A stretch of DNA of 64,000 nt, from positions 868,001 to 932,000 of the forward strand of contig NZ_CP094974.1 of NCBI RefSeq assembly GCF_022869805.1, written 5' to 3'. The notes under the pieces were generated by a model that saw only the letters and a program-made list of their open reading frames with translations, was not told the origin of the DNA and did not search any database. How positions within the stretch are numbered: position 1 is the first letter of the stretch; the number at the start of each line of letters is the position of its first letter. Source of the stretch: Halosolutus halophilus (GTDB taxonomy: Archaea > Halobacteriota > Halobacteria > Halobacteriales > Natrialbaceae). Made by a program: the position numbers and the translations under genes. Below, piece by piece: positions 1 through 64,000 of the stretch.

Positions 1-2
1 CG

Positions 3-512
3 GTCGTGTTCGAATCCGCCGAACCCGGCCCGATCGCCGCGTACACGCCGTTCGTTCTGACGACGCTGATGCTGGCGCTCGTGGGGGCGTTGCTCTCCCG
101 AAAACGCGAACCACTGCTCGATAACGTCGGGGCAGCCACGCAAGATCATCCATTGATCAGCCTCACCGTGGGAGCACTCCTCTCCGTAACGTTCCTCTCC
201 GTGTTCGTATTCATGGCGTTCACCCTGATCCTCCTCCCCGTGAGCATACTCGGTCTTCTGATCGGATTGCTGACAATCGCTTACGGTATCATCGCACTGG
301 GATATCTCGCCGGCCAGCGACTGGACACCCCACGCGTCGGACTGGCGACCGGTCTCGGAGTCGTTGCTATCATGGTGTTGTTACAGGTGATCGGAGTGAT
401 TCCGATCCTCGGGGACCTGATCGCGGGCGGGCTTCTCCTCACCGGACTGGGTGCTGTCGTACTGACGTACTTCGGGCTGCAAGAGTTCGAACCGGTATCG
501 CTTCCGGAGTAA
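3..512 (+). CDS. C-terminal part of a multi-span membrane protein (5' end outside window)
   Basis: The frame is open from the window edge, so this is probably the 3' end of a longer gene; a GTG at 6 could be read as a start but is not convincing. About 169 residues remain, with four to five hydrophobic segments and a short acidic tail. The composition recalls the C-terminal membrane domain that follows the cytoskeletal-type beta domain in some haloarchaeal polymer-forming (bactofilin-like) proteins. That link is from memory, the beta domain itself is not visible, and no function is claimed. It converges with the regulator on the minus strand. Confidence 0.6.
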   Translation, partial: VVFESAEPGPIAAYTPFVLTTLMLALVGALLSRKREPLLDNVGAATQDHPLISLTVGALLSVTFLSVFVFMAFTLILLPVSILGLLIGLLTIAYGIIALGYLAGQRLDTPRVGLATGLGVVAIMVLLQVIGVIPILGDLIAGGLLLTGLGAVVLTYFGLQEFEPVSLPE

Positions 513-551
513 CGGCGAGAGTACCAACCGAGAAGTAGACGAGTCGCTGCC

Positions 552-1439
552 TCACAGCCCGATTGTAACTGTTCCTGTATCATCCATTTTGAGACGAATC
601 GTCTCATTGCCCAGCGTAATTTCGAAAGTAGCTGCAAACGGGTTGTCGGAGACGATATCCGTCACAATTACATCCGATGTGATGTACTCGAAAAATTCCC
701 AGAGTGGAACGTCCAGCAGCGAAATGTCGTGCTCCCAAAACTGGTGGAGGACTGCTGGGTGAAACGCAACCGTCACTTCAATCGGGATACTGATTATATG
801 TTGGCATTCACGACACGAGCTAACGTGGAGGTGAATCGTTTTCCCATTGTGCTCGTACACGTCAACAGCCGTATCGACGCGACCGAAACACTCCGGGCAA
901 ACGTCCCCTCGTAGCTGAATGTACATACTCCAGATGCGGTAGCCGAAGCTCTCGATGATCTCTGCAGATGTCCGGTCACGCGTCTGACTCCGAGGAAAGA
1001 AATCGGTTACGAGGATCGCGTCACACGAGGTGCAGCGAATACGGAAGTGTTCGGCGTCAAGCGTTGCTAGGAGTGACGCTTCGTCACAGAACAAGCAGAC
1101 ACCGGAGACCTCACTGTCTTCAAATGTTGCAGTACTTTCGTACACATCGGAGATGATCACACGAACGATTTTGTGACCACTATACGTGAGTCGATATCCA
1201 TCAGGAGTCTCACTGATGAATTGTCCGACGAGCTGATCGAGGTGATACGAAAATTGGGACGAGCTATCGATATCTACTGCGTCATATAATTCTGTAAAGG
1301 ACATCGTGTGCCACGGTTTCTGATGTTCTTGTTCTACCTTATCCAACGCGAGTAATATTTGCAGCCGCTGGGTGTTTCCGAGCGCGTTGATGGCATCAAC
1401 CACTTCCTGATCGATTTGATCGCTCTGATCCGCTACCAT
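552..1439 (-). CDS. ArsR-like winged-helix regulator with C-terminal zinc-ribbon region
   Basis: A 295-residue protein if read from the ATG at 1439, where the recognisable domain begins; the open frame extends upstream to 1562 but that part is hydrophobic and family-unlike. The N-terminus (VDAINALGNTQRLQILLAL) is a typical haloarchaeal ArsR-type winged helix, followed by SFTELYDAV and FSYHLDQLV, the recognition-helix region. The C-terminal two thirds carries cysteine pairs CLFC...CTSC and CPEC...CREC, which could hold one or two structural zincs. It is probably a transcription factor whose C-terminal domain senses a ligand or partner. It stands alone on the minus strand. Confidence 0.7.
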   Translation of the reverse strand: MVADQSDQIDQEVVDAINALGNTQRLQILLALDKVEQEHQKPWHTMSFTELYDAVDIDSSSQFSYHLDQLVGQFISETPDGYRLTYSGHKIVRVIISDVYESTATFEDSEVSGVCLFCDEASLLATLDAEHFRIRCTSCDAILVTDFFPRSQTRDRTSAEIIESFGYRIWSMYIQLRGDVCPECFGRVDTAVDVYEHNGKTIHLHVSSCRECQHIISIPIEVTVAFHPAVLHQFWEHDISLLDVPLWEFFEYITSDVIVTDIVSDNPFAATFEITLGNETIRLKMDDTGTVTIGL

Positions 1440-1649
1440 GACTAGTACAACTACGTCCCATCTGGGCACCCAGCGAGATAAGAACCCTTGGCTCCGACGA
1501 ATCAGTTTCTCGATCTCATGCCCGATATGCCCCACACCGATGACGAGCCCGCTGATCGCCATTCCACCGGCAGTGGCGCAGCGGGGAGAGAGCCATTTCT
1601 GGAACTCTTTCGCAGCATACGCCGAGAAAATACCGCGGAATAGCAGTGT

Positions 1650-1717
1650 TCCCGCTCTGTTTAAACATTTAGGAATTGAGATAATATTCGTGCTGAGTAT
1701 AGAGGCTTAAGTTACTA
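1650..1717 (+). repeat. R element copy R0 (short form)
   Basis: Left arm GCTCTGTTTAAACA near 1654-1667 and right arm CGTGCTGAGTATAGAGG at 1689-1705, with most of the usual middle missing. It lies between the two minus-strand genes and touches the 3' end of the membrane protein gene. It is the weakest of the left-hand copies but the right arm is unmistakable. Confidence 0.55.
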
Positions 1718-2200
1718 TTCGGTACTATCCGCTGACTTTCCCCGTGCCGACGGCTGATCAAGTAACCACCAGCCGGTGACCAGAAGGACGACTCCCGTCG
1801 TAGTTGTGATAGCCAACGGTGTGGGGTTGTCAGCCGGGGCAATGAGTGGACCGCCAACGGACGCGCCGAACAGAAGCGAGATCGTCCCGATGACTAGACA
1901 GACGCCACCGACCGTCTGGAACATGACCCCTTTCTCCCCATCGCCCGACCGGAGCCGCGCCACCCCCGCGCCGACGATCGCCAGTAAGTAGAGAAACACC
2001 GGAAATGCGATCGGGTGGTAGGGAGTCAGGATTGGAAGTACAACCTCGACGACATCATATGCAACGACCAGCAGGTAGGCGGGGATCTGCAGCGGTTGAA
2101 ACCTGACAGACCTCACGAAGTAGAGTGCGATGATGGCTGCATAGGCGATCGCGACATCGCGACCGAGGAGGACCCGTCTGAGCGTCAGCCGAGTGACCAT
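1715..2200 (-). CDS. Four- to five-span membrane protein, unknown function
   Basis: 161 residues from the ATG at 2200 (MVTRLTLRRVLLGRD); the frame is open to 2302 but the upstream part is not membrane-like. About five hydrophobic segments, a short charged loop (RLRSGDGEKG) in the middle, and a C-terminus ending SADSTE. The 86-residue membrane protein at 6876 ends almost the same way (STDSTE), the only similarity seen. The gene lies between R elements R0 and R1 and behaves as one unit of the repeat-separated array. No family recognised. Confidence 0.6.
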   Translation of the reverse strand: MVTRLTLRRVLLGRDVAIAYAAIIALYFVRSVRFQPLQIPAYLLVVAYDVVEVVLPILTPYHPIAFPVFLYLLAIVGAGVARLRSGDGEKGVMFQTVGGVCLVIGTISLLFGASVGGPLIAPADNPTPLAITTTTGVVLLVTGWWLLDQPSARGKSADSTE

Positions 2201-2283
2201 ACCGGATCGTAACTCTCGAAGAATAAATAAGTATGTCATGCACCGTATAAATAGATCATACCGTGGTGAATGTTTGCGATCTA

Positions 2284-2368
2284 CGCGCTTTGTTTCTTGC
2301 ATCGATCACTCATTCTGCGTGAATACTGTCAGAAACGGTGTGATGATTACAGAGTATACGTCCATCAC
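2284..2368 (+). repeat. R element copy R1
   Basis: Left arm CGCGCTTTGTTTCTTGCA, middle ending ACTGTCAGAAACGG, right arm TGTGATGATTACAGAG, third box TCCATCACGA. The middle is nearly identical to that of R10 (shared CTCATTCTGCGTGA), so R1 and R10 form a subtype whose third box reads TCCATCAC instead of TTCAGCAC. Confidence 0.75.
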
Positions 2369-2460
2369 GACGCATCTGTTACTCCCCAGCCAGTGGAGAC
2401 GAACCGGCCGCTATGTGTAGATGCGAACGTATCGATTCTGGTGTCTGAGTAGGAGACCCC

Positions 2461-2637
2461 TCACCAATCCGACGCTCTTGCCAGTTCAATAAATGCATAC
2501 AGAAAAGCGATACTTCCGAACCACAATGTTAGCGTATGCAGAAAGTCGGGGGCTGATCCCCTGAATCCTTGAGGCAGGACGAGCAAGGATATCAGCATGA
2601 CGAGAATAGCGAGTAATCGGACGATCTGGTCGGACAT
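2461..2637 (-). CDS. Small two-span membrane protein
   Basis: 58 residues from the ATG at 2637 (MSDQIVRLLAILVML). Two hydrophobic segments (about residues 5-21 and 35-52) are joined by a short loop, and the protein ends ELARASDW. The frame extends to 2721 but the added residues look non-coding. It sits between R1 and the plus-strand pair starting at 2801. No family recognised; similar tiny two-span proteins recur in this array (7318, 17698, 18111). Confidence 0.55.
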   Translation of the reverse strand: MSDQIVRLLAILVMLISLLVLPQGFRGSAPDFLHTLTLWFGSIAFLYAFIELARASDW

Positions 2638-2800
2638 ACGACCACATTCCACTAGTTTGATGTGAATCGTTCGGTGTTTTCCCTGCGCATAGCATGACCG
2701 TCGAGTACCTATCAACAACAAAGGATTTCGACGGGGCTACCGTTTTCGAACCTCGGAACGAGATTAACCGATTAAGTGGAGAGCTGACGACCCATCGGAT

Positions 2801-3094
2801 GTGAGTGATCTGAATACCCGTCGAGTAGATGGCAAAGCACTTGGAAAAGCAACGGGTTTGCTGTGGTCCGGAGCCGTTGTTGTGCTGGGATTGACGGCAC
2901 GTCGCGGGTGGGGTGATGAGTGGCGGGATCTCCTTTTCGATGTGTATCTGGGCTATGACTCGACGAATCGAGGATTGGTCGTAGGTGCTGTCTGGGCGTT
3001 CGCAGACGGGTTTGTCGGCGCGTATCTTCTTGCCTGGTTGTATGATTTCTCCCGCCATTACGAGAAACAAACCAACCCAGTGACCATGATATAA
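2801..3094 (+). CDS. Small membrane protein, holin-like by annotation tradition
   Basis: 97 residues from a GTG at 2801; the nearby ATG at 2797 is followed at once by a stop. There are about three hydrophobic segments, with the phrases GKALGKATGLLWSGAV and RRGWGDEWRDLL that I associate with a conserved haloarchaeal family often labelled 'bacteriophage holin'. That label is historical, and lysis is not implied. The stop is separated by one base from the ATG of the amino-acid permease, so the two are an operon and the small protein may be an accessory to transport. Confidence 0.65.
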   Translation: MSDLNTRRVDGKALGKATGLLWSGAVVVLGLTARRGWGDEWRDLLFDVYLGYDSTNRGLVVGAVWAFADGFVGAYLLAWLYDFSRHYEKQTNPVTMI

Positions 3095-3095
3095 T

Positions 3096-4443
3096 ATGGC
3101 TTTGCTTCGTTCCCTACTGAGACGCAGCCGTGCAGGAAAACTCGGTCTCGTGGAGGTCGTTGCGATGGGCGTCGGGGGCATGGTCTCGGGCCGGGATCTA
3201 TGCCGTGCTCGGCGTCGCGATGAGACAGGCCGGCAATGCCGTCCCTCTTTCGTATCTCATTGGGGGCGTCATCACGCTCCTCACCGCGTACTCGTATCTC
3301 AAACTCACGTTGCACTACGAAGAACACGGTGGGGCGTTCACGTTCGTCGAACACGCAACGGACAACGTACATATCGCAGGCTTCGTTGGCTGGGTTCTTG
3401 TCGTCGGGTACGTCGGTGTGATGGCGATGTATGCGTTCGCCTTCGGGGCGTACACGCTCACTGCCGCACGGGCCGTCGTCGGAATCGAGCTGCCACAGGT
3501 CCTTCGTCCAATCATCTCGGTCCTCGTGGTCGGGGCCTTCGTCGGGTTGAACCTTTCCGGCGTCCACGAGACCGGCCTGTTCGAGGACATCGCCGTCTAC
3601 GTTAAAATCGCCGTCCTGCTCTCGCTTGCCACGCTCGGGATCGCCTTCTACGGGGGTGATCCCATCGCGATTGACTTTTTCAATAAAGGTCATCTCAGTC
3701 CCGTCACGGGCTTTGCGATTATTTTTGTCTCGTACGAAGGCTTCCAGTTGCTGGTCTACGACTATGACGACATCGAAAACGTCGAACAGATCCTCCCGAT
3801 CGGGATGTACGTGTCAATCGCGATCGCCATCCTGATTTACGTCTCGGTCTCGTTCATGGCCACGCTCCAGCATTCCCCCGACCAACTCATCGTCCACGAG
3901 GAGACGGCACTCGCAGCTGCTGTCTCGAATATTCCACTCCTGGGCGCTGTCGGATTCGTGCTGGTGATTCTCTCGGCGATGAAAAGCGCATCTTCGGGGA
4001 TCAACGCGACGCTTTTTGGCACCTCCCGGCTCGTCCACGAAATCGCGACCGAAGGAGCCATTCCCCGGTTATTCTCCTTCCGTAACCGCGAGGGAATCCC
4101 CGTCTACGCACTGCTGCTGATGGGCGGGCTGACCGCCGCTTTCGCCGCACTCGGGACGCTCAAGCAGATCACCGAGTTCGGCTCGGTCGCCTTCCTGATC
4201 GCTGACGCCGTCGCGAACTTCGTCAACCTCCAACTCGCCGACGAGACGGGATCGAACCGCCTCTTTCCCGCACTCGGCCTACTCGGTACCGTGACCGCGA
4301 TTCCGATCGTTCTCTATCACCTCTATCTGACCGACATCGAAATACTGCTCTGGATCGTCGGTATTTTCGCCTCGCTCTTCCTGCTTGAGTTCCTCTACAT
4401 CGAGCGACATCCGTTTGACCCCGAGAACCATGGCGAGCGGTGA
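3096..4443 (+). pseudogene. APC-family amino-acid permease, broken by a one-base frameshift near residue 32
   Basis: From the ATG at 3096 the first 32 residues (GLVEVVAMGVGGMVSG) are a canonical APC-superfamily helix 1. The family's continuation, GIYAVLGVAMRQAG, follows in the +1 frame from 3193. The text around 3189-3195 carries one C more than a continuous reading allows. Past that point about 415 residues of an intact 11- to 12-span transporter follow, ending at 4443. Uptake of an amino acid or polyamine is the family role. Either the gene is inactivated or the base is a sequencing error. It is cotranscribed with the small membrane protein upstream. Confidence 0.85.
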
Positions 4444-4569
4444 TGAATCTCAGATCAACTCATTGAGGGAGAAACCGAGGTATCACCGCGACATACGCCC
4501 TCTTTCCAGCAAGACTGTGCTACCAATTCTGGAATACGTAGCCGCTGGTAGATCTCTTGGTGACCGAAG

Positions 4570-4625
4570 ATGCTCTGCTGAACGTATTCTCTGTATTCAA
4601 CACGCTGCTTTTGGCAGCTATCCGG
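4570..4625 (-). repeat. Inverted partial R element (R2')
   Basis: On the minus strand this reads a middle piece (CTGCCAAAAGCAG), then right arm CGTGTTGAATACAGAG and third box CGTTCAGCAGAG. The matching left arm is not recognisable. It is the only copy seen in opposite orientation, and it lies directly upstream of R2, which may be the scar of a rearrangement. Confidence 0.6.
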
Positions 4626-4719
4626 AAGGTCGATTGCCACTCCGTTACCTACTTGACCTCCACTGAGCGATTCCCCTTCCACGTGATCGGCTACCAACTC
4701 GTGCCAGATTCGCGCCCTG

Positions 4720-5653
4720 GGTCTTGTTTAGATGGTCGAAATCATTTGAGTTAGGCCCTGAGCGATTGTTCGATGTTTCTGACGGCGGCCTTAAGGACGA
4801 GTTCGCGGAACTGTCCGAACCACGTTCTTGCCTTAAGTGTTGAACCGAATCGCTTGCGTAACGCGAAAAACATCGATTCTGCGATAGACCGTTGATGGTA
4901 GGTTTCATCATCAATCCGAGCATTGTGTGTGGCATCGAGCGAGTAGAACTCACGATGCTTGATCACCGGTCTAATTCCCTCGTTTCGCAGCATCTGCCGG
5001 AGTTCATCCCAATCAAACCCTTTGTCGGCGACGACGGTTTCCACGTTGCTGAGGTTTCTTTTCAGGACTTGCCACGCAATCTGCGTGTCATGTGGTAGGT
5101 TCATTGAGCAGTGTACGTCGAGAATAGCTCGCGTAGAACAGTCTACGAGAATAGTGGTTTTAACCGACTCAAACGTTCCTTTGACGCGCTTTGCGTAGTT
5201 GTGGCTGGACGAGCGATGAGCGATGCTGGTTGAGTCGATTGCTTGTACCTCTCCGGTATCGAATAGTTCCGCCGACAGCTGCAGCAGCATCCGCCAGACG
5301 GGCATCTTGAGATCCTGTTTTCGAACACAAACGGTGGTGAAGTCCGGCAACTCATCCGGTGAAAGGCCGAGTTTGGCGACAATAGCTGGCATTTCTCGAA
5401 GAACGTCTAGCAACCGTCGGTAGGAGTGATCGAGGTATTCCCGAAGACCATGGATCGCTACGATCACCCAATCAGCGTAGCCACCCTTTCCTTTGCTGAG
5501 AGGTTCTTTCGAACCGCTTCCGACAGCTTTTTGAGACAATTCGACGCATCGTTCGGTGAAGCGGGCCAGTTTGGAGTGCACATCCACCTGTGCTCGCTTC
5601 ATTTCCTAGAATTCCCGACATAGAGGCAATATTACTAGCGTCTAAACACGGCC
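4720..5653 (-). mobile_element. IS5-type insertion sequence, copy 1 (934 bp)
   Basis: Terminal inverted repeats of 15 bp (GGTCTTGTTTAGATG at the left, GGCCGTGTTTAGACG read inward from the right) with 3 mismatches. Flanking 9-bp direct repeats are CGCGCCCTG (4711-4719) and CGCGCCTTG (5654-5662), one mismatch. A single transposase fills the element. Insertion is inside R2. The second copy at 16645-17578 has the same length, orientation and insertion point. Confidence 0.85.
4751..5602 (-). CDS. IS5-family DDE transposase (copy 1)
   Basis: 283 residues, the expected size for an intact haloarchaeal IS5-type (ISH1-like) transposase. DDE residues can be placed: first Asp in QAIDSTSIAHR, second Asp in VVADKGFDWDEL, and Glu in QRSIAESMFFALRKRFG, which fits the R-x3-E-x6-R/K signature. 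The N-terminal third (LREYLDHSYRRLLDVL, LPDFTTVC) is the usual target-binding region. The protein differs from copy 2 at about 20 positions, so the copies are not a recent duplication. The frame is uninterrupted and may be active. Confidence 0.9.
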   Translation of the reverse strand: MKRAQVDVHSKLARFTERCVELSQKAVGSGSKEPLSKGKGGYADWVIVAIHGLREYLDHSYRRLLDVLREMPAIVAKLGLSPDELPDFTTVCVRKQDLKMPVWRMLLQLSAELFDTGEVQAIDSTSIAHRSSSHNYAKRVKGTFESVKTTILVDCSTRAILDVHCSMNLPHDTQIAWQVLKRNLSNVETVVADKGFDWDELRQMLRNEGIRPVIKHREFYSLDATHNARIDDETYHQRSIAESMFFALRKRFGSTLKARTWFGQFRELVLKAAVRNIEQSLRA

Positions 5654-5749
5654 CGCGCCTTGTATTCAGCGAGACCTGAGTGTACTCCCAGATCATTGTC
5701 AAGAACGGCGTGCTGAATACAGAGGACGTCTGCAGCACAGTACTGTTGT

Positions 5750-6670
5750 TTAGGTCTCGTCGTGATGTCCGAGTGTTCCGTGTTCTATCCGTGAGTCCTC
5801 GCTCGAACCGTCGATGCCCGCATCCAGTGCGTACACGTTGTTATTGTAGCTCCCGATGAAAACGGTTCCGTCCACCACCGTCGGCGACGACTCAATCCCG
5901 CCGAAGAGTCCAACCTTCCACCGGTTCGAGCCGTCGTCCGCGTTCAGTGCGTACACGTTGCCGTCGTTGCTGCCGACGAAGACCGTGCCAGCAGCTACCG
6001 TCGGAGACGACGTAATACCGCCACCGGTCTCGAACGTCCAGATCTCGTCGCCCGAACTCGCGTCCAGCGCATATAGGCGGGTATCGTCCGTCTCGTGATA
6101 GCGTCCGCTTCCGACGAAGACCGTGCCAGCAGCTACCGTCGGCGACGACGCAATACCGCCGTCGGTCTCGAACGTCCAGACAACTTCACCAGAGGCTGCA
6201 TCTAAGGCGTAGACAGTGCGATCGCCGCTGCCCACGAAGACCGTTCCGTTAGCGATCGTCGGCGACGAGTAAATCGAGTACACACCGACTACGAACGTCC
6301 AGCGTACCGAGCCATCTTCGGCGTCGAGTGCGTATAGGCTGTCGCTTCCGACGAAGACGGTATTATCCGCTACAGTCGGAGACGACCCAACTGGATCCCC
6401 TGTCTCGACTGCCCACCGTTTCTCTCCATCGTCGGCGTCCAGTGCGTACACAGACCCGTCTTGACTCCCGATAAAGACGGTTTCGTTCACTACTGTAGGC
6501 GACGATCGAACCCGGAAATCAGTTCTGAACCACCAGCGCTTCCGATCCGACGCGGATGTACTCAGACAGCCACCGAGGGCCACGGAGACACCAGTACCAA
6601 GGGTAGTCAGGTAGGCTCGACGGAGGGCGGCCGTTCTTTCCGAAGGCACAGCAAATACCCTATCTATCAC
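5750..6670 (-). CDS. Secreted PQQ-like beta-propeller lipoprotein
   Basis: 306 residues from a GTG at 6670 (no ATG is available nearer the signal). Residues about 17-36 (RRAYLTTLGTGVSVALGGC) are a twin-arginine signal ending in a lipobox, so the protein is probably exported folded and lipid-anchored. The rest is six to seven repeats of the type SSPTV-x-GTVFVGS-x-YALDA-x-G-x-W-F, the blades of a PQQ-type/BamB-like beta-propeller. No redox-enzyme ligand residues can be assigned, so binding or scaffolding is likely. It is one unit between R2 and R3. A second, unlike propeller lies at 10145. Confidence 0.85.
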   Translation of the reverse strand: MIDRVFAVPSERTAALRRAYLTTLGTGVSVALGGCLSTSASDRKRWWFRTDFRVRSSPTVVNETVFIGSQDGSVYALDADDGEKRWAVETGDPVGSSPTVADNTVFVGSDSLYALDAEDGSVRWTFVVGVYSIYSSPTIANGTVFVGSGDRTVYALDAASGEVVWTFETDGGIASSPTVAAGTVFVGSGRYHETDDTRLYALDASSGDEIWTFETGGGITSSPTVAAGTVFVGSNDGNVYALNADDGSNRWKVGLFGGIESSPTVVDGTVFIGSYNNNVYALDAGIDGSSEDSRIEHGTLGHHDET

Positions 6671-6741
6671 TATAAGCGCACGGATCAGTAATGAACATTC
6701 TCGTTCAGTTTTCGTTGAGTCACCTTGCTACGTGCTGCATA

Positions 6742-6846
6742 CGCGCCCTGTATTCAACACGACCTGATCGGACCTACAAGACCTGATCGAACTGCGGAAC
6801 TGCTGTCAAGAGGGGCGTGCTAAATAGAGAGATGTATTCATCACAC
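6742..6846 (+). repeat. R element copy R3 (long middle)
   Basis: Left arm CGCGCCCTGTATTCAACAC, right arm GCGTGCTAAATAGAGAG, third box TATTCATCACAC. The middle is about 20 bp longer than usual because GACCTGATCG occurs twice (6761 and 6780), an internal duplication. Confidence 0.75.
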
Positions 6847-6875
6847 TCATGTTGACTAAGAAGAAACATCCGACC

Positions 6876-7136
6876 ATGTCCTCCGAAACAGCTGCGCTCC
6901 TTCGGTCGATTCGCCAGTGGGTACTAGTTGGCGTGTTTCTACTTGGAATTGGGATACTCACACTGGCTCATACAGGGTGGATTCTAACTGCAACCAGTAT
7001 CCTCTATTGGCAAAGTCTCGTGTTTAGCACCGCCGGTGTACTCGGAGGGATTGTCGCGAGTGTTGCTGGATTAAAGATACTAAGTAGTTATTCCCCCTCT
7101 GCGCCCGATGGACAGTCAACCGATTCAACTGAGTAG
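6876..7136 (+). CDS. Small two-span membrane protein
   Basis: 86 residues from the ATG at 6876 (MSSETAALLRSIRQW); an ATG at 6849 would add MLTKKKHPT and cannot be excluded. Two hydrophobic segments (about residues 15-33 and 46-68) and a polar tail ending STDSTE, like the membrane protein ending at 1715. It begins just after the third box of R3 and ends directly before R4, so it is a one-gene unit of the array. No function recognised. Confidence 0.6.
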   Translation: MSSETAALLRSIRQWVLVGVFLLGIGILTLAHTGWILTATSILYWQSLVFSTAGVLGGIVASVAGLKILSSYSPSAPDGQSTDSTE

Positions 7137-7169
7137 TCGTTCAAGCCTTTCTGACCCCTGTGACCGACT

Positions 7170-7256
7170 TGCGCCCTGTGTCTTGCAGAGACTTGACGAG
7201 CTACCGAACTGTTGTCAGAGGCGGCTCGCAATATTCAGAGGATAAGTTTAGCAAAC
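7170..7256 (+). repeat. R element copy R4
   Basis: Left arm GCGCCCTGTGTCTTGCAG, right arm CTCGCAATATTCAGAGG, third box GTTTAGCA. Here the left arm has CTTGC and the right arm has GCAA in place of the usual TTCAGC/GCTGAA, a compensating change that keeps the pairing. Confidence 0.7.
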
Positions 7257-7317
7257 CGACGTAGTTTGTTCCGAACGAACTGCGCTGAATCAGCCGATCA
7301 GTAGATATGCACACCGA

Positions 7318-7533
7318 TTAGTTGTACTGTCCCGCCAGCCAGATCAGAAAAAGAACCGTGCCGAGACCAATAGCCGTGATGGTGAGGGCAAATTCTGGAC
7401 TTGTAAGGGAAAGATCTTCCAAATATCCTGTAATCTGATTTATTCCCCAGACAGCGACGAGAAGGCAGATGGCGAGTGCTATGATGAGGAGTTCATAGTC
7501 AAACCACGTCTTCAGACCGTCTAACCACGCCAT
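7318..7533 (-). CDS. Small two-span membrane protein
   Basis: 71 residues from the ATG at 7533 (MAWLDGLKTWFDYELL). Hydrophobic segments at about 13-30 and 48-66, a short acidic loop between them, and little else. It is a one-gene unit between R4 and R5. The size and layout match the tiny proteins at 2461, 17698 and 18111 but the sequences do not obviously match. Confidence 0.6.
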   Translation of the reverse strand: MAWLDGLKTWFDYELLIIALAICLLVAVWGINQITGYLEDLSLTSPEFALTITAIGLGTVLFLIWLAGQYN

Positions 7534-7664
7534 AGTACCAAATGGCGTTTGGACTACTATAGTCTTTCAGTTAATCTGCCATCTGTATTTACCGGCGGTA
7601 ACTCTTTGACCTGTACTGAACGACCACCACCCTTCGTCAATCGGCTTTCGGAGAGTGGTGCATT

Positions 7665-7750
7665 CGCGCCCTCTATTCAGCAGCGTCTATACGAACTGCC
7701 AGATCACTGTTAAGAGCGGCGTACTGAATACAGAGCATGAGTTCAGCGCG
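7665..7750 (+). repeat. R element copy R5
   Basis: Left arm CGCGCCCTCTATTCAGCAG, middle GAACTGCCAGATCACTG, right arm CGTACTGAATACAGAG, third box GTTCAGCGCG. About 50 bp upstream lies the conserved extension CTGTACTGAACGACCACC, and 3' sequence to about 7840 also resembles that after R4 and R8. Confidence 0.8.
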
Positions 7751-7851
7751 TCGTCCTCGTTTGTTTCACGTCGAAACCGGTGATCCATCCGCTCACCACA
7801 CGTGCGTACTTACCGCGAGTTTCATGCCCAACTCCGAATAAAGGAACGGGA

Positions 7852-8364
7852 TTACCAACTACTGCTAACTTGATTTCTTTCGCTATTGAAATTTCTATCC
7901 GTTCCAAAGGGATAATTTTGGAATTCGGTCTGTTGTATCGTATTATTCGTTATCCGGTAGGTGACTGAATAAGTGAACTCCTCCGATTCAGTCAGTTGTG
8001 ATGAGTTGGTAACACCGCCACGACACTCTAACTGGACGTGAAACTCGTCTGTACTACCGTTCGAGACTGAGAGAGAGGTACAGTTGGTTATCACGTTTTC
8101 ATCGTCGTGGAGCCTGTGGTTATGGCTTGCAACGAGGTCGTTATAGAACAGGCGCTCTTCGTACGTAGTAGTGTAGTCCACGACATTCGAGGAATTCAAC
8201 GGAGTCGGTTTCTCGGGACCAATGGGGTAACTCTCAACATCCGAAACACCCCCGCCCGGCGTATCAGGCTGAATCTGGAACGCGGCAAACATCCCCGCGC
8301 CAACAAGAAGTACGACGGCAAGAAACCCGAGTAGGATAACAAGCGATTCGCGTTCGGAGGTCAT
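7852..8364 (-). CDS. Membrane-anchored extracellular protein, unknown
   Basis: 170 residues from the ATG at 8364 (MTSERESLVILLGFL); the frame opens seven residues earlier. One N-terminal hydrophobic segment (about residues 7-28), then a polar, Asn/Thr/Ser-rich domain with several N-glycosylation sequons (NSS, NCT, NGS, NNT) and two cysteines (NCTS, LECRG) that might pair. This suggests one surface domain held by an uncleaved anchor. No family recognised. It is a one-gene unit between R5 and R6. Confidence 0.55.
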   Translation of the reverse strand: MTSERESLVILLGFLAVVLLVGAGMFAAFQIQPDTPGGGVSDVESYPIGPEKPTPLNSSNVVDYTTTYEERLFYNDLVASHNHRLHDDENVITNCTSLSVSNGSTDEFHVQLECRGGVTNSSQLTESEEFTYSVTYRITNNTIQQTEFQNYPFGTDRNFNSERNQVSSSW

Positions 8365-8487
8365 TTCGTAAAAGGAAGTAGTCAATACACATGTCCTTTC
8401 TTCCTCGCTGACTGTTGGTCATTCTGTATGTCACCTGTACTGAGCGATCACTACCTTCGCAAACCGTACTGGATCGGGTGCGACATT

Positions 8488-8573
8488 CGCGCCCTGAGTT
8501 CAGCACACACTACACAAACTACCCGATTCTTGTCAGAAAAGACGTGAGCGACTCAGAGTATCCATTCAGCGAC
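8488..8573 (+). repeat. R element copy R6
   Basis: Left arm CGCGCCCTGAGTTCAGCAC, middle CCGATTCTTGTCAGAAAAG, right arm GTGAGCGACTCAGAG, third box CATTCAGCGACA. The left-arm change to GAGTTCAG is matched by GACTC in the right arm. The upstream extension CTGTACTGAGCGATCAC lies at about 8435. Confidence 0.7.
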
Positions 8574-8659
8574 ACTGAATCGATACCGGAGGGGACGGCG
8601 GGAAACCGGAAGTCTGACGCTAGCAAACACTCAAGCAACTATCTGTTCATGAGCAGCGT

Positions 8660-9226
8660 ATGCTGACTCGCCGCGATCTGCTCGGAGCAGGAGTGCTACT
8701 GGTGAGCGCTGGCTGTCTGGGCGAGGGGACTGATACCGGCAACGGGGACAGAGGAACTGGGCCGTCGTTCTCCTCGCCTGCGTTCACAGGCGGGACATCG
8801 ATTCCCCCGAAATACACCTGCGACGGTGAGGACGTGTCTCCACCCTTGCGACTTCGTGGAACGCCGGGCACCGAGTCGTTGGCGGTGGTCGTTGACGACC
8901 CGGATGCTCCGACCGACGATCCGTTCGTCCACTGGCTGCTGTGGAACGTCCCACCGGACATCGAGGACATCCCCGAAGCGATTGCGCCTGAGCCGACCGT
9001 GGAAGCGCTGGACGGGGCGGTCCAGGGAACCAACGACTTCGGCGACCTTGGGTATCGTGGCCCGTGCCCGCCAGCAGACGACGAAAAACACACCTACCAG
9101 TTCACGGTACAGCTCGTCGACACGATCCTCGATCTCGATCCCGGGACCGCGTCCGAGACGTTCCGGACCACCGTCGAGCCGCACGTCCGGGGTGAAGCAA
9201 CGATCACTGGCACCTACGAGCGCTAG
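8660..9226 (+). CDS. PEBP / YbhB-type lipoprotein (Raf-kinase-inhibitor-like fold)
   Basis: 188 residues. RRDLLGAGVLLVSAGC is a twin-arginine signal with a lipobox, so the protein is probably outside the cell on a lipid anchor. The mature part shows the PEBP hallmarks: IPPKYTCDGEDVSPPL, VVVDDPDAPTDDPFVHWLLWNVP (the DPDAP and HW ligand-pocket motifs) and GYRGPCPP near the second half. Members bind small anionic ligands; the cellular role of archaeal ones is unknown. It begins about 90 bp after R6 and converges with the zinc-finger and PadR genes. Confidence 0.9.
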   Translation: MLTRRDLLGAGVLLVSAGCLGEGTDTGNGDRGTGPSFSSPAFTGGTSIPPKYTCDGEDVSPPLRLRGTPGTESLAVVVDDPDAPTDDPFVHWLLWNVPPDIEDIPEAIAPEPTVEALDGAVQGTNDFGDLGYRGPCPPADDEKHTYQFTVQLVDTILDLDPGTASETFRTTVEPHVRGEATITGTYER

Positions 9227-9253
9227 GAAGAGCGAAGTCGGCGCATCAGACGG

Positions 9254-9382
9254 TCAATACACCTGCTTATTGAGCGTGTAAGTGCACCAAATACTGTGGC
9301 ACTCATCACAGAGGTATCCAGCGTACCCATCGACAATATGGCGCTCGACGTGAGTGTCTTTTCCACATCCCTCACACTTCAT
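9254..9382 (-). CDS. 42-residue zinc-finger microprotein
   Basis: Short open frame with the ATG at 9382 and TGA at 9254. It contains CEGC at residues 3-6 and CDEC at 25-28, plus histidines and another Cys near the end (HSIWC), so a single treble-clef or ribbon zinc site is plausible. Small haloarchaeal proteins with two CxxC pairs are common and several regulate other processes; no function is assigned here. The stop of the PEBP gene is 28 bp away on the other strand. Confidence 0.6.
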   Translation of the reverse strand: MKCEGCGKDTHVERHIVDGYAGYLCDECHSIWCTYTLNKQVY

Positions 9383-9474
9383 GTTATCCTATTCCAGGTG
9401 AGATGATCATCTGTTCCCGAGAACTGCCGGATGGCACCCGCGGTGAGTGAGAGATTGCGTACTCACCCGCTCGG

Positions 9475-9750
9475 TCACGAATCGAGATACTGTTGTTCCC
9501 ATTCTCGGCGGTCGTGAATTTGTTCCGTTCCGGCGTCTGTGATCGCATAGTAATTTGTCCGCCGATCGAGTTGCCCCTTTTCGACCAGTTCTTTGTTCAC
9601 GAGCGTATCGAGGTTCGGATACAGTCGCCCGTGGTTAATCTCGGAGTTGTAGTATTTTTCGACTTGGTCTTTGACATCTTGGCCAGACGGTTGATCGTCA
9701 CCTGCGATAACGTAGAGGAGGTCTCGCTGAAATCCTGTAAGATCGTGCAT
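9475..9750 (-). CDS. PadR-family transcriptional regulator
   Basis: 91 residues from the ATG at 9750 (MHDLTGFQRDLLYVIAG), the usual start and length for single-domain haloarchaeal PadR proteins. The winged helix is complete: GQDVKDQVEKYY, INHGRLYPNLDTLVNKELVEKGQLDRRTNYYAIT (recognition helix and wing) and a short C-terminal dimerisation helix. PadR proteins normally repress adjacent or own promoters. R7 and the propeller gene at 10145 lie upstream on the other side, the zinc microprotein downstream. Confidence 0.9.
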   Translation of the reverse strand: MHDLTGFQRDLLYVIAGDDQPSGQDVKDQVEKYYNSEINHGRLYPNLDTLVNKELVEKGQLDRRTNYYAITDAGTEQIHDRREWEQQYLDS

Positions 9751-9928
9751 GATGGTCCCACACACCCTCTCCCAAGTAATTGTAATCCCACTAATACAAC
9801 CTTATTTTGGCAGAATAAGGATTCTCGTACGAGGACTGTTTGTGAGAACTGGTGAGAGACCATTATCTACTTTATCTGTACTGAGCGTCCACCGCCTTCG
9901 CAAGCCGATCCGAATCTGTTGCAACATT

Positions 9929-9999
9929 CGCGCTATATATTCCGCAGCGGCTGGGCTTTCTACCGAGCGGCGTGCTGGATAGAGAGGTTGAATTTAGCA
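9929..9999 (+). repeat. R element copy R7 (short middle)
   Basis: Left arm CGCGCTATATATTCCGCAG, right arm CGTGCTGGATAGAGAGG, third box AATTTAGCA. About 15 bp of the usual middle is absent. The upstream extension CTGTACTGAGCGTCCACC is at about 9876. Confidence 0.7.
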
Positions 10000-10144
10000 A
10001 AGTGAACACGTTCTGTTCATCGGTGAGGGTCTGAATCGGCTGTTGTTACGGGACGGGAACCGGACGTACCGGGGGCGTTGATGAGGCGGCTTCGTGTGAA
10101 GAAACCACAAAAGGTATTTCAGGTAGCTCTCTCTGGGTGGCTGT

Positions 10145-11314
10145 ATGCCCTCCAGACGACGTGTGCTCGCCACAACTGGGAGCCTCGCGGCCGCGGCAAC
10201 CGCTGGCTGTCTCGACTTTGGTGCCGACGTGGATCCGGGAACTGATGCCGGCACGGACTGGCCCATGCCGGACTTCGATAGCCGGGCCACCAGTTGGGCC
10301 CGCGATGCGGCTGCCCCCCGAGAGGCCCCGTCGGAACGCTTCCGGATCGACTTACCGAGTCCGACCGACCGCCCCGTCGTCGCCGACAGGACCGTCTTCC
10401 TCCCGACGATGGGGGGCCTGATTGCGCTCGACGCCGACGACGGCGAGGAACGGTGGCGATATGCACCCTCCGAGGCTGTCCCTTCCGTCTCGTCTCCGGC
10501 AGTTCACGACGGATCCGTCTACGTCACCGGTGAGGACCCCGGCCTAGTCGCGCTCGATGTCGCCGACGGATCAGTCGAGTGGACCGTCAAGAGCGACGAA
10601 CGGATGCGAGCGCCGCCCGCCCCAACCAGAGAGTGGCGCGCGCTCTATGTCGGGGACAACGCCGGCCGGGTCATCCGCGTCACCCCGGACGGTGAGGTCG
10701 AATGGACCACCGACGTGTACGGCGCTGTTACGCGGCTGGTCGCGCGCGGACCCGACGGCGTCTTCGTCGGCACGACAGCGGGGGAGGTCCACGCACTCTA
10801 TGACGGTCGGGGGATCTGGCGTCAACCGGTCCCGGGGAAGGTGACCGCGCTCGCCGCCAATGAGGGAAACGATGTCTACGTCGCTACCTTCGGCGGTGGG
10901 ACCCTCCGACTCGCCGGCGGCGCCCACGCCGGGCGTTCACGCTGGCACGCCGAGGACGGTCCGACAGCACACCGGTCGTTCGCGCTGGTTGGGACCGGCC
11001 TGTTCGGTGCAGATGGGGCTGGACTCACGCGCCAACACCATCGCACTGGCAAGCGCGATTGGCGGCTCGGTGACGACTACTTCTCGGCGCCAGCGGCCGT
11101 AGGTGACACTGTCTACGTCGGCGGCCGGGGGGAGGTGGCGGCATTCAAGGTCGGCGGCGGCCTCGGGATCGGCAGCAACCGTGTCGAAGCCCGTCGCTGG
11201 ACCTACGGGCTCGGCAATGCGGCCGGTGGCGACCTCGCCGTCGCCGACGGCGTGCTGTTCGTCCCGATCATGGGACGGGAAGACACCGAGTCTGGGTTGT
11301 TGGCGCTGGAGTGA
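10145..11314 (+). CDS. Secreted PQQ-like beta-propeller lipoprotein
   Basis: 389 residues. The start has SRRRVLATTGSLAAAATAGC, a twin-arginine signal plus lipobox. Blade repeats of the type GLIALDADDGEERWRY, SSPAVHDGSVYVTG, LVALDVADGSVEWTV and GDTVYVGG cover the rest, as in BamB-like propellers. It is clearly more GC-rich than the flanking small genes and differs in repeat wording from the propeller at 5750, so the two were probably acquired separately. Likely an extracellular binding scaffold. One-gene unit between R7 and R8. Confidence 0.85.
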   Translation: MPSRRRVLATTGSLAAAATAGCLDFGADVDPGTDAGTDWPMPDFDSRATSWARDAAAPREAPSERFRIDLPSPTDRPVVADRTVFLPTMGGLIALDADDGEERWRYAPSEAVPSVSSPAVHDGSVYVTGEDPGLVALDVADGSVEWTVKSDERMRAPPAPTREWRALYVGDNAGRVIRVTPDGEVEWTTDVYGAVTRLVARGPDGVFVGTTAGEVHALYDGRGIWRQPVPGKVTALAANEGNDVYVATFGGGTLRLAGGAHAGRSRWHAEDGPTAHRSFALVGTGLFGADGAGLTRQHHRTGKRDWRLGDDYFSAPAAVGDTVYVGGRGEVAAFKVGGGLGIGSNRVEARRWTYGLGNAAGGDLAVADGVLFVPIMGREDTESGLLALE

Positions 11315-11474
11315 CCGGTTGCTCACTCCGAAGACCGCGATTCCAGAACGGATCCCAGGATTCGACATCACCTCGAACGTGCTTCAGAGGGAAATAAAAC
11401 GACAGTCTTGTTGGTGCTCAAACCACACATAACGACTCGAAGCTCCGATTCTTGAGTCGTTTCGATACTGTCTT

Positions 11475-11561
11475 TGCGCCCTGTATCTTGCACGTCTCGG
11501 ATCGGCCTCTCCAGAAACTGTCAGAACCGGTGTGCGAGAGACAGAGAATGTATCCATCACA
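11475..11561 (+). repeat. R element copy R8
   Basis: Left arm GCGCCCTGTATCTTGCAC, middle CCAGAAACTGTCAGAACCGG, right arm TGTGCGAGAGACAGAG, third box TATCCATCACAA. CTTGCAC in the left arm faces GTGCGAG in the right, again a paired change relative to the consensus TTCAGCAC/GTGCTGAA. Confidence 0.8.
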
Positions 11562-11654
11562 ATATCTGAAATTATTTCACGATCGACGCTTCGAATCATC
11601 CGCTCAGTAGACCTGCGTATCTTGCAGTAAGCGTCACTGAGACGTGTCCAGCCG

Positions 11655-12473
11655 TTAGTCAGTACTTTCATCGTCGGTGTTATTCGCGGCAACGACCGTT
11701 CGCGCTGTCTCCACCCAATCGTGATCTGGAAATGCGACAGGACGAACGCTGTAGGTGTAGCGAAGTTCATCCTCAGCATCGTCCAGTGTGATGTCGAACG
11801 CGTAGATAATTCCATCTTCAACTCCGAGTTGAAGTGTTCCCGTGATCGCTCGTGGAACACGAGAGTCCTTTGACTCCAGGTCGGCGAGTTGGTACGTGAT
11901 GGCGGTGACACCGTGGTGAGTCGTCCTGTCGGTCGCCTTCCACCTGTAATATCCGAGGATTTCGGTGTGCCGACCGATGTTAGTTGGGGCGAACTGTCCG
12001 TAGAGACGGTCATATCGATAGTACGCGTTGGTAGTGTTATCGTAGACGAACTCATCGTCTCTCTCGAGTTCCTCGCGTTGATGTTCGTGGGGAATCTGTG
12101 CAGCAGGTTGGACGTACGCGTACGTGTCGCCATTTCGATAGTCCTTCGCACCATCCCAGAGGTCAGAGATCACCTCTCCTGTGGAGGAGTTGATGTAGTA
12201 CTCTCCTTCTACGCGCCGGTGTTCGGGTGGTTCAGTGTAGAGGATCGCGTATGAATTCCAGTGTGTCCGAGGAGTGTGCAAAACGGTGTTGTTGTCCGAT
12301 TTGAGCGTCGAAAAGTCGACATGGTTCGGGCCTGCCCCGTCGGGATACTGGTGATCGAACTTCTCCTGACCATCTGTCGACAACCCTGCAGCACTGGATA
12401 TCCTATCGGTACAACCCGCGAGACACGATAGCCCGACACCGCTGAGTGCAGAGAGAAGGGCACGACGTTCCAT
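11655..12473 (-). CDS. Lipoprotein, haloarchaeal outer-surface family (DUF7537-like)
   Basis: 272 residues from the ATG at 12473. MERRALLSALSGVGLSCLAGC is a signal with lipobox. The mature domain has the phrases EYYINSSTGEVISDLWDGAKDY, YRYDRLYGQFAPTNIG and TLQLGVEDGIIYAFDITLD that I associate with a large haloarchaeal family of sterile lipoproteins built on beta-sheets (LppX/LolA-like shape is often suggested). Substrate and role are unknown. It is a one-gene unit between R8 and the R9 pair. Confidence 0.65.
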   Translation of the reverse strand: MERRALLSALSGVGLSCLAGCTDRISSAAGLSTDGQEKFDHQYPDGAGPNHVDFSTLKSDNNTVLHTPRTHWNSYAILYTEPPEHRRVEGEYYINSSTGEVISDLWDGAKDYRNGDTYAYVQPAAQIPHEHQREELERDDEFVYDNTTNAYYRYDRLYGQFAPTNIGRHTEILGYYRWKATDRTTHHGVTAITYQLADLESKDSRVPRAITGTLQLGVEDGIIYAFDITLDDAEDELRYTYSVRPVAFPDHDWVETARTVVAANNTDDESTD

Positions 12474-12540
12474 GATGAACGTCAACCGGTAGTAAATAAG
12501 TACTTTCTGTCCCACCGCCCGCGGAGGCGTGTTCCCCCCC

Positions 12541-12604
12541 ACCCTCCAGCACGATTGCTATAACCACCACTCCCGATGATACGGGGCGTACTGGATACAG
12601 TCAT
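12541..12604 (+). repeat. Degenerate R element (R9')
   Basis: A left arm reduced to CCCTCCAGCACGA and a good right arm CGGGGCGTACTGGATACAG lie immediately upstream of the full copy R9. This gives two tandem copies with no gene between them, as expected if an intervening unit was lost. Confidence 0.5.
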
Positions 12605-12620
12605 GGGCCATTGACAGCTG

Positions 12621-12707
12621 CACGCTTTGTATCTCGCACGCTTCGCTCGACCTGTCCAGCAGTTAGCAGAATGGGCGTGCCAGATACAGAGGCTGGGTTC
12701 AGCACAC
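12621..12707 (+). repeat. R element copy R9
   Basis: Left arm CACGCTTTGTATCTCGCAC, middle CCTGTCCAGCAGTTAGCAG, right arm GGCGTGCCAGATACAGAGG, third box GGTTCAGCACAC. A clear full-length copy between the lipoprotein and the copper-permease operon. Confidence 0.8.
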
Positions 12708-12828
12708 GCTCTCCTCTTGGTTCATGGTTTAATTAGCGATAAAAACAACAACTACACTTGCGAACTTTCGGAATTCCTCGCCACTGAACACCTGTTACAG
12801 TCCCGAGATGGTTCGTGCCATTAATCTA

Positions 12829-14217
12829 TCAGTGGTGGTCGTGAGCGCCTGAGACGTCTGGATCGATCATAGCGAACTCGTCGGGCGTTTCCTCGAACGC
12901 TCGCTTGCATGCCTTCGAACAGAAGTGGTAAGTATCGTCATCGTGAGTGACGCTTGGGCCATCCTCGTCGGTCCGCATCCCACAGACTGGATCCCGGTAC
13001 TCCCCGGAGGCTCCCAGACCGCGTCGGTACACGTAGAGGAGGAATCCCGAGAGTGTGAACGCGATCAGATTGAGGTAGAACGTGTAGTTCAGTTCGAAAT
13101 AGGTCTGCTCGCTCGCAGTCATGCCACCGGCGAGATCGGGAACGATCCCCAATACGTCGAACAGTTGTTCCATGAAAAAGCCCGTAAACGCCATCGTCAC
13201 GAAGAACACGCCGAGGATGTACAGCATCACACTCCAGCCATAGTACTTCCGGTACACGTTGAGCACGGGGACCGTGATGAGGTCGGCGTAGACGAAGGCG
13301 ATGACGCCCGCGAAGCTCACACCGCCACCCCAGAGTGCGACGGCGAACGGGACGTTGCCCATGCTACCGACGAAACTGATGATGGCGATGGCCACGCCCA
13401 TGACCGCGTTCTCGGCGCTGACCAGCAAACCGTCGCCCTGGAGGAAGAGCGTGTTCCACACCCACTGTGGGACGAACACGATGACGAACCCTGAGATCAG
13501 GAAGCCCGCGATCACGTCCTTGTAGAGCATCGACCACTCCTTGCGATACTGGTTGCCGACCTTGTACCAGCCGCCCCACGACAGCAGTTCGTCCCGCCAG
13601 CCACCGCTACTGGCCGCCTCCTGCTGATAGGTTTCCATACACCCCTCCGAACAGAACTTCAATGTTTCTCCACCGTCCGTGACGAGTGAATACTCGTCTT
13701 TCCCTTCCATGCCGCAGGTCGGATCCTCGGTCACACCATGATCGTGATCTCGCTGATTCAATTCGCCGCGAACTTCCTCGAAGAGGGTCTCCGGAAGCGT
13801 CAGGTGGACGATGACCGCCATCACCGCGATGAGGATGAGGCCACCGAGTAATTCGGCAACGAGGAACTCCCAGCCCAACAGGATCAAGATCATCAAACCG
13901 AGTTCGACGATGAGGTTCGTCGAGGCGAACATGAACGCGAGGAAGTTCACGACGTGGGCACCTTTCTTGAATAGCCCCTTTCCGATGGCAACGGCCCCGA
14001 AGCTACAACCGCTGCTGGCAGCGCCGAACAGCGTGGCCTTCGTGACACCGGCCAGGTTGCCGTCACCGAGCACGGCGGCCATTCGCTCTTTTGAGACGTA
14101 GACCTGGACGAGACTGGTGATCACCAGCCCCATGATGATCGCCCACGCCGCCGTCCAGAGGAAGCCGACCCCAATCCGGAGGGCCTCGACCACCTCTGGT
14201 CCCAGTGACGCCAACAT
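12829..14217 (-). CDS. Heavy-metal permease (DUF318/SO_0444-like) with two YHS/TRASH-type metal domains
   Basis: 462 residues. About ten hydrophobic segments include the permease signature GAASSGCSFGAVAIGKGLFKKGAH (residues about 65-88). Two cysteine-rich domains are inserted: residues about 165-198 (DPTCGM...FCSEGCMETYQ) and near the C-terminus (DPVCGM...FCSKACKRAF), both of the YHS/TRASH type that binds copper or zinc. The tail is His-rich (GAHDHH). This family exports or traffics metals. It is the downstream gene of a two-gene operon with the SHOCT protein, 8 bp apart, and copper is the likeliest metal because a cupredoxin operon lies just beyond R10. Confidence 0.85.
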   Translation of the reverse strand: MLASLGPEVVEALRIGVGFLWTAAWAIIMGLVITSLVQVYVSKERMAAVLGDGNLAGVTKATLFGAASSGCSFGAVAIGKGLFKKGAHVVNFLAFMFASTNLIVELGLMILILLGWEFLVAELLGGLILIAVMAVIVHLTLPETLFEEVRGELNQRDHDHGVTEDPTCGMEGKDEYSLVTDGGETLKFCSEGCMETYQQEAASSGGWRDELLSWGGWYKVGNQYRKEWSMLYKDVIAGFLISGFVIVFVPQWVWNTLFLQGDGLLVSAENAVMGVAIAIISFVGSMGNVPFAVALWGGGVSFAGVIAFVYADLITVPVLNVYRKYYGWSVMLYILGVFFVTMAFTGFFMEQLFDVLGIVPDLAGGMTASEQTYFELNYTFYLNLIAFTLSGFLLYVYRRGLGASGEYRDPVCGMRTDEDGPSVTHDDDTYHFCSKACKRAFEETPDEFAMIDPDVSGAHDHH

Positions 14218-14225
14218 GATCGGTA

Positions 14226-14597
14226 CTATGGTTCAGTTTCGAGTCGGTTCCGCCGTCGTTCGTATCCTTCGTCGCTCAGGTCGCCGCGTGCGTAGGCAGC
14301 CCGAAGCTCCTCAAGTGCAGGGTCAGACGATTCATCCTGCTTGGTCACCGCCCGATAGCCGAGGTAGACGGCCCCGACGATGACGGCGAGGAAGAGGAGT
14401 TGCATCCCCACGCCGATGATGAGCATCCACCCGGACACTCCATCCGCACCCCACATGCCGATATCCCACATCCCGCCCATCATCGGTCCAGCCCCCATTA
14501 TACCGAACCCCATGGCGAACATGGGAAAGACGACGAGGGCAGCGACGATTGCGAGGACGACCCAGACAAGTTGCCGATCAGTTGTATTGGTGGTCAT
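14226..14597 (-). CDS. Small membrane protein with C-terminal SHOCT domain
   Basis: 123 residues: two hydrophobic segments flanking a Met/Gly-rich stretch (FGIMGAGPMMGGMWDIGMW), then a SHOCT motif (DPALEELRAAYARGDLSDEGYERRRNRL). SHOCT motifs are short oligomerisation or tethering helices. The methionine clusters could coordinate copper(I), which fits the permease that follows. A close relative sits at 15400 on the other strand beyond R10, so the pair bracket the repeat. Confidence 0.85.
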   Translation of the reverse strand: MTTNTTDRQLVWVVLAIVAALVVFPMFAMGFGIMGAGPMMGGMWDIGMWGADGVSGWMLIIGVGMQLLFLAVIVGAVYLGYRAVTKQDESSDPALEELRAAYARGDLSDEGYERRRNRLETEP

Positions 14598-14777
14598 GAT
14601 TTTTGTCCCTGAGTTGCGTCGAGACGCGATTCCTATCTAAATAGGGGTGCATCGTTCAATGCCGTTGCCCTTATGATACCAAAGCTAATGACCCCCCAAT
14701 CCTTGGAATGCAATCTACTTTGCCATTGAGTAAGTGATTCCGATCCGAACATGGCTCTCATGCTCTCGTGCGAGATA

Positions 14778-14862
14778 CGCGCTCTGTATCAGCAGCGACT
14801 GCTCATTCTGCGTGATCACTGTCAGAGACGGCGTGCTGACTACAGTGGAGAGATCCATCACC
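14778..14862 (+). repeat. R element copy R10
   Basis: Left arm CGCGCTCTGTATCAGCAG, middle CTCATTCTGCGTGATCACTG, right arm CGTGCTGACTACAG, third box GATCCATCACC. Same subtype as R1. It lies between two divergent metal-related operons, so promoters for both must be in or beside it. Confidence 0.8.
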
Positions 14863-14967
14863 TCGTAACCTGAGAGAACACTCGTTCGAGAAGCCAGTCC
14901 ATTTTCCGATAGACGCCAAAAAACAATCGCCAGACGATACCACACGGTTAAGACTCTCCAGGGGGTA

Positions 14968-15393
14968 GTGTACACTATCGGATATACCATACAACACTCG
15001 GTGTCGGGTGACTTCGACGAAGTCGTCGACACAACAATCGTTGCACTCGAAGACTAGGGATTTGGCGTCCTCTCTGACATTGATATTCAGGCCACGTTTG
15101 AAAAGAAGCTCGGCGATGAATTCCGACAGTATCGGATTCTCGGCGCGTGCAACCCTGCACTCGCACAGGAGGGACTGACTGAGGAGATCGAACTCGGCGC
15201 ACTCCTCCCGTGTAACGTTATCGTCTACGAAACTGACGATGGAGACATCGTGGTAAGTGCCGTCGATCCGCAGCAACTCGTTGGGATCGCCGACAACGAC
15301 GCGCTCACCGCTATCGCGACTGAGGTCAACGACCGATTCGAGCGTGTGCTCGCGACCGTTACCGACGACCACAAATCTGTGTCCGGGGCTTGA
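14968..15393 (+). pseudogene. DUF302-family gene interrupted by an in-frame TAG
   Basis: Read from the GTG at 14968 the frame gives TIGYTIQHSVSGDFDEVVDTTIVALED, then TAG at 15055-15057, then GFGVLSDIDIQATFEKKLG, RQYRILGACNPALAQEGL and LLPCNVIVYET to the TGA at 15391. This is a complete DUF302 domain of about 140 residues with a single nonsense codon where relatives usually have Glu or Gln. DUF302 proteins are common beside metal-resistance genes. The distance to the SHOCT gene (6 bp) and the retained downstream reading argue that the break is recent or a sequencing error. Confidence 0.8.
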
Positions 15394-15399
15394 TTCTCG

Positions 15400-15753
15400 A
15401 TGTCATCGTCAAACCAACTCGACACGACGACCATCGTCCTCCTAATTCTCGGGGCAATCATCGTGCTTCCGGTACTCACGATGGGATTCGGCGGCATGAT
15501 GGGATATAGCGGAATGATGGGCCAGTATGGGGGTGCTGGCGGGTGGTGGCCCCTAGTTGGGATGCTCGTTCCCTTCACCTTGCTCCTCGTTCTCCTCGGG
15601 GGTGGCTATCTCATCCTCCAGCGCGTGACCGACAGTCAGACGCCTCACGATCCTGCGATGGAGGAGCTACGCACGGCGTACGCTCGCGGAGAGCTCTCTG
15701 ACGAGGAATTTAAGGAGCGGCGACGCCGGCTCCGGACACGAAAGGGGGAGTAG
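15400..15753 (+). CDS. Small membrane protein with C-terminal SHOCT domain
   Basis: 117 residues, two hydrophobic segments around GFGGMMGYSGMMGQYGGAGG, then the SHOCT motif DPAMEELRTAYARGELSDEEFKERRRRL. It is a paralogue of the protein at 14226, with the same Met/Gly-rich linker. It is preceded by the broken DUF302 gene and its stop (TAG at 15751) overlaps the GTG of the cupredoxin gene, so the three form one operon. A copper-handling role is inferred from context. Confidence 0.85.
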   Translation: MSSSNQLDTTTIVLLILGAIIVLPVLTMGFGGMMGYSGMMGQYGGAGGWWPLVGMLVPFTLLLVLLGGGYLILQRVTDSQTPHDPAMEELRTAYARGELSDEEFKERRRRLRTRKGE

Positions 15754-16460
15754 TGGTTCTCACGATACCCACTCGACGACGCGTATTCGCACTCATCGGC
15801 GGACCGATCGTAACCAGTCTGGCGGGATGTCTGAATAATAGTGATTCCCAGCCTGCTGGAGATACCGACGACGGGAACAACGAGTCCACTCCCGAGTCCA
15901 ACGATAATCATGATCATGAGAACAGTCACGAGCTTGGCCATCCGGAGAAGCGTATCGAGGTAAGGATGGAATCGGACGACGATAGCAACCATTTCGTCCC
16001 ACATGTCGTTCACATCGAGGAGGGAGGCACGGTTACGTGGGTCCTGGAGAGCGGCGCTCACGACACGGTCAGCTACCATCCGGACAACGCTGACCTTCTC
16101 CCGTCGACGTCCGAGCGACGGATGCCGGAAGAGACTCTCCCGTGGCGGAGTGAGTTGTATCGGACCAGAGGAGAGACGTTTGAGCGAACGTTCGAAGAGA
16201 CGGGGGTATATGACTACACCTGTACCGTCGTCGAACATGGCCATGGCCCAGACCGTGGACACGGTCCCTATGGCCATCACCGAACACACGAGGCGACGGG
16301 CATGGTCGGCCGCGTGATCGTCGGCTGGCCAGAACTCGATCCCGACGCTCAGCCTGCACTCCAGTCACCCGCAGATGGACTCCCCGACGCCACAAAACGT
16401 GAACTTGAGGGGTTCAATGAACGAACCAGGGCGGCACTAGAGCACCCCGACGAACATTGA
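15753..16460 (+). CDS. Halocyanin-like blue-copper lipoprotein
   Basis: 235 residues from the GTG at 15753, overlapping the upstream stop by one base. TRRRVFALIGGPIVTSLAGC is a twin-arginine signal with lipobox. A His/Asp-rich linker (NDNHDHENSHELGHPEK) follows, then a cupredoxin domain: HVVHIEEGGTVTWV, SGAHDTVSYH (first His ligand), YDYTCTVVEHGH (Cys and second His) and EATGMVGRVIVG (Met ligand). An insert of His-rich sequence lies between Cys and Met (GHGPDRGHGPYGHHRTH). Electron carrier or periplasmic copper binder are both possible. Confidence 0.88.
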   Translation: MVLTIPTRRRVFALIGGPIVTSLAGCLNNSDSQPAGDTDDGNNESTPESNDNHDHENSHELGHPEKRIEVRMESDDDSNHFVPHVVHIEEGGTVTWVLESGAHDTVSYHPDNADLLPSTSERRMPEETLPWRSELYRTRGETFERTFEETGVYDYTCTVVEHGHGPDRGHGPYGHHRTHEATGMVGRVIVGWPELDPDAQPALQSPADGLPDATKRELEGFNERTRAALEHPDEH

Positions 16461-16644
16461 ACGCGTCGATCTCAACCAATCCAGAGACGATCTCAGATAT
16501 CACTCTCTTTGGTGGTTCTGGGCGATCCAGGCCTACGTGACTACGTGCGGCGTATCTGGTCCTGAAGTGCCACGGATGTGTCCCTGTTGATCGAGTCCTC
16601 AACCGCTTTGATCGAAGGTTTGTGTCTGCTGAATACGCGCTGTC

Positions 16645-17578
16645 AGCCTTGTTTAGACGGTCAAGATTATCCGAGTTAGGCTCTGAGCGATTGTTCGATG
16701 TTTCTGACGGCAGCCTTTAGGACGAGTTCTCGGAACTGCCCAAACCATGTTCTTGCCTTAAGTGTTGAGCCGAAACGCTTGCGCAACGCGAAAAATATCG
16801 TTTCTGCGATAGACCGTTGATGGTAGATTTCATCATCAATCCGAGCATTGTGTGCGGCATCGAGCGAGTAGAACTCACGATGCTTGATCACCGGTCTAAT
16901 CCCTTCGTTTCGCAGCATCTGCCGGAGTTTATCCCAATCAAACCCTTTGTCAGCGACGACAGTGTCCACGTCGCTGAGGTTTCTTTTCAGAACTTGCCAC
17001 GCAATCTGCGTGTCATGTGGTAGGTTCATCGAGCAGTGTATATCGAGAATCGCTCGCGTAGAGCAGTCTACGAGAATAGTGGTTTTGACCGACTCAAACG
17101 TCCCTTTGACGCGCTTTGCGTAGTTATGGCTCGACGAACGATGAGCGATACTGGTCGAGTCGATTGCTTGGATCTCTCCGGTATCAAATAGTTCGGCGGT
17201 CAGCTGCAACAGCATTCGCCAGACAGGCATCTTGAGATCTTGCTTTCGAGCGCAAACGGTGGTGAAGTCCGGCAGCTCATTCACTGAAAGACCGAGTTTA
17301 GCGACAATAACAGGCATTTCCCGAAGCACATCTAACAATTGTCGGTAGGAGTGATCGAGATATTCTCGAAGGCCGTGAATCGCCACGATCACCCAATCAG
17401 CATAGCCATCTTTTCCTTTGCTGAGGGGTTTGCTCGGATCGCTTCCGACAGCTTTTTGAGACAATTCGACGCACCGTTCGGTGAAGCGGGCTAGTTCGGA
17501 GTGCACATCCACCTGTGCTCGCTTCATTTCCTAGAAATCCCGACATAGAGGCAATATTACTAGCGTCTAAACATGGCC
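16645..17578 (-). mobile_element. IS5-type insertion sequence, copy 2 (934 bp)
   Basis: 15-bp terminal inverted repeats AGCCTTGTTTAGACG and GGCCATGTTTAGACG (read inward) with 3 mismatches, flanked by perfect 9-bp repeats CGCGCTGTC (16636-16644 and 17579-17587). Same orientation, length and target position as copy 1 at 4720-5653. The right flank continues straight into the R11 left arm. Confidence 0.88.
16676..17527 (-). CDS. IS5-family DDE transposase (copy 2)
   Basis: 283 residues, intact, about 93% identical by eye to the copy at 4751. The DDE triad is retained (QAIDSTSIAHR, VVADKGFDWDKL, QRSIAETIFFALRKRFG). Most differences lie in the N-terminal third (GSDPSKP against GSGSKEP) and are conservative elsewhere, so both copies have been under selection or arrived separately from a family of elements in this lineage. 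Confidence 0.9.
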   Translation of the reverse strand: MKRAQVDVHSELARFTERCVELSQKAVGSDPSKPLSKGKDGYADWVIVAIHGLREYLDHSYRQLLDVLREMPVIVAKLGLSVNELPDFTTVCARKQDLKMPVWRMLLQLTAELFDTGEIQAIDSTSIAHRSSSHNYAKRVKGTFESVKTTILVDCSTRAILDIHCSMNLPHDTQIAWQVLKRNLSDVDTVVADKGFDWDKLRQMLRNEGIRPVIKHREFYSLDAAHNARIDDEIYHQRSIAETIFFALRKRFGSTLKARTWFGQFRELVLKAAVRNIEQSLRA

Positions 17579-17697
17579 CGCGCTGTCTATTCAGCACAAG
17601 CTGAACCAGCTACCGAGTTGTTGTCAAGAACGGTGTGCTGAGTACAGAGGATATGTTTAGTACGATGACAATGTTTATTTCAAACCGTTTTGGTGAC

Positions 17698-17877
17698 TCA
17701 GTCGTTTTGTCGTTGTGCGAACTGAGCAATTAAGGAAACATAAAGCACAATCACACTTACTACGAACCCACCAAATGCAATTTGAACAGATTCAACAAAT
17801 ATGCCGATAAATGATATATGAAGTCCGAAGACCATGATTTTCAGTCCCAATGTCCCGTTCAAGTTCGTGTCACTCAT
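17698..17877 (-). CDS. Small two-span membrane protein
   Basis: 59-residue frame, ATG at 17877, TGA at 17698. Sequence MSDTNLNGTLGLKIMVFGLH, then hydrophobic runs at about 11-27 and 34-51, and a polar end QFAQRQND. No family recognised. It is bracketed by R11 and R12 and is noticeably AT-rich. Confidence rests on the start and stop, the membrane pattern and its place as a one-gene unit. Confidence 0.5.
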   Translation of the reverse strand: MSDTNLNGTLGLKIMVFGLHISFIGIFVESVQIAFGGFVVSVIVLYVSLIAQFAQRQND

Positions 17878-18001
17878 TTATTGATATGGCATATTAATTG
17901 TTTATAAATCTCTTTAGCAACCCAACATCATCCCGGTTAGTCTAAGACCCGTATTGAGCGATCACCACCTTCGCAAATTGAGTTAGTCTTCGTGCGGCAT
18001 T

Positions 18002-18065
18002 CGTGCTTTATATCCAGCAAGATTACTGAATCATATCACCGTGTGAGAGTTTCAACAGAGCCAGA
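18002..18065 (+). repeat. R element copy R12 (degenerate)
   Basis: Left arm CGTGCTTTATATCCAGCAA is clear, and the upstream extension GTATTGAGCGATCACCACC (about 17951) is one of the best preserved. The right arm is not recognisable; only GTGTGAGAG and GAGCCAGACGTGCATAC remain. Confidence 0.5.
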
Positions 18066-18110
18066 CGTGCATACTTTTCGGCTCTCAGCTATTCATTTCA
18101 GTTCGGTAGA

Positions 18111-18254
18111 CTAGATGAGAAGTCCAAAAACGGCGATCAGCGCTCCGATAAACGACGCTCCGACGCCAATGGACGAAAACATTCCTGTACTGTTGAGAGA
18201 AAGAAATCCACCGGAGATAAGGAGAAGCAATCCAAAATAATACATCTCGTTCAT
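18111..18254 (-). CDS. 47-residue membrane microprotein
   Basis: ATG at 18254, TAG at 18111. Sequence begins MNEMYYFGLLLLISGGFLSL, and two hydrophobic runs cover nearly all of it with a glycine-rich turn (SSIGVGASFIG). No family recognised. It is a one-gene unit between R12 and R13. It may be a structural or regulatory microprotein; nothing in the sequence decides this. Confidence 0.45.
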   Translation of the reverse strand: MNEMYYFGLLLLISGGFLSLNSTGMFSSIGVGASFIGALIAVFGLLI

Positions 18255-18361
18255 GAATTGAGACTGTCACGATATAAGCATTAATCTTGTGGTCGTCAGT
18301 TTATTACCTGTCCTGACCGATCATCGTCCTCCGCAGATTGACCTTCGGTTCATACCACATT

Positions 18362-18436
18362 CGCGCTCTGTATTCAGCACGACCCAGCGAACATCATCGG
18401 TACCTGATGGAAATTTCGGCGTTCAGTTTGCACATG
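18362..18436 (+). repeat. R element copy R13 (right arm altered)
   Basis: Left arm CGCGCTCTGTATTCAGCAC is a perfect consensus and the upstream extension (CTGTCCTGACCGATCATC) is present. The right arm is replaced by GGCGTTCAGTTTGCAC, where the direct-repeat hairpin begins. It marks the right edge of the array. Confidence 0.65.
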
Positions 18437-18457
18437 TAGCGAACAGTTGGTTCTCAC
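18419..18457 (+). repeat. Direct repeat A with hairpin
   Basis: GCGTTCAGTTTGCAC followed by a 6-bp stem GTTTGC (18426) / GCGAAC (18439) and TTGGTTCTCACC. About 32 of 37 positions match the repeat at 20614. The G-T pair in this stem is G-C in the other copy, so pairing is conserved. The two copies bracket about 2.2 kb of provirus-like genes. Confidence 0.5.
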
Positions 18458-18635
18458 CAAAGTAGACACAGATTATAGTGGTACGACAGAGATAGTAGAA
18501 TAATTCGCTTCTTTCTCGCAATTTAAGACGTACAATCGCCATTACTGACAGCAACGGCTTCGTCGCCCACGATCCCGGTCCGAGGCAGCGATGACGTCCG
18601 GGGTTGGCCGACAGCCAGCGGTCTCTCCTGTACTC

Positions 18636-19178
18636 ATGTCCACCACAGCCCAATCCCTCGGCGAGGGTCAGTATCGCGACGAACCTGAGCGCGTCTTCCG
18701 GCGATACGTATTCGAGGATCCTGACTGCTGTTCGTCGTGCTTTCGTCGGATCAAGAGCGATTACATCCGGACCACGTGGGGCTTGACCGGCCACGACGTC
18801 GAACCCAAGGCGACGCGCGCCGAGCCGATCCGACGTCACGAAACCGAGGATGACGAAATTGGGCCCGAAGGAATCTGCATCGGCGTACGCCAGGTCGACA
18901 ACACGGCGATCGCGAAATACCCGGACCGGACGGTCTGCGAGGACTGCGGGGCGATCGCCGGCCGGGCCGACCCGGATCCACTCTCACGAAGAGAGGCGCT
19001 CCGTCGAACAGAGAACCTGGCCGATCGACTCCACGAGCTCGGCGAGCCGGTGGACGTAGACACCCTCAAACACGCCGTCGGCCACCTGAAGTCCCTCGAG
19101 GAGTTCGCCAGCTACGACACGGAGGTCTTCGAGGCCGCAACGACGGTCTGCATTCGACGGGCTCGGAAGCGATCATGA
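18636..19178 (+). CDS. Provirus-type protein with zinc-binding cysteine pairs
   Basis: 180 residues from the ATG at 18636 (MSTTAQSLGEGQYRDEPERVF); the frame opens 45 bp upstream. Cysteine pairs CCSSC near residue 31 and CEDC near 106 suggest a split zinc ribbon. A helical acidic half follows (DPLSRREALRRTENLADRL). Proteins of this build occur in haloarchaeal viruses and proviruses, as I remember, with no known role. Its stop overlaps the next ATG by four bases (ATGA). Confidence 0.6.
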   Translation: MSTTAQSLGEGQYRDEPERVFRRYVFEDPDCCSSCFRRIKSDYIRTTWGLTGHDVEPKATRAEPIRRHETEDDEIGPEGICIGVRQVDNTAIAKYPDRTVCEDCGAIAGRADPDPLSRREALRRTENLADRLHELGEPVDVDTLKHAVGHLKSLEEFASYDTEVFEAATTVCIRRARKRS

Positions 19179-19357
19179 CAGTCCACTCGATCGACGAAGG
19201 CCAACCCGTCGAAGTCCGCTTTGCCGGTCGCGACGTCCAGGGCGTCGTCGACGAAGTCCGCTGGCGGCCGTCCTGGAACCAGCCGATCGAGGAAATCGTC
19301 GTCGACGCCGATGGCACACGGATCGCGACCGGTCGTGCGAACGTCCAGCTGCAGTGA
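19175..19357 (+). CDS. 60-residue basic-fold small protein
   Basis: Starts inside the stop of the zinc-motif gene (ATGA overlap at 19175), a common coupling in haloarchaeal operons. The sequence (SIDEGQPVEVRFAGRDVQGVVDEVRW, ADGTRIATGRANVQL) looks like a small beta-barrel of alternating polar and hydrophobic residues. No family recognised; provirus-associated by position. Confidence 0.55.
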   Translation: MTVHSIDEGQPVEVRFAGRDVQGVVDEVRWRPSWNQPIEEIVVDADGTRIATGRANVQLQ

Positions 19358-19550
19358 GCGAATCCCCCATGTGGCCGCGGTCTGGCACCCACCGTGGCTG
19401 AAGGGGATATCATCGCTCCCGCTGGATCGCTTCGGGGCGGGTGACACACCGCGACTGACAGACTCCAACGGTTCGTCCCGACTTGCGCCGGGATTCGGCA
19501 CAAGCCTCCCGGATGGGACCCGGCGCACCCATTTTCATGTACTGATCAAA

Positions 19551-20156
19551 ATGTTCGAAAACGTACCCGATGACGTCGTCTACGTCGGCGGCGTCACGAT
19601 CGTATCGCTCCTAGTGATCGGCCGACTCTACGCCGGTGAATACTACTTCAACGATCGAGCCCGGTTCTGGAACCCGCTTCGCCGGCACGTCATCCCGCTA
19701 CTCCACCGGCTGTTTCAGCGCCAGGACGGCGAACTCTACGCCGAGACTCGAGTCCGTGAGTCCGAACTCGTCGACGTCGTCGACCGCCGGCCCGAAGCAG
19801 TCCTGGAGGACCTCGCGGCCGCCGGCTACGAACCGAACCCGCTGGCATCACTCGCGACCGACTGGACTGGTAAGACGGAAATCGCCAGTTGGGCACACTA
19901 CGAAGGCCCGCGACCGTTCCATGGGGCTCCACACTTCCCGAAACCTCGACAGATCCATGTCCGACTCTTCCCTCGCGAGGAGGGGACGGCGATCACCGCT
20001 CACGAAGAGGCGAACCCGTGGCGGCTAGACCAGTGGCAGGACCACTACCGCGACGAGACGCTGGACGTCGAACACGGCGTCGCTGTGGCTGCGTTCGATC
20101 TCGGCCTTGACCACATCTTCGACGAACTTGCCTCCGCTATTCAGTGCAGGAGATAA
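19551..20156 (+). CDS. Membrane-anchored provirus-type protein
   Basis: 201 residues from the ATG at 19551 (MFENVPDDVVYVGGVTIVSLL); earlier in-frame codons overlap unrelated sequence. One N-terminal hydrophobic segment (about 8-25), a basic patch (RHVIPLLHRLFQR), then RRPEAVLEDLAAAGYEPNPLASLATDW and FPKPRQIHVRLFPREEGTAITAHEEANPWRLDQWQDHYR. I associate this arrangement with a conserved protein of haloarchaeal head-tail viruses and proviruses, role unknown. Codon use is that of the high-GC chromosome, unlike the small genes to the left. Confidence 0.65.
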   Translation: MFENVPDDVVYVGGVTIVSLLVIGRLYAGEYYFNDRARFWNPLRRHVIPLLHRLFQRQDGELYAETRVRESELVDVVDRRPEAVLEDLAAAGYEPNPLASLATDWTGKTEIASWAHYEGPRPFHGAPHFPKPRQIHVRLFPREEGTAITAHEEANPWRLDQWQDHYRDETLDVEHGVAVAAFDLGLDHIFDELASAIQCRR

Positions 20157-20188
20157 AACTATCACCACGTATTTCATCGATAGCAAAC

Positions 20189-20614
20189 ATGAATTGGCTT
20201 CGCCGGTGGTATTCCCCGCTGCGATTTGCAATCGGTATAGGCCTCATCTTGTCTGCCACCACGCTCTTCGTCCATATCCATATTGCACGGTTTGAACATG
20301 GCTACGGGCTCGCTCCGGGGATACTGTGGCTGTTCTGGATAGTTGCTGGGTCGTTCTTCCTCGGGACTATTTCGGCGTTCGCCTCAGCAAGGTATCGCGT
20401 TGTCTTACCCGTTCTTATCGCCGTTGGGATTTACGGATGGACACTCATCGTCTCGTGGTCCGCCATGATTGATTCAGCACAGTCCCCCGGCGCAGGTCTC
20501 ACGCCAACTCTGTTCGAACTCCTGCTTCCTTTTTGGTTTCTCCCGCTGATTGTCGGCCTCATCGTCGGCGGAATTGAATACGGCACTCGACACCTGCTCA
20601 GTTCGCACCGATAG
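20189..20614 (+). CDS. Four-span membrane protein
   Basis: 141 residues from the ATG at 20189 (MNWLRRWYSPLRFAIG). Four hydrophobic segments with short loops and an Arg/His-rich end (GTRHLLSSHR). AT-richer than the provirus genes on either side, it resembles the array-type cargo more than them. No family recognised. Direct repeat B begins at its stop codon. Confidence 0.55.
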   Translation: MNWLRRWYSPLRFAIGIGLILSATTLFVHIHIARFEHGYGLAPGILWLFWIVAGSFFLGTISAFASARYRVVLPVLIAVGIYGWTLIVSWSAMIDSAQSPGAGLTPTLFELLLPFWFLPLIVGLIVGGIEYGTRHLLSSHR

Positions 20615-20650
20615 CGTTCAGTTCGCACTGTAGCGAACGGCTGGTTCACG
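20614..20650 (+). repeat. Direct repeat B with hairpin
   Basis: GCGTTCAGTTCGCACTG with the perfect stem GTTCGC (20621-20626) / GCGAAC (20633-20638) around loop ACTGTA, then CTGGTTCACG. Partner of repeat A at 18419. Placed directly after a stop codon it could also act as a terminator. Confidence 0.5.
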
Positions 20651-20755
20651 TCGAAATCCATCTACTGGGATTTCAACTGAGCTCTGAGGACCCCATCGCG
20701 ATCGATCTGCCCCCGTTGAACACGCCATGACACAGAGGTCAGTAACGATCACACC

Positions 20756-21583
20756 ATGACAGACGACAACCTCGAGATCTCGGAAGAGGCTCCCACCGAC
20801 GAGGCCGGCCACCCGATCCATCCGGATCCCGACAAGGACTACCGAATCTGTGCCGCGCAGAAGTCAGATCAGACGACGCCGACTGATCATGGCCGTGAAC
20901 GCGACGACGTCTCCTACTGCACACTCGCTGCCGGCTGGGGTGTCAACGGCAAATCCGAGGGTCCGTGCAAGCACCACGCCGGTGGGATCGAGAATCGCGG
21001 TGAGAACAACCCGAACTACAAGCACGGCGCTTACTCGGAATTCGTCGACTTCGTGCAGCAGTCGCTGACCACCGACGAGCAGGCGGCGATGGACGCACTC
21101 GATCTCGAGGCGAGTGGCGATGAGTTCGCGGCAGACGTCGTCAAAGAGGTCTACCTCAAGTACCTCCGGACCGGTTACGATCGGTTCCTTCGCGAGGCCC
21201 GACAGTGGGCCTCGGAGTTCGGCGTGATCGAGAAGCCGGCCGAGAAACTCGAAGCGATCGTCGACGCCGACGTCGACCAGACGACTGCCCACGAACTCGG
21301 TGAGGACGAGAAGGAGATCGCCGAGGACTTCTGGTTCAGTTCGGACTCGACGTGGCAGGTCGGGCCCGTCTCGTCGGAACGGGCAACGCCAGCGGACGTC
21401 CTCGAGATGGGGTGGATCGACTGTGAGGGCATCGGCTGGCTCTCGTTCGAGATGCTGACCCGGAGTGACGGGAAACCGACCGGACTGGCGTACGTTCCTG
21501 CGATGACGATCCGACGCCGCACGGAGGCGGGGCCGGTCGAAGAGGTGAGGTGCGTGCTCCGAGCGGTGGATGACAGCGAGTAG
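20756..21583 (+). pseudogene. Fused provirus remnant: small-terminase-like N-terminus joined to portal-like C-terminus
   Basis: 275 residues in one frame. The N-terminal 150 (YCTLAAGWGVNGKSEGPCKHHAGG, then NNPNYKHGAYSEFVDF) resemble the small terminase subunit of haloarchaeal head-tail viruses. After about residue 205 the text changes to GWIDCEGIGWLSFEMLTRSDG followed by GLAYVPAMTIRRR, which reads like an internal part of a phage portal protein (the usual idea is a G-W/Y-G-ALE...HVPAHTVR stretch). An internal deletion that joined the two genes in frame explains it. No large terminase, capsid or tail gene follows. Family matches are from memory. Confidence 0.6.
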
Positions 21584-22066
21584 GGGTCTCGAACCGGACT
21601 GTTGGTCCATTATTCAGTATCGTATTAGTGTGATATAAAAGAGGCAGCATGACGAAGGGTAAACGAGAGCAGCCACTGGCCGTCAGTGCACACACGGTTG
21701 CACGGTCGCCGTGCGGTCGGCGTGTAAACCGTTTCAATCGGTACTATAATTCGAATACCAGAATGGCCGGCCGTGTACCCGCACCGTTACTATATGAGAT
21801 TGCCTCGACCGTACGGACGTTCGCGACCGCCTCAAACGACATCGGTATAGCGGTTCTCTACGCGTACTCGTGTTCGTGACCGCACGTTGAGCCCCTGCCG
21901 GGGGCGGTTCGGTCAGTAAGGTAGCAAGCACGGCAGGAAGGAATACCATCCGCGCTCTGTCGAGTCGGCTGACACCAGGAAAGCACCAGTATGATAATTA
22001 CCCACGTGATAGGCCAAGAGGTTCCGAGAAATCCTACCGAAAGGACCGGTTCATAGCACTTTATAA
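21584..22066 (+). other. 483-bp gap, no convincing gene
   Basis: Open frames here (for example 21649-21879) have no coding character. A TATA-like GTGATATAAAAG at about 21630 and CTTTATAAATG just before 22067 are candidate promoters. The right end may be a provirus boundary, but no attachment-site duplication or tRNA was found. Confidence 0.4.
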
Positions 22067-22258
22067 ATGAAATTTCACTACGGTACTCTGAATCGTTCGG
22101 CGCTCGAGCGGCGAAGTGTTCTCATTGCGGTGTCGAGTGGTAGCATTACACTTGTAGGGTGTACGGAGGGCGAATCGTCGGAATCTCCCGAAGCGGAGGA
22201 AGTAGCCGCCAAATCCGGATACGGGACAGCGTACGGACGCGGATACGGAACTGAGTAA
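22067..22258 (+). CDS. 63-residue lipoprotein with Gly-Tyr tail
   Basis: The ATG at 22067 lies just after CTTTATAA. RRSVLIAVSSGSITLVGC is a twin-arginine signal with lipobox, followed by an acidic spacer (TEGESSESPEAEEVAAK) and the tail SGYGTAYGRGYGTE. The mature peptide is only about 35 residues. It ends two bases before the ATG of the beta-helix protein, so the two are cotranscribed. The beta-helix protein has no signal of its own, which makes a partnership tempting but unproven. Confidence 0.6.
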   Translation: MKFHYGTLNRSALERRSVLIAVSSGSITLVGCTEGESSESPEAEEVAAKSGYGTAYGRGYGTE

Positions 22259-22260
22259 CC

Positions 22261-23772
22261 ATGTCTGATCAAACGCCACGACTCGAACTGGGTACGTACG
22301 AACAGGGTGACGAATGGGACCACACCGACACGGTCGAAGCGGTCGACGAGCACGCGATCGTGCGCGGTCCGATCGCCGAGCGTCCATCCGAGGGCGAATA
22401 CGACGACGAACTGTACCACGCGACCGACCAGGCGATCACCTGGCGCTGGGACGCCTCGAGCGAAGACTGGAACTATTTCAGCGGTCGAGGATGTTCCGAT
22501 CAACCGGTGCCGGGAACGAGTCACTTCGAGGCAGCAAACATCGTCCATGCGCGTACCGAGGAGTCCCCCGTGTGGAACGTCGAGGCGCACGGGATCGAGG
22601 GAGACGGGACGACCGAAGTCGGCCACGCCGTCCACGATCTCCTGGAGACGGTCGACGAGGCCGGCGGTGGGATCGTGTACTTCCCGCCAGGGCGGTATCT
22701 GCTCGAGCGGACGCCGCTGGTGGGTGACGATACGATCCTCGTGGGTGCAGGCCGCTCGACCGTCTTCGAAGGGCCGCGACCCGCTGGTGACGAAGGACAG
22801 GCGCTCCTCTCCAACAGGGGCTACGATGCGACCGGATACAACGGTGCATCGAACTGGGGGGTCTGCAACGTCAGAATAGATGCGCCGGACGCGACCGGTA
22901 TCATGCCCGCCCACGCAGAAAACGTCCGGTTGGAGAACATATACGGCGATCGCGTTTACTATCACCATCTCGATATCGTGTCGTCCAAAAACGTCGTCGT
23001 GGACGGGTACTGGGCAACTCGTGGCGGAGAGAGCGACTCGGACGCTCCAGTGCAGTTCGACAGTCAGAACTCGGGGACAGCCTGGAATGGCGTGTGGGAT
23101 GGGGGTCGTGATGCTCTCGCGGAGGACGACGGTACTCCGTCCAGAAATTGCACCCTCAAAAACTTCGAGATCGATCCGGAGAACGGACCCGAGTACGGCG
23201 TCCATCTCCACCGGGGCAGAAACGCGTCGATCACGATCAAAGACGGATATATCACCGGATGTCAGTATACGGCTATCAGGTGCGATCCTGACGAGGTCGT
23301 CGAGGATCTGACTATCGACAGCGTCTCGTGTCTCGAAAACGCGAGAGGGATCACGGTAGGCCACCTCGAGAGCGGTCGCCGGGAGCTGACGATCAGCGAC
23401 GTTACGATCCGAACCGACGAGGGGGGTCTGGCAGCCGGATCCGGCCTGTACGCGGCTGGATTCGACGGCGCTGAAATCTCGAACGTCAGCGTCGACGGGG
23501 CGTTTACAAACGCGATTATCTTCGACGACATGACCGATCTGAAGATGAGTAATGTAACGGCGGCGGGCGCGAAAGATCAGGGGTTCCGATTCCGCGAAAA
23601 CGTCGATGTAACGCTCACGACTGCTCGCGCAGCGGATTGTGGCAGTGCAGGCATCTACTCGGGGCCAGGCAGTAGTGTTGCCTACGGCGGTGTCACGTTC
23701 GACGATGTCGGGAGTCGGGTAACAGTCGACGGTGAGATCCGAGAGTGGGTCACGTCGTCGGCGTCGTCGTGA
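22261..23772 (+). CDS. Right-handed parallel beta-helix (pectate-lyase-like) protein
   Basis: 503 residues. After a polar N-terminus (about 110 residues) the pectate-lyase-3 type start WNVEAHGIEGDGTTEVGHAVHDLLETV, FPPGRYLLERTPL and GAGRSTVFEG appears. Many short coils follow (ENVRLENIYGDRVYYHHLDIVSSKNVVVDGYWATRGG, ASITIKDGYITGC). It is probably a polysaccharide lyase, hydrolase or structural spike. No export signal is visible at its start. It is cotranscribed with the lipoprotein at 22067. A second beta-helix protein of the same general plan, with a Tat signal, is at 37341. Confidence 0.82.
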   Translation: MSDQTPRLELGTYEQGDEWDHTDTVEAVDEHAIVRGPIAERPSEGEYDDELYHATDQAITWRWDASSEDWNYFSGRGCSDQPVPGTSHFEAANIVHARTEESPVWNVEAHGIEGDGTTEVGHAVHDLLETVDEAGGGIVYFPPGRYLLERTPLVGDDTILVGAGRSTVFEGPRPAGDEGQALLSNRGYDATGYNGASNWGVCNVRIDAPDATGIMPAHAENVRLENIYGDRVYYHHLDIVSSKNVVVDGYWATRGGESDSDAPVQFDSQNSGTAWNGVWDGGRDALAEDDGTPSRNCTLKNFEIDPENGPEYGVHLHRGRNASITIKDGYITGCQYTAIRCDPDEVVEDLTIDSVSCLENARGITVGHLESGRRELTISDVTIRTDEGGLAAGSGLYAAGFDGAEISNVSVDGAFTNAIIFDDMTDLKMSNVTAAGAKDQGFRFRENVDVTLTTARAADCGSAGIYSGPGSSVAYGGVTFDDVGSRVTVDGEIREWVTSSASS

Positions 23773-23804
23773 TTCCGAGGTGAACCGCCGTTCCTCGGCC
23801 TATC

Positions 23805-23960
23805 TACGCTGATTTGTTCGGTGCCGTCTACCTGCCTGCCGTCTCGGTGGCGCCGAGTACCACACCCATCGGACTCGAGGGATGGCTGGTGGTGTTCGGG
23901 ATGAGCCTGATTCCGCTCGGTGTCGGACAGGTGGAGCGCGAGTTCCGGCGGCGGTTCGGG
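23805..23960 (+). pseudogene. Remnant of the C-terminus of a P-type cation ATPase
   Basis: The frame LFGAVYLPAVSVAPSTTPIG then LEGWLVVFGMSLIPLGVGQVE, followed by a basic end REFRRRFG, matches the last membrane hairpin of haloarchaeal Ca2+/cation P-type ATPases (typical wording: VYVPFLN...FGTVPLSPTDWLVVL). No other ATPase part is present upstream, where the beta-helix gene ends. It is a leftover of a deletion. Confidence 0.6.
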
Positions 23961-24225
23961 ACGCTCACACTCGGGACGACGCTCGAAACATGCGTTTCGA
24001 CTAACGATACCCGGCTTTCGATCGTTCTGTCTCGGGGAAACCGCTGACACGACTCGGATAGGACCGACGCAGATCCCCTGACCAACTGGCTGTCTCTACC
24101 GCTTTCAGGCGCCGATCTTTCACCTCCTCCGTTCGGACCATGAAGGATATAAGTTAGACGCGGCTAAATCAACGTGTGACCGATATCGTCGATGACCGAA
24201 TTCTCTCCCTCGACGCGATCACAGT

Positions 24226-24951
24226 ATGACCGGCTGGATTGAGATTCTTATCCTCTCGTTCGTCCTCCAGCTTTCAGTGCTACCCGGCGAGAAGGTACAG
24301 ATCATCATTGCGGGTCTTGCAACCCGATATAACCCCTGGATCGTGGTCGCTGCCGCGGGAAGTGCCTTCGCCGGGTGGACGGCTCTAGAGATCCTCTTCG
24401 GTGCGGCGCTCAAGGGCGCGCTCGCTCCCGTCTACCTCGACACAATCACGGCAGCGTTGTTCCTGCTCTTTACAGTTCTTCTCATCAGATCGGCGCCCGA
24501 GACGGACGAGTTGGCTGCCACGACCGACGGTGGAACGGCGGAAACCAGGGAAACCGACGGTGGCGTGGCGGAAGACAGAGCGATCGATATCTCGTTCCTC
24601 GGGTACGATATCCCTTCATACCTTCGAGGATTCGTTCCTATCTTCGCTCTGATGGCTGCAGGAGAGTTCGGTGATAAAACCCAACTCGTCACCATCGGTC
24701 TCGCGGCGCAGTATGGGGCACACCCCGCAATCTGGGCAGGTGAGATGCTCGCGATACTCCCGGTGAGTACCGCGAACGCCCTCTTCTTCCACCGGTTTTC
24801 CCACCGGTTCGACGCGAGGCGGGCCCACTTCGCGGGCGCAGCCCTTTTCCTCTTCTTTGGACTTGACACGGGACTCCAGATTGTATCGGGGTTCTCGATC
24901 TGGGAAGAAATCGTCGAGACTATCGCGTCGATGGTCCTGGCGCTTGTCTGA
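24226..24951 (+). CDS. UPF0016/GDT1-TMEM165-type cation transporter
   Basis: 241 residues, six hydrophobic segments in two halves of three, joined by an acidic cytoplasmic loop (APETDELAATTDGGTAETRE). The second half has the family motif E-x-G-D-K-T (AAGEFGDKTQLVTIGLAA). The first half has only VLPGEKVQIIIAGLA where a second E-x-G-D-K should be, so one motif is degenerate. Members move Ca2+ or Mn2+, in eukaryotes to support glycosylation. It is a single-gene unit with its own upstream region (GGATATAAG at 24145). Confidence 0.8.
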   Translation: MTGWIEILILSFVLQLSVLPGEKVQIIIAGLATRYNPWIVVAAAGSAFAGWTALEILFGAALKGALAPVYLDTITAALFLLFTVLLIRSAPETDELAATTDGGTAETRETDGGVAEDRAIDISFLGYDIPSYLRGFVPIFALMAAGEFGDKTQLVTIGLAAQYGAHPAIWAGEMLAILPVSTANALFFHRFSHRFDARRAHFAGAALFLFFGLDTGLQIVSGFSIWEEIVETIASMVLALV

Positions 24952-25132
24952 TTTCGGTACCGTATAGTCGAGCCGGATCTGCTAATTTCGGCCAGTTAAG
25001 AGACGAGCGTGATTCAGGCAGGTGCTACATACAAAACCGACACGACTGGCATAGAACGAGACTCGACCGCTCGATCACGAATCGCCTTACAGACACCCCG
25101 TAGCGGTCTTCCCAGCGAGGAGAGATTTCTCG

Positions 25133-25471
25133 TCAGACGTCTTTCTGTCCAACCTCAGGCGACCAGGGCTGGTACGAGCGCGACACGCGCATCCAGATGA
25201 GACAACCGATGATCGAACCGAGTGAGGTCATTATTAGCAGCGAGCAGAAGTACCACGGCTGGGACTGAACCACGAAGAGCCCTCGCGTGGGAGCAGGCAC
25301 GATACCGAGTGCCAGCAGGTAGAATGAAGTGAGGAGGGCGAGCGACGATCGGCGGTGCCCGTGCCAGTAGAGGAGGCCGACGAGAACGCCCGAGAGGAAG
25401 CCGAGTTGGCCGGAATGGAGTTCAGTAACGGTGCTGAAAACTGATGCCAGGATAGTCTCGACAGTAGCCAT
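25133..25471 (-). CDS. Three-span membrane protein, unknown
   Basis: 112 residues from the ATG at 25471 (MATVETILASVFSTV). Three hydrophobic segments, a conserved-looking LLYWHGHRRSSLALLTSFYLLALG, and a polar tail. The frame continues upstream to 25552 but that part is cysteine- and arginine-rich and unlikely. It follows the large membrane transferase-like gene (126 bp between them) on the same strand, so it may be its downstream partner. Confidence 0.5.
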   Translation of the reverse strand: MATVETILASVFSTVTELHSGQLGFLSGVLVGLLYWHGHRRSSLALLTSFYLLALGIVPAPTRGLFVVQSQPWYFCSLLIMTSLGSIIGCLIWMRVSRSYQPWSPEVGQKDV

Positions 25472-25597
25472 GTGCACTAGTCCCCTGTCCGGAATCGGCA
25501 TACGGATTGACCTGCAATTGTGCACAGAATACATCGACCAGTCACACGGCAACGTCCACGACGATGCGAGTGCGACCCGATCGAGATAACCGGAGCG

Positions 25598-27004
25598 TCA
25601 GGTGCGATCGATCCGACTCGGCGACCCGTCACACTGCTGTCTGTCCAGTCGATCGTCGGTCATCGCGACCCATCGTACTTCGTTCCAGCTCAACCGGTAG
25701 TGGCAGGTTTCGGGTTGCAGTTGCTCCCAGTAGATGGCCTGCATCGACGGGACGTCCGCGTCACCCGGCGTCGTCGGAAGCGGCTCCCCCTCCGGCTCGG
25801 CTTCCTGCTCCATCGACTCGAGTGTCAACTTCAGGGACGGCGAGCCGGCGTTCCAGACGAGCCCCGAAAGGACGAGTAGCCCGGCGACGGCGAGGACGAC
25901 GACCGCCCACCGGCACGGGTTCGATCGGATCGAGTCGTGATCGCGGCGGTCCGTCGGACCCGATCGGCGCGCGATCACCCGTTCGACGGCGACGGCGACG
26001 CCGATCGCGACGAAGGCGAGCCAGAGGAGCGCGTCCGTCGCGCCGTCCAGGTCGACGAACAGCACCTGAAGGGCGAGTATCAGGCCGCCCGTCGGCACCC
26101 ACCACAGCCCCCGGAAGTCGCGGACGGCGGCGTGGGCCCAGCCGTAGAGAGCTACCGGAAGCAGTACCGACCCGTAGCCGAACACCAGCAAGAGCGAGTA
26201 GACGCGCTCGGCCAGGGTGTACGGCGAGCCAGCGATCAGCGGCGCGACCACCGTCTGTACGACCATGGGGACGAGCGCGCCCGCGGCCGCGAATACCAGG
26301 ACGACGATCCCGGTCACGACGCCGGCGCCGGCGATCGCCCGGAGCGCGTTCTTCCCACCGGCTCGCTGGTACGCCATCCCGACGACCAGCGGCGCGAAGA
26401 CCACCCCCGACTGCCACGACCCGGCGCTCAGCGCCGCGGCGGCCCCGGCGAGAAACGGCCGATCGCGGAGGGCCAGCGCGAGCGCCAGTGTGCCGAAAAA
26501 CAACGCGTAGAACTGCGCCCGGACTCCTAGCAACGGGAGAACGAAGAGTTCCGGGACGACGAGCATCGTGAGGCCGGCGGCGACCGCCGCCGCGTTCTCG
26601 CCGGTCACGAGGTACGCCACCCAGCCGACCAGCAGGACGCTCGCGCCGGCGACGAGCACCGTAAGCGTCACGCTGAGCCCGTGCAGAACGAGCATGTTTC
26701 CGCCGGAGAGGGCGGCGAGAGCGGCCGTGATTCCGAACGGGACCGGCGGGTTTACGTCCCAGACGTCGAGGTACGGAACGCCGCCTTCGAGGACGTACCA
26801 GCCCGTGTGCTGGAAGAACGCCGGGTCGGTCGCGATCGTCGGCCACTCGGTGAGGAGATACGCGGCGAATCCGCCGATGAACAGGACGGCGACGATCGAA
26901 CCGAGGATGGCGAGCCAACTGGCGCAACGCTCGGTACGGGGGCGGATGGGCGTGATACGGAAGCGCATCCCTGTGAGCGTACTGACGTCGGAGAACCACC
27001 TCAT
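25598..27004 (-). CDS. Multi-span membrane protein, DolP-mannose mannosyltransferase-like (GT-C)
   Basis: 468 residues from the ATG at 27004; a TTG at 27016 is possible. A long first hydrophobic segment is followed by the extracellular loop TDPAFFQHTGWYVLEGGVPYLDVWDVNPPVPFG, whose acidic residues and aromatic pattern fit the D-x-D/E-x-x-Y loop of GT-C glycosyltransferases. About ten further hydrophobic segments and a soluble C-terminus follow (MEQEAEPEGEPLP, QAIYWEQLQPETCHYRLSW). Haloarchaeal relatives are often named dolichol-phosphate-mannose mannosyltransferase and act in S-layer glycosylation. The assignment is to the fold; the sugar is inferred. Very GC-rich. Confidence 0.65.
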   Translation of the reverse strand: MRWFSDVSTLTGMRFRITPIRPRTERCASWLAILGSIVAVLFIGGFAAYLLTEWPTIATDPAFFQHTGWYVLEGGVPYLDVWDVNPPVPFGITAALAALSGGNMLVLHGLSVTLTVLVAGASVLLVGWVAYLVTGENAAAVAAGLTMLVVPELFVLPLLGVRAQFYALFFGTLALALALRDRPFLAGAAAALSAGSWQSGVVFAPLVVGMAYQRAGGKNALRAIAGAGVVTGIVVLVFAAAGALVPMVVQTVVAPLIAGSPYTLAERVYSLLLVFGYGSVLLPVALYGWAHAAVRDFRGLWWVPTGGLILALQVLFVDLDGATDALLWLAFVAIGVAVAVERVIARRSGPTDRRDHDSIRSNPCRWAVVVLAVAGLLVLSGLVWNAGSPSLKLTLESMEQEAEPEGEPLPTTPGDADVPSMQAIYWEQLQPETCHYRLSWNEVRWVAMTDDRLDRQQCDGSPSRIDRT

Positions 27005-27185
27005 ACTGGTGGTCAATTCGCCAACGGATCCCTGCCAGAGGTCGACGCTCGGGTGCAGACGGGTCGCTCTTCCGTCGAATCGACCGTGACTGGGGGTTGC
27101 TGTAACGCGATCGGGACGTCCACCATCGCTCCCAGCGATCGGGAATCCGGACCACGCTTAGGATGGTTCCGCCCCGAGTGTTCGT

Positions 27186-27692
27186 ATGGCCACTTCGTCC
27201 GACCGCCAGTCGCTGTTCCCGCGGCCACCGACGACGGTTACCGACCGCGAGGGACGAACCATCACGGTCAGCGAGTACGCCGGCGAGCCTGCGCCACTGG
27301 TGGAGATGTACACACACTTCGACGACGACTCGCGATCGCAGGGGTTGCCGCCCCGGGACGAACCCCGAACCCGCGAGTGGATCGGTGGACTCCTCGACGA
27401 CGGGCTGAACGCCGTGGCGCGACACGGGGACGACATGGTCGGTCACGCCGTGCTCGTGCCGTACGACGATACGGCCGAACTGGCGATTTTCGTTCGCCCG
27501 ACGTATCAGTCGGCAGGGATCGGAACGCATCTCATCCGCGGCTTGCTCAGATACGGCCAGGAGAACGGACTGACTCACGTCTGGCTGACCGTCTCTCGAA
27601 CGAATCGCATCGCGATGAACCTCTATCGATCGGCCGGATTCGAGACGACGGCACGCAACCGCGGCGAACACGAGATGGAACGGGACCTGTAA
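27186..27692 (+). CDS. GNAT-family N-acetyltransferase
   Basis: 168 residues. The acetyl-CoA site is clear: ELAIFVRPTYQSAGIGTHLIRGLLRYGQENGLTHVWLTVSRTNRIAMNLYRSAGF (the Q/R-x-x-G-x-G/A pyrophosphate loop in QSAGIGTH, then NxxAxxLYxxxGF). The N-terminal half is degenerate and His/Asp-rich. The substrate is unknown. The gene starts 181 bp after the GT-C gene start on the opposite strand and ends before a hairpin at 27693. Confidence 0.88.
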   Translation: MATSSDRQSLFPRPPTTVTDREGRTITVSEYAGEPAPLVEMYTHFDDDSRSQGLPPRDEPRTREWIGGLLDDGLNAVARHGDDMVGHAVLVPYDDTAELAIFVRPTYQSAGIGTHLIRGLLRYGQENGLTHVWLTVSRTNRIAMNLYRSAGFETTARNRGEHEMERDL

Positions 27693-27708
27693 CCGCTGCG
27701 TGCAGCGG
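27693..27708 (+). terminator. Hairpin directly after the GNAT stop codon
   Basis: Perfect stem CCGCTG / CAGCGG with loop CGTG, immediately after the TAA at 27690-27692. No U-run follows, so the terminator role is only suggested by position. Confidence 0.35.
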
Positions 27709-27936
27709 TCGCGAGGCGCAGTCGCTCGACTGACTCGATTCTAGTGATACCTCGCGCGGCGTCGACGTTCGTGAGCCGGAGATCGGCCGCCCGAGACCAT
27801 AGCCGTACGCCCGTTTCGCGATCGACGGAGTCGGGTGAGCGTATCACGATCGAGCGAAACGGGTGTCCGTATGTTGACCCGTCCGAACCGGCGGATACGC
27901 TCAAGTACGTGGTCGTAGTAGAACCGCGGGGATGCT

Positions 27937-28977
27937 ATGGTAGCTGTTACCGAATTACAGACTATGTTCGAGGACATGGTCACGGCGAGGTACTACGAAG
28001 AGCGACTTCAGGAGGAGTATCTGGAGGGGAAACAACCGGCGTTCGACATCTCGGCCGGGCCGATTCCGGGGGAGTTACACCTGGCGGCGGGGCACGAGGC
28101 CGCCGCCGCGGGCGTCTGTCGTCACCTGCGTGACGACGATACGGTGACGGCGCCGCACCGTCCGCACCACGTCGCCATCGCGAAGGGCGTCGACCTGAAA
28201 CGGATGACTGCGGAGATCTTCGGTCGGCAAACGGGCCTGAGCGGGGGGAAAGGTGGCCACATGCACCTGTTCGATCCGGACGTGAACTTCGCCTGTAGCG
28301 GCATCATCGCCGAGGGGTGCCCGCCGGCGGTCGGAGCCGGTCTCGCGGCGAAGAAGCGAAACGAAGACAGCGTCGCCGTCGCCGTCCTCGGGGAGGGCGC
28401 GATCAGTCAGGGGGCGTTTCTCGAATCGCTCAACCTGGCGGCCGTCCAGGAACTGCCGGTCGTCTTCGTCGTCGAGGACAACGACTGGGCGATCAGCATG
28501 CCGAAAGACCGGATCACCGACGTCGACGACGGATCCCTGCGCGCGGGCGGGTTCGACATGCCGGGCGTCCGGGTCGACTACGACGATGCGACGGCGGTGT
28601 ACGACGCTGCGAAGGACGCGATCGGACGAGCGCGGGCGGGTAACGGGCCGACGCTACTGGAAGTGCAGGTCCACCGCCGAATGGGGCACTTCATGGGCGA
28701 TCCGCAGAGCTATCGCCCCGACGAGGACACGGAGGCCGCACAGGAACGGGATTCGATAGAGCGCCTCGCGGACGACCTGCGGGAAGCGGGCGTCGAGGAC
28801 GACGACGTCGAGGCGATCCGCGAGCGGGCTCACGACCGCGTCGACGAGGTGATCGAGTGGGCCAAAGACCAGCCGGAACCGGATCCGGAGGCGGCCCACG
28901 AGGACGTCTTCGTCAACCCGCCGTCGGGTGTGACGACCGACGAACCGACCCACGAACTCGCCGGAAGTGACGACTGA
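27937..28977 (+). CDS. 2-oxoacid/acetoin dehydrogenase-type E1, alpha subunit
   Basis: 346 residues. Matches the TPP-dependent E1-alpha subunit: HLAAGHEAAAAGVCRHLRDDD, TVTAPHRPHHVAIAKGVD, the TPP/Mg2+ motif GEGAISQGAFLESLNLAAVQELPVVFVVEDNDWAIS, and the late RRMGHFMGDPQSYR. With the beta subunit it decarboxylates a 2-oxoacid or cleaves acetoin and acetylates a lipoyl group. It is the first gene of a three-gene operon; its TGA shares bases with the ATG of the beta subunit (28977). Substrate cannot be told from the sequence. Confidence 0.92.
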   Translation: MVAVTELQTMFEDMVTARYYEERLQEEYLEGKQPAFDISAGPIPGELHLAAGHEAAAAGVCRHLRDDDTVTAPHRPHHVAIAKGVDLKRMTAEIFGRQTGLSGGKGGHMHLFDPDVNFACSGIIAEGCPPAVGAGLAAKKRNEDSVAVAVLGEGAISQGAFLESLNLAAVQELPVVFVVEDNDWAISMPKDRITDVDDGSLRAGGFDMPGVRVDYDDATAVYDAAKDAIGRARAGNGPTLLEVQVHRRMGHFMGDPQSYRPDEDTEAAQERDSIERLADDLREAGVEDDDVEAIRERAHDRVDEVIEWAKDQPEPDPEAAHEDVFVNPPSGVTTDEPTHELAGSDD

Positions 28978-30002
28978 TGGCACAGCAAGAATCACAGGCG
29001 GTCGAACGGGAACTGACGATGAGCCGCGCGATGGTCGAGGCGATCGCCCACGAGATGCGCGAGAACGACGAGGTGTTCTACATGGGCGAGGACGTCGCCG
29101 ACTACGGCGGCATCTTCGACAGCACCGAGGGGCTCCGCGAGGAGTTCGGGTACGATCGGGTGATGGACGTCCCGATCAGCGAGACGGCCTACATCGGGGC
29201 CGCCGTCGGCGCGGCCCAGGCGGGAATGCGCCCCATTGCCGAGTTGATGTTCGTCGACTTCTTCGGCGTCTGCATGGACCAGATCTACAACCAGATGGCG
29301 AAGAACACGTACATGAGCGGCGGGAACGTCTCCGTTCCGATGGTACTGACGACGGCCGTCGGCGGGACGTACAACGACGCGGGCCAGCACTCCCAGACGC
29401 TGTACGGCACCTTCGCCCACCTCCCGGGGATGAAAGTCGTCGTCCCGTCGACCGCATACGACGCGAAGGGACTGATGCACAACGCCATTCGCGACGACGA
29501 CCCGGTCGTCTACATGTTCCACAAGCGCCTGATGGGAATCGGGTGGATGCCCGCCCCCGACGGGCCGAAGACGCCCGTCCCGGACGAACCGTACACGATC
29601 CCCTTCGGCAGCGCCGACGTCAAGCGCGAGGGGAGTGACGTCACCGTCGTCACGCTCGGCCTCCACGTCCACCAGGCGCTCGAGGCGGCCGAGACGCTCG
29701 CCGAGGACGGGATCGACGCCGAGGTGATCGACCTCCGGACGCTCGTTCCGCTGGACACCGAGACGATCCTCGAGTCGATCGGCAAGACGGGGCGACTGGT
29801 CGTCGTCGACGAGGATTACCGGTCGTACGGCGTGACCGCCGAGATCGTCGCGAGCGCGGCCGAGGAGCGACTCGCCGACCTCGATGCTGTCGAGCGGGTC
29901 GCCGTCCCGGACGTGCCGCTTCCGTACGCCCGGCCGATGGAGGACGAGGTGATCCCGGACGTCGAGGACATCGAAGCGGCCGTCCGCGCCGTCGAGCCGT
30001 GA
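28977..30002 (+). CDS. 2-oxoacid/acetoin dehydrogenase-type E1, beta subunit
   Basis: 341 residues, start overlapping the alpha-subunit stop (ATGG within TGATGG). Family features: MSRAMVEAIAHEMRENDEVFYMGEDVADYGG, GIFDSTEGLREEFGYDRVMDVPISETAYIGAAVGAAQAGMRP, and the C-terminal transketolase-C part DAEVIDLRTLVPLDTETILESIGKTGRLVVVDE. The TPP-activating Glu is in MGED. The pair would form the usual alpha2-beta2 heterotetramer. The next gene is a lipoyl domain protein; no E2 acyltransferase or E3 is encoded in the window. Confidence 0.93.
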   Translation: MAQQESQAVERELTMSRAMVEAIAHEMRENDEVFYMGEDVADYGGIFDSTEGLREEFGYDRVMDVPISETAYIGAAVGAAQAGMRPIAELMFVDFFGVCMDQIYNQMAKNTYMSGGNVSVPMVLTTAVGGTYNDAGQHSQTLYGTFAHLPGMKVVVPSTAYDAKGLMHNAIRDDDPVVYMFHKRLMGIGWMPAPDGPKTPVPDEPYTIPFGSADVKREGSDVTVVTLGLHVHQALEAAETLAEDGIDAEVIDLRTLVPLDTETILESIGKTGRLVVVDEDYRSYGVTAEIVASAAEERLADLDAVERVAVPDVPLPYARPMEDEVIPDVEDIEAAVRAVEP

Positions 30003-30004
30003 CC

Positions 30005-30268
30005 ATGAGCGGGGACGAAGACCGGGTCGCCGTCGCGGCAGCCGACGTCTGGCCCGACGACGTCGAGGAGGAGGAAGGCGTCGTCGTCAACTGGTTCGCG
30101 AAGGTGGGCCGTCGAGTCGACGAGGGCGAGACCCTCTGTGAGATCCAGGTGGAGAAAGTCAGCGTCGACGTGCCGGCACCGGTCGCGGGCGAACTGGTCG
30201 AAATCGAACGCGACGAGGACGACGAGTTCACGCGCGACGACACGCTCGGGTGGATCGAACCCGACTGA
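30005..30268 (+). CDS. Stand-alone lipoyl-domain protein
   Basis: 87 residues from the ATG at 30005; a GTG at 29999 overlaps the E1-beta stop. It is a single biotinyl/lipoyl domain: EEEEGVVVNWFAKVGRRVDEGETLCEIQVEKVSVDVPAPVAGELVE, with the modified lysine as K51 in VEKVSV. There is no peripheral-subunit-binding or acyltransferase domain after it. It probably carries the lipoyl arm for the E1 pair upstream, with E2 activity supplied from elsewhere or absent. Third gene of the operon. Confidence 0.88.
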   Translation: MSGDEDRVAVAAADVWPDDVEEEEGVVVNWFAKVGRRVDEGETLCEIQVEKVSVDVPAPVAGELVEIERDEDDEFTRDDTLGWIEPD

Positions 30269-30389
30269 CGGTCACCGACTCCGCGGTACTTCCCTGTCCG
30301 CGATCGATCGCGTTCCGAGCGACGGCCCCGCGACGGCCGATCGGGAGGCAGAAAACGTATTCGTCAGGAGCCCCTATCGGTGAGGGGTC

Positions 30390-31520
30390 ATGAACGATCT
30401 TCGTACCGGGTTGAGCTACGGTGACGTGCTCCTCGTGCCGAACCGATCGCCGGTCGGCAGCCGTAACGACGTCGACCTCTCGACGAATCTCACGCCGTCA
30501 ATCGAACTCGAGACGCCGCTCGTCTCCGCCGCCATGGACACCGTCACGGAGGCCGAACTGGCGATCGAACTCTCGCACACTGGGGGGCTCGGCGTCCTTC
30601 ACCGGTTTCTCACGCCGGGGGAGCAGGCCGAACAGGTCGAACGGGTGACCGCCGCCGACGAACGGGTGGGCGCTGCCGTGGGGATCAACGAGGACTACGT
30701 CGCACGTAGCGCTGCACTGGTCGATGCCGGCGTCGACGTCCTCGTGGTCGACGTGGCTCACGGCCACCTCGAACGGACGATCGACGCTGTCGAGACGCTC
30801 CGGGAGGAGTTCCCGAATACCGACCTCGTCGCCGGCAACGTCGCCACTCCCGCGGGCGTCGAAGACCTCGCGGCCGCCGGTGCCGACTGCGTCAAAGTCG
30901 GCATCGGCCCCGGGTCACACTGCACGACCCGGAAGGTCGCCGGCGTCGGCGTCCCCCAGCTAACCGCCGTCAGCGATTGCGCAGCGGCGGCCGAGGGGAC
31001 GGACGTGACCATCTGCGCCGACGGCGGTATCCGCACGTCCGGCGATGCGGTGAAGGCCCTGATGGCAGGTGCAGACACCGTGATGCTCGGGAGCCTCTTC
31101 GCCGGCACCGAGGAAGCGCCGAGCGCGGTGGTCGAAGTCGACGGGACGCTGTACAAGCGCTCGCGCGGAATGGCGACGACGACCGCCGCCGAGAAGCGTA
31201 ACGACAAGGACGCCGACGTTCGCGCGGACGAGGGCGTCGAGGCGTTGACCCCCTACAAAGGTCCGGTCGCCGACGTCGTCGACGAGTTCTGCGCCGGGAT
31301 CCAGTCCGGTCTCTCCTACTGTGGCGGTCACACGATCCCGGACGCTCGCGAGAACGCGGAATTCATCCGCGTCGCTCCCAGCGCGCAAGAACGCGAGGGC
31401 TACCACGCGGATCACGACTGGGAGGGAGTCAGCGTGGACAGCGCGGCGACCGCCGGCGACGGATCAAAGCTCGCGGACGACGACGAGACCGCGGCCACCG
31501 CCGCCGAGAGCGACGACTGA
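30390..31520 (+). CDS. IMP dehydrogenase/GMP reductase family enzyme without CBS domains
   Basis: 376 residues. TIM-barrel features in order: [62 protein letters not shown], then the loop [11 protein letters not shown] with nucleophile Cys178, [17 protein letters not shown] and the flap [17 protein letters not shown] normally has a CBS pair after about residue 95; it is missing, as in GMP reductases. Either GMP reductase or a CBS-less IMPDH, purine nucleotide balance in both cases. The acidic tail from about 345 is halophile-type. Haloarchaeal annotation usually says GMP reductase. Confidence 0.85.
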
Positions 31521-31585
31521 CTCCCGGTCGCGGACACGCTCGAAGCGTCTCTCGATCGGTACACGCGACGATCGACGGGAGACCG

Positions 31586-31612
31586 ACATTAGCGCCCGTA
31601 TAAGAAAACCCG
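31586..31612 (+). promoter_or_regulatory. TTA-N8-ATARTAA-class site before the GlmU-like gene
   Basis: TTA (31590-31592), eight bases, then ATAAGAA beginning at 31601, 32 nt before the ATG at 31633. The second half is at TATA-box distance for a leaderless transcript. Confidence 0.6.
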
Positions 31613-31632
31613 ATCGAATCGTTCGGTCGCCC

Positions 31633-32820
31633 ATGCAAACTGTCGTTCTCGCGGCTGGACAGGGAACGCGAATGCGTCCGCTCTCCGAATCGATCCCCAA
31701 GCCGATGCTGCCGGTCGCCGGGCGGCCGTTGCTGTCTCACACAGTCGAAGCGGCGATCGAGTCCGGGTCGGACGAGATCGTCCTCGTCGTCGGATACGAG
31801 GGCGAGGTCGTTCGCGAGTACTTCGGCGATCGGTACGCGGGCGTCCCGATCCGATACGCCACCCAGGACGACCAGGACGGAACCGCGGGTGCACTCCGGG
31901 CTGCGAGCGAATTCCTCGCAGTCGATCGGCCGTTCGCGGTGATCAACGGTGACGTCGTGTTCGATCGGGACTCCCTCTCGACGCTGTTCGACGCGGGACC
32001 GGCCGTCGGATCGGTTCGCGTCGACGATCCGTCGAACTACGGGATTCTGGAGGTGTCCGACGGGAGCGTCACCGGTATCGTCGAAAAACCGGCGGAACCG
32101 CCGGGAACGCTCGCGAACGCAGGCGTGTACGTCTTCCCACCGCAGGCGCTCGACCGTCTCGACGTGCCGCGAAGCGAGCGCGGTGAGTACGAACTCACGG
32201 ACATCCTCGCGCGGGTGCTCGACGACGTCGATGTCGGCCACGTGAAACTCGATCGCTGGCTCGACGTCGGCCGGCCGTGGGAGTTGCTCGAGGCGAACGA
32301 GTGGAAACTGGGCGAGATGGAGACGGCACTTCGCGGGGACGTCAGTCCGGACGCCGACGTCGAGGGACCGGTCGTCGTCGAGGAGGGTGCCACGGTCCGT
32401 TCGGACGTCGTCATCGAGGGGCCGGCTCTGATCCGATCGGGTGCGACCGTGGGGCCGAACGCCTACGTCCGCGGGGCGACGCTCGTCGGGGAAGACGCCA
32501 ACGTCGGGCACGGCGTCGAGGTCAAGAACAGCGTGTTGATGGCCGGGACCAGCGTCGGGCACCTGTCCTACGTCGGGGACAGCCTCCTCGGTCGGGCGGT
32601 CAATTTCGGCGCGGGAACGACGGTCGCGAACCTGCGCCACGACGACGAGCCGATCGAGATGACCGTCTCGGGGGATCGCGTCTCGACCGATCGCCGGAAG
32701 TTCGGCGTCGTCCTCGGCGACGAGGTCAAGACGGGGATCAACACGAGTCTCAACGCCGGCGTGACGCTCTCGCCGGGAGCGACGACCGCACCCGGAGAAG
32801 TCGTGACGAGCGATCGGTGA
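31633..32820 (+). CDS. GlmU-like sugar-1-phosphate nucleotidyltransferase/acetyltransferase
   Basis: 395 residues from the ATG at 31633, where the domain starts; the frame is open far upstream. Nucleotidyltransferase: MQTVVLAAGQGTRMRPL, PIPKPMLPVAGRPL-type loop (IPKPMLPVAG), DEIVLVVGYEGE, AVINGDVVF and NAGVYVFPPQALDRL. After about residue 235 comes a left-handed beta-helix of hexapeptide repeats (GPVVVEEGATVRSDVVIEGPALIRSGATVGPNAYVRGATLVGE, ending NLRHDDEPIEMTV...KTGINTSLNAGVTLSPG). That is the bifunctional GlmU plan, giving UDP-HexNAc or another activated sugar. GlmM follows, so UDP-GlcNAc supply is likely. Confidence 0.88.
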   Translation: MQTVVLAAGQGTRMRPLSESIPKPMLPVAGRPLLSHTVEAAIESGSDEIVLVVGYEGEVVREYFGDRYAGVPIRYATQDDQDGTAGALRAASEFLAVDRPFAVINGDVVFDRDSLSTLFDAGPAVGSVRVDDPSNYGILEVSDGSVTGIVEKPAEPPGTLANAGVYVFPPQALDRLDVPRSERGEYELTDILARVLDDVDVGHVKLDRWLDVGRPWELLEANEWKLGEMETALRGDVSPDADVEGPVVVEEGATVRSDVVIEGPALIRSGATVGPNAYVRGATLVGEDANVGHGVEVKNSVLMAGTSVGHLSYVGDSLLGRAVNFGAGTTVANLRHDDEPIEMTVSGDRVSTDRRKFGVVLGDEVKTGINTSLNAGVTLSPGATTAPGEVVTSDR

Positions 32821-32865
32821 CGGACCTCACGATAGCCGACGGCCGGTGAAACCACACTGCCGACC

Positions 32866-32889
32866 CGCTTAGCGACCGCATAGTAATCC
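32866..32889 (+). promoter_or_regulatory. TTA-N8-ATARTAA-class site before glmM
   Basis: TTA (32869-32871), N8, ATAGTAA starting at 32880, 33 nt before the ATG at 32913. It supports that ATG over the GTG at 32895. Confidence 0.65.
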
Positions 32890-32912
32890 CGGCGGTGGCG
32901 TTCGGACGCAGT

Positions 32913-34238
32913 ATGTTCGGAACGAGCGGTATCCGTGGCACCGTTGGAGACGAGGTAACGGCAGCCCTCGCGCTCGGCGTGGGGCGCGCCGTCGCGTCCG
33001 ACGGCTACGATCGGGTCGTCGTCGGGCGGGACGTTCGAGAGAGCGGTGTCGTCCTGGCCGACGCACTGACCGCCGGACTCCGGGAGTGCGGAGCGGCGGT
33101 CCTCGACGCGGGCGTCGCGCCGACGCCGACGATCGCGAGAGCCGTCTCGTGGGCCGACGCCGACGCGGGCGTCGTCGTCACGGCCTCGCACAATCCGGCG
33201 CCGGACAACGGGCTCAAACTCTGGTCCGCCTCCGGTAAGGCGTTCGACCCGGACCAGCGCGAGGCGATCGCACGGCGCGTCGAACGCGAGGAGTACGACC
33301 TGCAACCCTGGGACGGCCACGGATCGATCGAACCGTTCGCGGACGCGACCGATCGCCACGCGACGGCACTGAGAGACGCCGTCTCGATCGACGACCCGCC
33401 GAGCGTCGTCGTCGACGTCGGAAACGGGACCGGCGGAATTACCGCCCGCGTCCTCGCCGACCTCGGCTGCGACGTCGTCACGCTGAACGGGCAGCGAGAC
33501 GGGAGTTTTCCCGGGCGGCCGAGCGAACCGACGCGGGAGACGCTGACCGATCTCGCCTCGCTCGTCGACTCGACCGACGCGCAACTCGGGATCGCCCACG
33601 ACGGCGACGCCGATCGGATGCTGGCCGTCGACGAGACCGGTGCGTTCGTCCCGAAAGACGTGCTCCTCGCGCTGTTCGCGCATGAAGCCGCGAGCGACGG
33701 CGACGCCGTCGCCGCGCCGGTCGATACGAGCATGGCCGTCGACGATGCCCTGACCGGCGTCGGCGCGTCGGTGCGACGAACGCAGGTCGGCGACGTCTTC
33801 GTGGCCGATCGAACCACGGACCCGGACGTCGTCTTCGGCGGCGAACCGAGCGGCGCGTGGATCTGGCCCGACGAGACGCTGTGTCCGGACGGGCCGCTCG
33901 CGGCGTGCAAACTCGTCGAACTCGTCGCCGATCGGGGGCCGCTCTCCGCGCTCGTCGGCGACGTCGAGACCTACCCCATCCGCCGCGCGTCGATCGAGGT
34001 CGCGGACAAGGGTGCCGTGATGAACCGGGTCAGCCAGCGCGTCCGCGATCGGTACGAGGACGTGGATACGCTCGACGGGGTCTACGTCGACCTCGACGAG
34101 GGGTGGATCCTCCTGCGGGCGAGCGGGACCGAACCCGTCGTTCGGATCACGGCCGAAGCGCGATCCGAAGCGCGAGCCGAACAACTCGAAGCGAACGCCG
34201 TCGAGATTCTCGAGCGCGCGATCGAAGCGGATTCGTGA
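32913..34238 (+). CDS. glmM: Phosphoglucosamine mutase-type alpha-D-phosphohexomutase
   Basis: 441 residues from the ATG at 32913. All four active-site segments are seen: catalytic Ser92 in VVTASHNPAPDNG, metal loop DGDADRML, sugar loop GEPSGAWIWPDE, and phosphate loop LRASGTEPVVRITAEA. It interconverts hexosamine-6-phosphate and hexosamine-1-phosphate (or the glucose/mannose equivalents); with the GlmU-like neighbour it makes UDP-GlcNAc. The start MFGTSGIRGTVGDEVT is the family's usual N-terminus. Glucosamine is the best but not only substrate guess. Confidence 0.88.
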   Translation: MFGTSGIRGTVGDEVTAALALGVGRAVASDGYDRVVVGRDVRESGVVLADALTAGLRECGAAVLDAGVAPTPTIARAVSWADADAGVVVTASHNPAPDNGLKLWSASGKAFDPDQREAIARRVEREEYDLQPWDGHGSIEPFADATDRHATALRDAVSIDDPPSVVVDVGNGTGGITARVLADLGCDVVTLNGQRDGSFPGRPSEPTRETLTDLASLVDSTDAQLGIAHDGDADRMLAVDETGAFVPKDVLLALFAHEAASDGDAVAAPVDTSMAVDDALTGVGASVRRTQVGDVFVADRTTDPDVVFGGEPSGAWIWPDETLCPDGPLAACKLVELVADRGPLSALVGDVETYPIRRASIEVADKGAVMNRVSQRVRDRYEDVDTLDGVYVDLDEGWILLRASGTEPVVRITAEARSEARAEQLEANAVEILERAIEADS

Positions 34239-34395
34239 TTCCGTCGAGATAGCGACCGCGGTCGAGAACCCGCCGTGAACGATTTTTGGGCCGCTCGTCG
34301 ATCGGTTCCGGACCGGCCCACCGCGTCTCCCGGTCGCAACTGCTGGCCGAGGAACTCGATCCGGGACCGCTCTCTCCGTATTTCACGCCGAGAGA

Positions 34396-34421
34396 GCGTT
34401 TAACGAACCGATAATGAAGTG
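34396..34421 (+). promoter_or_regulatory. TTA-N8-ATARTAA-class site (weaker) before the phosphodiesterase gene
   Basis: TTA (34400-34402), N8, ATAATGA beginning at 34411, 127 nt before the chosen ATG at 34538. It implies a leader or an earlier start; a GTG at 34478 is in frame. Confidence 0.5.
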
Positions 34422-34537
34422 TTCCAGTTCCCTCGCATGGGGTAGCTAACTGTGTTGTACCGAACGACACCGCTGCCGTGGTGCTGTCGGCAGCGGTCGA
34501 ACGGACCGACTGGTACCGAACGAACCTCACTGAACCG

Positions 34538-36223
34538 ATGACCCGGACGTTCCGACGAGACGACGCTGCATCGACCAGGAGTACCGCGACCGAATCGAAC
34601 GGGCTGGAGACGCTACTCGTCGGGATCGACGCGGGCTGTCTACCCGTCTTCGAGCGACTGTTCGACGACGATCGAATCCCGACCATCGAGCGACTGTGTT
34701 CGGAGGGTGTCGCGGCACCGCTCGAATCGCAGATCCCGCCGTGGACGCCGAGCGCCTGGCCGTCGATCTACACCGGAGTCAACCCCGGAAAACACGGGGC
34801 GATCGGCTTCGTCGGGTACGACGGTTACGACTGGCACGTGACGAGCAACGAGGACGTCCACGAGCATCCGCTGTGGACCCTGCTCGATCGCCGCGATCGG
34901 TCGAGCGTCGTGGTCAACGCGCCAGTCACGCACCCGCCGGACGAGTTCGACGGGGCCGTGATCCCCGGCTTCCTCGGCCCCGAGGATCCGACCTGTCACC
35001 CCGAGGGACTGCTCGACGAGGTTCGCGACGCGATCGGCGACTACCGGGTCTATCCGAACTACACACGTGACGACGACTCGCTGTCGGACGTCGCGAAGAT
35101 CGAGGAGTACCGGACCCTGATCCGGATGCGCGGCGAGGCGTTTCGCTACCTCGTCGACGAGTACGACCCCGATTTCGGGTTTCTCCAGTTCCAGAAGACC
35201 GACACAGTGTTCCACGAGTTCGACGGCGACCAGGAGCACGTCGAACGCGTCTACGAGACGGTCGACCAGCAGATCGCGGCGACGCTCGAGGCCTGTGACC
35301 CGGACCGCGTCTTCCTCGTGAGCGATCACGGGATGGGGCCGTACGACGGCTACGAGTTCCGGATCAACGAGTTCCTCCGCGACGAGGGCTACCTCGAGAC
35401 GACGACGGGCGGCAAAGGGATGCCGTCGTGGACGCCGATGCGCAGACGGCTTCGCGAGGGCGAAGCGTGCGAGAGCTGGGAACCCGGACCGGCCGCGCGT
35501 GCGGCCTCGATCGCCGCCCGGTTCGGCGTCACCGCCCGCCGAATCAGGACCGCCCTCGAGCGGGTCGGCCTGGCCGACCTCGCGATCGAGTACGCGCCGG
35601 GCGGCGTCTCGCGGACGGCGAACGAACAGGTCGACTTCGCCGGATCGAAAGCATACGTGCGTGCACGGACCGAACTCGGCGTTCGGATCAACCTCGAGGG
35701 ACGGGACCCGGCGGGCGTCGTTGCGCCCGAGGAGTACGAGGAACTCCGGGAGGACCTCATCCGGGCGTTACAGGCGGTCGAAACGCCCGACGGAGACCCG
35801 TTTTTCGAGACGGTCGCGCCGCGAGAACGGTACTTCCACGGGGACACGGTCGACGATACCGTCGACGTCGTCACGATTCCCGCCGACTTCGAGCACGTGC
35901 TCACCGAGCAGATCGGACTCGGCGACTACTTCGGGCCGGCCGAACCCTGGAATCACAAACTCGACGGGGTCTTCGTGGCGACGGGCGAGGGAATCGACGA
36001 GGACGCCGCGATCGATCGGGCGCACATCTTCGACGTCGCGCCGACGGTCATGGCCGCGATGGGGGTTCCCTACAGCGATCGCATGGACGGGAGCGTCGTC
36101 CCAGTCGTCGACCCGATCGAATCGGCGTCTTATCCCCCCTACGATGCCGAAACCGACGGCGAGCGACCGGAACCGGACGCGGAAGTGACCGATCGACTGG
36201 CCGACCTCGGCTATATGAACTGA
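34538..36223 (+). CDS. Alkaline-phosphatase-superfamily phosphodiesterase/phosphatase
   Basis: 561 residues from the ATG at 34538. Metal and nucleophile motifs: LLVGIDAG (Asp), PPWTPSAWPSIYTGVNPGKHG (Thr70 as nucleophile), FLQFQKTDTVFHEF (Asp and His), and VFLVSDHGMGP (Asp-His). This is the type I nucleotide pyrophosphatase/phosphodiesterase set. The C-terminal part, with the late HKLDGVFVATGEGI and AHIFDVAPTVMAAMGVP, belongs to the same fold. It has no export signal, so it probably acts in the cytoplasm, perhaps on nucleotide sugars or lipid phosphates. Confidence 0.88.
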   Translation: MTRTFRRDDAASTRSTATESNGLETLLVGIDAGCLPVFERLFDDDRIPTIERLCSEGVAAPLESQIPPWTPSAWPSIYTGVNPGKHGAIGFVGYDGYDWHVTSNEDVHEHPLWTLLDRRDRSSVVVNAPVTHPPDEFDGAVIPGFLGPEDPTCHPEGLLDEVRDAIGDYRVYPNYTRDDDSLSDVAKIEEYRTLIRMRGEAFRYLVDEYDPDFGFLQFQKTDTVFHEFDGDQEHVERVYETVDQQIAATLEACDPDRVFLVSDHGMGPYDGYEFRINEFLRDEGYLETTTGGKGMPSWTPMRRRLREGEACESWEPGPAARAASIAARFGVTARRIRTALERVGLADLAIEYAPGGVSRTANEQVDFAGSKAYVRARTELGVRINLEGRDPAGVVAPEEYEELREDLIRALQAVETPDGDPFFETVAPRERYFHGDTVDDTVDVVTIPADFEHVLTEQIGLGDYFGPAEPWNHKLDGVFVATGEGIDEDAAIDRAHIFDVAPTVMAAMGVPYSDRMDGSVVPVVDPIESASYPPYDAETDGERPEPDAEVTDRLADLGYMN

Positions 36224-36262
36224 CTCGTCGACTCGATAGCGGTCCGTTCGAGACGGTGCAAC

Positions 36263-36289
36263 CGTCGTTACTCGCGGTATAAGTATGGG
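36263..36289 (+). promoter_or_regulatory. TTA-N8-ATARTAA-class site before the Bat-type regulator
   Basis: TTA (36268-36270), N8, ATAAGTA from 36279, 50 nt before the ATG at 36329. Confidence 0.5.
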
Positions 36290-36328
36290 CCGACCACCCG
36301 GACGACGACGTACGATACCGATATCTCA

Positions 36329-36991
36329 ATGGGATTTATTGCAGAAGTCCACCTCGTCCACGACGAACTGCCGCTGGGGCCGACGATCGAGCGGTGTCCC
36401 GGTGTGACGTTCAGATACGAGTACGGAGCGACGGCCAACGGGAAACGACTGCACTTCGTCTCCGCCTTCAGCGACGAGTACGAGGCCATCGAGGAGGCGA
36501 TGGCGGTCGATCCGACCGTCGCGGGCAGAACTCGCGTCGCCGCGTTCGAGAACCGGACGATCTACCGCGTCACGGTCGAGACCGCTCTCGAGGTCGTCCC
36601 CAGCCAGTGCGCCGAGCACGGGGTGTTCGTCTTTTCCGTCACGAGCGCCCAGGAGGGGTGGATAGCGCGGGTTCACCTCCCGGATCGCGACGCGCTGACC
36701 GCGTTTCAGACGTGCTATCGCGACCAGGGAATCTCGTTTCGAATGACCCAGCTGTACGACTCATCGGTGTCCGACGACAGGACCTACTTCCTGACCGACC
36801 GACAGCGCGACATCCTCACGATGGCGTACTACGCCGGGTACTACGAGGTTCCACGAGAGATCACGCAGGACGACCTCGCCGATCGACTCGAGATTTCGGA
36901 TTCGGCGGTCTCCCAGCGGCTTCGACGCGCCGTCTCGGAGTTGATCGCCGCAACGATCGAGCACGAACACTCGCCCGACGAGGTCGGGTGA
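36329..36991 (+). CDS. Bat-type HTH_10 transcription regulator
   Basis: 220 residues. The C-terminal 50 (TDRQRDILTMAYYAGYYEVPREITQDDLADRLEISDSAVSQRLRRAVSEL) are the HTH_10 domain of bacterio-opsin-activator-like regulators. The N-terminal 150 form the usual Bat-associated ligand domain, without PAS or GAF. It sits in the middle of the surface-sugar locus on the same strand as its neighbours, so it may control that locus; the motif sites would be the obvious test. Nothing indicates the signal. Confidence 0.85.
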   Translation: MGFIAEVHLVHDELPLGPTIERCPGVTFRYEYGATANGKRLHFVSAFSDEYEAIEEAMAVDPTVAGRTRVAAFENRTIYRVTVETALEVVPSQCAEHGVFVFSVTSAQEGWIARVHLPDRDALTAFQTCYRDQGISFRMTQLYDSSVSDDRTYFLTDRQRDILTMAYYAGYYEVPREITQDDLADRLEISDSAVSQRLRRAVSELIAATIEHEHSPDEVG

Positions 36992-37064
36992 TCCCCGATC
37001 GGCGGCCGGACGACCCGTCTGAACGGGGCCGGTCGTGGCTCGTCGGATCGATCGCTCGCGACGC

Positions 37065-37146
37065 CAGGATTTGCTGCGGTCGCCGACGCGATCGTCGTCC
37101 GATACCAGGGATTTGTTGCGATCACCGACGCGACCGTCGGCCGACA
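37065..37146 (+). repeat. Imperfect tandem duplication of about 41 bp in a non-coding stretch
   Basis: Two copies beginning CAGGATTTGCTGCGGTC and CAGGGATTTGTTGCGATC, each running into CGACGCGA(T/C)CGTCG. The 349-bp gap 36992-37340 holds nothing else except a possible promoter near 37287. Confidence 0.55.
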
Positions 37147-37340
37147 CCGGGCCCCATCGCGGCCCCCGGTCGGTTCGCGGCGACCCGGCTTAGTCGGGTA
37201 TTAAACGCGCCGCTGGAGGGTAACGATACCGGTTATCCGCCGCCGAAGTCGAGGGACGGCGTCCGGGTCCTGACTTAAAAGCTTGCTATCCGAACCCGTA
37301 GTTACTGGACCCCTACATTACCAGTGGGAAGTGGCTATCA

Positions 37341-38996
37341 ATGTCGGACAGAAGTGATATGCAGAATTCGAATCGTGGGGACTCTCCTCGTTCTCGATCG
37401 GATCGTCGGACCGACGACCGATCGGTTGCAGAGGACGCGACTGTTTCACAGCGATCACGACGAACCTTCTTGCAGGGGATGGCGGCTGCTGGGGCAGCCG
37501 GCGTCGGACTGACCTCGACCGCGAGCGCGTCGTCGACATCGGATCCGTACGCGCACTACTACGACGAGTACGAGAACGTGGTCGACGTCGTCGAGGCCGG
37601 GGCGGACGACACCGGACGGGAATCGATTACGCCCGTGCTCGAGGCCGAGCGGGCCGACAATACGCTGTTCGTGTTTCCCGAGGGCCGGTATTTCATGGAC
37701 GAGCAGTTCAGGTTCACCGGGTTCGAGAACGTCGGCTTCGTCGGCGACGACGCGACGCTGGTCCCGGCCGACTACTACGCGTTCGACGGCCCGCAGTACC
37801 GCCTGTTCCGCCTCGGCGTGTCGTACAGCCCCGGCCGACGGCTCCGGTTCGAGGGGTTCGACGTCGATCAAGAGGCACCCGACACGGGAATCCGGACGAT
37901 CGAGGCCTACGCTTCCGATCGACTCGAGGTGCGCGATATCACCGTTTACGGCCAGCACGATAGCGGCACCTGGGGGCCGGGAATGTTCAACGTCACCGAC
38001 CCCGACGGCTGGGGGATCGTCGAACGGTTCCGGGCACCGGACGGCGGCGAGTGGGTCGAAAACACCCCGAACGACGGAAACCGGTGGCGCGGCCCGATCG
38101 GTATCGAGGCCAACCAAAACGTGGGGATGCTCGAGTTCCGACGCTGTTGGCTCGGGGCGTTCCCGAACAACGGGCTCTACGCGGCCGGCGGCGACGGGGA
38201 GATCATCGTCCACGGCGGACTCTACAGGAACAGCAACGGCGCGAACATTCGCGTCGGCGGTCGCGGCAGCGAAGTCCGCTGGCCGACCGTCGAGATCGAC
38301 GACACGCGCCCGCAGGATCGATCCCAGCGCGGGCTCCGGATCGAGAACGGCCGGAACATCACCGTCCACGGTGCGGCGATCGAGATTACGTCGCCGAAAC
38401 CGACCAGTCACGCAATCTCGGTGATGAACACGTGCGAGAGCGCGCGGATCGAGAACACGCGCCTGCAACTCCAGGGATCGGACGTGAACCACGGGATCGT
38501 CGTCTCCCCCGAGGCCGGCGAGACGACGATCGTCGACACCGAGATCACGCACGAGACGGCGGGCGGCTATCCGCTGTGGATCCGGGATAGCGATCGAACG
38601 GAGCAGGTGCTCGCCGAGTACCTCACGATCTCCGGCCGCGCGGGTGACGAGAGCGGCTTCCGCGACGGCATCCGCTGTGAGCGGGACAACTGCCGCTTCA
38701 GCCACGTCGACGTCACGCAGTACGGACGCGACGGTGTCGACCGGAACGCGATCGTCAACACGGCTTCGGACCTGACGGTCTACGAATGCGACCTCCGCGC
38801 GAGCCAGTATCCGTACATCGACGTCGGAACCGACGCGGTCGTTCGCGACTCGGTTCTCGAATCGTCCGGGAACCACGAGGCCGTCTGTCTCTACTCCTCG
38901 TCGACGAACCCGGCGTTCAAGAAGAACCGTCTCGTCGACGGGATCCGCGACCTCGGCGCGAGCAGCGTCACGGTCTGGAAGAACGCCTACGAGTGA
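37341..38996 (+). CDS. Secreted parallel beta-helix protein (Tat signal)
   Basis: 551 residues. A polar N-terminal region of about 38 residues precedes SRRTFLQGMAAAGAAGVGLTSTASA, a twin-arginine signal with an AxA cleavage site. The mature part has VVDVVEAGADDTGRESITPVLE, FVFPEGRYFMDEQFRF and many beta-helix coils (RLEVRDITVYG, GMLEFRRCWLGAF, ENGRNITVHGAAIEI). It resembles the protein at 22261 in plan. It is likely an exported polysaccharide lyase, hydrolase or surface structural protein; no catalytic residues were assigned. Upstream, CTA-N9-GTAGTTA near 37287 is a one-base-off version of the locus promoter motif. Confidence 0.85.
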   Translation: MSDRSDMQNSNRGDSPRSRSDRRTDDRSVAEDATVSQRSRRTFLQGMAAAGAAGVGLTSTASASSTSDPYAHYYDEYENVVDVVEAGADDTGRESITPVLEAERADNTLFVFPEGRYFMDEQFRFTGFENVGFVGDDATLVPADYYAFDGPQYRLFRLGVSYSPGRRLRFEGFDVDQEAPDTGIRTIEAYASDRLEVRDITVYGQHDSGTWGPGMFNVTDPDGWGIVERFRAPDGGEWVENTPNDGNRWRGPIGIEANQNVGMLEFRRCWLGAFPNNGLYAAGGDGEIIVHGGLYRNSNGANIRVGGRGSEVRWPTVEIDDTRPQDRSQRGLRIENGRNITVHGAAIEITSPKPTSHAISVMNTCESARIENTRLQLQGSDVNHGIVVSPEAGETTIVDTEITHETAGGYPLWIRDSDRTEQVLAEYLTISGRAGDESGFRDGIRCERDNCRFSHVDVTQYGRDGVDRNAIVNTASDLTVYECDLRASQYPYIDVGTDAVVRDSVLESSGNHEAVCLYSSSTNPAFKKNRLVDGIRDLGASSVTVWKNAYE

Positions 38997-39063
38997 CCGG
39001 ATAGCGCAGTCGACTCCCCGAGACGACGCGATCGGCCCTCCACGCCGCAGCCCCGCCGTTCCT

Positions 39064-39092
39064 GACCGTTTAACCCCCGTATAATAACGCCG
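39064..39092 (+). promoter_or_regulatory. TTA-N8-ATARTAA-class site before the flippase
   Basis: CCGTTTA, eight bases, ATAATAA from 39081. It is 113 nt before the GTG used here and 29 nt before a TTG at 39110, which therefore deserves checking as the true start. Confidence 0.6.
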
Positions 39093-39193
39093 CGCTGTCG
39101 CCACCCTCCTTGTACCGTGAGTACGTCGGATGCCGAACGAGTGTCGTCGGGGGGGACTACAAACCGGTGGCACGACCGTTCCAGGGTGATCCC

Positions 39194-40831
39194 GTGAACC
39201 GGAGTATCGCGAGCGGCGTGTTCTCGGTCGTCAGTGCGAAGCTCATCGTACTCGTCGTTACTACCGTCTCCACGCCGCTTCTGTACCGGTTTCTCGGCGC
39301 ATCGGCCTTCGGTGAGTACGCGTTCTTGCTCTCCGTCTTCGCGATCTACATGATCTTCGTCAGTTCCGGGATCACGGACGGCGTCCGGAAGTTCCTCGCC
39401 GAGGATCGCGGCGAGGCGAACTGGAGCGAACACGTCGTCGGCTTCTACTTCCGGCTGGCGGTTCTCCTCGCCGTCATCGGCGCGCTCGTGCTCGTCCTCG
39501 CGACCCAGTTCGGACTCGTCGCACTCGCGTTCGGGTCGGAGGTGACCCCCTACTTCTACGTCCTCGCCGTGCTCGTGATCTCGGCGCAGTTCCGCGACTA
39601 CACCCGGAAGACGCTCATGGGTTTCGGGCTCGAGCGGTACTCGGAACCGCTGAAGATCCTCGACAAGTTCGGCTTCGTCGCGATCGCGATCCCGCTGACC
39701 TACGTCGGATTCGGTGTCATGGGTGCGCTCGCGGGCCACCTGGTCGCGAGTCTACTCGTCACCGCCGTCGGACTGGCACTCGTTCACCGCCGGGTCTCGC
39801 TGTCGTGCGTCTTCAGCCGCCCGCCAAACCGGTTTCCGCGCCGGAAGATGCTCACGTTCAACTCGCTGAACATCGCGCTCGTGTTCCTGCTGATGTCGCT
39901 GTACCACATCGACATCGTGATGCTCCAGCGGTTCAGCGAGAGTTCCGCCGTGGGGAACTACCGGGCGGCGCTCACGCTCGCAGAATTCCTCTGGTTCGTC
40001 CCGCTGGCGATCCAGACGGTGTTCGTCCACTCGACGTCCGAACTGTGGTCGCAGAACCGGCACCGCGAGATTTCCGCGCTGGCGTCCCGGACGACGCGGT
40101 ACACGTTCCTGCTGACGGCCGTCATGGCGGTGGGTCTCGCGGCCCTGGCGGACGTCGCCGTGCCGATCTACTTCGGCGACGAGGCGGTTCCGGCGATCGA
40201 ACCCCTCCTGCTGTTGCTCCCGGGAGCGCTCGGCTTCGCGCTCGCACGACCGATCCTCGCCGTCTCGCAGGGGAACGGGGCACTCCGATATCCGATCGCG
40301 GCCACCGGTAGCGCGGCCGTCATCAACGTCGTGCTCAACGTCGCGCTCATCCCGCGCTACGGGATGCACGGTGCGGCCGTTGCGACCAGCGTGGGATACG
40401 GTTCCATGTTCGTCTTTCACTGCTGGACCGCTCGACTCGTCGGCTTCGACCCCCTCGCGGACGCACGGCTCGGTCGAGTGGTCCTGACGACCGTCCTCGC
40501 GGCCGTCCCCATCGTCACCCTCTCGACCGCGATCACGAACCCCTGGGTCGCACTCGCAGTCGTCCCGCCGATCGGGTTCGTCGTCTTCCTGGCCTTCGCC
40601 CTGTTCGTCGGCGCACTGGATCCGGCAGAACCGTTCGAAATTCTGTCGACCTTCCCGGACCCGATCGGGACGAAGGCGAACGCGATCCACCGGCGGCTCG
40701 AGGGCGTCGGGAACGACGGATCCTCGCGCGACTGGGTACAGAGCCTGCTGGTTCTCGCCGGGCTCTCCCTGTTCGTCTCCGGCCTCGCCCTCGGGATACT
40801 GGACCCCGGCGTCCAGCACGTGCTGCCGTGA
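39194..40831 (+). CDS. Polysaccharide/oligosaccharide flippase (MOP superfamily)
   Basis: 545 residues from the GTG at 39194, where the first helix begins (NRSIASGVFSVVSAKLIVLVV); the TTG at 39110 would add 28 residues. About 12 to 14 hydrophobic segments have the Wzx/RfbX pattern: STPLLYRFLGASAFGEYAFLLS, then ISAQFRDYTRKTLMGFGLERY, and late YGMHGAAVATSVGYG. A helix pair follows at the end. It should move lipid-linked glycans or polysaccharide repeat units across the membrane. AglR-like function in S-layer glycosylation is possible. It is not overlapped by other genes. Confidence 0.88.
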   Translation: MNRSIASGVFSVVSAKLIVLVVTTVSTPLLYRFLGASAFGEYAFLLSVFAIYMIFVSSGITDGVRKFLAEDRGEANWSEHVVGFYFRLAVLLAVIGALVLVLATQFGLVALAFGSEVTPYFYVLAVLVISAQFRDYTRKTLMGFGLERYSEPLKILDKFGFVAIAIPLTYVGFGVMGALAGHLVASLLVTAVGLALVHRRVSLSCVFSRPPNRFPRRKMLTFNSLNIALVFLLMSLYHIDIVMLQRFSESSAVGNYRAALTLAEFLWFVPLAIQTVFVHSTSELWSQNRHREISALASRTTRYTFLLTAVMAVGLAALADVAVPIYFGDEAVPAIEPLLLLLPGALGFALARPILAVSQGNGALRYPIAATGSAAVINVVLNVALIPRYGMHGAAVATSVGYGSMFVFHCWTARLVGFDPLADARLGRVVLTTVLAAVPIVTLSTAITNPWVALAVVPPIGFVVFLAFALFVGALDPAEPFEILSTFPDPIGTKANAIHRRLEGVGNDGSSRDWVQSLLVLAGLSLFVSGLALGILDPGVQHVLP

Positions 40832-40954
40832 CGATCGGGTCGCCGCTGTGCAGCTACGACGGCCGTGTGACGCGTCGCGAACGGGACCAGTGAACCGACG
40901 GTTACGGGTGACGGCGATCGAACCGAGCGCGATCCTCTCGCTCGAACTCGTCGC

Positions 40955-41330
40955 GTTCGTGGACGGGTGGAAATCGCGCTGCCCGGAGCGTTCGGTATCG
41001 GATCCGTTCTCTGGTACTTTCTCTACGCCCGCAACAAACCACCGCAACAGGGTGTTCTCTCGAACTACACGATCGACGCGGAGGTGTCGTTGTTACACGT
41101 CGTCGATGAGGGGGAAGAAAAAGAGGGACGGGACTTCCTGCGCGAGTGGGCCGACGGCCATCAGTTGGCGGATGCCGCCGTACATATCGAGACGGGAGAC
41201 GTCGAGCCCGCGGTCGAACGCGTCAGTGCTGATCATGGTCTCGTCATCATCGGCGCGACAGAGCGCGGACTCCTGTCGCGTATCGTTCGGGGCTCACTCG
41301 TGTTCGACGTCATCGAGGCTGAGACGACCC
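40955..41330 (+). pseudogene. Fragment of an APC transporter-UspA fusion gene
   Basis: The frame LPGAFGIGSVLWYFLYARN reads as the last helix of an APC-type amino-acid transporter. It continues into EVSLLHVVDEG, HIETGDVEPAVERVSADHGLVIIGATERGLLSRIVRGSLVFDVIEAE, a UspA domain. The transporter body upstream is absent, and the 3' end runs into the convergent UspA gene without the family's end. It is a truncated remnant of a two-domain protein. Confidence 0.7.
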
Positions 41331-41350
41331 GGCGCGTTCGATCGGTCGGT

Positions 41351-41791
41351 TCACTCGTCCGTATCCGTCCGCGGCAGTGCGATGACGGGGCGGTCGGCTC
41401 CGGTAACGAGCTTGATCGAGAGATCACCCGACAGAAACTGCATGATCCGGTTTCCACCGCGGGAGCGATACGCGATGGCGCTCGCGTCTACCTCGTCGGC
41501 AGCCTCAAAGATCGCACCCACGATATCCCGAGCGTAGGCCGTGTGATCGTCAGCGTCGGGAAACACCCTGCGGACGGCGGCGTACGATTCCGCGGCCAGT
41601 TCCTCGGATTGCTCGACGGGCGTTTTGTCCGGCACTCCCTCCCCCTTTTCGACGACGTGGAGCGCCGTCACGTGATCGGGGTCGTACGGTTCGAGCGCCA
41701 TCGCCGTCTTCTCGGCATCATCCTCGTTTGCGACCGGAACGAGAACGTGAGCGAGAAGATCAGTTTGCGAGGGGCCGTGTGGGTTGCCCAT
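41351..41791 (-). CDS. Universal stress protein (UspA) family
   Basis: 146 residues. Fold signature: HVLVPVANEDDAEKTAMALE, HVTALHVVEKGEG, YARDIVGAIFEAADEVDASAIAYRSRGGNRIMQFLSGDLSIKLVTGADRPVIALP. The ATP loop G-x2-G-x9-G-S/T is present only in part (GGNRIMQFLSGDLS), so nucleotide binding is doubtful. It converges with the transporter-UspA fragment, and may have been brought here by the same rearrangement. Confidence 0.85.
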   Translation of the reverse strand: MGNPHGPSQTDLLAHVLVPVANEDDAEKTAMALEPYDPDHVTALHVVEKGEGVPDKTPVEQSEELAAESYAAVRRVFPDADDHTAYARDIVGAIFEAADEVDASAIAYRSRGGNRIMQFLSGDLSIKLVTGADRPVIALPRTDTDE

Positions 41792-41870
41792 ACGAGAACC
41801 GGAGGAAATCCTACAGTATAACAGTTAGGTGGTACAGTCGAACGACCACGTTTGATCGAGCATCCCTGCG

Positions 41871-42227
41871 TCACTCGTCGTCGAGTTGGACTTCCCCGAT
41901 AAATCTCCAGTACGACGTTTCTGTGCCGTCGGGGTGTGGTTCCTGCTCGACGTGGTAGAGATACGGGCCGTGCGGACAGTCACCGCAGTCCTCGCCACAG
42001 AAAACCTGTTTCACGACTTCGGTATATCCATCGCGCTCGGTGACCTTGAGGATGTCATCTCCAGAATTCGGCTCAACTGGGGACGGTGTTTCGTCGTGAA
42101 AATTGAGGAGTTCCTGCGCGTGAATAATCGTCTTGCGAAGGTCCTCAGCGTTTAACTGGTTCAAGTCCGCAACGAGCTGTTCTGGCATCCCTTCCGGTGG
42201 AGTGGGTTTCTTTGGGTAGCGAGACAT
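41871..42227 (-). CDS. Haloarchaeal small protein with Cys-rich HGPYLY motif (DUF6788-like)
   Basis: 118 residues from the ATG at 42227. An N-terminal helix region is followed by VFCGEDCGDCPHGPYLYHVEQEPHPDGTETSYWRFIGEV, where the CxxxCxxC and HGPYLY features recall DUF6788. A metal site in that loop is possible. The family has no established function. It reads in the same direction as the UspA gene and lies 80 bp upstream of it. Confidence 0.6.
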   Translation of the reverse strand: MSRYPKKPTPPEGMPEQLVADLNQLNAEDLRKTIIHAQELLNFHDETPSPVEPNSGDDILKVTERDGYTEVVKQVFCGEDCGDCPHGPYLYHVEQEPHPDGTETSYWRFIGEVQLDDE

Positions 42228-42487
42228 AAGTGAGAGTTCGTACCGGGGTCACATAATCACTGCCCGTAATTCAGTTTCCTCACACTGGTACCCGATTTCG
42301 ACAGTCGCAGACGGAGGTGCACTCGACAGTATCTGTTCCATGGTATCACCACCCACCCGAAATTCTCTGCCCGCGTTGGCTACTGGCCGTCGTTTTCATC
42401 ATGTTGGAGAGGAACCGCTATCGGGCATGCGAAGTGTTTTGACGAACGAGTATCGATTTCCCGAAAGAGCAAACGGAGGGAAGAGAT

Positions 42488-43159
42488 ATGTATCTGATCG
42501 TTATTGGTGCAGGGGATATCGGTTCGTATCTGATCGAACGCGCGATAGGTGACGGGAACGACGTCGTGGTCATCGAGCAGGATGAAGAACGAGCGAGCGC
42601 CGCATCGGCGCAGTACGACTGTCTCGTCCTGCACGACGACGCGCGAAACCACGACACGCTCAGGGACGCGGAGATCGATCGTGCGGACGCCGTCATCTCC
42701 ACGACGGACATCGATGCGACCAACATCATGGTGATGTTGCTCGCGGAGGAACACGGCGTCCCGAACCTCGTGAGCGTGGTTCACGATCCCGAAAACCTCC
42801 CCGTCTTCGAGAAGATCGGCGCGACTCTGATCGAGAATCCACAACATCTGATCGCTGATCACCTCTATCACTCCGTCCGGTATCCGAGCGTCAGTGACTT
42901 CATCGAACTGGACGATAGCACCGAACTGGTGGAACTAACCGTCACCGAAGACGCGCCGATGAGTGATCAACGCCTCAATACAGCGCTGGAATCGGGGAGC
43001 CTTCCCGAGGGGGCTCTCGTCGTTGCACTCGAACGAGACGGGACGATCCGAGCGCCGAGGGGTGACACGAGAATACGGGCAGGTGATAAGGTGACGGTAT
43101 TCACTGACGATGCCTCGCTGGCCGACGCGGTTGCAGCGTTTACCGGCAATCATAAATGA
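42488..43159 (+). CDS. TrkA-type NAD-binding regulator of potassium uptake
   Basis: 223 residues: RCK-N domain (MYLIVIGAGDIGSYLIERAIGDGNDVVVIEQDEERA, the GxGxxG dinucleotide loop with an acidic end of strand 2) and RCK-C from about residue 140 (ELVELTVTEDAPM...TRIRAGDKVTVFTD). One RCK unit, as in KtrA-like proteins, so it likely forms an octameric ring on the membrane partner. It overlaps the TrkH gene by four bases (ATGA at 43156). Role: gating K+ uptake, needed to balance the salt. Confidence 0.9.
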   Translation: MYLIVIGAGDIGSYLIERAIGDGNDVVVIEQDEERASAASAQYDCLVLHDDARNHDTLRDAEIDRADAVISTTDIDATNIMVMLLAEEHGVPNLVSVVHDPENLPVFEKIGATLIENPQHLIADHLYHSVRYPSVSDFIELDDSTELVELTVTEDAPMSDQRLNTALESGSLPEGALVVALERDGTIRAPRGDTRIRAGDKVTVFTDDASLADAVAAFTGNHK

Positions 43160-44703
43160 GGCTCCAGTATCCGACAGTGGGGCGGGATCTGGGTCGAATC
43201 CTGCAGGTCGTCTCGCTAATGCTGCTCGTCTCGATACTGGTTGCCGCAATCAACGGGGAATTCTACGCGGCCCCTGCGTTCGTCATCTCCGCCGTGGTGG
43301 TGGGCGGTCTCGGTATCGCACTCGCCCGACAGTTTCGAGCGGCCCCGGACTCCGGGAAACTCGAGGCGATGGTCACGGCGGCCACCGCGTGGGGGGCGGT
43401 CGGCGTGCTGGGCGGACTCCCATTTCTGCTCATCGCGTGGACGATCGCGCTGGACCCGTACCCGACCTGGATGAATACACCCCCGACGACCGAGACGGTT
43501 GCCGCCTTTCGCCACCCACTGAACGGAATCTTCGAGAGCACGAGCGGCTTTACCAGCACCGGGTTGACGATGGCCGCGGTCGAGGAGGACCTGCCGCGAT
43601 CGCTGCAGTGGTGGCGATCGTTCACCGAGTGGATCGGCGGAGTCGGGGTCATCGTGCTGACCGTCGCGGTCCTCGCTCGCCCTGGCAGTGGGTCCCTGAC
43701 GCTCTACGAGAGCGAAGCGCGCTCCGAGAAAATCCACCCGAGCGTCGTCTCGACGGTCACGGAGATCTGGAAGATCTACCTCGGAATTACAGTCGCAGGA
43801 ATTCTGCTCTTTGTCGCGGCTGGAATGCCGCTGTGGGGGGCGATCAATCACGCGATGACCGGGATTTCCACCGGTGGGTTCTCGATTCACGCGGATTCGA
43901 TCGGTTATTACGGAAGTCCGCTGATCGAGTACGCGGTCGTTCCGGTGATGGTCGCCGGAAGTATCGCGTTCCCGATCCACTACCTGATTCTCAAAGGCGA
44001 AGTGCGGAACTTCTACGCCGACATCCAGACCCGGTGGGTATTCATCTGGTTCACCGCCGGAACGATCGTCCTGACGGCGCTCCTCTCGGCCAACGGGCAG
44101 TACGACACGATCGAGGAGACGTTCCGGATCGCGCTGTTCCAGTTCGTCTCCGCGACGTCGAACGCCGGGTTCGGGACGACGACGATCGGAAGCGGAACCG
44201 AACGGGTCTGGACGGCCGGGACGACGCTGCTGCTCTGTCTGGGAATGCTCACCGGAGCCGCGGCAGGATCAACGGTCGGCGGCCTCAAACTCATCCGTGT
44301 CCTTATACTGCTCAAGGGCACTGTGTGGCAGATCAGAAGCGTCTTCGTACCGAACAGTGCGGTTCGACACCTTCAGCTGGGAAAACGGACGCTCAATCAG
44401 AACCAGGTCGAGCGAGAGTACACGGAGGCAGCGGTCGTGTTCGTTCTCTGGGTACTCTTTCTCATGGTTGGCGTCGCCGTGTTTTTGTGGTCCGTCTCAC
44501 CGGCCTACCCGGTCGAGTACGTGATTTTCGAGGTGATGAGCGCACAGAGTACCGTCGGCCTCGACGCCGGTATCACCGGACCCGACATGCCCGACGCAGC
44601 AAAGGCAATGCTGATATTTAATATGTGGGTCGGGAGGCTAGAGATCATCCCGGTGGCTGTGCTGTTGGGTACTGTCTTCCAACGGCTCGACCTCTACGCG
44701 TGA
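43156..44703 (+). CDS. trkH: TrkH-family potassium transporter
   Basis: 515 residues, four repeats of a membrane-pore-membrane unit with selectivity-like loops: STSGFTSTGLT near the first, TGISTGGFSIH, TSNAGFGTTTIG, and SAQSTVGLDAGIT. These are the four glycine-bearing filter loops of TrkH. The long hydrophobic segments and the RCK partner overlapping upstream complete the system. Stop at 44703; the next gene is convergent. Confidence 0.92.
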   Translation: MRLQYPTVGRDLGRILQVVSLMLLVSILVAAINGEFYAAPAFVISAVVVGGLGIALARQFRAAPDSGKLEAMVTAATAWGAVGVLGGLPFLLIAWTIALDPYPTWMNTPPTTETVAAFRHPLNGIFESTSGFTSTGLTMAAVEEDLPRSLQWWRSFTEWIGGVGVIVLTVAVLARPGSGSLTLYESEARSEKIHPSVVSTVTEIWKIYLGITVAGILLFVAAGMPLWGAINHAMTGISTGGFSIHADSIGYYGSPLIEYAVVPVMVAGSIAFPIHYLILKGEVRNFYADIQTRWVFIWFTAGTIVLTALLSANGQYDTIEETFRIALFQFVSATSNAGFGTTTIGSGTERVWTAGTTLLLCLGMLTGAAAGSTVGGLKLIRVLILLKGTVWQIRSVFVPNSAVRHLQLGKRTLNQNQVEREYTEAAVVFVLWVLFLMVGVAVFLWSVSPAYPVEYVIFEVMSAQSTVGLDAGITGPDMPDAAKAMLIFNMWVGRLEIIPVAVLLGTVFQRLDLYA

Positions 44704-44860
44704 GCCACCGGTCGAGATTTGGAACCCAGTGAAGGGCGACATGCTCGTTTCAGCTATCAGCGGTCTGTGCTCCCGTCAGCGACGACCCTGTAATGAACGG
44801 GTGGTCGGCAGCACGTTCCGATCGAGGAATCAGATGTCGCCGGAGCGGTTGGTCCCATCG

Positions 44861-45916
44861 CTACTGGACCTGCGTTTCGAGGTGTTCGCTCTCGGCCATG
44901 TCGAACGCCATCGCGAACAGCAGGAACCCGAGTCCCGCGAGGAAAAGCAGCAGGCTCGTCGACCCCTGAACCATCGGCGCGCCGATCGCCGAGAGCGCCG
45001 TCAGCAGCGTCAGTAGCGCGCCAAATACGCCGATCGCGGCCGTCCCGGCCCCGACGAGGTAGAACAGCGCGAGCGGGTGGAAATCGAGCACGAGGTACTT
45101 CGTCCGCAGTCGCCACAGGAAGTTCCGCAGCAGCATGACCGAGACCTTCGGGACGTACTCCGAGTACGCGATGCTCGACTCCTCCTCGCCGTAGACGGCC
45201 GGCATCGCCACGTCGGCGACGCGCATCCCGCGGACGTTCAGCTTCACCAGCAGATCGTTACAGTAGCCGTAGTACTCGTAGAGGTTCTCGACCTCGATCG
45301 CCGCGAGCGCGTCGTGTGAGATCGCCGTGTATCCGTTCTGGGGATCCATCGTCTTCCAGTAGCCGGCGGCGATCTTCGTCAGAAACGACAGGATCGCGTT
45401 CCCGACGAACCGGAACCGCGGCATCGCCGCCCGGTACTCCGCCGAGAGGAGCCGGTTGCCTTTCGCGTAATCGGCCTCGTCCTCGACGATCGGGTCGAGC
45501 AGCCGCGGCATCTGGGAGAGGTCCATCTGCCCGTCCGCGTCGACCGTGACCGTCGCGTCGACGCCGTCGGCGAGCGCAGCGAGATAGCCGGTCTTGATCG
45601 CGCCGCCCGCGCCGCGGTTCTCCCGGTGCTGGATCGGGACGACTCGTCCGACGGATTCGTGGACGCGTGCCCGCGCTTCGAGGGCGGACGTGCCGCCGTC
45701 GGCCACGATCTGGTCCGCGTCCTCGGAGTCGTCGGTCGTCGTTGTCGCGTCGTCGCGCGCCGCCTCGAGAATCTCGTCCCAGGTACCGTCCGTCGATCGA
45801 TCGTCGATCGCGTAGATTCGATCGACGGACGCGGGCATCTCGCGGATCACGTCGCCGACGAAGCCTTCCTCGTTGTAGGCGGGCAGCACGACGCCGACGG
45901 TCGCGCCCTGATACAT
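44861..45916 (-). CDS. Family 2 glycosyltransferase with C-terminal membrane helices
   Basis: 351 residues. GT-A fold: TVGVVLPAYNEEGFVGDVI, the nucleotide-binding YAIDDRSTDGTWDEI, GAGGAIKTGYLAAL, the DxD motif in TVDADGQMD and the acceptor region MDPQNGYTAISHDALAAIE. Two hydrophobic segments near the end (ALFYLVGAGTAAIGVF, SLLLFLAGLGFLLFAMAF) anchor it. The type is that of dolichol-phosphate sugar synthases (AglJ/DPM-like), transferring a sugar to the lipid carrier. Its ATG overlaps the stop of the small ORF upstream (45916). Confidence 0.85.
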   Translation of the reverse strand: MYQGATVGVVLPAYNEEGFVGDVIREMPASVDRIYAIDDRSTDGTWDEILEAARDDATTTTDDSEDADQIVADGGTSALEARARVHESVGRVVPIQHRENRGAGGAIKTGYLAALADGVDATVTVDADGQMDLSQMPRLLDPIVEDEADYAKGNRLLSAEYRAAMPRFRFVGNAILSFLTKIAAGYWKTMDPQNGYTAISHDALAAIEVENLYEYYGYCNDLLVKLNVRGMRVADVAMPAVYGEEESSIAYSEYVPKVSVMLLRNFLWRLRTKYLVLDFHPLALFYLVGAGTAAIGVFGALLTLLTALSAIGAPMVQGSTSLLLFLAGLGFLLFAMAFDMAESEHLETQVQ

Positions 45917-46005
45917 CAGCCACCCTCCGTCGCAACCCGGCGTTCGACGGCGACGGTCCCGAAGACGGGGTCGTCGGTTCCGGTATCCGTCCCAGTTCCG
46001 GTCAT
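45916..46005 (-). CDS. 29-residue ORF coupled at both ends by ATGA overlaps
   Basis: ATG at 46005 inside the TGA of the NodB-type gene (46002) and TGA at 45918-45916 sharing bases with the ATG of the glycosyltransferase. The peptide MTGTGTDTGTDDPVFGTVAV and ERRVATEGG has no known motif. Both overlaps are the four-base arrangement used for translational coupling in this genome, so it may serve to couple the flanking genes or be a true microprotein. No conservation could be checked. Confidence 0.35.
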   Translation of the reverse strand: MTGTGTDTGTDDPVFGTVAVERRVATEGG

Positions 46006-47270
46006 GCGTCCTCCAGCAGGTCCGTCGCGGTGACGACCTCGACGCCGGCGGCGTCGACGTGCTCGAGCAGATCCGCGAACGCCCGCTCGCTCATGCCATC
46101 TTCGCCGACGTACTCGAAGTGCAAAACCGCGAGTTGGCCGTACTCGGCAGCGTAGTCGACGTACGACTTCGTCTCCTGGCCGGCGTCGCCGGAGAAGAAC
46201 CCGACGTTGTGCGGATCCGTGAGCGGCAGGGCGTTCGGCCCGCCGCCGAACCGGAACGCTTGCTCGTGGTACTCCCTGACGAGGTCGAGGCTGTCCGATC
46301 CGAGCACGTTCCGCGGGGTGACGAAGTGCTTCGCGCCCGCCTCGTAGCCCCGGTTCTCGAGAAACGCCTTCGTCCGCCGGATCATCCCCTCCTGTTCTTC
46401 GGGCGTGTACTCGTGGAGGAACTGGGCCCCGGTACGCGGCCGGGCCGCCATATCCCAGCCGGCGTCGGCCAGCGCGTCGAGTTCGTCGAGTGCGAGCCGA
46501 CCGCTCTCGCCGACGGCTTCGGGAATGACGGCCTCGACGCCCGCGTACCCGTACTCGTTCAGGTGTTCGAGGGCGGTCGTGTAGTGGCTCTCGAGGGTCC
46601 CGTCGAACAGCAACAGGACCTTGCCCGTCTCGGGTCGATCGACCGCCCGGAGGTCGTCCACCCGACACTCGATCGGGCCGGACAGATCGCCGCGGCGGCG
46701 GACCGCCAGCCGAATTTCCCGCACGTCGGCGAGATCGGGCTGGGTGTCGATCCGGCTGGTACCGAAGTCGACGCGCACCCATCGATCGGTCGGTCCCGTG
46801 AGCGTACGACGCAGGGCGTGAACGTTACGCGAGTTCGGCGCGAACAACTCGAGCGTGAGGTGGAGCTGTTCGCGCCCGGTGAACGAGACCGCGAGCGAGA
46901 GGTTCTTTTCGCGCAGGTCCAGTCCGTCGGATCGCGTCGTGTACACGGCCGCGTACTCGGTCTCCGCGTCGGCCGTCAGGCGAGCCGACTGTGACCCCCC
47001 GTACGGATCGTCCGTCGCGGCCTCGAGTTCCCCGGCGTCGATCATCGCCACCCACTCGTCGAGGGTCTCGAAGTCGTCGATCGACTCCCCGGGCAGATCC
47101 GGCAGGTCGCTTCCACCGGGCTCGCCGTCACCGCTCGCGGGCGAGTCCGCGGCCGTCGGCTCGCCGTCCCCGCCGCGCCAGTCGCGCAGGCTCGAGAGGC
47201 ACCCGGCGAGCCCGAGTGTTCCGGTCGCTGCAACCGTGGTTACGAACGATCGTCGATTTCGGTTCGTCAT
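46002..47270 (-). CDS. NodB-type (polysaccharide deacetylase) lipoprotein lacking catalytic residues
   Basis: 422 residues. RRSFVTTVAATGTLGLAGC is a Tat signal with lipobox. A galactose-binding-like domain (about 60-230) is followed by a NodB-like domain starting VLLLFDGTLESHYTTALEHLNEYGYAGVEAVIP. The catalytic TFDDG is replaced by LFDGT, and the H-x-x-x-H segment is MAARPRTG, with no histidines, unlike the paralogue at 50020 (SWDDGT, VVHGTHDP). It is probably a carbohydrate-binding pseudo-enzyme on the cell surface. Its own promoter motif lies at 47293. Confidence 0.8.
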   Translation of the reverse strand: MTNRNRRSFVTTVAATGTLGLAGCLSSLRDWRGGDGEPTAADSPASGDGEPGGSDLPDLPGESIDDFETLDEWVAMIDAGELEAATDDPYGGSQSARLTADAETEYAAVYTTRSDGLDLREKNLSLAVSFTGREQLHLTLELFAPNSRNVHALRRTLTGPTDRWVRVDFGTSRIDTQPDLADVREIRLAVRRRGDLSGPIECRVDDLRAVDRPETGKVLLLFDGTLESHYTTALEHLNEYGYAGVEAVIPEAVGESGRLALDELDALADAGWDMAARPRTGAQFLHEYTPEEQEGMIRRTKAFLENRGYEAGAKHFVTPRNVLGSDSLDLVREYHEQAFRFGGGPNALPLTDPHNVGFFSGDAGQETKSYVDYAAEYGQLAVLHFEYVGEDGMSERAFADLLEHVDAAGVEVVTATDLLEDA

Positions 47271-47292
47271 CGACCGCGACGACGAATCGTTT

Positions 47293-47318
47293 CCCCTTTC
47301 TTATACAGGTCTTAGAGC
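47293..47318 (-). promoter_or_regulatory. CTA-N8-ATARTAA-class site before the NodB-type lipoprotein
   Basis: On the minus strand CTA, eight bases, then ATAAGAA beginning at 47304, 34 nt before the ATG at 47270. Confidence 0.55.
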
Positions 47319-47430
47319 ACCCACCGTGCCGATCGAGCCGCGAAAGGTGGGCGTGACGCCGGCTGATCGGTCGACCCCGGAATCGACGACGGTCCGGGCC
47401 CACTGTCCTCGACAACGGCCCCACGAGATG

Positions 47431-47458
47431 CCGTTTATCCACGCGATAATAATCCGCC
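47431..47458 (+). promoter_or_regulatory. TTA-N8-ATARTAA-class site before the GT2 gene
   Basis: CCGTTTA, eight bases, ATAATAA beginning at 47446, 34 nt before the ATG at 47480. Confidence 0.7.
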
Positions 47459-47479
47459 GTGGACGGGTAGCACCGGAAA

Positions 47480-48478
47480 ATGCCTCGCGTCAGCGTCATC
47501 ATCCCGACGTACAACAGAGCGTCGACGCTTCCCCGCGCGATCGACAGCGCGCTCGAACAGACGATCGACGACCTCGAGGTGGTCGTCGTCGACGACGGGT
47601 CGACCGACGAGACCGAGTCGGTGCTGGCCGCCTACGAGGACTCGCGGGTTCGGCCGGTCATCCACGCGACCAACCAGGGGGCGAACGTCGCCCGGAATAC
47701 GGGCATCGAGCACGCCCGCGGGGAGCACGTCGCCTTCCTCGACTCGGACGACGAGTGGCACCCCGAGAAACTCGAGCGGCAACTCGCCATCCTCGCGGAT
47801 CGATCGGACGACTGGGTCGGCGCCTACTGCGACTCGGCGTTCGACCTCTCTGGAACGAGCGGGACGCTCCGAACGGCCGCCGCGTCCGTGCTCGCCCGCG
47901 GTGACGAGGAGCCCACGAGGGAGGGCGGCGAGGAACTGGTCGGCGAGATCCTCGCGGACAACGTCCAGCCGGGTGCGGGATCGACGTTGCTGGTCCGGAC
48001 GAGCGTCGCCAGGGACGCGGGCGGCTTCGACGAGACGCTCGATCGGTTCCAGGACCCGGAGTTCTGCCTGCGGGTGCTCGAACACGGCAAACTCGCCTAC
48101 GTCGACAGGCCGCTGGTTCGCCGCGAGGAGACGGGCCACCCGCCGGCAGGCGTGATCCGGAACGCCAGCGAGCAGTACCTCTCGGCGTACGCGGACGAGG
48201 TCGAACGCTTCGAAGCGGCGGGGTACGAAATCCGATCGACGCACGAACTGATCCTCGCGAAACGGTACCTGGCCGAGGGCCGACTCCTGCGGGGCGCGTG
48301 GCACCTCCGGCGGGCCGCCGCGACGCCCCGACACGTCCCGGGGCTCTGCTGGGCCGCCGCAACCGGCGTTCGGCGTCGTCCGACTCCGATCGTCGCGACG
48401 ATCCTGCTCGCGGGACTCGTCGCGACGGTCGGCCAGCGGACGCTCCAGTGCCGCGCGGTCGGCACAGACGGATCCTGA
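47480..48478 (+). CDS. Family 2 glycosyltransferase
   Basis: 332 residues. GT-A signature at the N-terminus: RVSVIIPTYNRASTLPRAIDSALEQTIDDLEVVVVDDGSTDETESVL, NVARNTGIEHARGEHVAFLDSDDEWHPEKLERQL with the DxD as SDD, and a C-terminal helical tail with one hydrophobic run (TPIVATILLAGLVATVG). It is likely cytoplasmic and peripheral, adding a sugar to the glycan. Single gene with its own motif promoter, divergent from the NodB-type operon. Confidence 0.9.
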   Translation: MPRVSVIIPTYNRASTLPRAIDSALEQTIDDLEVVVVDDGSTDETESVLAAYEDSRVRPVIHATNQGANVARNTGIEHARGEHVAFLDSDDEWHPEKLERQLAILADRSDDWVGAYCDSAFDLSGTSGTLRTAAASVLARGDEEPTREGGEELVGEILADNVQPGAGSTLLVRTSVARDAGGFDETLDRFQDPEFCLRVLEHGKLAYVDRPLVRREETGHPPAGVIRNASEQYLSAYADEVERFEAAGYEIRSTHELILAKRYLAEGRLLRGAWHLRRAAATPRHVPGLCWAAATGVRRRPTPIVATILLAGLVATVGQRTLQCRAVGTDGS

Positions 48479-48629
48479 GACGGGATCGGCGCGAATCGTG
48501 AGCCGGGGCGATGAGAGACTCCGTTACTGCGTCCGACTCTACCGGCGGGTGCAACGATCGACGCCGACCGTTGCGGGCCCGAAACGCTCGCCTCGGACCG
48601 TTGCAGAACCGAAACGTCGCTGTTTCGTT

Positions 48630-48654
48630 CGTTACCGTAGGTGTAGTAAAAACG
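48630..48654 (+). promoter_or_regulatory. TTA-N8-RTARTAA-class site before the aspartoacylase-like gene
   Basis: TTA (48632-48634), N8, GTAGTAA from 48643, 36 nt before the ATG at 48679. Confidence 0.55.
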
Positions 48655-48678
48655 TCCGAATTCCTCCACCGTGATGGA

Positions 48679-49887
48679 ATGGGACGTGATAGACTCTCAC
48701 GACGGACCGCGTTGACTCTCACAGCCAGTTCTGCGCTCACGACCGTCGGCGTCGCTCGAACGGACGACGGGACGGCGGACACGGCCGACGACAACGTTTC
48801 TCGCGACTCGTTCGTCGTTCGCGAGGGAACGGACCAAGAGACCACGGCGTACGTAACGACCGCGGACGCGGACGGACCCACCGTCGTCGTCGTCGGCGGC
48901 CTCCACGGGAACGAGATCGCGGGCTACGTGGCCGCCGGCGAAATCGCCGACTGGCCGATCGACGCCGGTCGACTCGTCACGATCCCCGAAGCGAACGCCG
49001 TCGCGATCGATCGAGGGACCAGGACCGACGACGAGGGCGTCGATCTCAATCGGCAGTTCCCCGAGGGCAGCGAGCCAGCGATGGACCTCGCACGGGCGAT
49101 CTGGGGCGTTCTTACCGAGTACGACGCCGACGTGGTCGTCGATCTCCACGAGTCGACCGGTATCTACGCGGGCGATCCCGTCGACGGCGTCGGACAGGCG
49201 ATCTTCCACTCGGAGGGCGACGCGGTCGCCGAAACGGCCGCGGACGCGATCGACTACACGAACCGCAACTACGTGGACGATCCCGCCCTCTCGTTCCAGA
49301 GGGGCCCGTTCTCCGGACCCGACTCCGAACCGAACGGACTCCTCGTTCACAAGGCGGCCCGCGATCTGGGGGCTGACTCGTACCTCGTGGAGACGCTCTC
49401 GACCGACGTGGATCTCGGGACCCGGGTCCAGTGGCACTCGGTGATCACCGAACGGCTCGTCCGCGACGAACTGTTCCCTGACGGGGTGCCCGAGAACGAT
49501 CACGTCCCCGAAGACACCGTCGACGAGGAGCCCAGCGAAGAGTACCCCGACGAGGAACCGGACGAGCCCGAAAATCTCGCCGATGACAGCCCGGACGAGA
49601 CTGACCGGGAGTCACCGATCGCGAGGATCAACACCGTTCCCACGTGGGCCCCCGGACTGGACCTCGAACCCGGCCGGACGATCACGCTCGACGCCTCGTG
49701 TTCGTGTGCCCCGGACGGCGAACTGGTCTGCTACGAGTGGCGCATCGGTCAGGACGGGTCGTTCGACGAAACGGGCGAGACGATCGACGTGACGATCGGT
49801 GCGAACGGCGACCACCCGATCGTGCTGCGGGTCACCGACGACGCCGGGTTGACCGACACAGCAGAGATCACGCTCTCGACCGACTGA
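48679..49887 (+). CDS. Secreted aspartoacylase/succinylglutamate-desuccinylase-like hydrolase with C-terminal PKD domain
   Basis: 402 residues from the ATG at 48679. SRRTALTLTASSALTTVGVA is a Tat-type signal without lipobox. M14-type zinc hydrolase motifs: VVGGLHGNEIAGYVA (His, Glu ligands), VDLNRQFPEG, DLHESTGIYAG (third ligand) and NRNYVDD. An acidic linker (EEPSEEYPDEEPDEPENL) leads to a PKD-like beta domain (RTITLDASCSCAPDGELVCYEWRIGQD). It probably releases an acyl or peptide group from a surface molecule. No binding partner is evident. The PKD fusion is less usual for this family. Confidence 0.8.
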   Translation: MGRDRLSRRTALTLTASSALTTVGVARTDDGTADTADDNVSRDSFVVREGTDQETTAYVTTADADGPTVVVVGGLHGNEIAGYVAAGEIADWPIDAGRLVTIPEANAVAIDRGTRTDDEGVDLNRQFPEGSEPAMDLARAIWGVLTEYDADVVVDLHESTGIYAGDPVDGVGQAIFHSEGDAVAETAADAIDYTNRNYVDDPALSFQRGPFSGPDSEPNGLLVHKAARDLGADSYLVETLSTDVDLGTRVQWHSVITERLVRDELFPDGVPENDHVPEDTVDEEPSEEYPDEEPDEPENLADDSPDETDRESPIARINTVPTWAPGLDLEPGRTITLDASCSCAPDGELVCYEWRIGQDGSFDETGETIDVTIGANGDHPIVLRVTDDAGLTDTAEITLSTD

Positions 49888-50019
49888 CCGCTTTCGGCGG
49901 CGATCGATCGGGCAGCCATCCTGCTGGTAGAGTCCGTGGACACGCCGCACGACGTCGCGGTGACGCCGTCTCGGGGCCAGGTGCAATTCGGAACGGCTGT
50001 CGACGACGAGCGCAGAGAA

Positions 50020-51342
50020 TCAGTGGTTGGCCGTCCGCATCTTCCAGAGGTCGTCGAACGTGATGACTTCGACGTCGGCCTCGTCGATGTGTTCGAGTAA
50101 CGCCTCGTAGTCGTCTTCCGGCATCGTGTTATTCGCCTCGAACGTGTGGAAGTTCAGGATCGTACACTGGTTGTTGGCCGCGGCGAGGTCGACACACCGT
50201 TTCGAGATATCGAGGTCGTGGCCGATCGTCCGCGGGAGGACCAGCGGATCGAATCCGTAGACGCTCGTGGTGTTGACGTTGCCGGCCTGGTTGAATCCGC
50301 CACAGTGGTAGTAATCGGTCTTGTAGTCGAGACTCGTCCTGTCGTAGCTGTTGTGAGGATAGACGATGTAGTTCGCCCCCTCGAACTCGTTGTCGATGAA
50401 CCACTGCTTGTCCTGTCTGAGTCGCGCCTCGATCGCGTCTTCGTCGTCGAGTTCGGCGATGGGGTCGTGCGTACCGTGGACGACGATCTGGTCGCCCTCG
50501 TCCTGTCGCTCCTGTAACTCCGAGATCGACATGATCCCGTCTCGACCCTGTTCGACCCACCGCGGAATCGGCGCCTGAACCGTCCGGAACCCGTACTCGT
50601 CGTGGAGCGACGCGGCCGTCTCGTAGTAGTCGCGGGTCCCGTCGTCCCAGCTCAACATGACGTAGCCCGTCTCCGGCCGCTCGTGGGTCCGCAGATCGTC
50701 GATCCAGACCTCCGCCTCCGGCATGGAGTGAAGCACCTGGATCTCGAGCCGATCGAGGGTGTCCATCGCGGGTTCGTACTCGCTCTGCTGGAACACTCCG
50801 GGACTCGATCGAAACCAGCCGACGTCGGGCGACCGGTACGTGATCTCCCGGAGCGAGTACACTTTCGCGCTGCCGAACTGGTCGACGACCCGCAGATTGA
50901 TCGTTATGTGCTGTGGCGTCGTCGTTCGGACTGCGAACGACAGATCCGTCTCCGTCAGATCTTCGTCCGAGAGATCCCGTTCTGCGAAGACGTTCTGGCT
51001 GCCGTTCGACTGGAGTTTGAAGCTCTGGTCGCCGTCGAAGACGACGTCCTCGTCCGCCTCGCCCGATCCCTGGACGACCTCCCAGGCGTCGAGGTCGCCG
51101 AAGTCGTCCAGTTGCGTTCCCGGTTGGCGAAACCGCTCTCGGCTATCGTATTCGGTTTCGAGCGGCGGGACGCCGTCGACGAGTGCCGCGGGCCCCGATT
51201 CGTTCGAATTATCGTCCGGGGACCCCCCGCCGATGCGGTCGGACGCCGACCGGAGTTGATCGGTACAGCCAGCCATCCCGGTGATGCCGGCCGCACCCGA
51301 CAGTGCGAGGAACCGTCGCCGCGTCGTACGTTGCGCTGTCAT
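50020..51342 (-). CDS. NodB-type polysaccharide deacetylase lipoprotein (catalytic)
   Basis: 440 residues. TTRRRFLALSGAAGITGMAGC is a Tat signal with lipobox. About 200 residues of beta-sandwich follow, then NodB motif 1 VMLSWDDGTRDYY, motif 2 VVHGTHDP (His pair) and a late NFHTFEANN. It should remove acetyl groups from N-acetylhexosamine of a surface polymer, or act on a related amide. It is a paralogue of the inactive-looking protein at 46002 with the same domain order. Confidence 0.85.
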   Translation of the reverse strand: MTAQRTTRRRFLALSGAAGITGMAGCTDQLRSASDRIGGGSPDDNSNESGPAALVDGVPPLETEYDSRERFRQPGTQLDDFGDLDAWEVVQGSGEADEDVVFDGDQSFKLQSNGSQNVFAERDLSDEDLTETDLSFAVRTTTPQHITINLRVVDQFGSAKVYSLREITYRSPDVGWFRSSPGVFQQSEYEPAMDTLDRLEIQVLHSMPEAEVWIDDLRTHERPETGYVMLSWDDGTRDYYETAASLHDEYGFRTVQAPIPRWVEQGRDGIMSISELQERQDEGDQIVVHGTHDPIAELDDEDAIEARLRQDKQWFIDNEFEGANYIVYPHNSYDRTSLDYKTDYYHCGGFNQAGNVNTTSVYGFDPLVLPRTIGHDLDISKRCVDLAAANNQCTILNFHTFEANNTMPEDDYEALLEHIDEADVEVITFDDLWKMRTANH

Positions 51343-51363
51343 GGCGGGCCGAAGCTACTGACA

Positions 51364-51393
51364 GCGCCCCTATTATTATGGATCCGATAGACG
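51364..51393 (-). promoter_or_regulatory. CTA-N8-ATARTAA-class site before the deacetylase
   Basis: On the minus strand CTA, eight bases, ATAATAA beginning at 51379, 37 nt before the ATG at 51342. Confidence 0.6.
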
Positions 51394-51457
51394 GGTCTGA
51401 CGGCCCCAGTCGTCGGAATCGTCGCCCCGTTCGAACGGTCGCCCAGGCGCCGCTGTG

Positions 51458-51484
51458 GCGCTTAACGGTGCCATAGTAATGGCG
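51458..51484 (+). promoter_or_regulatory. TTA-N8-ATARTAA-class site before the asparagine-synthase-like gene
   Basis: GCTTA, eight bases, ATAGTAA from 51473, 105 nt before the ATG at 51578. Back-to-back with the site serving the opposite strand. Confidence 0.6.
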
Positions 51485-51577
51485 AACTCGTGTCTCCTGG
51501 TGATCGAGAGGCGTACGTGAGGCGGGCTCGCTCGGAACCCACACCTCGACCGTACGCCGCCTGCCAGGTGCGTGTCG

Positions 51578-53284
51578 ATGAACAGGGAACTCTTCGGCGT
51601 ATTCGGCGGTATCGAGACGTTCGAGCGGTTCAGAGCCAGTGACGAGTTCGACGAGGTACTCACCGGATCGACCGTCACGGTCGGGATCCGGGACGCCGAC
51701 CTCGGAACTCCCGGCTGGAGCGCCCGGTACGCGGGCGACGACGGCTACTGTGTCGTCTGGGGCGAAGTGTACGTCCCCGACGAGGACTCGTCGTCGGAGT
51801 CGAACGCCGCGCGCTGGCTCTTCGAACGCTACGAGACGGACGGGCGCGAGGCACTGGCGTCGCTCAACGGGTCGTACCTGGCCGTCCTCGACCACGACGT
51901 CGCCGGTGAGGCGTTCGTCGTCACGGATCCGATCCGGTCGCGAGAGTGTTTCCACACCGACGACCCCGGAGTTCGCGTCTTCGGAACCGACGCCGCCGAA
52001 GTCGGTCGCACCATCGCGGAACCGATCCTCGACCGGGACGGTATCCTCGAGTTCCTCCATCTGGGAGTCGCACTCGGGGAGAAAACCGCCGTCACGCAAC
52101 TGGATCGGCTCCCGCTGGACAGCCGGCTCACGCCGACGTCGATCGATCCGCTCGATCGGTTCGTCTACCGGCACGGAGAGTTCGACTACGTCGGCGAACT
52201 CGCCGATCGGCTCGAGCGGGCGCTGGACCGGCGATCGGTGCTCCCCGGGCGAAAGGGCCTGCTCCTCTCGGCGGGGTACGACTCGCGGATCATCCTCTCG
52301 CAGATCGAGGCGATCGATAGCTGTTACACGGTCGGCTCGCCGGACGCACAGGAAGTGCGCGGCGCGAAACGCGTCGCCGCCCAGTACGACGCGAGCCATA
52401 CGGCGTTTCTGCCGGACGAGCAGTACCTTCGGCCCGGCGAGTCGAAGATCCGGTACTCGCAGGGGATCAAAGAATCCTTGCACATCCACCACGCCGGCTA
52501 TACGGACGAGATCGACGTCGACACGATGTATCACGGGCTGCTCTGTGACACGTTCTTCCGGGGTCACTTCACCGCAGAAGACAGCGTGGACGTCCTCGGG
52601 AAACGCGTCCCGATCGGCCGACTCGATCCCGATCCGGATCCCGTGAAATCGCTCCTCGAGAAGTTCGGGTACGACCGCGAGGCGAGTCTCGAACTCGCCG
52701 ATCGGACGTCGTTCGACGTCGATCCGGAGTCGTTCGTCAGGGAGGCGATCCGCGACGAGTTCGAATCGAGACGATCACGCGCAGACAGGGAGCAGAACGC
52801 CCTCACCTGCTGTGGGATCGCCAACCAGCCCTCGGTGCCGTTCCACGCTCACCTGTCGGATCACTTCCTGACGTCGTTTCTGGCGACCGATCGCGAACTG
52901 ATCGACTGGCACCTCCGGACGCCTCCGGAACACCGGACGACGGAAACGTTCCTCCGGGCGTGCGAGCGAATCGACGGCGAGATCCTCCGACACAGGCCGC
53001 CCGATCGGCCACACGATGCGACCCTGCTCAACGAGATCGAAGGGTTCGTCCGCCGGAAGACGCCGTTCCTCTCGTCGTTCGAACCGCCGTGGCCCGATCG
53101 CGAGCGACTGTTCGACCGACACGACTTCGATCGACGCCTGCTGGCGGACCTCGAGCACGTCCACAGTCTCCCGGCCAGACACAAACTCAGACTCACCGAT
53201 CTTCGCGGGTGGATCGACCGCTGGCAGGGGACACGAGAGCCACCACTCCCGTGGCTGGACCCGCCCGAGTCACCGGTCGTGTAA
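51578..53284 (+). CDS. Asparagine-synthase-like protein with altered active sites
   Basis: 568 residues from the ATG at 51578. The domain order follows class II asparagine synthases: an N-terminal glutaminase-like half (MNRELFGVFGGIETFERF, WGEVYVP, LNGSYLAVLDH) that lacks the catalytic Cys2, then an ATP-pyrophosphatase half whose P-loop is LLLSAGYDSRI (residues about 228-238) instead of SGGxDS. The protein is therefore unlikely to hydrolyse glutamine. It could use another amine, adenylate a sugar acid, or be regulatory. Neighbours suggest a modification of a uronic acid in the glycan. Confidence 0.75.
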   Translation: MNRELFGVFGGIETFERFRASDEFDEVLTGSTVTVGIRDADLGTPGWSARYAGDDGYCVVWGEVYVPDEDSSSESNAARWLFERYETDGREALASLNGSYLAVLDHDVAGEAFVVTDPIRSRECFHTDDPGVRVFGTDAAEVGRTIAEPILDRDGILEFLHLGVALGEKTAVTQLDRLPLDSRLTPTSIDPLDRFVYRHGEFDYVGELADRLERALDRRSVLPGRKGLLLSAGYDSRIILSQIEAIDSCYTVGSPDAQEVRGAKRVAAQYDASHTAFLPDEQYLRPGESKIRYSQGIKESLHIHHAGYTDEIDVDTMYHGLLCDTFFRGHFTAEDSVDVLGKRVPIGRLDPDPDPVKSLLEKFGYDREASLELADRTSFDVDPESFVREAIRDEFESRRSRADREQNALTCCGIANQPSVPFHAHLSDHFLTSFLATDRELIDWHLRTPPEHRTTETFLRACERIDGEILRHRPPDRPHDATLLNEIEGFVRRKTPFLSSFEPPWPDRERLFDRHDFDRRLLADLEHVHSLPARHKLRLTDLRGWIDRWQGTREPPLPWLDPPESPVV

Positions 53285-53431
53285 CGTCGCAGACGGCGTC
53301 GTCGTTTTCGCTCTTCGACAACAGTTGTATTCGACAGACATCCGTTGAAAGCGGCTCTAACAACGATTTATTTCGTTCAGGAGCGTTGAACCGTGAGTAT
53401 ACTTATATGGCAAGAACAGTTAGCGCGGAAT

Positions 53432-53965
53432 ATGCGTCTGACGCCGTCGTGGTTTCGCTCTTCATCCGACGCTCGATCCGACGAGCGTACCGAAGATGAC
53501 GATACTACTGCAGGAGTGACGATCTATCATACCTCGGGGAGCGATTTCTCGAAGGGGGGTGCCGGGGACAGCGATCGGGTGGGGGAATTTCTTCCGGACT
53601 CCGACGCCAGCCTGCTGGCGGTCCTGGACGGGATGCAGACGCCCGTAACCGTCGACGAGGTCACCGACGAGTTGATCGGCCCTGCACGTCCGTCGATCGA
53701 AACGTGGGCCGCCGTCCACGAGCGGCTCCACCGGGAGCGTCTCCCGGCACTCGACGCCACGGGGGACATCGAGTTCGACGAGGCGCAGGGACTCGTCGAA
53801 CGCTCCGCACAGCGCACCGAGCGTAACCTGTTCTCGCTGACTGCGCTGGGAGCGATTTCGATCGTGTTACTGGTCGTGCTCGTCGCGCTCGTCTCGACGA
53901 CCGTTCTTACGACAATTCTGGTCACAGCCGTCACGACGGTTGCCGTCTGGATCGTTCCGGGCTAG
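53432..53965 (+). CDS. Membrane-anchored winged-helix (DUF7344-like) protein
   Basis: 177 residues from the ATG at 53432 (MRLTPSWFRSSSDARS). A helical domain SLLAVLDGMQTPVTVDEVTDELIG and VHERLHRERLPALDATGDIEFDEAQGLVER is of the DUF7344 winged-helix type. The end is a long membrane hairpin (FSLTALGAISIVLLVVLVALVSTTVLTTILVTAVTTVAVWIV). DNA binding at the membrane is implied, with no known target. It converges with the DUF7344-like gene that ends at 53991. Confidence 0.65.
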   Translation: MRLTPSWFRSSSDARSDERTEDDDTTAGVTIYHTSGSDFSKGGAGDSDRVGEFLPDSDASLLAVLDGMQTPVTVDEVTDELIGPARPSIETWAAVHERLHRERLPALDATGDIEFDEAQGLVERSAQRTERNLFSLTALGAISIVLLVVLVALVSTTVLTTILVTAVTTVAVWIVPG

Positions 53966-53990
53966 TTTGGAGCGGAGGTGTCAGCGGTCG

Positions 53991-54581
53991 TCAGTTGATG
54001 TTCCAGCCGATCGTGAGCACCGTATAGAGGATCAGGATCAGTGCGCTGAGACCGATCCCGGAGAGGAACGAGGTGAACGGCAGTTCCATCACGGCACCCA
54101 GCAGGACGACGTAGCCGACGACCGTCGCTCCGATGTAGTAGTCGCCCCAGTGGGCCCCGTCAGTTCCCGTCTCGGCGGACGGTTCGTCGGTCGGTTCCAG
54201 CTCGAGGTACGTATCGACCCGGTCCGCGAGGGGCTTTCGCTCGACGATACCGCGGTTCTGCTGGTAGTCGATGACGCCCGCCTCGTCGAGTTTCGTGAGA
54301 TGAGACTGGTAGAGGGGGATGTAGACGCGCTGGCGCTGCGTCGACGTGAGTTCTTCGACGGTCGTATCGTGTTCCCACGCAGCGACCTGTTCCGCGATGT
54401 CGCGCATGCGGACGGGACCTTCGGTCCCGCGAAGGTACCGGAGAACCATACGACGGCGTTCGTTTTGCAGGAGATGAAAGATTTCGTCTTTCGAGAAGGC
54501 TGGCTCTTCAGAGGGGGCGTCAGCTTCGTCATTCGAACCCTGCTCACCCTGTTCTTCTGAGCTGATATGTGTCGCGTTCAT
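53991..54581 (-). CDS. DUF7344-type winged-helix protein with C-terminal membrane hairpin
   Basis: 196 residues. An acidic N-terminus is followed by FSKDEIFHLLQNERRRMVLRYLRG, MRDIAEQVAAWEHDTTVEELTSTQRQRVYIPLYQSHLTKLDEAGVIDYQQNRGIVE, the canonical DUF7344 winged helix with the Q-S-H-L-x-K recognition helix. Two hydrophobic segments end the protein. It probably binds DNA while membrane-tethered. The 388-bp upstream gap holds several palindromes, and these may be its own operators. Confidence 0.85.
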   Translation of the reverse strand: MNATHISSEEQGEQGSNDEADAPSEEPAFSKDEIFHLLQNERRRMVLRYLRGTEGPVRMRDIAEQVAAWEHDTTVEELTSTQRQRVYIPLYQSHLTKLDEAGVIDYQQNRGIVERKPLADRVDTYLELEPTDEPSAETGTDGAHWGDYYIGATVVGYVVLLGAVMELPFTSFLSGIGLSALILILYTVLTIGWNIN

Positions 54582-54733
54582 CGCACCAGTCTTCCCTAAT
54601 CAGAAGTGGGTAATAAAGGATTGAAACCGTGCATCTGTGAACGGTATACTTTAGTCAGTTTCACGGAGTCAGACATCATTTTCTGTGATTTTTAAACCGC
54701 GATATACGTACCAAGAAGTCCCGTAACGCGAAT

Positions 54734-54753
54734 TCTCGAAATCGATTTCGAGA
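54734..54753. promoter_or_regulatory. 20-bp perfect palindrome, candidate operator
   Basis: Half-site TCTCGAAATC followed at once by its exact reverse complement, then ATTTATTA. It lies midway between the DUF7344-type gene and the DUF1616 gene, where a regulator of both could bind. Confidence 0.55.
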
Positions 54754-54775
54754 TTTATTATCCTCTTCGTATTAC

Positions 54776-54837
54776 CGGAAATTTCGAAAGCTAATTCTGA
54801 ATTTCCGACCGTTCATAGTTCTGGGACAGTTCAGAAC
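54776..54837. promoter_or_regulatory. Two further inverted repeats in the 54582-54969 gap
   Basis: CGGAAATT (54776-54783) / AATTTCCG (54800-54807) with a 16-bp spacer, and GTTCTG (54818-54823) / CAGAAC (54832-54837) with an 8-bp spacer. The rest of the 388-bp gap is AT-rich and shows no gene. Confidence 0.45.
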
Positions 54838-54922
54838 CGGCGAAAGTTATATATGCAAATGTAGTATCGAAGTTGTGATAGTTGGGCGTCAGACGGCCGT
54901 CACACCGTCCTCGTTGACCGGG

Positions 54923-54948
54923 GCTTATCCGGGCGATAATAAACCCGC
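54923..54948 (+). promoter_or_regulatory. TTA-N8-ATARTAA-class site before the DUF1616 gene
   Basis: GCTTA, eight bases, ATAATAA beginning at 54936, 34 nt before the ATG at 54970. Confidence 0.7.
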
Positions 54949-54969
54949 TGTGCCCCCAGTATCGAAGAA

Positions 54970-55959
54970 ATGAGCGACTCCAACTGGTGGTTTTCCGATC
55001 AGGCGATCGTCATCGCGATCACTGGTGCACTCACGTACGGCATATTTTCCGGCATCGGGGGCGTTGCACGAATCGCGCTAGCAATCCCGCTCGTCCTCTT
55101 TCTTCCCGGGTACGCGCTCGTCTCGGCGCTCTTTCCGGACAGGCCGACCGACGACTACCAGTCGTTCGACGAAGAGAAGACGGGCCTCGGAAATCCCCTG
55201 CTGGTTGACGGAGGACTCGAAGCGGTCGAACGGTTCGTCCTGTCAGTTGCCTTCAGCGTTGCGCTCGTCCCGGCGATCACCCTTTTCGCGTCCGTAACCC
55301 CAGGGGTTTTGTCGGTCGAACCGGTTCTCTCTGGACTTTCAGTGCTCACTATCGTCCTCGCACTAATCGCGATCGGTTCTCGCTATCGGTGTGCGCCCGA
55401 TCGGCGGTACGTTCCGTCGCTCTCCGCTGCGCCGCTGTTTTTCACTCGAACGCGGCCGTCGCTCTACAGTGGACCGAACCACCGACCGTACAACGCCGCG
55501 ATCGTGGTCGGCCTGATCCTGTTGCTCGCGAGCGCCGGATTCGCGGTCGCGAACCCGCCCCAACACGACGGGTTCACGGAGTTCGCGATCGAAACCGAGA
55601 ACGTCACCGGCGAGACCGAGACGATGTACGAATCGAACTACACCGCCGGAGAGACCCAGGAACTTACTGCCACGATCACGAACCGCGAACACGAAGAACG
55701 GTCCTACACGACCGTCGTGTTGCTCCAGCGAGTGAGCTACGACGATGGGAACGCCACCGTCCACGAGACGGCCGAACTGGATCGGAAGTCGGTGACGGTT
55801 CCGGACGGTGCGACACACGAGCAAACCCTCAACGTAACCCCGACGATGCGGGAGGGGGAGTTGCGGCTGACACTGCTCCTGTACGACGGCGAGCCGTCGA
55901 GTGAGCCCGCTGCCGACGACGCCTACCGCGTGATTCGGCTCCCGATCGAAGTCGAGTAG
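54970..55959 (+). CDS. DUF1616 membrane protein
   Basis: 329 residues. Four hydrophobic segments in the first 190 residues (WFSDQAIVIAITGALTYGIF; ALAIPLVLFLPGYALVSALFPDR, the DUF1616 hallmark LFLPGYALVSALFP; VEPVLSGLSVLTIVLALIAIGSRY; AIVVGLILLLASAGFAVA). An extracellular beta-sandwich follows (FTEFAIETENVTGETETMYESNYTAGETQELTATITNREHEERSYTTVV). The family is found beside surface-glycan genes in archaea and has no established activity. Possible sequons (NVT, NYT) suggest glycosylation. It is the last plus-strand gene before the minus-strand glycosyltransferase operon. Confidence 0.85.
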   Translation: MSDSNWWFSDQAIVIAITGALTYGIFSGIGGVARIALAIPLVLFLPGYALVSALFPDRPTDDYQSFDEEKTGLGNPLLVDGGLEAVERFVLSVAFSVALVPAITLFASVTPGVLSVEPVLSGLSVLTIVLALIAIGSRYRCAPDRRYVPSLSAAPLFFTRTRPSLYSGPNHRPYNAAIVVGLILLLASAGFAVANPPQHDGFTEFAIETENVTGETETMYESNYTAGETQELTATITNREHEERSYTTVVLLQRVSYDDGNATVHETAELDRKSVTVPDGATHEQTLNVTPTMREGELRLTLLLYDGEPSSEPAADDAYRVIRLPIEVE

Positions 55960-56836
55960 TCGTGGTCCGTGGAACGTCTCGCCGCCGCGTCCGTCCCGCA
56001 CTCGCTGGGCTCGAGCGTCATCGCCCGGTCGTCGCCCCGTTCGTCCGGTTCGTGGCCCGTGGTGGCCGTCCGGACCGAGGGCCGTCTCCTCGCTAGTTCG
56101 TTCTCGCTGACGGCCCTCTCACACGCCGTGACCGACGCGCTCGACCCGGATCCGAGGGGAGAGGTTTTTGACGGCGGGCTGTTCTCGGGCCGGTCACATC
56201 GCCGCTGACAGCCGATTACGACGGACTCCTCGATCGGGTCGTCGCGGTCACCCCTCCGGGACCCGAACCACCTCGTCGCGGGCCGACTGAACCTGCGGGT
56301 TGCCGTCCAGTTCGTGCAGGAACTGGCCGCCGTCGGGCTCCGGGCTGGCCGACGATATGGGAGCGTCAGCGACGCCTGGCGGGACGTTCGCGCCAGCGCG
56401 TGGATCGTCGATCGAAGTCCCTCTGCGGATCGAGAGTCGGCTGGACGACCCTCCTCGCGAGCAGGGAGACCCGTTTGCTCGTCGGCCGGAAATCCGCCCG
56501 TGACGCCGATCGAGGACCGGAGATGCAACGCTCAGAACGGTGTCGAAGGGGCGGGCCCACCGTTGCGACGAATGGGCCGGACGCAGTACCTCGGTTCACC
56601 ATCGTCTCGACCGGTGCAACACTGGAACCGCCGCGAGTAGCGGGCAAACCGGGCAGAACGCTGACGGCAGCGGAACCGATCGAGCTACCGGACACTCCGG
56701 GGTCCGCACCCAGCGAGTGCGGTAGAGACCCCAGTTGGAAAACGAGGACAGCTACTCGCTCGTCGAGACCGTTCTTTCGTGACGGTATCGCGGTGGTGGT
56801 CGACGCCCAGTCGCGTACTCGCCGGCGAGAAGCCGA
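55960..56836 (+). other. 877-bp stretch without a convincing gene
   Basis: All frames are short or have shadow-like composition. There is no start with a promoter and no recognised motif. It is high-GC and probably holds the decayed remains of a gene; none could be named. Confidence 0.4.
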
Positions 56837-58813
56837 TCACGCACTCGCCGGCGACGTGGTACACATCGTCACGTCCCCGTTCGTGTAGACCGTCGCCTGA
56901 TCGGACCGACACAGCCTGTCCTGCGAGATTTGCTCGATCCGGCCCTCCCCGCCGTCGTCCGTAAAGTAGACCGCGTCGGACGACTGTCTCGATCGGTAGA
57001 CCACGTACTCGTGATCCGCAACGCCGCCGTCGGGGACCGTCGCGGTCGTCGTCGACGGGTACGCGCCGGTCCGGCTGAACAGGGTCTGGTAGGGATGATC
57101 GGTGTGGAGTTGCTGATCGGGACGGATCTCGCTGCCGTCCGGCGAACCGGTCAACTCGGCGATCGACCCTGCTGCCGCGAGTTCCGACCGGTCGTACGCG
57201 AGGCGCTCGTGCTGGTCGTCGAAGGCCGGGTTGTCGATGTTACTCTCGGTCGCGAAGATCATCGCCCCCGGGTAGACGAGCACGAATAGCAGGAGGACGG
57301 AGACGACGAGCCCCGGCGAGAGTTTCCCGCTCAGGGTTCGCAGGCCGATCGCGCCGAGAATCGACATCGGCGCGTAGAGGAAGGCGAACCATCGCGTCGG
57401 GATGAAGGTGTGGATACCGAACATCGGCATCCCCATGACGAACACGAGCATGAACGCCGCCCCCAGCAAGAGCGTGAACACCGACTGTTCGGCGCGTCGC
57501 CGGTGGACGACGTACAGACAGCCGACGAACGTTGCGCCGAGCAGGAACAGGAAGCCGAGGGCGTCGATGTAGGGGACGAACTGTTCGACCACCGTCGCCG
57601 CCTCGGCCCCCGCCTCGGCCGGGTCGCCCGACGAGTCGCTCGCGATGTTGAGGAAGCCGGCGCTCTCCTCGACCGTCTGGCTGAAGAAACTCAGGACGGT
57701 CGCCAGGAACGACTGCTGACGATACGGCGTCAGCGACCAGACGAAGATCGTGAGCCCGAAATTGAAGACGACGAGCCCGACGAGGTTGACCGGCTTCTTC
57801 GCCCGGAAGACGCTCGCGTCGAGTCGCGTGAGCCCGAGCGGCCCGACGACGAACACGAGTTGCGCGACGAACGCCGCGATCAACAGCACGAGCATGATGA
57901 ACGTCGACACCTGGTGGGTGAGGATCACGGCGACGCTCAACAGGAGGAGCAACGAGAAGTCCCGGAACGTGTACTCGATCCGCATCACCCGGATCAGCGC
58001 GTACAGCATCCCGAGGAAGAAGACGAGCCCCAGACTCGTGGGGATGAGATGCATACCCCACATCACGACGTGGCTCGCCAGGGCGTAACACCCCGCCGCC
58101 AGCGTCGCCCACCGTTGCGAGACGAGCAAATTCGTCGCCGCGTAGACGAGCAGGATCGAGAGCGGCATCACGAGCCCCACCGAGAGGTACACCGCCGTGC
58201 GTATCGGCACGTCGTACAGCAGCGCCGACGCGGCGACGAGCAGGTGGTAGAACGGCGACGCGTAGTGTTTGTCGTCGGAAATCGCGTCGAGAGAGCCCTC
58301 CGTGAGGATCGCGCGCGTGAGTTCCGTGTGCGTCCAGATGTCGATCCCGATGTAGCCCGGCGTCACGTACAGCGCGGTGAACCGGAAGACCAACGCGAAG
58401 CAGACGATCTGGAACAGCAACAGCCCCGGCTTGAAGTCGCGATCGGTCGTGAAGAGAATCTGGCCGAGCAGGAGCGACCCGACGACGCTCGCCACCCCGA
58501 AGAAGAGGTGGGTTCGAGTCCCCTGAATCACCGCCAGGAGCACGAGTCCCGCGAGTCCGGTCAGGACGAGACCCGGGAGCGCCATCGCCACCCCCGTCGG
58601 AAGCGTCGGGAGTGTGTGTGCGTCCTCCTGCTGGTACAGGGCGACGAGATACAGCGTACACGCGGTTCCGAGCAGTATCGGGACGGTGTCGAGGTAGATC
58701 TGCGACGCGAACAGTCGCAGCGGGAACAGCCCCATCGCGATCAGGAGCCCACCGATCGCGGCGACCGTGTCGAGTCGCAGCGGTCGCAGTTCCGACAGCG
58801 ATCTATACTCCAT
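56837..58813 (-). CDS. Large GT-C-type membrane glycosyltransferase
   Basis: 658 residues from the ATG at 58813 (MEYRSLSELRPLRLDTVAAIGG). About 13 hydrophobic segments. The first large outside loop has ALYVTPGYIGIDIWTHTELTRAILTEGSLDAISDDKHYASPFYHLLVAASALL, the D/E-rich loop typical of GT-C (PMT/AglB/ArnT-like) enzymes, whose Asp-Ile-Asp/Asp-Ile-Trp element carries the metal or base. The C-terminal domain is soluble. It is likely to add a sugar from a lipid donor to the outside glycan. Last gene of a minus-strand operon, its start overlapping the GT4 stop by 11 bp. Confidence 0.75.
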   Translation of the reverse strand: MEYRSLSELRPLRLDTVAAIGGLLIAMGLFPLRLFASQIYLDTVPILLGTACTLYLVALYQQEDAHTLPTLPTGVAMALPGLVLTGLAGLVLLAVIQGTRTHLFFGVASVVGSLLLGQILFTTDRDFKPGLLLFQIVCFALVFRFTALYVTPGYIGIDIWTHTELTRAILTEGSLDAISDDKHYASPFYHLLVAASALLYDVPIRTAVYLSVGLVMPLSILLVYAATNLLVSQRWATLAAGCYALASHVVMWGMHLIPTSLGLVFFLGMLYALIRVMRIEYTFRDFSLLLLLSVAVILTHQVSTFIMLVLLIAAFVAQLVFVVGPLGLTRLDASVFRAKKPVNLVGLVVFNFGLTIFVWSLTPYRQQSFLATVLSFFSQTVEESAGFLNIASDSSGDPAEAGAEAATVVEQFVPYIDALGFLFLLGATFVGCLYVVHRRRAEQSVFTLLLGAAFMLVFVMGMPMFGIHTFIPTRWFAFLYAPMSILGAIGLRTLSGKLSPGLVVSVLLLFVLVYPGAMIFATESNIDNPAFDDQHERLAYDRSELAAAGSIAELTGSPDGSEIRPDQQLHTDHPYQTLFSRTGAYPSTTTATVPDGGVADHEYVVYRSRQSSDAVYFTDDGGEGRIEQISQDRLCRSDQATVYTNGDVTMCTTSPASA

Positions 58814-59765
58814 GGCCGACCTCCGTGCGCTGTTTCGCTCCGTCACACTGGTCGAGCACCCGACGGTACACGCCGAGGAGGCGATCACCGAGCGAGTCGA
58901 TCCCGAGCCCGTCGATCGACTCGCGGCCGTTGGATCGGCTGCCCTCGTCGACGATCCGCTCGAGACCGCCGATCAGGGCACCGTCCCGGTCGCTGACGAC
59001 GCAGTTCTCCACCCCGCCGATCGTCTCGCGGACGAAGCCGACGTCGGTCGAGACGATCGGCAGGTTGCACGCGGCAGCCTCCTTGACGACCATCGGCCCG
59101 CTCTCTCGTTTCGACGTCACGAGGAGGACGTCGCTCGCGTTCATGTAGGCGGGGATCTCCTCGTGGGCGACGCCCGAGACGGTCCGCAGGTCGACGTCGA
59201 CGTCCGCACGCTCGACGAGCCGGCGCGCCCGCGGGAAGTCCTTCACGTCCCGGTCCCGGTCGTACGGGAAGAGCGCGATCGGTCGATCGGTCTCCCAGCC
59301 GACGCGATCGCGGGCCTCGTCCCGCGGCATCGGCCTGAACAGGTCGGTGTCGACGCCGAACGGGAGCAGATCGTGCTCGGTTCCGAGTGCGCGTGCCATG
59401 GGCCGGCTCGGAACGACCGCGGCGTCCGCCCGTCGGGCCCCGAACCGGCTCAGCGATCGGAGCCACGAGTGCTCGCTCATCAGGTCGGTCCCCCACAGGG
59501 TCACTACGACGGGCCGGGTCGGCTGGGCGAGCGCGAACGGGACGACGAGGCCGTAGTTCGCGTGCACCAGGTCGTACTCCGTCGACCGGATCGTCGAGAG
59601 GACGTCCCGGTAGTATCGCGCGTACGCCGTCGGCGATCGGGACGAGTCACCGCCGTGCTCGCCGGGCACGCCGAGCACCGTACAGTCGACGCCGCGCTCC
59701 TCGAGGGCCGACACCTGCTGGTCGAAGAACGGTCGCGGCGTCGTGACCAGCTGTAGTACCTTCAT
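58803..59765 (-). CDS. Family 4 glycosyltransferase (GT-B)
   Basis: 320 residues from the ATG at 59765, where the fold begins (MKVLQLVTTPRPFFDQQVSALEERGVDCTVLGVPG). GT-B features: YDLVHANYGLVVPFALAQPTRPVVVTLWGTDL, DAAVVPSRPMARAL, then the C-terminal donor site DVLLVTSKRESGPMVVKEAAACNLPIVSTDVGFVRETIGG (the E-x7-E element). It transfers a hexose from a nucleotide sugar on the cytoplasmic face. Its start overlaps the DUF354 stop by four bases (ATGA at 59762-59765). Confidence 0.88.
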   Translation of the reverse strand: MKVLQLVTTPRPFFDQQVSALEERGVDCTVLGVPGEHGGDSSRSPTAYARYYRDVLSTIRSTEYDLVHANYGLVVPFALAQPTRPVVVTLWGTDLMSEHSWLRSLSRFGARRADAAVVPSRPMARALGTEHDLLPFGVDTDLFRPMPRDEARDRVGWETDRPIALFPYDRDRDVKDFPRARRLVERADVDVDLRTVSGVAHEEIPAYMNASDVLLVTSKRESGPMVVKEAAACNLPIVSTDVGFVRETIGGVENCVVSDRDGALIGGLERIVDEGSRSNGRESIDGLGIDSLGDRLLGVYRRVLDQCDGAKQRTEVGHGV

Positions 59766-60835
59766 CGTTCGCTCGTCGTGGTCGCGTGAGCCGATCGGTT
59801 CGACGCGGATGTCCGCGCGAGCGTTTCGAGTTGCTGGACGACGAGTTCCGTCACGTCGACCCGCTCTTCGAGCAGGGCGTCGCGGCGTCGTCGCCACGGT
59901 TCGCGGGATTTCCCGACGATCGAGACGGCGCGTTCGAGCCCGCGCACGTGTCGCATCTCGCCGTTGTACTCGAACAGCAGCCCGTACTCCTCCTCGAGTT
60001 CGGTCGTGTAGCCGAGCGAGAGGGGGTTCACGTAGACCGACGGCGTTCCGAGTACGGCGGCTTCCGACGCGGTCGTCGCGCCCTCGCTCAGGGCGACGTC
60101 GGCGTAGGCCAGCAGGTCGTGCATCCGGTCCGGTGCCGTCGAGAACTGGTAGGCCTCGAGGTCGGCCGGGGGCTCCCCTTCCGCCGCGAGCAGGACCCGG
60201 ACGCCCTCGTCCTCGAACCGATCGACGATCTCGTGAGGGTCGTCGAAGCCACCGTGGCCGACGTCGTGGGAGGCCCCCCAGCTGCTGAGTCGCACGACGG
60301 CGAACTCCTCGTCCGGCTCGATGTCGACCGCCTCGAGAACCGACGGATCGGGTTCGAACCGATCGGGGTGAAGGTAAGCGAGTTCGTGGTACCCCGGGTA
60401 CGACACCTGTTTCGGGCCGAGGTCGTCCCGGTAGCACGACGGGGTGCAGATCACGTCCGCGAACGGGTAGCCGAGTTTCGTGATGAGGGTCGCGTGTTCG
60501 GTGTCGTAGAAGACGATACTCTTCGTCCGCAACGCCGACGCGACGTGGGCGGCAGCGACGCCGCCGATCGCCGCGATCACGTCCGGATCGATCCGTTTCG
60601 CTCGCCGCAACAGTCGCATCTCGTAGGTGGCCTGGACTGCGGCCAGCGAGAGCAGTCCGTCCGACTCGCCGGCCAGCACCTCGTGGTCGATATCGTAGGC
60701 CTCGAGGAGCTCGATCGCGACGTCGTTCTCGCGCGCGAAGACGTGTACGTCGTGCCCCCGCGCCTGTAGTTCCGCGATCGGATTGCGGAAGAAGTGAACG
60801 TGACCGGGGTGCTGGATCGTGATCACGACGCGCAT
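59762..60835 (-). CDS. DUF354 glycosyltransferase-like protein
   Basis: 357 residues. DUF354 hallmarks: VVITIQHPGHVHFFRNPIAELQARGHDVHVFARE at the start, DIDHEVLAGESDGLL, KRIDPDVIAAIGGVAAAHVA, FYDTEHATLITKLGYPFADVICTPSCY, and ALSEGATTASEAAVLGTPSVYVNPLSLGYTTELEEEYGLLFEY. The fold is GT-B like UDP-GlcNAc 2-epimerases; both an epimerase and a transferase role are considered in the literature. It is in operon with the GT4 protein. Membrane anchoring is not seen. Confidence 0.85.
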   Translation of the reverse strand: MRVVITIQHPGHVHFFRNPIAELQARGHDVHVFARENDVAIELLEAYDIDHEVLAGESDGLLSLAAVQATYEMRLLRRAKRIDPDVIAAIGGVAAAHVASALRTKSIVFYDTEHATLITKLGYPFADVICTPSCYRDDLGPKQVSYPGYHELAYLHPDRFEPDPSVLEAVDIEPDEEFAVVRLSSWGASHDVGHGGFDDPHEIVDRFEDEGVRVLLAAEGEPPADLEAYQFSTAPDRMHDLLAYADVALSEGATTASEAAVLGTPSVYVNPLSLGYTTELEEEYGLLFEYNGEMRHVRGLERAVSIVGKSREPWRRRRDALLEERVDVTELVVQQLETLARTSASNRSAHATTTSER

Positions 60836-60976
60836 CGAGGTGCCACCTCCGCGATCGCGTTGGCGTCTCGATCGGACTCCGTACGGGCCAGTCGGATTCC
60901 GGGTCCAGTACCCGCCGCTCGGATCGCCGCCGATACGATCCCGCCGTCGACCGACCGATCGCTGGATAGCATCGTC

Positions 60977-62377
60977 TCACAGCCTCCGATAGACGAATCC
61001 CGCCTCGACGGCGTCGGATTCCTCGATCGCGCCCGTCACGTCGATCAGTGCGGGACTCGCTTCGACTTCTGACGCCACCGCCTCGAGGTCCAGGTCCACG
61101 AACTCCGCGTGGGGTGTCGCGAGCACGACCGCGTCGTATCCCTCGAACGAGAGCGTCTCCTGGACCTCGATGCCGAACGCGTCTCGGACCGCCTCGTCGT
61201 CGGCGAACGGGTCGAATCCCGCGACGTCGACGTCGTACTCCTGGAGCGCGTCGACGACGTCGACGACCTTCGAACTGCGAATGTCGCCCACGCCCGGTTT
61301 GTACGACAGCCCCAGTACCAGGACGCGACTCTCGCGGAGCGTCTTGTGACAGCGGTTGAGCGCCTTGATCGTCATGTCGGCGACGTGGTCGGGCACCGAC
61401 TCGTTCACCTTCCGGCTCGTTCGCACCAGCTCCGGCTCGTACCCGTCCTGTGCCGATCGGTACGCGAGGAAGTACGGATCGACCGGGATACAGTGGCCGC
61501 CGACCAGTCCCGGCCGGTAGTCGTGGAAGTTCCACTTCGTTCCCGCCGCCTCGAGGACCGCCCGGGCGTCGACGCCCATCTCGTCGAGCGCCATCGATAG
61601 CTCGTTGACGAACGCGATGTTGAGGTCGCGCTGGGCGTTCTCGACGACCTTGCACGCTTCCGCGGCCTCGATCGAGGGAGCGCGATGGACGCCCGCGTCG
61701 ACGATCGACTCGTACAGCGTCGCCACGTCGTCGAGCACGCTCTCGTTCTGCGCACTGACGACCTTGACGACGTCCTCGAGGCCGTGCTCGGGGTCGCCCG
61801 GCGTGGCGCGTTCCGGCGAGTAGCCCACGAAGAAGTCCTCGCCCGCGACGAGATCGGACGCGTCCTCGAGCGCCGGGACGAGCACCTCGCGCGTCGAACC
61901 CGGGTAAACGGTCGACTCGAGGACGACCGTCGTCCCGGGATCCATCTTCGAGCCGACGGTGGTCGCCGCGCTCTCGACGTAGCTCAGGTCCGGCCGATCG
62001 TCGTCGTCGATCGGCGTCGGAACGGTGATGACGACGTAGTCAGCCTCGCCGATCACGTTCGCGTCGGTGGTATAGGAGATGTCACCGTCCTGAATCACCT
62101 CGTCGGAGAGGTCGCCGGTCGTGTCGATCCCCGCCTGCAGTCGATCGACCGTCCTCTCGTCGACGTCGTACCCGAGCACGCGATACTCCGACTGCGCGAA
62201 GCCGACTGCGAGCGGCAGTCCGACGTACCCGAGTCCGACGACGCAGATCGTCGCCTCGCGGGTGGCCTCCTCCTCGACGTGCTCGAGGGCGGTTCCCCCG
62301 CCGCTCGCGTCCAGGTCGTACCGGTCGCTCTCTCGATCGTCCCCTCGCGTCTCCGTGTCGCTGATTGTCGTGGTCAT
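60977..62377 (-). CDS. Nucleotide-sugar dehydrogenase (UDP-glucose/UDP-ManNAc type)
   Basis: 466 residues from the ATG at 62377; the frame extends to 62407. The N-terminus is a poorly structured acidic segment, then the NAD loop ICVVGLGYVGLPLAVGFAQSEYRVLGYDVDERTVDRLQ. Then come the Thr-Pro-x-P loop TVPTPIDDDDRPDLSYV, STVYPGSTREVLVP, the substrate helix NAQRDLNIAFVNELSMAL, the catalytic Cys in VGGHCIPVDPYFLAYRS and the C-terminal SYKPGVGDIRSSKVVDVVDALQEYDVDVAGFDPFAD. This is the UDP-ManNAcA/UDP-GlcA dehydrogenase family (AglM-like), making a uronic acid for the glycan. First gene of the five-kilobase minus-strand operon. Confidence 0.9.
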   Translation of the reverse strand: MTTTISDTETRGDDRESDRYDLDASGGGTALEHVEEEATREATICVVGLGYVGLPLAVGFAQSEYRVLGYDVDERTVDRLQAGIDTTGDLSDEVIQDGDISYTTDANVIGEADYVVITVPTPIDDDDRPDLSYVESAATTVGSKMDPGTTVVLESTVYPGSTREVLVPALEDASDLVAGEDFFVGYSPERATPGDPEHGLEDVVKVVSAQNESVLDDVATLYESIVDAGVHRAPSIEAAEACKVVENAQRDLNIAFVNELSMALDEMGVDARAVLEAAGTKWNFHDYRPGLVGGHCIPVDPYFLAYRSAQDGYEPELVRTSRKVNESVPDHVADMTIKALNRCHKTLRESRVLVLGLSYKPGVGDIRSSKVVDVVDALQEYDVDVAGFDPFADDEAVRDAFGIEVQETLSFEGYDAVVLATPHAEFVDLDLEAVASEVEASPALIDVTGAIEESDAVEAGFVYRRL

Positions 62378-62487
62378 GGGTGATACGTTGTCGCAGGACC
62401 GTCGCACGACCGAGTGCGACGGCGACTGTGCGAGATTGATGTGCCCGCAATCGTGGGGCGTGCCTCAGAACCCCCAAGTCGGTGGGG

Positions 62488-62515
62488 GCCGTTTACTATA
62501 CCTCGAATAAACGGT
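62488..62515 (-). promoter_or_regulatory. TTA-N8-ATARTAA-class site before the minus-strand glycan operon
   Basis: On the minus strand CCGTTTA, eight bases, ATAGTAA from 62499, 122 nt before the ATG at 62377. The arms CCGTTTA and TAAACGG are exact inverted repeats, the best dyad among these sites. Confidence 0.65.
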
Positions 62516-62735
62516 TGCAAGCGGCGCGGGTGAGAGAATCCGGACGACTGAGCGGGGAGCGGGCTGGTTTGTCGGATCGGCAGGCAGACGTCGTGACGGA
62601 CGTTTATACCGTTGTTAAACGCTCATGTACCGATTCATAATGAAGGTCCTTCGGATCCGATTGCCAGTGCGGTCGGTGAACTCACGACGGTCGTGAGTCG
62701 ACCACCCATCGACCGCAGCAGAACCGTGACAACCC

Positions 62736-63383
62736 ATGGTGCCCACTATCCAGACCGGAGTCGGAGCCTCGTTCGCGTCGATCCACAGCAGTTACCCGAT
62801 TAACATGGGTTCCGTTCCGATCTCCCAGTTCGACACGCACTCGATCGCGATACCGACGATCGGCTCCGAGATCGGTGTCCGATCCGGTGGACTGTTGTCC
62901 TGGATGCAACCGCTTCGCGTGGCGTCGTTCTGGGAGATAGCCATGGTCGCGGTTCTGTTCTTGCTCGTCAGCGGGCTCGTCGGAATTCGCGTCGCAGAGA
63001 TGCTGGCGGAACGCGACGTCGAAATTACGGCGCTCCCGCTGATCACGGACACGGCAGCTGACTCGGACGAGGGGGACCGCACACGTACCGACGATCACCT
63101 GGGGTACGAACGGTATCTCTCGCCCGACACACCACCGGAACTTCTGAGCGACGAAGGGAGAGTGGTCCGACTGCTCGTCGCGAATCGCGGTCGTATTCGA
63201 CAGCACCAGATCGCCGAAGAGACCGGTTGGTCGAAGTCGAAGGTCAGCAGGATCTGCTCGCAGATGCACGCCGACGGGACGATCGAGAAGTCCTCGGTCG
63301 GGAGGGAAAACGTCATCACCCTCACCGAGACCGAACCGGACGACGAGACGCAGTCGGACGAGGTCGAGAATCCGCTTCCGTGA
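62736..63383 (+). CDS. Membrane-anchored winged-helix protein (DUF7343-like)
   Basis: 215 residues from the ATG at 62736. A hydrophobic helix at about 65-85 (SFWEIAMVAVLFLLVSGLVGIRVAEML) is followed by a linker and a C-terminal winged helix: DEGRVVRLLVANRGRIRQHQIAEETGWSKSKVSRICSQMHADGTIEKSSVGRENVITL. The WSKSKVSR recognition helix is typical of haloarchaeal one-component membrane regulators. Target and signal are unknown. It stands alone in the gap between the glycan operon and the end of the window. Confidence 0.8.
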   Translation: MVPTIQTGVGASFASIHSSYPINMGSVPISQFDTHSIAIPTIGSEIGVRSGGLLSWMQPLRVASFWEIAMVAVLFLLVSGLVGIRVAEMLAERDVEITALPLITDTAADSDEGDRTRTDDHLGYERYLSPDTPPELLSDEGRVVRLLVANRGRIRQHQIAEETGWSKSKVSRICSQMHADGTIEKSSVGRENVITLTETEPDDETQSDEVENPLP

Positions 63384-63466
63384 GCACGCGTCGTGCATGC
63401 CACCACTCTGTTTCGCACCACCCGGAAGCGAACCGGACCCGCCGCGCCGGCGGCACCCACTTTTTC

Positions 63467-63540
63467 CGTCACTTGGCTACCGACGACGCCTTCACTTTCT
63501 CGTCACTTGCCTCTCGACGCCCTCACGTTCCCGTCACTTG
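63467..63540 (+). repeat. Three spaced CGTCACTTG repeats
   Basis: CGTCACTTG at 63467, 63501 and 63532, spaced 34 and 31 bp, each followed by a GC-rich stretch that also resembles its neighbours. It lies in the otherwise gene-free 63384-63935 gap (552 bp). It could be a short tandem duplication or a set of binding sites. Confidence 0.45.
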
Positions 63541-63835
63541 CCCACTGGCGACGGCATCTCCGACGGCGACGGTTCCACTGGCCGTCACGACACGTCTCAC
63601 AGATCGCAACTGGCGTCCAACCGGAGACTCGTTTAAGATCCACGTAAGCGCGTCGACGCGCCTCGTAGCGGTTTCGAGCCGACGAATTGTTCCTGCCCGT
63701 CTCGGGAGTACTCGGGACGCCGGTTCGATACGTACCGAGCCGGACGGTTGTCACGATATTTGGGTGCGGAATCGGGGGACGAGACACGACTTGCACAGCA
63801 CGAAACCGTGTCTGACGTTATACAGCCGACAGTGA

Positions 63836-63863
63836 CCGTCTTATTCGTCGTATAGTAATGGCC
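63836..63863 (+). promoter_or_regulatory. TTA-N8-ATARTAA-class site before the last gene
   Basis: CCGTCTTA, eight bases, ATAGTAA beginning at 63852, 84 nt before the ATG at 63936. Its left part resembles the site before the dehydrogenase operon. Confidence 0.6.
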
Positions 63864-63935
63864 GCTGTCTGATTTGGAGTGCAGTGGAGGCCCGCCCGTC
63901 CAGCAGTGGACGACGGACGCGGGTAGGAATCAACA

Positions 63936-64000
63936 ATGACACGGAACAGTACTGCACTGCGGGCAGCGGTCTCGAATCGTGGCGACACGACCGACACAGT
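63936..64000 (+). CDS. 5' end of a gene cut by the window edge
   Basis: ATG at 63936 and an open frame to the edge (MTRNSTALRAAVSNRGDTTDT). Polar, Thr/Arg-rich, no motif. The promoter-class motif upstream is the only sign that it is a real gene. Confidence 0.4.
   Translation, partial: MTRNSTALRAAVSNRGDTTDT

What the first reader, a model, noticed from the sequence alone, without database searches (positions are those of the whole stretch)
17698..18254. Membrane microproteins as cargo of the repeat array
At least five array units encode only a 47- to 86-residue, mostly two-span protein (2461, 6876, 7318, 17698, 18111), and another unit includes a 42-residue zinc protein (9254). They show no mutual similarity, so this is not gene duplication. 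Such sets of unrelated tiny proteins behind one shared boundary element suggest a functional class, for example toxins, phage-defence triggers or membrane modulators.
Basis: inference. Interest (0 to 1): 0.6.

Follow-up and report, generated by a model that had tools for sequence, protein, structure and literature searches.

The report
Archaeal cassette arrays carrying small proteins
The tiny membrane proteins are real but ordinary salt-archaeal genes; what is unusual is the repeat between them, which looks like the recombination site of a previously undescribed gene-swapping (integron-like) system, whose probable enzyme sits inside some copies of that same repeat.

Summary
17698 (59 aa), 18111 (47 aa) and 7318 (71 aa) are real: they belong to haloarchaeal families of small two-span proteins. 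But relatives mostly lie outside the repeats (7318 0 of 11; 17698 1 of 15), no partner gene recurs, and units with only genes under 100 aa are 38 of 209. They are cargo, not a class.

The repeat is the real find: two inverted half-sites around a 39-bp centre, at least 150 copies here, in 117 of 121 family genomes, in one-directional arrays (258 same, 36 opposite) with about one gene per interval. Cassettes shared between species break at half-sites, not in the centre (1 of 23, 7.5 expected). In 12 distinct loci a ~234-aa catalytic-domain tyrosine recombinase gene occupies the centre; five distant recombinases of that size lack flanking elements. Its characterised relatives are Int1 invertases of haloviruses. 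Best reading: mobile gene-cassette arrays, integron-like in layout but not integrons. Catalysis is untested; this genome's only copy found carries a stop.

The parts
17564..17664 (+). Element (L half, centre, M/R half) starting the 17698 unit; an IS abuts its left half
   Evidence: 83 bits in nhmmer; M core at 17636; IS end 59 bp before it
17698..17877 (-). 59-aa two-span membrane protein gene
   Evidence: 85% aa relative in G107 as a complete cassette; family in 16 of 391 Halobacteria genomes
17933..18022 (+). Left flank and intact L half of a degenerate element ending the 17698 unit (L half 17997-18019)
   Evidence: sequence; repeat families D6/D7; G107 similarity ends at 18022
18111..18254 (-). 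47-aa two-span membrane protein gene
   Evidence: 76% aa relative in G116; family in 11 of 391 genomes
18296..18384 (+). Left flank and intact L half of the last element of the array (L half 18356-18379)
   Evidence: 23 bits; D13 89%
2275..2369 (+). Element
   Evidence: 44 bits
2461..2637 (-). 58-aa hydrophobic frame, weakly supported; shares its unit with two other genes
4573..4668 (-). Element, the only opposite-orientation one in the window
   Evidence: 42 bits
5639..5739 (+). Element, IS abuts left half
   Evidence: 78 bits
6730..6849 (+). Element with longer centre
   Evidence: 63 bits
6876..7136 (+). 86-aa two-span frame
   Evidence: 48% relative annotated in Haloarcula plasmid; codon score negative
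7157..7255 (+). Element
   Evidence: 45 bits
7318..7533 (-). 71-aa two-span membrane protein gene
   Evidence: 25 of 125 family genomes; codon-position bias in 11 of 11 scored
7655..7752 (+). Element
   Evidence: 86 bits
8473..8573 (+). Element
   Evidence: 37 bits
9254..9382 (-). 42-aa zinc-ribbon-like frame; unit also holds 8660 (PEBP-like, by eye) and 9475 (PadR-like, by eye) genes
   Evidence: zf-C4_ClpX 20 bits, below cut-off 27
9916..10014 (+). Element
   Evidence: 53 bits
11468..11561 (+). Element
   Evidence: 37 bits
12617..12706 (+). Element
   Evidence: 40 bits
14763..14862 (+). Element
   Evidence: 60 bits
4708..5652 (-). IS with 283-aa transposase (4751-5602) next to an element half-site
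   Evidence: D1 repeat
16633..17577 (-). Second IS copy (16676-17527 transposase) next to an element half-site
   Evidence: D1 90%

Best explanation
The window lies at the right end of a mobile gene-cassette array of Natrialbaceae. The ~95-bp boundary element consists of two inverted half-sites, L (..CGCGCCCTGTATTCAGCA) and M/R (TGCTGAATACAGAGGATGAGTTCAGCAC), around a 39-bp centre. A catalytic-domain-only tyrosine recombinase of the halovirus Int1 type, encoded in some copies in place of the centre, most likely recognises the half-sites and exchanges strands there, so that a gene between an M/R half and the next L half (or next M/R half) can be moved, inserted or lost as one unit. Ordinary copies look like recombinase-less versions that serve as landing sites. 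Small membrane proteins are one kind of cargo, captured from the haloarchaeal pool. Shown: the element, array direction, about one gene per unit, cassette reshuffling between species with breaks at half-sites, the recombinase gene lodged between half-sites. Inferred: that this recombinase catalyses the exchange, circular intermediates, and use in trans in genomes lacking an intact copy.
For: Core TGCTGAATACAGAG: 126 matches (up to 1 mismatch) genome-wide, 0 for the reversed control; at least 150 profile matches (scoring cap); 117 of 121 family genomes. Neighbours under 3.5 kb: 258 same, 36 opposite. Genes called per unit 1.20, shuffled 0.06; 142 of 209 units carry exactly one; in the annotated Natrinema salinisoli plasmid the intervals mostly hold one CDS. 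Four adjacent cassettes of G010 match cassettes at three separate regions of this genome at 92-96%, with breaks in the M core. Of 25 one-sided junctions, 23 lie in the element: 15 at M/R, 7 at L, 1 in the centre (7.5 expected under uniform breaks, P=0.0014; non-overlapping subset 1 of 17, P=0.011). L and M arms are the best covarying inverted register of those scanned. Recombinase gene with a half-site on both sides in 12 distinct loci; 8 of 8 named-plasmid loci tested against a mean of 0.08 for random placement; in L209, L212 and L213 the two flanking matches together cover most of the centre. Closest virus relatives 43-47% identical: HCTV-5 integrase and PhiCh1 int1; in PhiCh1/PhiH1 that gene sits between inverted repeats and switches tail fibres (PMC6210493, passages).
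Against: No recombination was observed. The only copy of this recombinase found in the own genome has an in-frame stop, and searches were exhausted before its distribution over the 121 genomes could be measured. Junctions are few (25 pairs, 19 non-overlapping). The half-sites are also the best-conserved stretches, so homologous exchange through short identity could favour them. Genes point both ways relative to the element (131:117). The M-R dyad has a 13-nt spacer, wider than a canonical dif site. Some shared genes break outside the element (e.g. L008/L029; 2 of 25 junctions). Two integrase-bearing loci (L217/L079, L218) show a half-site on one side only and truncated genes.
Confidence: 0.62

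Rival explanations
1. The elements are a MITE-like family: internally deleted copies of a recombinase-bearing transposable element that inserts by itself, often in islands; cassettes move only by homologous recombination between dispersed copies.
For: The ordinary copy looks like the recombinase-bearing copy without its gene; patchy high copy number; breaks lie in the most conserved blocks.
Against: 258:36 orientation bias and about one gene per interval are not expected of independent insertions; shared cassettes move with parts of both bordering elements; the centre is avoided.
Confidence: 0.25
2. A true integron: IntI with attI and attC sites.
For: Inverted-arm site, unidirectional array, single-gene cassettes.
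Against: The recombinase scores 15-19 bits against 265 for integron integrase; strands of the element fold weakly (mean z -1.36 and -1.21 of 70); gene orientation unbiased; no attI-like platform noticed (not searched for).
Confidence: 0.03
3. The microproteins are a functional class (toxins, defence triggers, membrane modulators) selected to sit at this boundary.
For: Several short two-span proteins occur as single-gene units; units with only small genes and a hydrophobic span are 15 of 90 here.
Against: Relatives mostly lie outside elements, no partner gene, no defence-model hit, most units carry other genes.
Confidence: 0.06
4. The boundary is a regulatory signal (terminator, insulator or structured RNA) with no role in mobility.
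For: Intergenic in annotated plasmids, conserved, palindromic.
Against: No Rfam hit in window 1-25000; consensus RNA structure -0.34 kcal/mol; cassette breaks fall in it.
Confidence: 0.04

Closest known systems
Invertible Int1 module of haloviruses PhiCh1 and PhiH1 (tail-fibre switch)
   Same: Int1-type tyrosine recombinase (43% identity for PhiCh1 int1) encoded between inverted repeats (PMC6210493, passages)
   Different: There it flips one module; here the half-sites recur in at least 150 mostly recombinase-less copies with cargo genes between them; the half-site motif has no match within 2 mismatches near PhiCh1 int1 (two at 3)
Integron / cluster of attC sites lacking integrase (CALIN); archaeal integrons of Ghaly et al. 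2022
   Same: Long arrays of single-gene cassettes separated by palindromic recombination sites; arrays without an intact enzyme
   Different: No IntI, no attI seen, weak folding, cassette genes in both orientations; that survey reports 75 MAGs in nine phyla, and 'Halobacter' does not occur in its main text (PMC9668308, passages)
pdif / Xer-dif modules (recalled)
   Same: Tyrosine recombinase, small modules between short dyad sites
   Different: Spacer and arms differ; the recombinase here is element-encoded, with PF00589 as its only Pfam match
IS1111-attC elements (recalled)
   Same: An IS specialised on cassette recombination sites
   Different: Here an IS with a 283-aa transposase is found at the half-sites; relation to IS1111 not tested

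Membership tests
Integron | IntI-type integrase | tested here: not met
   integrase_gron 15-19 bits against cut-off 265
Integron | attC folding as a strong single-strand hairpin | tested here: inconclusive
   mean z -1.36/-1.21, 70 elements; L/M arms covary, shuffles ignore relatedness
Integron | attI platform beside the integrase | not tested
   none noticed; no dedicated search made
Integron | Unidirectional array of single-gene cassettes | tested here: met
   258:36 neighbours; 142 of 209 units with one gene
Integron | Cassette genes mostly in one orientation | tested here: not met
   131 with, 117 against the element
Tyrosine recombinase (PF00589) | Catalytic R..K..HxxR..H/W..Y | tested here: met
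   R65, K124, R184, W207, Y216 invariant, H181 nearly so in 14 sequences; PF00589 over cut-off; residue roles recalled
Halovirus Int1 invertible module | Int1-type gene between inverted sites | tested here: met
   12 distinct loci with both halves; both gene orientations seen
Halovirus Int1 invertible module | Inversion switches expression of flanking genes | not testable with these tools
   needs populations or expression data
Xer/dif site | Two 11-bp arms, 6-nt spacer | tested here: not met
   M-R arms 9 bp with 13-nt spacer; dif definition from PMC8371274 (passages)
Toxin-antitoxin module | Conserved adjacent partner gene | tested here: not met
   no recurrent neighbour beyond close genomes for three families

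The most novel reading that the evidence does not exclude
Halobacteria possess their own, independently evolved gene-cassette system: hundreds of recombinase-less copies of an Int1-type invertase element act as docking sites that collect and shuffle single genes, including many undescribed microproteins, across genera, in parallel to bacterial integrons.
Probability: 0.5. Interest if true: 0.9.

Novelty: new variant of a known kind. Interest (0 to 1): 0.76.

Why it matters
Haloarchaea exchange genes intensely, and no dedicated cassette system of theirs turned up in the open-access papers searched. A native system would explain AT-richer islands full of single unrelated genes, would give an archaeal counterpart of integrons with a different enzyme and site, and would provide a ready way to harvest small unknown proteins: read the units between elements. 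The stepwise prediction (this recombinase acts on these half-sites) is directly testable.

Tried and rejected
The 311-aa integrase next to an own-genome array (L015:10835-11770) was first taken as the array enzyme; rejected because it occurs in 22 of 121 family genomes, is missing from element-rich ones (e.g. G005) and is present in G022, which has no element match. Two other integrase families, present in all six genomes compared, element-free ones included, do not discriminate (nine genomes were searched, proteins read from six). Weak integrase-like hits of 220-310 aa were put down to BAT/HTH_10 domains shared with fused integrases; one 476-aa example was checked, the rest by inference. A coding reading of the element (the fixed 51-bp L-M offset is a multiple of 3) was dropped because of in-frame stops and weak periodicity (by eye). 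ssDNA hairpin as main feature: weak. RNAalifold found no long stem. Viral contigs for the recombinase: none. PDB: XerA best, E 0.008. Structure prediction was not run: the homologues came from sources the tool excludes, and a two-helix model would not decide function. Pairs with an IS end in the element were dropped from the junction count, and units containing the IS transposase from the unit count. Of the 40 recombinase hits listed, 14 were fetched by hit id and a 15th record was read through H2.

Full report
WHERE. The window is bases 868001-932000 of a 5.06-Mb single-contig haloarchaeal genome.

THE SMALL PROTEINS. The two frames of the finding are there, on the minus strand, with ATG starts and two hydrophobic spans, and beat dinucleotide shuffles of their units (1 of 1000 and 0 of 1000). 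Relatives: 17698 in 4 of 125 family genomes by single-sequence search and 16 of 391 class genomes by profile; 18111 in 3 of 125 and 11 of 391; 7318 in 25 of 125. Scored relatives are 46-65 aa (17698) or 51-58 aa (18111) with start and stop in place. Third-position excess: 13 of 14, 5 of 10 and 11 of 11 relatives at p<0.05; because alignments were chosen by protein similarity this is inflated, and conserved length is the more independent sign. The closest 17698 relative (G107) shows no codon bias (differences 6, 6, 3), though its frame is more alike (92%) than the whole 340-nt match (86%). A second own-genome copy of 17698 carries a TGA.

NOT A CLASS. Elements near relatives: none in 11 loci of 7318; for 17698, one of 15 loci with elements on both sides and two with a single weak distant hit; none in 10 for 18111. 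Neighbours do not recur beyond close genomes. Pfam, NCBIfam, PADLOC and PHROG name none of the focal proteins. By a codon score trained on long frames near elements, 38 of 209 units have only genes under 100 aa, 21 of those 38 with a hydrophobic span, and 23 units have none called (the score misses 17698 and 18111, so small genes are undercounted). The unit with 2461 also holds a 97-aa holin-family gene and a permease.

THE ELEMENT. An information profile of 42 seed copies gives a ~95-bp element: L half, centre of fixed length, M half, R half; of 71 core matches with an L arm found within 90 bp, 67 had the same 51-bp offset. 126 core matches against 0 control; at least 150 profile matches here (cap), 117 of 121 family genomes (at most 32 scored per genome). 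Plasmids of Natrialbaceae, Haladaptatus, Halorussus, Haloferax and others carry it, 26 records. Neighbouring elements point the same way in 258 of 294 pairs under 3.5 kb (regions were chosen for elements, so counts are not genome averages). Unit length median 982 bp of 177.

CASSETTES MOVE. Four consecutive cassettes of G010 (L034) match this genome near 4.93, 1.93, 3.006 and 3.011 Mb at 92.2, 95.8, 95.2 and 94.3%. The 17698 unit is 84.8% identical to G107 over window 17622-18022, from just before the M core of its left element to just after the L arm of its right one. Of 25 one-sided junctions, breaks by likelihood fall at M/R 15, L 7, centre 1, outside 2; simulations with uniform breaks put 7.5 of 23 in the centre (P 0.0014; 0.011 without overlapping pairs). 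L-M is the best covarying inverted register of those scanned, e.g. -44/+4 CG 131, TA 23 of 189 (relatedness not corrected).

THE ENZYME. Scanning 122 loci for recombinases gave a clade of roughly 180-265-aa frames (intact ones ~234 aa), PF00589 their only Pfam match where tested, in arrays of six genomes. tblastn found relatives in 42 haloarchaeal plasmid records, 16 covering at least 80%. Flanks of ten top-group loci and five distant ones were read: half-elements lie at one or both gene ends in the top group and not in the distant five (one 10-bit hit 2.9 kb away). With array loci included, 12 distinct loci have a half on both sides of the gene, two (truncated genes) on one side. Forward order L-gene-M/R: L209, L212-L216; reverse: L210, L102, L093, L124, L015; L211 ambiguous. 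In L209, L212 and L213 the two flank matches reach model positions 52-57 from the left and start at 64-65 on the right, so the gene sits in the centre of what is otherwise an ordinary element. Random intervals give a mean of 0.08 of 8, observed 8 of 8. A second short clade (L128) also has halves on both sides, its relative L118 does not. Closest viral relatives are HCTV-5 integrase (47%) and PhiCh1 int1 (43%); in PhiH1/PhiCh1 this gene is flanked by inverted repeats and switches tail fibres (PMC6210493, passages). The own-genome copy (G000:3706310-3707014) is complete in length but has an in-frame stop; no other own copy was seen among the 11 PF00589 matches.

MECHANISM. Recombination between an M/R site and the next L or M/R site, in cis or trans, would excise or insert one gene with its half-sites (inferred); recombination across L and M/R of one recombinase-bearing copy would flip its gene, fitting the two orders seen. 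MITE-style spread is the main rival and may be part of the truth.

NOVELTY. Searches of the open-access library for haloarchaeal integrons, cassettes and repeats showed nothing describing this; subscription papers and preprints are not covered. PMC8371274, PMC9668308, PMC2841640 and PMC6210493 were read in passages only; others were seen as listings.

Noticed in passing
window:4708-5652 and 16633-17577; L005, L009, L011, L013, L014, L015, L017, L045, L046, L052: An IS (ends TGTTTAGACG) and short derivatives with ends about 138 and 239 bp apart lie at element half-sites: 15 of 30 ends are within 80 bp of an element core against 4.5% expected; by eye most other flanks also read half-site-like sequence.
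   Followed up: partly
L097, L023, L061, L031, L038, L072: The cargo cluster found in most genomes (15 genomes, 39 members) appears to be BAT/HTH_10-type regulators.
   Followed up: partly
L128:971-1750: A second single-domain recombinase clade also lies between two half-elements, while its relative in L118 does not.
   Followed up: no
L015:3310-4014: Own-genome copy of the cassette recombinase, full length but with an in-frame stop.
   Followed up: yes
window:2801-3094: 97-aa protein of a family annotated 'bacteriophage holin' in several haloarchaeal plasmids.
   Followed up: no
window:14980-15394: DUF302-like gene apparently broken by a stop beside two SHOCT-like membrane proteins (by eye).
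   Followed up: no
window:552-1562: HTH-like protein with weak Csa3 similarity (20.3 bits) and cysteine pairs.
   Followed up: no

Follow-up and report, generated by a model that had tools for sequence, protein, structure and literature searches.

The 64,000-nt window (the whole stretch of Halosolutus halophilus DNA analyzed here) contains a surface-glycan gene cluster in which copies of the motif YTA-N8-RTARKRA precede one gene after another. The leftmost copy (TTA-N8-ATAAGAA; 31589 to 31606, + strand) lies 33 nt before the ATG (31633) of a gene for a GlmU/AglF-like sugar-1-phosphate nucleotidyltransferase (31633 to 32820, +; Pfam NTP_transferase and hexapeptide domains) and is found in the same place in one other genome (G002). 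The next copy (32869 to 32886, +), kept in two other genomes (G002 and G006), is 33 nt from the ATG (32913) of the phosphoglucosamine/phosphomannomutase gene glmM (32913 to 34238, +; Pfam PGM_PMM I to IV). It is followed by a copy (34400 to 34417, +), kept in four other genomes (G001, G002, G007, and G010), that precedes a type I phosphodiesterase gene of the alkaline phosphatase superfamily (34478 to 36223, +; Pfam Phosphodiest) with a leader of ~67 nt. A widely conserved copy at 39070 to 39087 (+) is 35 nt, by hand count, from the GTG (39116) of a Wzx/MurJ-like polysaccharide flippase gene (39116 to 40831, +; Pfam Polysacc_synt). The glycosyltransferase GT2a, encoded at 44861, may be of the DolP-sugar synthase type, like AepG.

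Farther to the right, a minus-strand copy (47298 to 47315) is 34 nt from the ATG of deacA (46002 to 47270, -), which encodes a Tat lipoprotein resembling polysaccharide deacetylases; it had no match in the Pfam search and was recognized by its tblastn similarity to deacB (in G010 and G004). The copy at 47435 to 47452 (+) is 34 nt from the ATG (47480) of the family 2 glycosyltransferase gene GT2b (47480 to 48478, +; Pfam), and the one at 48632 to 48649 (+) is 36 nt from the ATG (48679) of a gene for a secreted AstE/AspA-like protein with a PKD domain (48679 to 49887, +; Pfam). A CTA variant at 51373 to 51390 (-) lies 37 nt from the ATG of deacB, encoding another polysaccharide deacetylase-like Tat lipoprotein (50020 to 51342, -; Pfam Polysacc_deac_1). 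The copy at 51462 to 51479 (+) precedes an asparagine synthetase-like (AsnS-like) gene (51578 to 53284, +; Pfam Asn_synthase and alignment A1) with a leader of ~105 nt. Then come a gene for a DUF7344 winged-helix protein (53991 to 54581, -; identified by Pfam and alignment and modeled with AF2) and a copy at 54925 to 54942 (+), 34 nt from the ATG (54970) of a gene for a DUF1616 membrane protein (54970 to 55959, +; Pfam). The operon of ugd, a DUF354/GT gene, a GT1 gene, and a gene for a large membrane protein (56837 to 62374, -; Pfam) is preceded by a copy at 62493 to 62510 (-) with a leader of ~120 nt. Finally, a gene for a MarR-like winged-helix protein of the DUF7343 family (62736 to 63383, +; Pfam), a candidate regulator, is followed by a copy at 63841 to 63858 (+) for the glmS transcript, which has a long leader with a small open reading frame; glmS itself starts near 64089, beyond the window. 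One more copy lies to the right of the window edge, at the equivalent of position 68186 (-). Where the locus was searched against Rfam (a part of its length), nothing exceeded the gathering score.

These 12 copies are exact matches to YTA-N8-RTARKRA and compare with 0.47 expected from dinucleotide shuffles (maximum, 3), so the repeated motif of the original prediction is real, with coordinates within ~6 nt of those given there. The thirteenth site on that list, TTACTCGCGGTATAAGTA (36268 to 36285, +), proved to be an off-consensus variant that scores 12.3 with the position weight matrix (PWM), against 17.9 to 29.1 for the other sites in the window, and also resembles a TrmB operator. It lies, with a longer leader, upstream of the gene for a BAT/HTH_10 regulator (36329 to 36991, +; Pfam HTH_10 and BAT) that is not obligatory for the motif, and a related sequence, TTAC(T/A/C)CG..TATAARTA, is kept upstream of the orthologs of this gene in six genomes. 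The second half of the motif had been placed 32 to 37 nt before the start codon at seven sites; the spacing holds (33 to 37 nt), and the number of such sites is eight (31589, 32869, 39070, 47298, 47435, 48632, 51373, and 54925), with longer leaders at 34400, 36268, 51462, 62493, and 63841. There is not a single exact match in positions 1 to 31588, in line with the original prediction, which had noted none in the 25 kb to the left.

In the whole genome (5.06 Mb), pattern searches, as distinct from a full PWM scan, found 42 matches to YTA-N8-RTARKRA and 50 to the reversed control pattern; 13 of the 42 are packed into 37 kb (C1:899589-936203; P ~ 3e-18). Only 4 of the remaining 29 reach at least 20 bits. 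The outside matches are at the control level and are mostly low scoring or otherwise explained as probable TrmB operators, so that a dedicated element withstands the refuting condition set in the original prediction. One unlinked match (4818239) lies upstream of another gene for a deacetylase-like lipoprotein. AT-rich boxes are general in haloarchaeal promoters, and the 50 genome-wide matches of the reversed pattern illustrate how such boxes might recur in a GC-rich genome by composition alone. However, the shuffles and the reversed controls already refute this explanation, and with the single-offset spacing and the conservation across families described below, its probability is practically nil.

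The full consensus is G-Y-YTA-W-C-N5-K-ATARTAA-W, followed by a -10 "WA" and the start codon, with a modal distance to the start codon of 34 nt. YTA is found exactly 11 bp upstream (-11) in 218 of 250 ATARTAAW boxes, and TTA takes that position in 172 of the 250, against no more than 3 at any other offset. This bears out the claim that the first half, at its fixed spacing, is not part of a normal TATA/BRE arrangement but a rigid upstream element. In ordinary promoters from the same DNA (n = 315), A peaks at -35 to -33 (BRE) and T at -29 to -27 (TATA), which is consistent with the published haloarchaeal consensus of BRE CGAAA, TATA TTWT, and -10 WW (PMC4983044). At the motif sites, in contrast, A makes up just 3 to 27% at positions 6 to 11, so that the A-rich BRE signature is absent, as is the T peak at -29 to -27; the AT-rich box is found at -34 to -27 and WA at -12/-11 relative to the ATG. 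Judging from these distances to the start codon, motif promoters would share with the canonical ones an AT-rich box near -30, WA near -11, and leaderless spacing; they differ from them in the lack of a BRE signature, in having ATARTAAW as the TATA box, and in the additional YTA invariably 11 bp upstream. A repressor that covers the TATA box as a dimer could also be accommodated by TTA-N12-TAA, the one feature with any symmetry; this symmetry is weak, and we have set aside a palindromic operator while retaining it as a caveat.

Homologous clusters, located through the AsnS-like marker gene, provided 80 named loci. These contain 264 PWM matches of at least 20 bits (74 of them outside Natrialbaceae) versus 1 for the reversed PWM, in a set that includes some of the loci on which the PWM was trained and whose sequences are phylogenetically related, so that the counts are not independent. 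The main answer to this nonindependence is conservation across families in which the spacers can no longer be aligned. Already among eight Natrialbaceae clusters, the sites lie at orthologous promoters with variable spacers and a nearly invariant TTA/ATARTAA. In many genera, the motif marks the promoters of the genes for GlmU, GlmM, flippase, GT2, deacetylase-like lipoproteins, DUF1616, AsnS-like protein, Ugd, and GlmS, and outside Natrialbaceae it is found at matching gene families in Haladaptatus, Halostella, Halobacterium, and Haloferax, among others. The GT2b promoter carries the motif in 41 of 41 loci that have this gene and at least one site; the counts of loci for other promoters are 35/38 for deacB, 36/47 for DUF1616, and 35/54 for ugd. 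A second, sugar-precursor locus is marked in the same way. These observations support a motif class that appears mostly leaderless and located at surface-glycan genes. Of the suggestion that a dedicated factor serves this locus, the distinct promoter class at surface-glycan genes remains; the idea of an element private to the locus is rejected, since the motif also marks the second precursor locus and, in many families of haloarchaea, the orthologous clusters.

No single locus-encoded regulator was found in all motif-bearing clusters, and among the linked candidates the DUF7344/DUF7343 proteins are the best, an unlinked factor being equally possible. It is conceivable, if tentative, that DUF7344 (53991) and/or DUF7343 (62736), probably anchored in the membrane, bind the motif and report the state of the envelope to the cluster. 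Counted within ±10 kb, DUF7344 is found at 50 of 60 motif-bearing loci and at 3 of the remaining 15 (p=7e-6, or p=0.04 when only loci outside Natrialbaceae are considered), the presence of either family outside Natrialbaceae gives p=0.009, and for several loci without DUF7344 inside 10 kb, the cluster or genus does have it farther out. In the AF2 model of DUF7344, the core (pLDDT, ~90; helix-helix-helix-helix-strand-strand) is predicted to be arranged like a winged helix, and two helices, likely transmembrane, follow at the C terminus. However, its Foldseek matches in the PDB are winged-helix regulators with weak scores (best E of 0.025), the second-type and Haloferax loci have the motif with no close DUF7344 ortholog nearby, both families are large and paralogous, and the co-occurrence is explicable by cluster membership alone. 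DUF7344 is also present in G024 and in the Saliphagus genome G124, which lack the HTH_10 orthologs. The original prediction had offered the Bat-type protein at 36329 as a possible regulator. That this protein, together with the paralog encoded at the second locus, binds YTA as an activator, like Bat at bop, could be argued from its presence in most Natrialbaceae clusters, from the ~40% identical paralog adjoining the second motif locus, from the resemblance of HTH_10 to sigma-70 region 4, and from the motif variant (36268) in its own promoter. Yet motif clusters persist in G124 and G024, where orthologs of this protein and of its paralog are both missing (the best genome-wide HTH_10 match, outside the cluster, is just ~31 to 35% identical), the G004 cluster itself lacks HTH_10, and across the 80 loci the presence of HTH_10 is not associated with the motif (with a cutoff of ≥40% identity, p=0.68), with an opposite trend outside Natrialbaceae. 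These data rule it out as the sole regulator and make it a poor candidate, with little probability left for it as the YTA-binding activator. A small wHTH protein encoded beside GlmM was likewise rejected as a common factor: it is found at second-type loci, but close paralogs are everywhere.

Two known systems could instead account for the element. The TrmB operator, TACT-N7/8-GAGTA (PMC3794607, PMC4158304), has the same TA-to-TA offset of 14 bp, with TTA at -11 of ATARTAA, and a common theme of sugar metabolism; in Halobacterium, TrmB governs how glucose is supplied for glycosylation of the S-layer (PMC10817205). The search pattern also matches what appear to be TrmB operators, in the promoter of trmB itself and at a sugar dehydrogenase-like locus beside a TrmB family gene, and the conserved outside matches 2835200/2836398 and 1681551, considered as regulon members, are reinterpreted as probable operators of this kind. 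A sugar-responsive TrmB-type operator placed over the TATA box and bound by TrmB or a paralog is nevertheless improbable. The glycan sites have C at position 4 in 12% and T at position 5 in 21%; their half-sites are YTAWC/ARTAA instead of TACTC/GAGTA, with fixed spacing and always on the TATA box, whereas trmB promoters retain TACTCG and not the AT of ATARTAA. Furthermore, TrmB family genes are few in motif clusters, genomes poor in the motif have trmB just as often, and the TrmB ChIP-seq paper on Haloarcula hispanica does not mention exopolysaccharide. Somewhat less unlikely is a dedicated TFB/TBP pair that reads the whole YTA plus ATARTAAW without a classical activator, in the manner of the TbpD/TfbA pairs that serve gene classes in Halobacterium. 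The accessible text of PMC2121645 describes Halobacterium gene classes regulated by TBP-TFB pairs, a precedent for promoter classes tied to functional gene sets, and reports for them no motif of the YTA-N8-ATARTAA form. The missing BRE and atypical TATA box fit this explanation, as does the off-consensus TATA box of bop (PMC1447603), and a general factor would explain the wide spread of the motif among genomes with differing local regulators. Against it, the Pfam scan of proteins from the locus revealed no TFB or TBP, and YTA lies 9 to 11 bp upstream of the TATA box, past the BRE. In established TBP/TFB-DNA structures, the TFB recognition helix contacts the BRE, which is 6 to 7 bp long.

We favor, with a probability of about 0.6, a dedicated haloarchaeal core-promoter class that coordinates a surface-polysaccharide and nucleotide-sugar regulon and in which an activator bound at YTA replaces BRE recruitment. 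ATARTAAW would serve as the TATA box for TBP at about -33 to -26, with the usual BRE missing, and the YTA box, at about -44, would lie 11 bp (one helical turn) upstream, just beyond the normal TFB footprint. A sequence-specific activator would bind YTA, dock beside TFB/TBP, and take over the recruiting role of the BRE. Every transcription unit in the cluster would thereby fire together with the linked and unlinked precursor genes, mostly as leaderless mRNAs. The promoter role, the bound protein, and its activating effect are deduced here from sequence patterns. The bop promoter, with its upstream activator site (UAS) and a TATA box that deviates from the consensus (PMC1447603), provides a precedent for an activator beside TATA in a small coordinated regulon; it differs in that YTA is not the bop UAS, is found at a single rigid spacing in hundreds of sites, and, judging by co-occurrence, does not need a Bat family protein. 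Considerably less certain is the broader proposal of an alternative bipartite core promoter (YTA plus a BRE-less TATA box in a fixed 11-bp register) with its own set of factors, which would switch the entire surface-polysaccharide program in many haloarchaeal families and would functionally resemble the regulon of an alternative sigma factor.

A search of the open literature found no description of the YTA-N8-ATARTAA signature. The acidic exopolysaccharide genes of Haloarcula hispanica (aepG/HAH_1206, HAH_1662, and HAH_1667) represent a similar theme, with no shared promoter element reported in the accessible text (PMC9943897). How archaea coordinate their surface-polysaccharide genes, scattered as these are over dozens of transcription units, is poorly understood, and the motif touches on open questions about the roles of the many haloarchaeal TBP and TFB copies and of the DUF7344 and DUF7343 families. 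With so sharp a signature, found across many families of haloarchaea, the regulon can be delineated in silico and its transcription starts can be predicted closely; the motif also offers both a bait for the controlling factor and the basis for a simple reporter. Judging from its distribution, the motif seems to be the switch for an entire surface-sugar regulon that had not been described.

The proposed promoter element of the surface-polysaccharide genes, YTA-N8-RTARKRA, has 12 exact matches in the window, where 0.47 would be expected; none of 100 dinucleotide-preserving shuffles of the window contained more than 3. Twelve of the 13 sites in the original prediction are thereby recovered, with positions agreeing within about 6 nt; the remaining one, at 36268, reads TTACTCGCGGTATAAGTA, does not match the consensus, and has a matrix score of 12.3 bits (17.9 to 29.1 for the other sites). 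In six genomes the same variant precedes the ortholog of the gene that follows it here, so the site is conserved rather than spurious. As noted for the left part of the window, the exact scan found no site within positions 1 to 31588. A further typical site, on the minus strand at 68186, falls slightly beyond the right edge of the window, with an ATG 34 nt downstream. The leaderless-type distance to the start codon also stands, at 33 to 37 nt past the second half, for eight sites rather than seven. The left 25 kb, at about 54 to 60% GC, adjoin the 65% GC glycan locus and look like an island. Two very similar 283-aa open reading frames in this lower-GC part (4751-5602 and 16676-17527, both minus strand) may represent one insertion-sequence gene present twice.

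Across the genome, a single contig of 5,058,678 bp, the pattern has 42 matches and its reversed control 50, and 13 of the 42 are packed into 37 kb (binomial P of about 3e-18). Only four of the 29 matches outside this cluster reach at least 20 bits. The outside matches include a site upstream of a lipoprotein gene (3796161), common to three members of the genus, and one of 17 bits upstream of another deacetylase-like lipoprotein gene (4818239). Those at 1681551, the promoter of a TrmB-family gene, and at 2835200 and 2836398, adjoining another TrmB-family gene and a dehydrogenase gene, appear to be TrmB operators and not to belong to the motif class, because across genera the trmB promoter retains TACTCG and the ARTA half, whereas the ATARTAA box is not retained. 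These apparent operators, YTACTCG-N6-ARTAAA, are conserved (L058, L059, and L217 to L246) both at the promoter of trmB itself and close to a TrmB-like gene accompanied by a sugar dehydrogenase gene, which suggests that trmB is autoregulated in Natrialbaceae.

Alignment of 88 sites from eight related clusters gives the consensus G-Y-YTA-W-C-N5-K-ATARTAA-W, with TA at 15 to 16 nt downstream of the ATARTAAW box and a purine-rich stretch where the start codon usually falls; in an independent collection of 127 sites from outside Natrialbaceae, the consensus takes the same form. In alignments at the ATG, TTA spans -45 to -43, ATARTAAW spans -34 to -27, and TA occupies -12/-11 in 39 motif promoters, whereas 315 motif-free promoters carry a BRE signal (A, -35 to -33) and a TATA signal (T, -29 to -27) instead, which bears out the claim that a first half at constant spacing falls outside a normal TATA/BRE. 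Motif promoters also depart from the haloarchaeal consensus in the literature, CGAAA / TTWT / WW (PMC4983044). The YTA-to-ATARTAAW spacing is rigid: among 250 ATARTAAW boxes in 63 cluster loci, TTA stands at -11 of 172 (218 with CTA counted) and at any other offset at most 3 times. The distance from ATARTAAW to the ATG peaks sharply at 34 nt. Near-palindromic sites (L110:7870/7887, L112:17906/17920, and L086:2958/2972) match both strands at once, as if a single element served two directions.

The motif is found at the same promoters, with differing spacers, in seven other genomes (G001, G002, G003, G004, G006, G007, and G010), and most of the 117 genomes of the family exceed the reversed control in motif matches. 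Contrary to the original prediction, it is not dedicated to the surface-glycan locus alone, being present also at homologous loci of other families and at a second, smaller precursor locus in Natrialbaceae (L068 to L071, L076 to L078, and L091 to L094), including positions 2747568-2758000 of the window's own contig (L075). This locus encodes an HTH_10 paralog, GlmU, a 68-aa CxxC protein, GlmM, a small winged-helix protein, a phosphodiesterase, and often GlmS, and its promoters carry TTA or GTA-N8-TATAGTAA. Across the order, several other families show a motif excess and others none, and the matches outside Natrialbaceae cluster at homologous loci. A search with the AsnS-like family (51578-53284 in the window) collected 80 named loci, with windows limited to 10 kb either side. 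These loci, which partly overlap the matrix training set, hold 264 matches of at least 20 bits, including 74 outside Natrialbaceae; the reversed matrix gives just 1. Kinship among the sequences inflates every count in this analysis, and gene calls throughout are composition-based ones made for it. A site is present at GT2b, a family 2 glycosyltransferase gene (47480-48478), in 41 of 41 loci, at deacB, encoding a deacetylase-like lipoprotein (50020-51342, minus strand), in 35 of 38, and at the DUF1616, flippase, and ugd genes in 36/47, 31/47, and 35/54, respectively. Genera with the motif include Haladaptatus, Halostella, Halogranum, Halorussus, Haloprofundus, Halobellus, Halobacterium, Haloarcula, and Haloferax. 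In Haladaptatus-type genomes the phosphodiesterase gene is preceded by an isolated conserved site, TTAAGCGTGCCATAATAAA, at a place separate from the main cluster (L125:6145, with matching sites in G138, G228, and G243).

As for the factor that reads the motif, the BAT/HTH_10 protein encoded at 36329-36991, one candidate of the original prediction beside a dedicated TFB/TBP pair, is common in Natrialbaceae clusters, and loci of the second type encode a paralog of it. Against this candidate, motif clusters persist in G024 and the Saliphagus genome G124 (both 99% complete) without the protein or its paralog, and its presence does not track the motif across the 80 loci. TrmB, whose operator (PMC3794607 and PMC4158304) shares the 14-bp TA-to-TA geometry of the motif but differs in the half-site letters, is encoded equally commonly in motif-poor and motif-rich genomes. 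DUF7344 (53991-54581, minus strand) does track the motif, occurring in 50 of 60 motif loci versus 3 of 15 motif-free ones (p=7e-6) and, outside Natrialbaceae, in 13 of 23 versus 3 of 15 (p=0.04). DUF7343 (62736-63383, plus strand) shows similar, weaker co-occurrence, and the G024 and G124 clusters hold both. The DUF7344 protein is modeled as a winged-helix-like core, with weak matches in the PDB, followed by two C-terminal helices that are likely membrane spanning. Counting against DUF7344 as the factor, a close ortholog is absent nearby at second-type and Haloferax loci, so that its linkage to the motif is a lead rather than an identification.

Since YTA is separated from the TATA box by one turn of DNA, on the upstream side, and falls beyond the BRE, the simplest reading would have a second DNA-binding protein at YTA, touching or bridging to TFB/TBP. 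With the BRE missing and the TATA box atypical, activation appears more likely than repression; we infer both points from promoter sequence.

The glmS transcript would have a long leader (63859-64000 in the window, continuing to about 64088; also in L031, L035, L038, L043, L044, L048, and L049), with a GC-rich hairpin of weak covariation (2/6 pairs); a small ORF in this leader is conserved (MTRNSTA.. or MSVHRSPSRT..) and overlaps the glmS start in some genomes. An Rfam search of part of the locus gave no match. Long leaders are also predicted on the ugd and AsnS-like transcripts, and most other targets look leaderless.

Motif sites precede genes for a GlmU-like protein, GlmM, a phosphodiesterase, the HTH_10 protein (the variant site), a flippase, two deacetylase-like lipoproteins, GT2, an AstE-like secreted protein, the AsnS-like protein, and DUF1616, as well as the ugd operon and glmS, and they skip the intervening universal-stress protein and TrkA/TrkH genes. 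The motif set thus appears to be a functional regulon rather than a regional feature. Its likeness to the acidic-EPS genes studied in Haloarcula hispanica (PMC9943897) is at the level of biological theme. Judged by its predicted gene products, the regulon would serve sugar-nucleotide supply and the assembly, export, and modification of surface polysaccharide.
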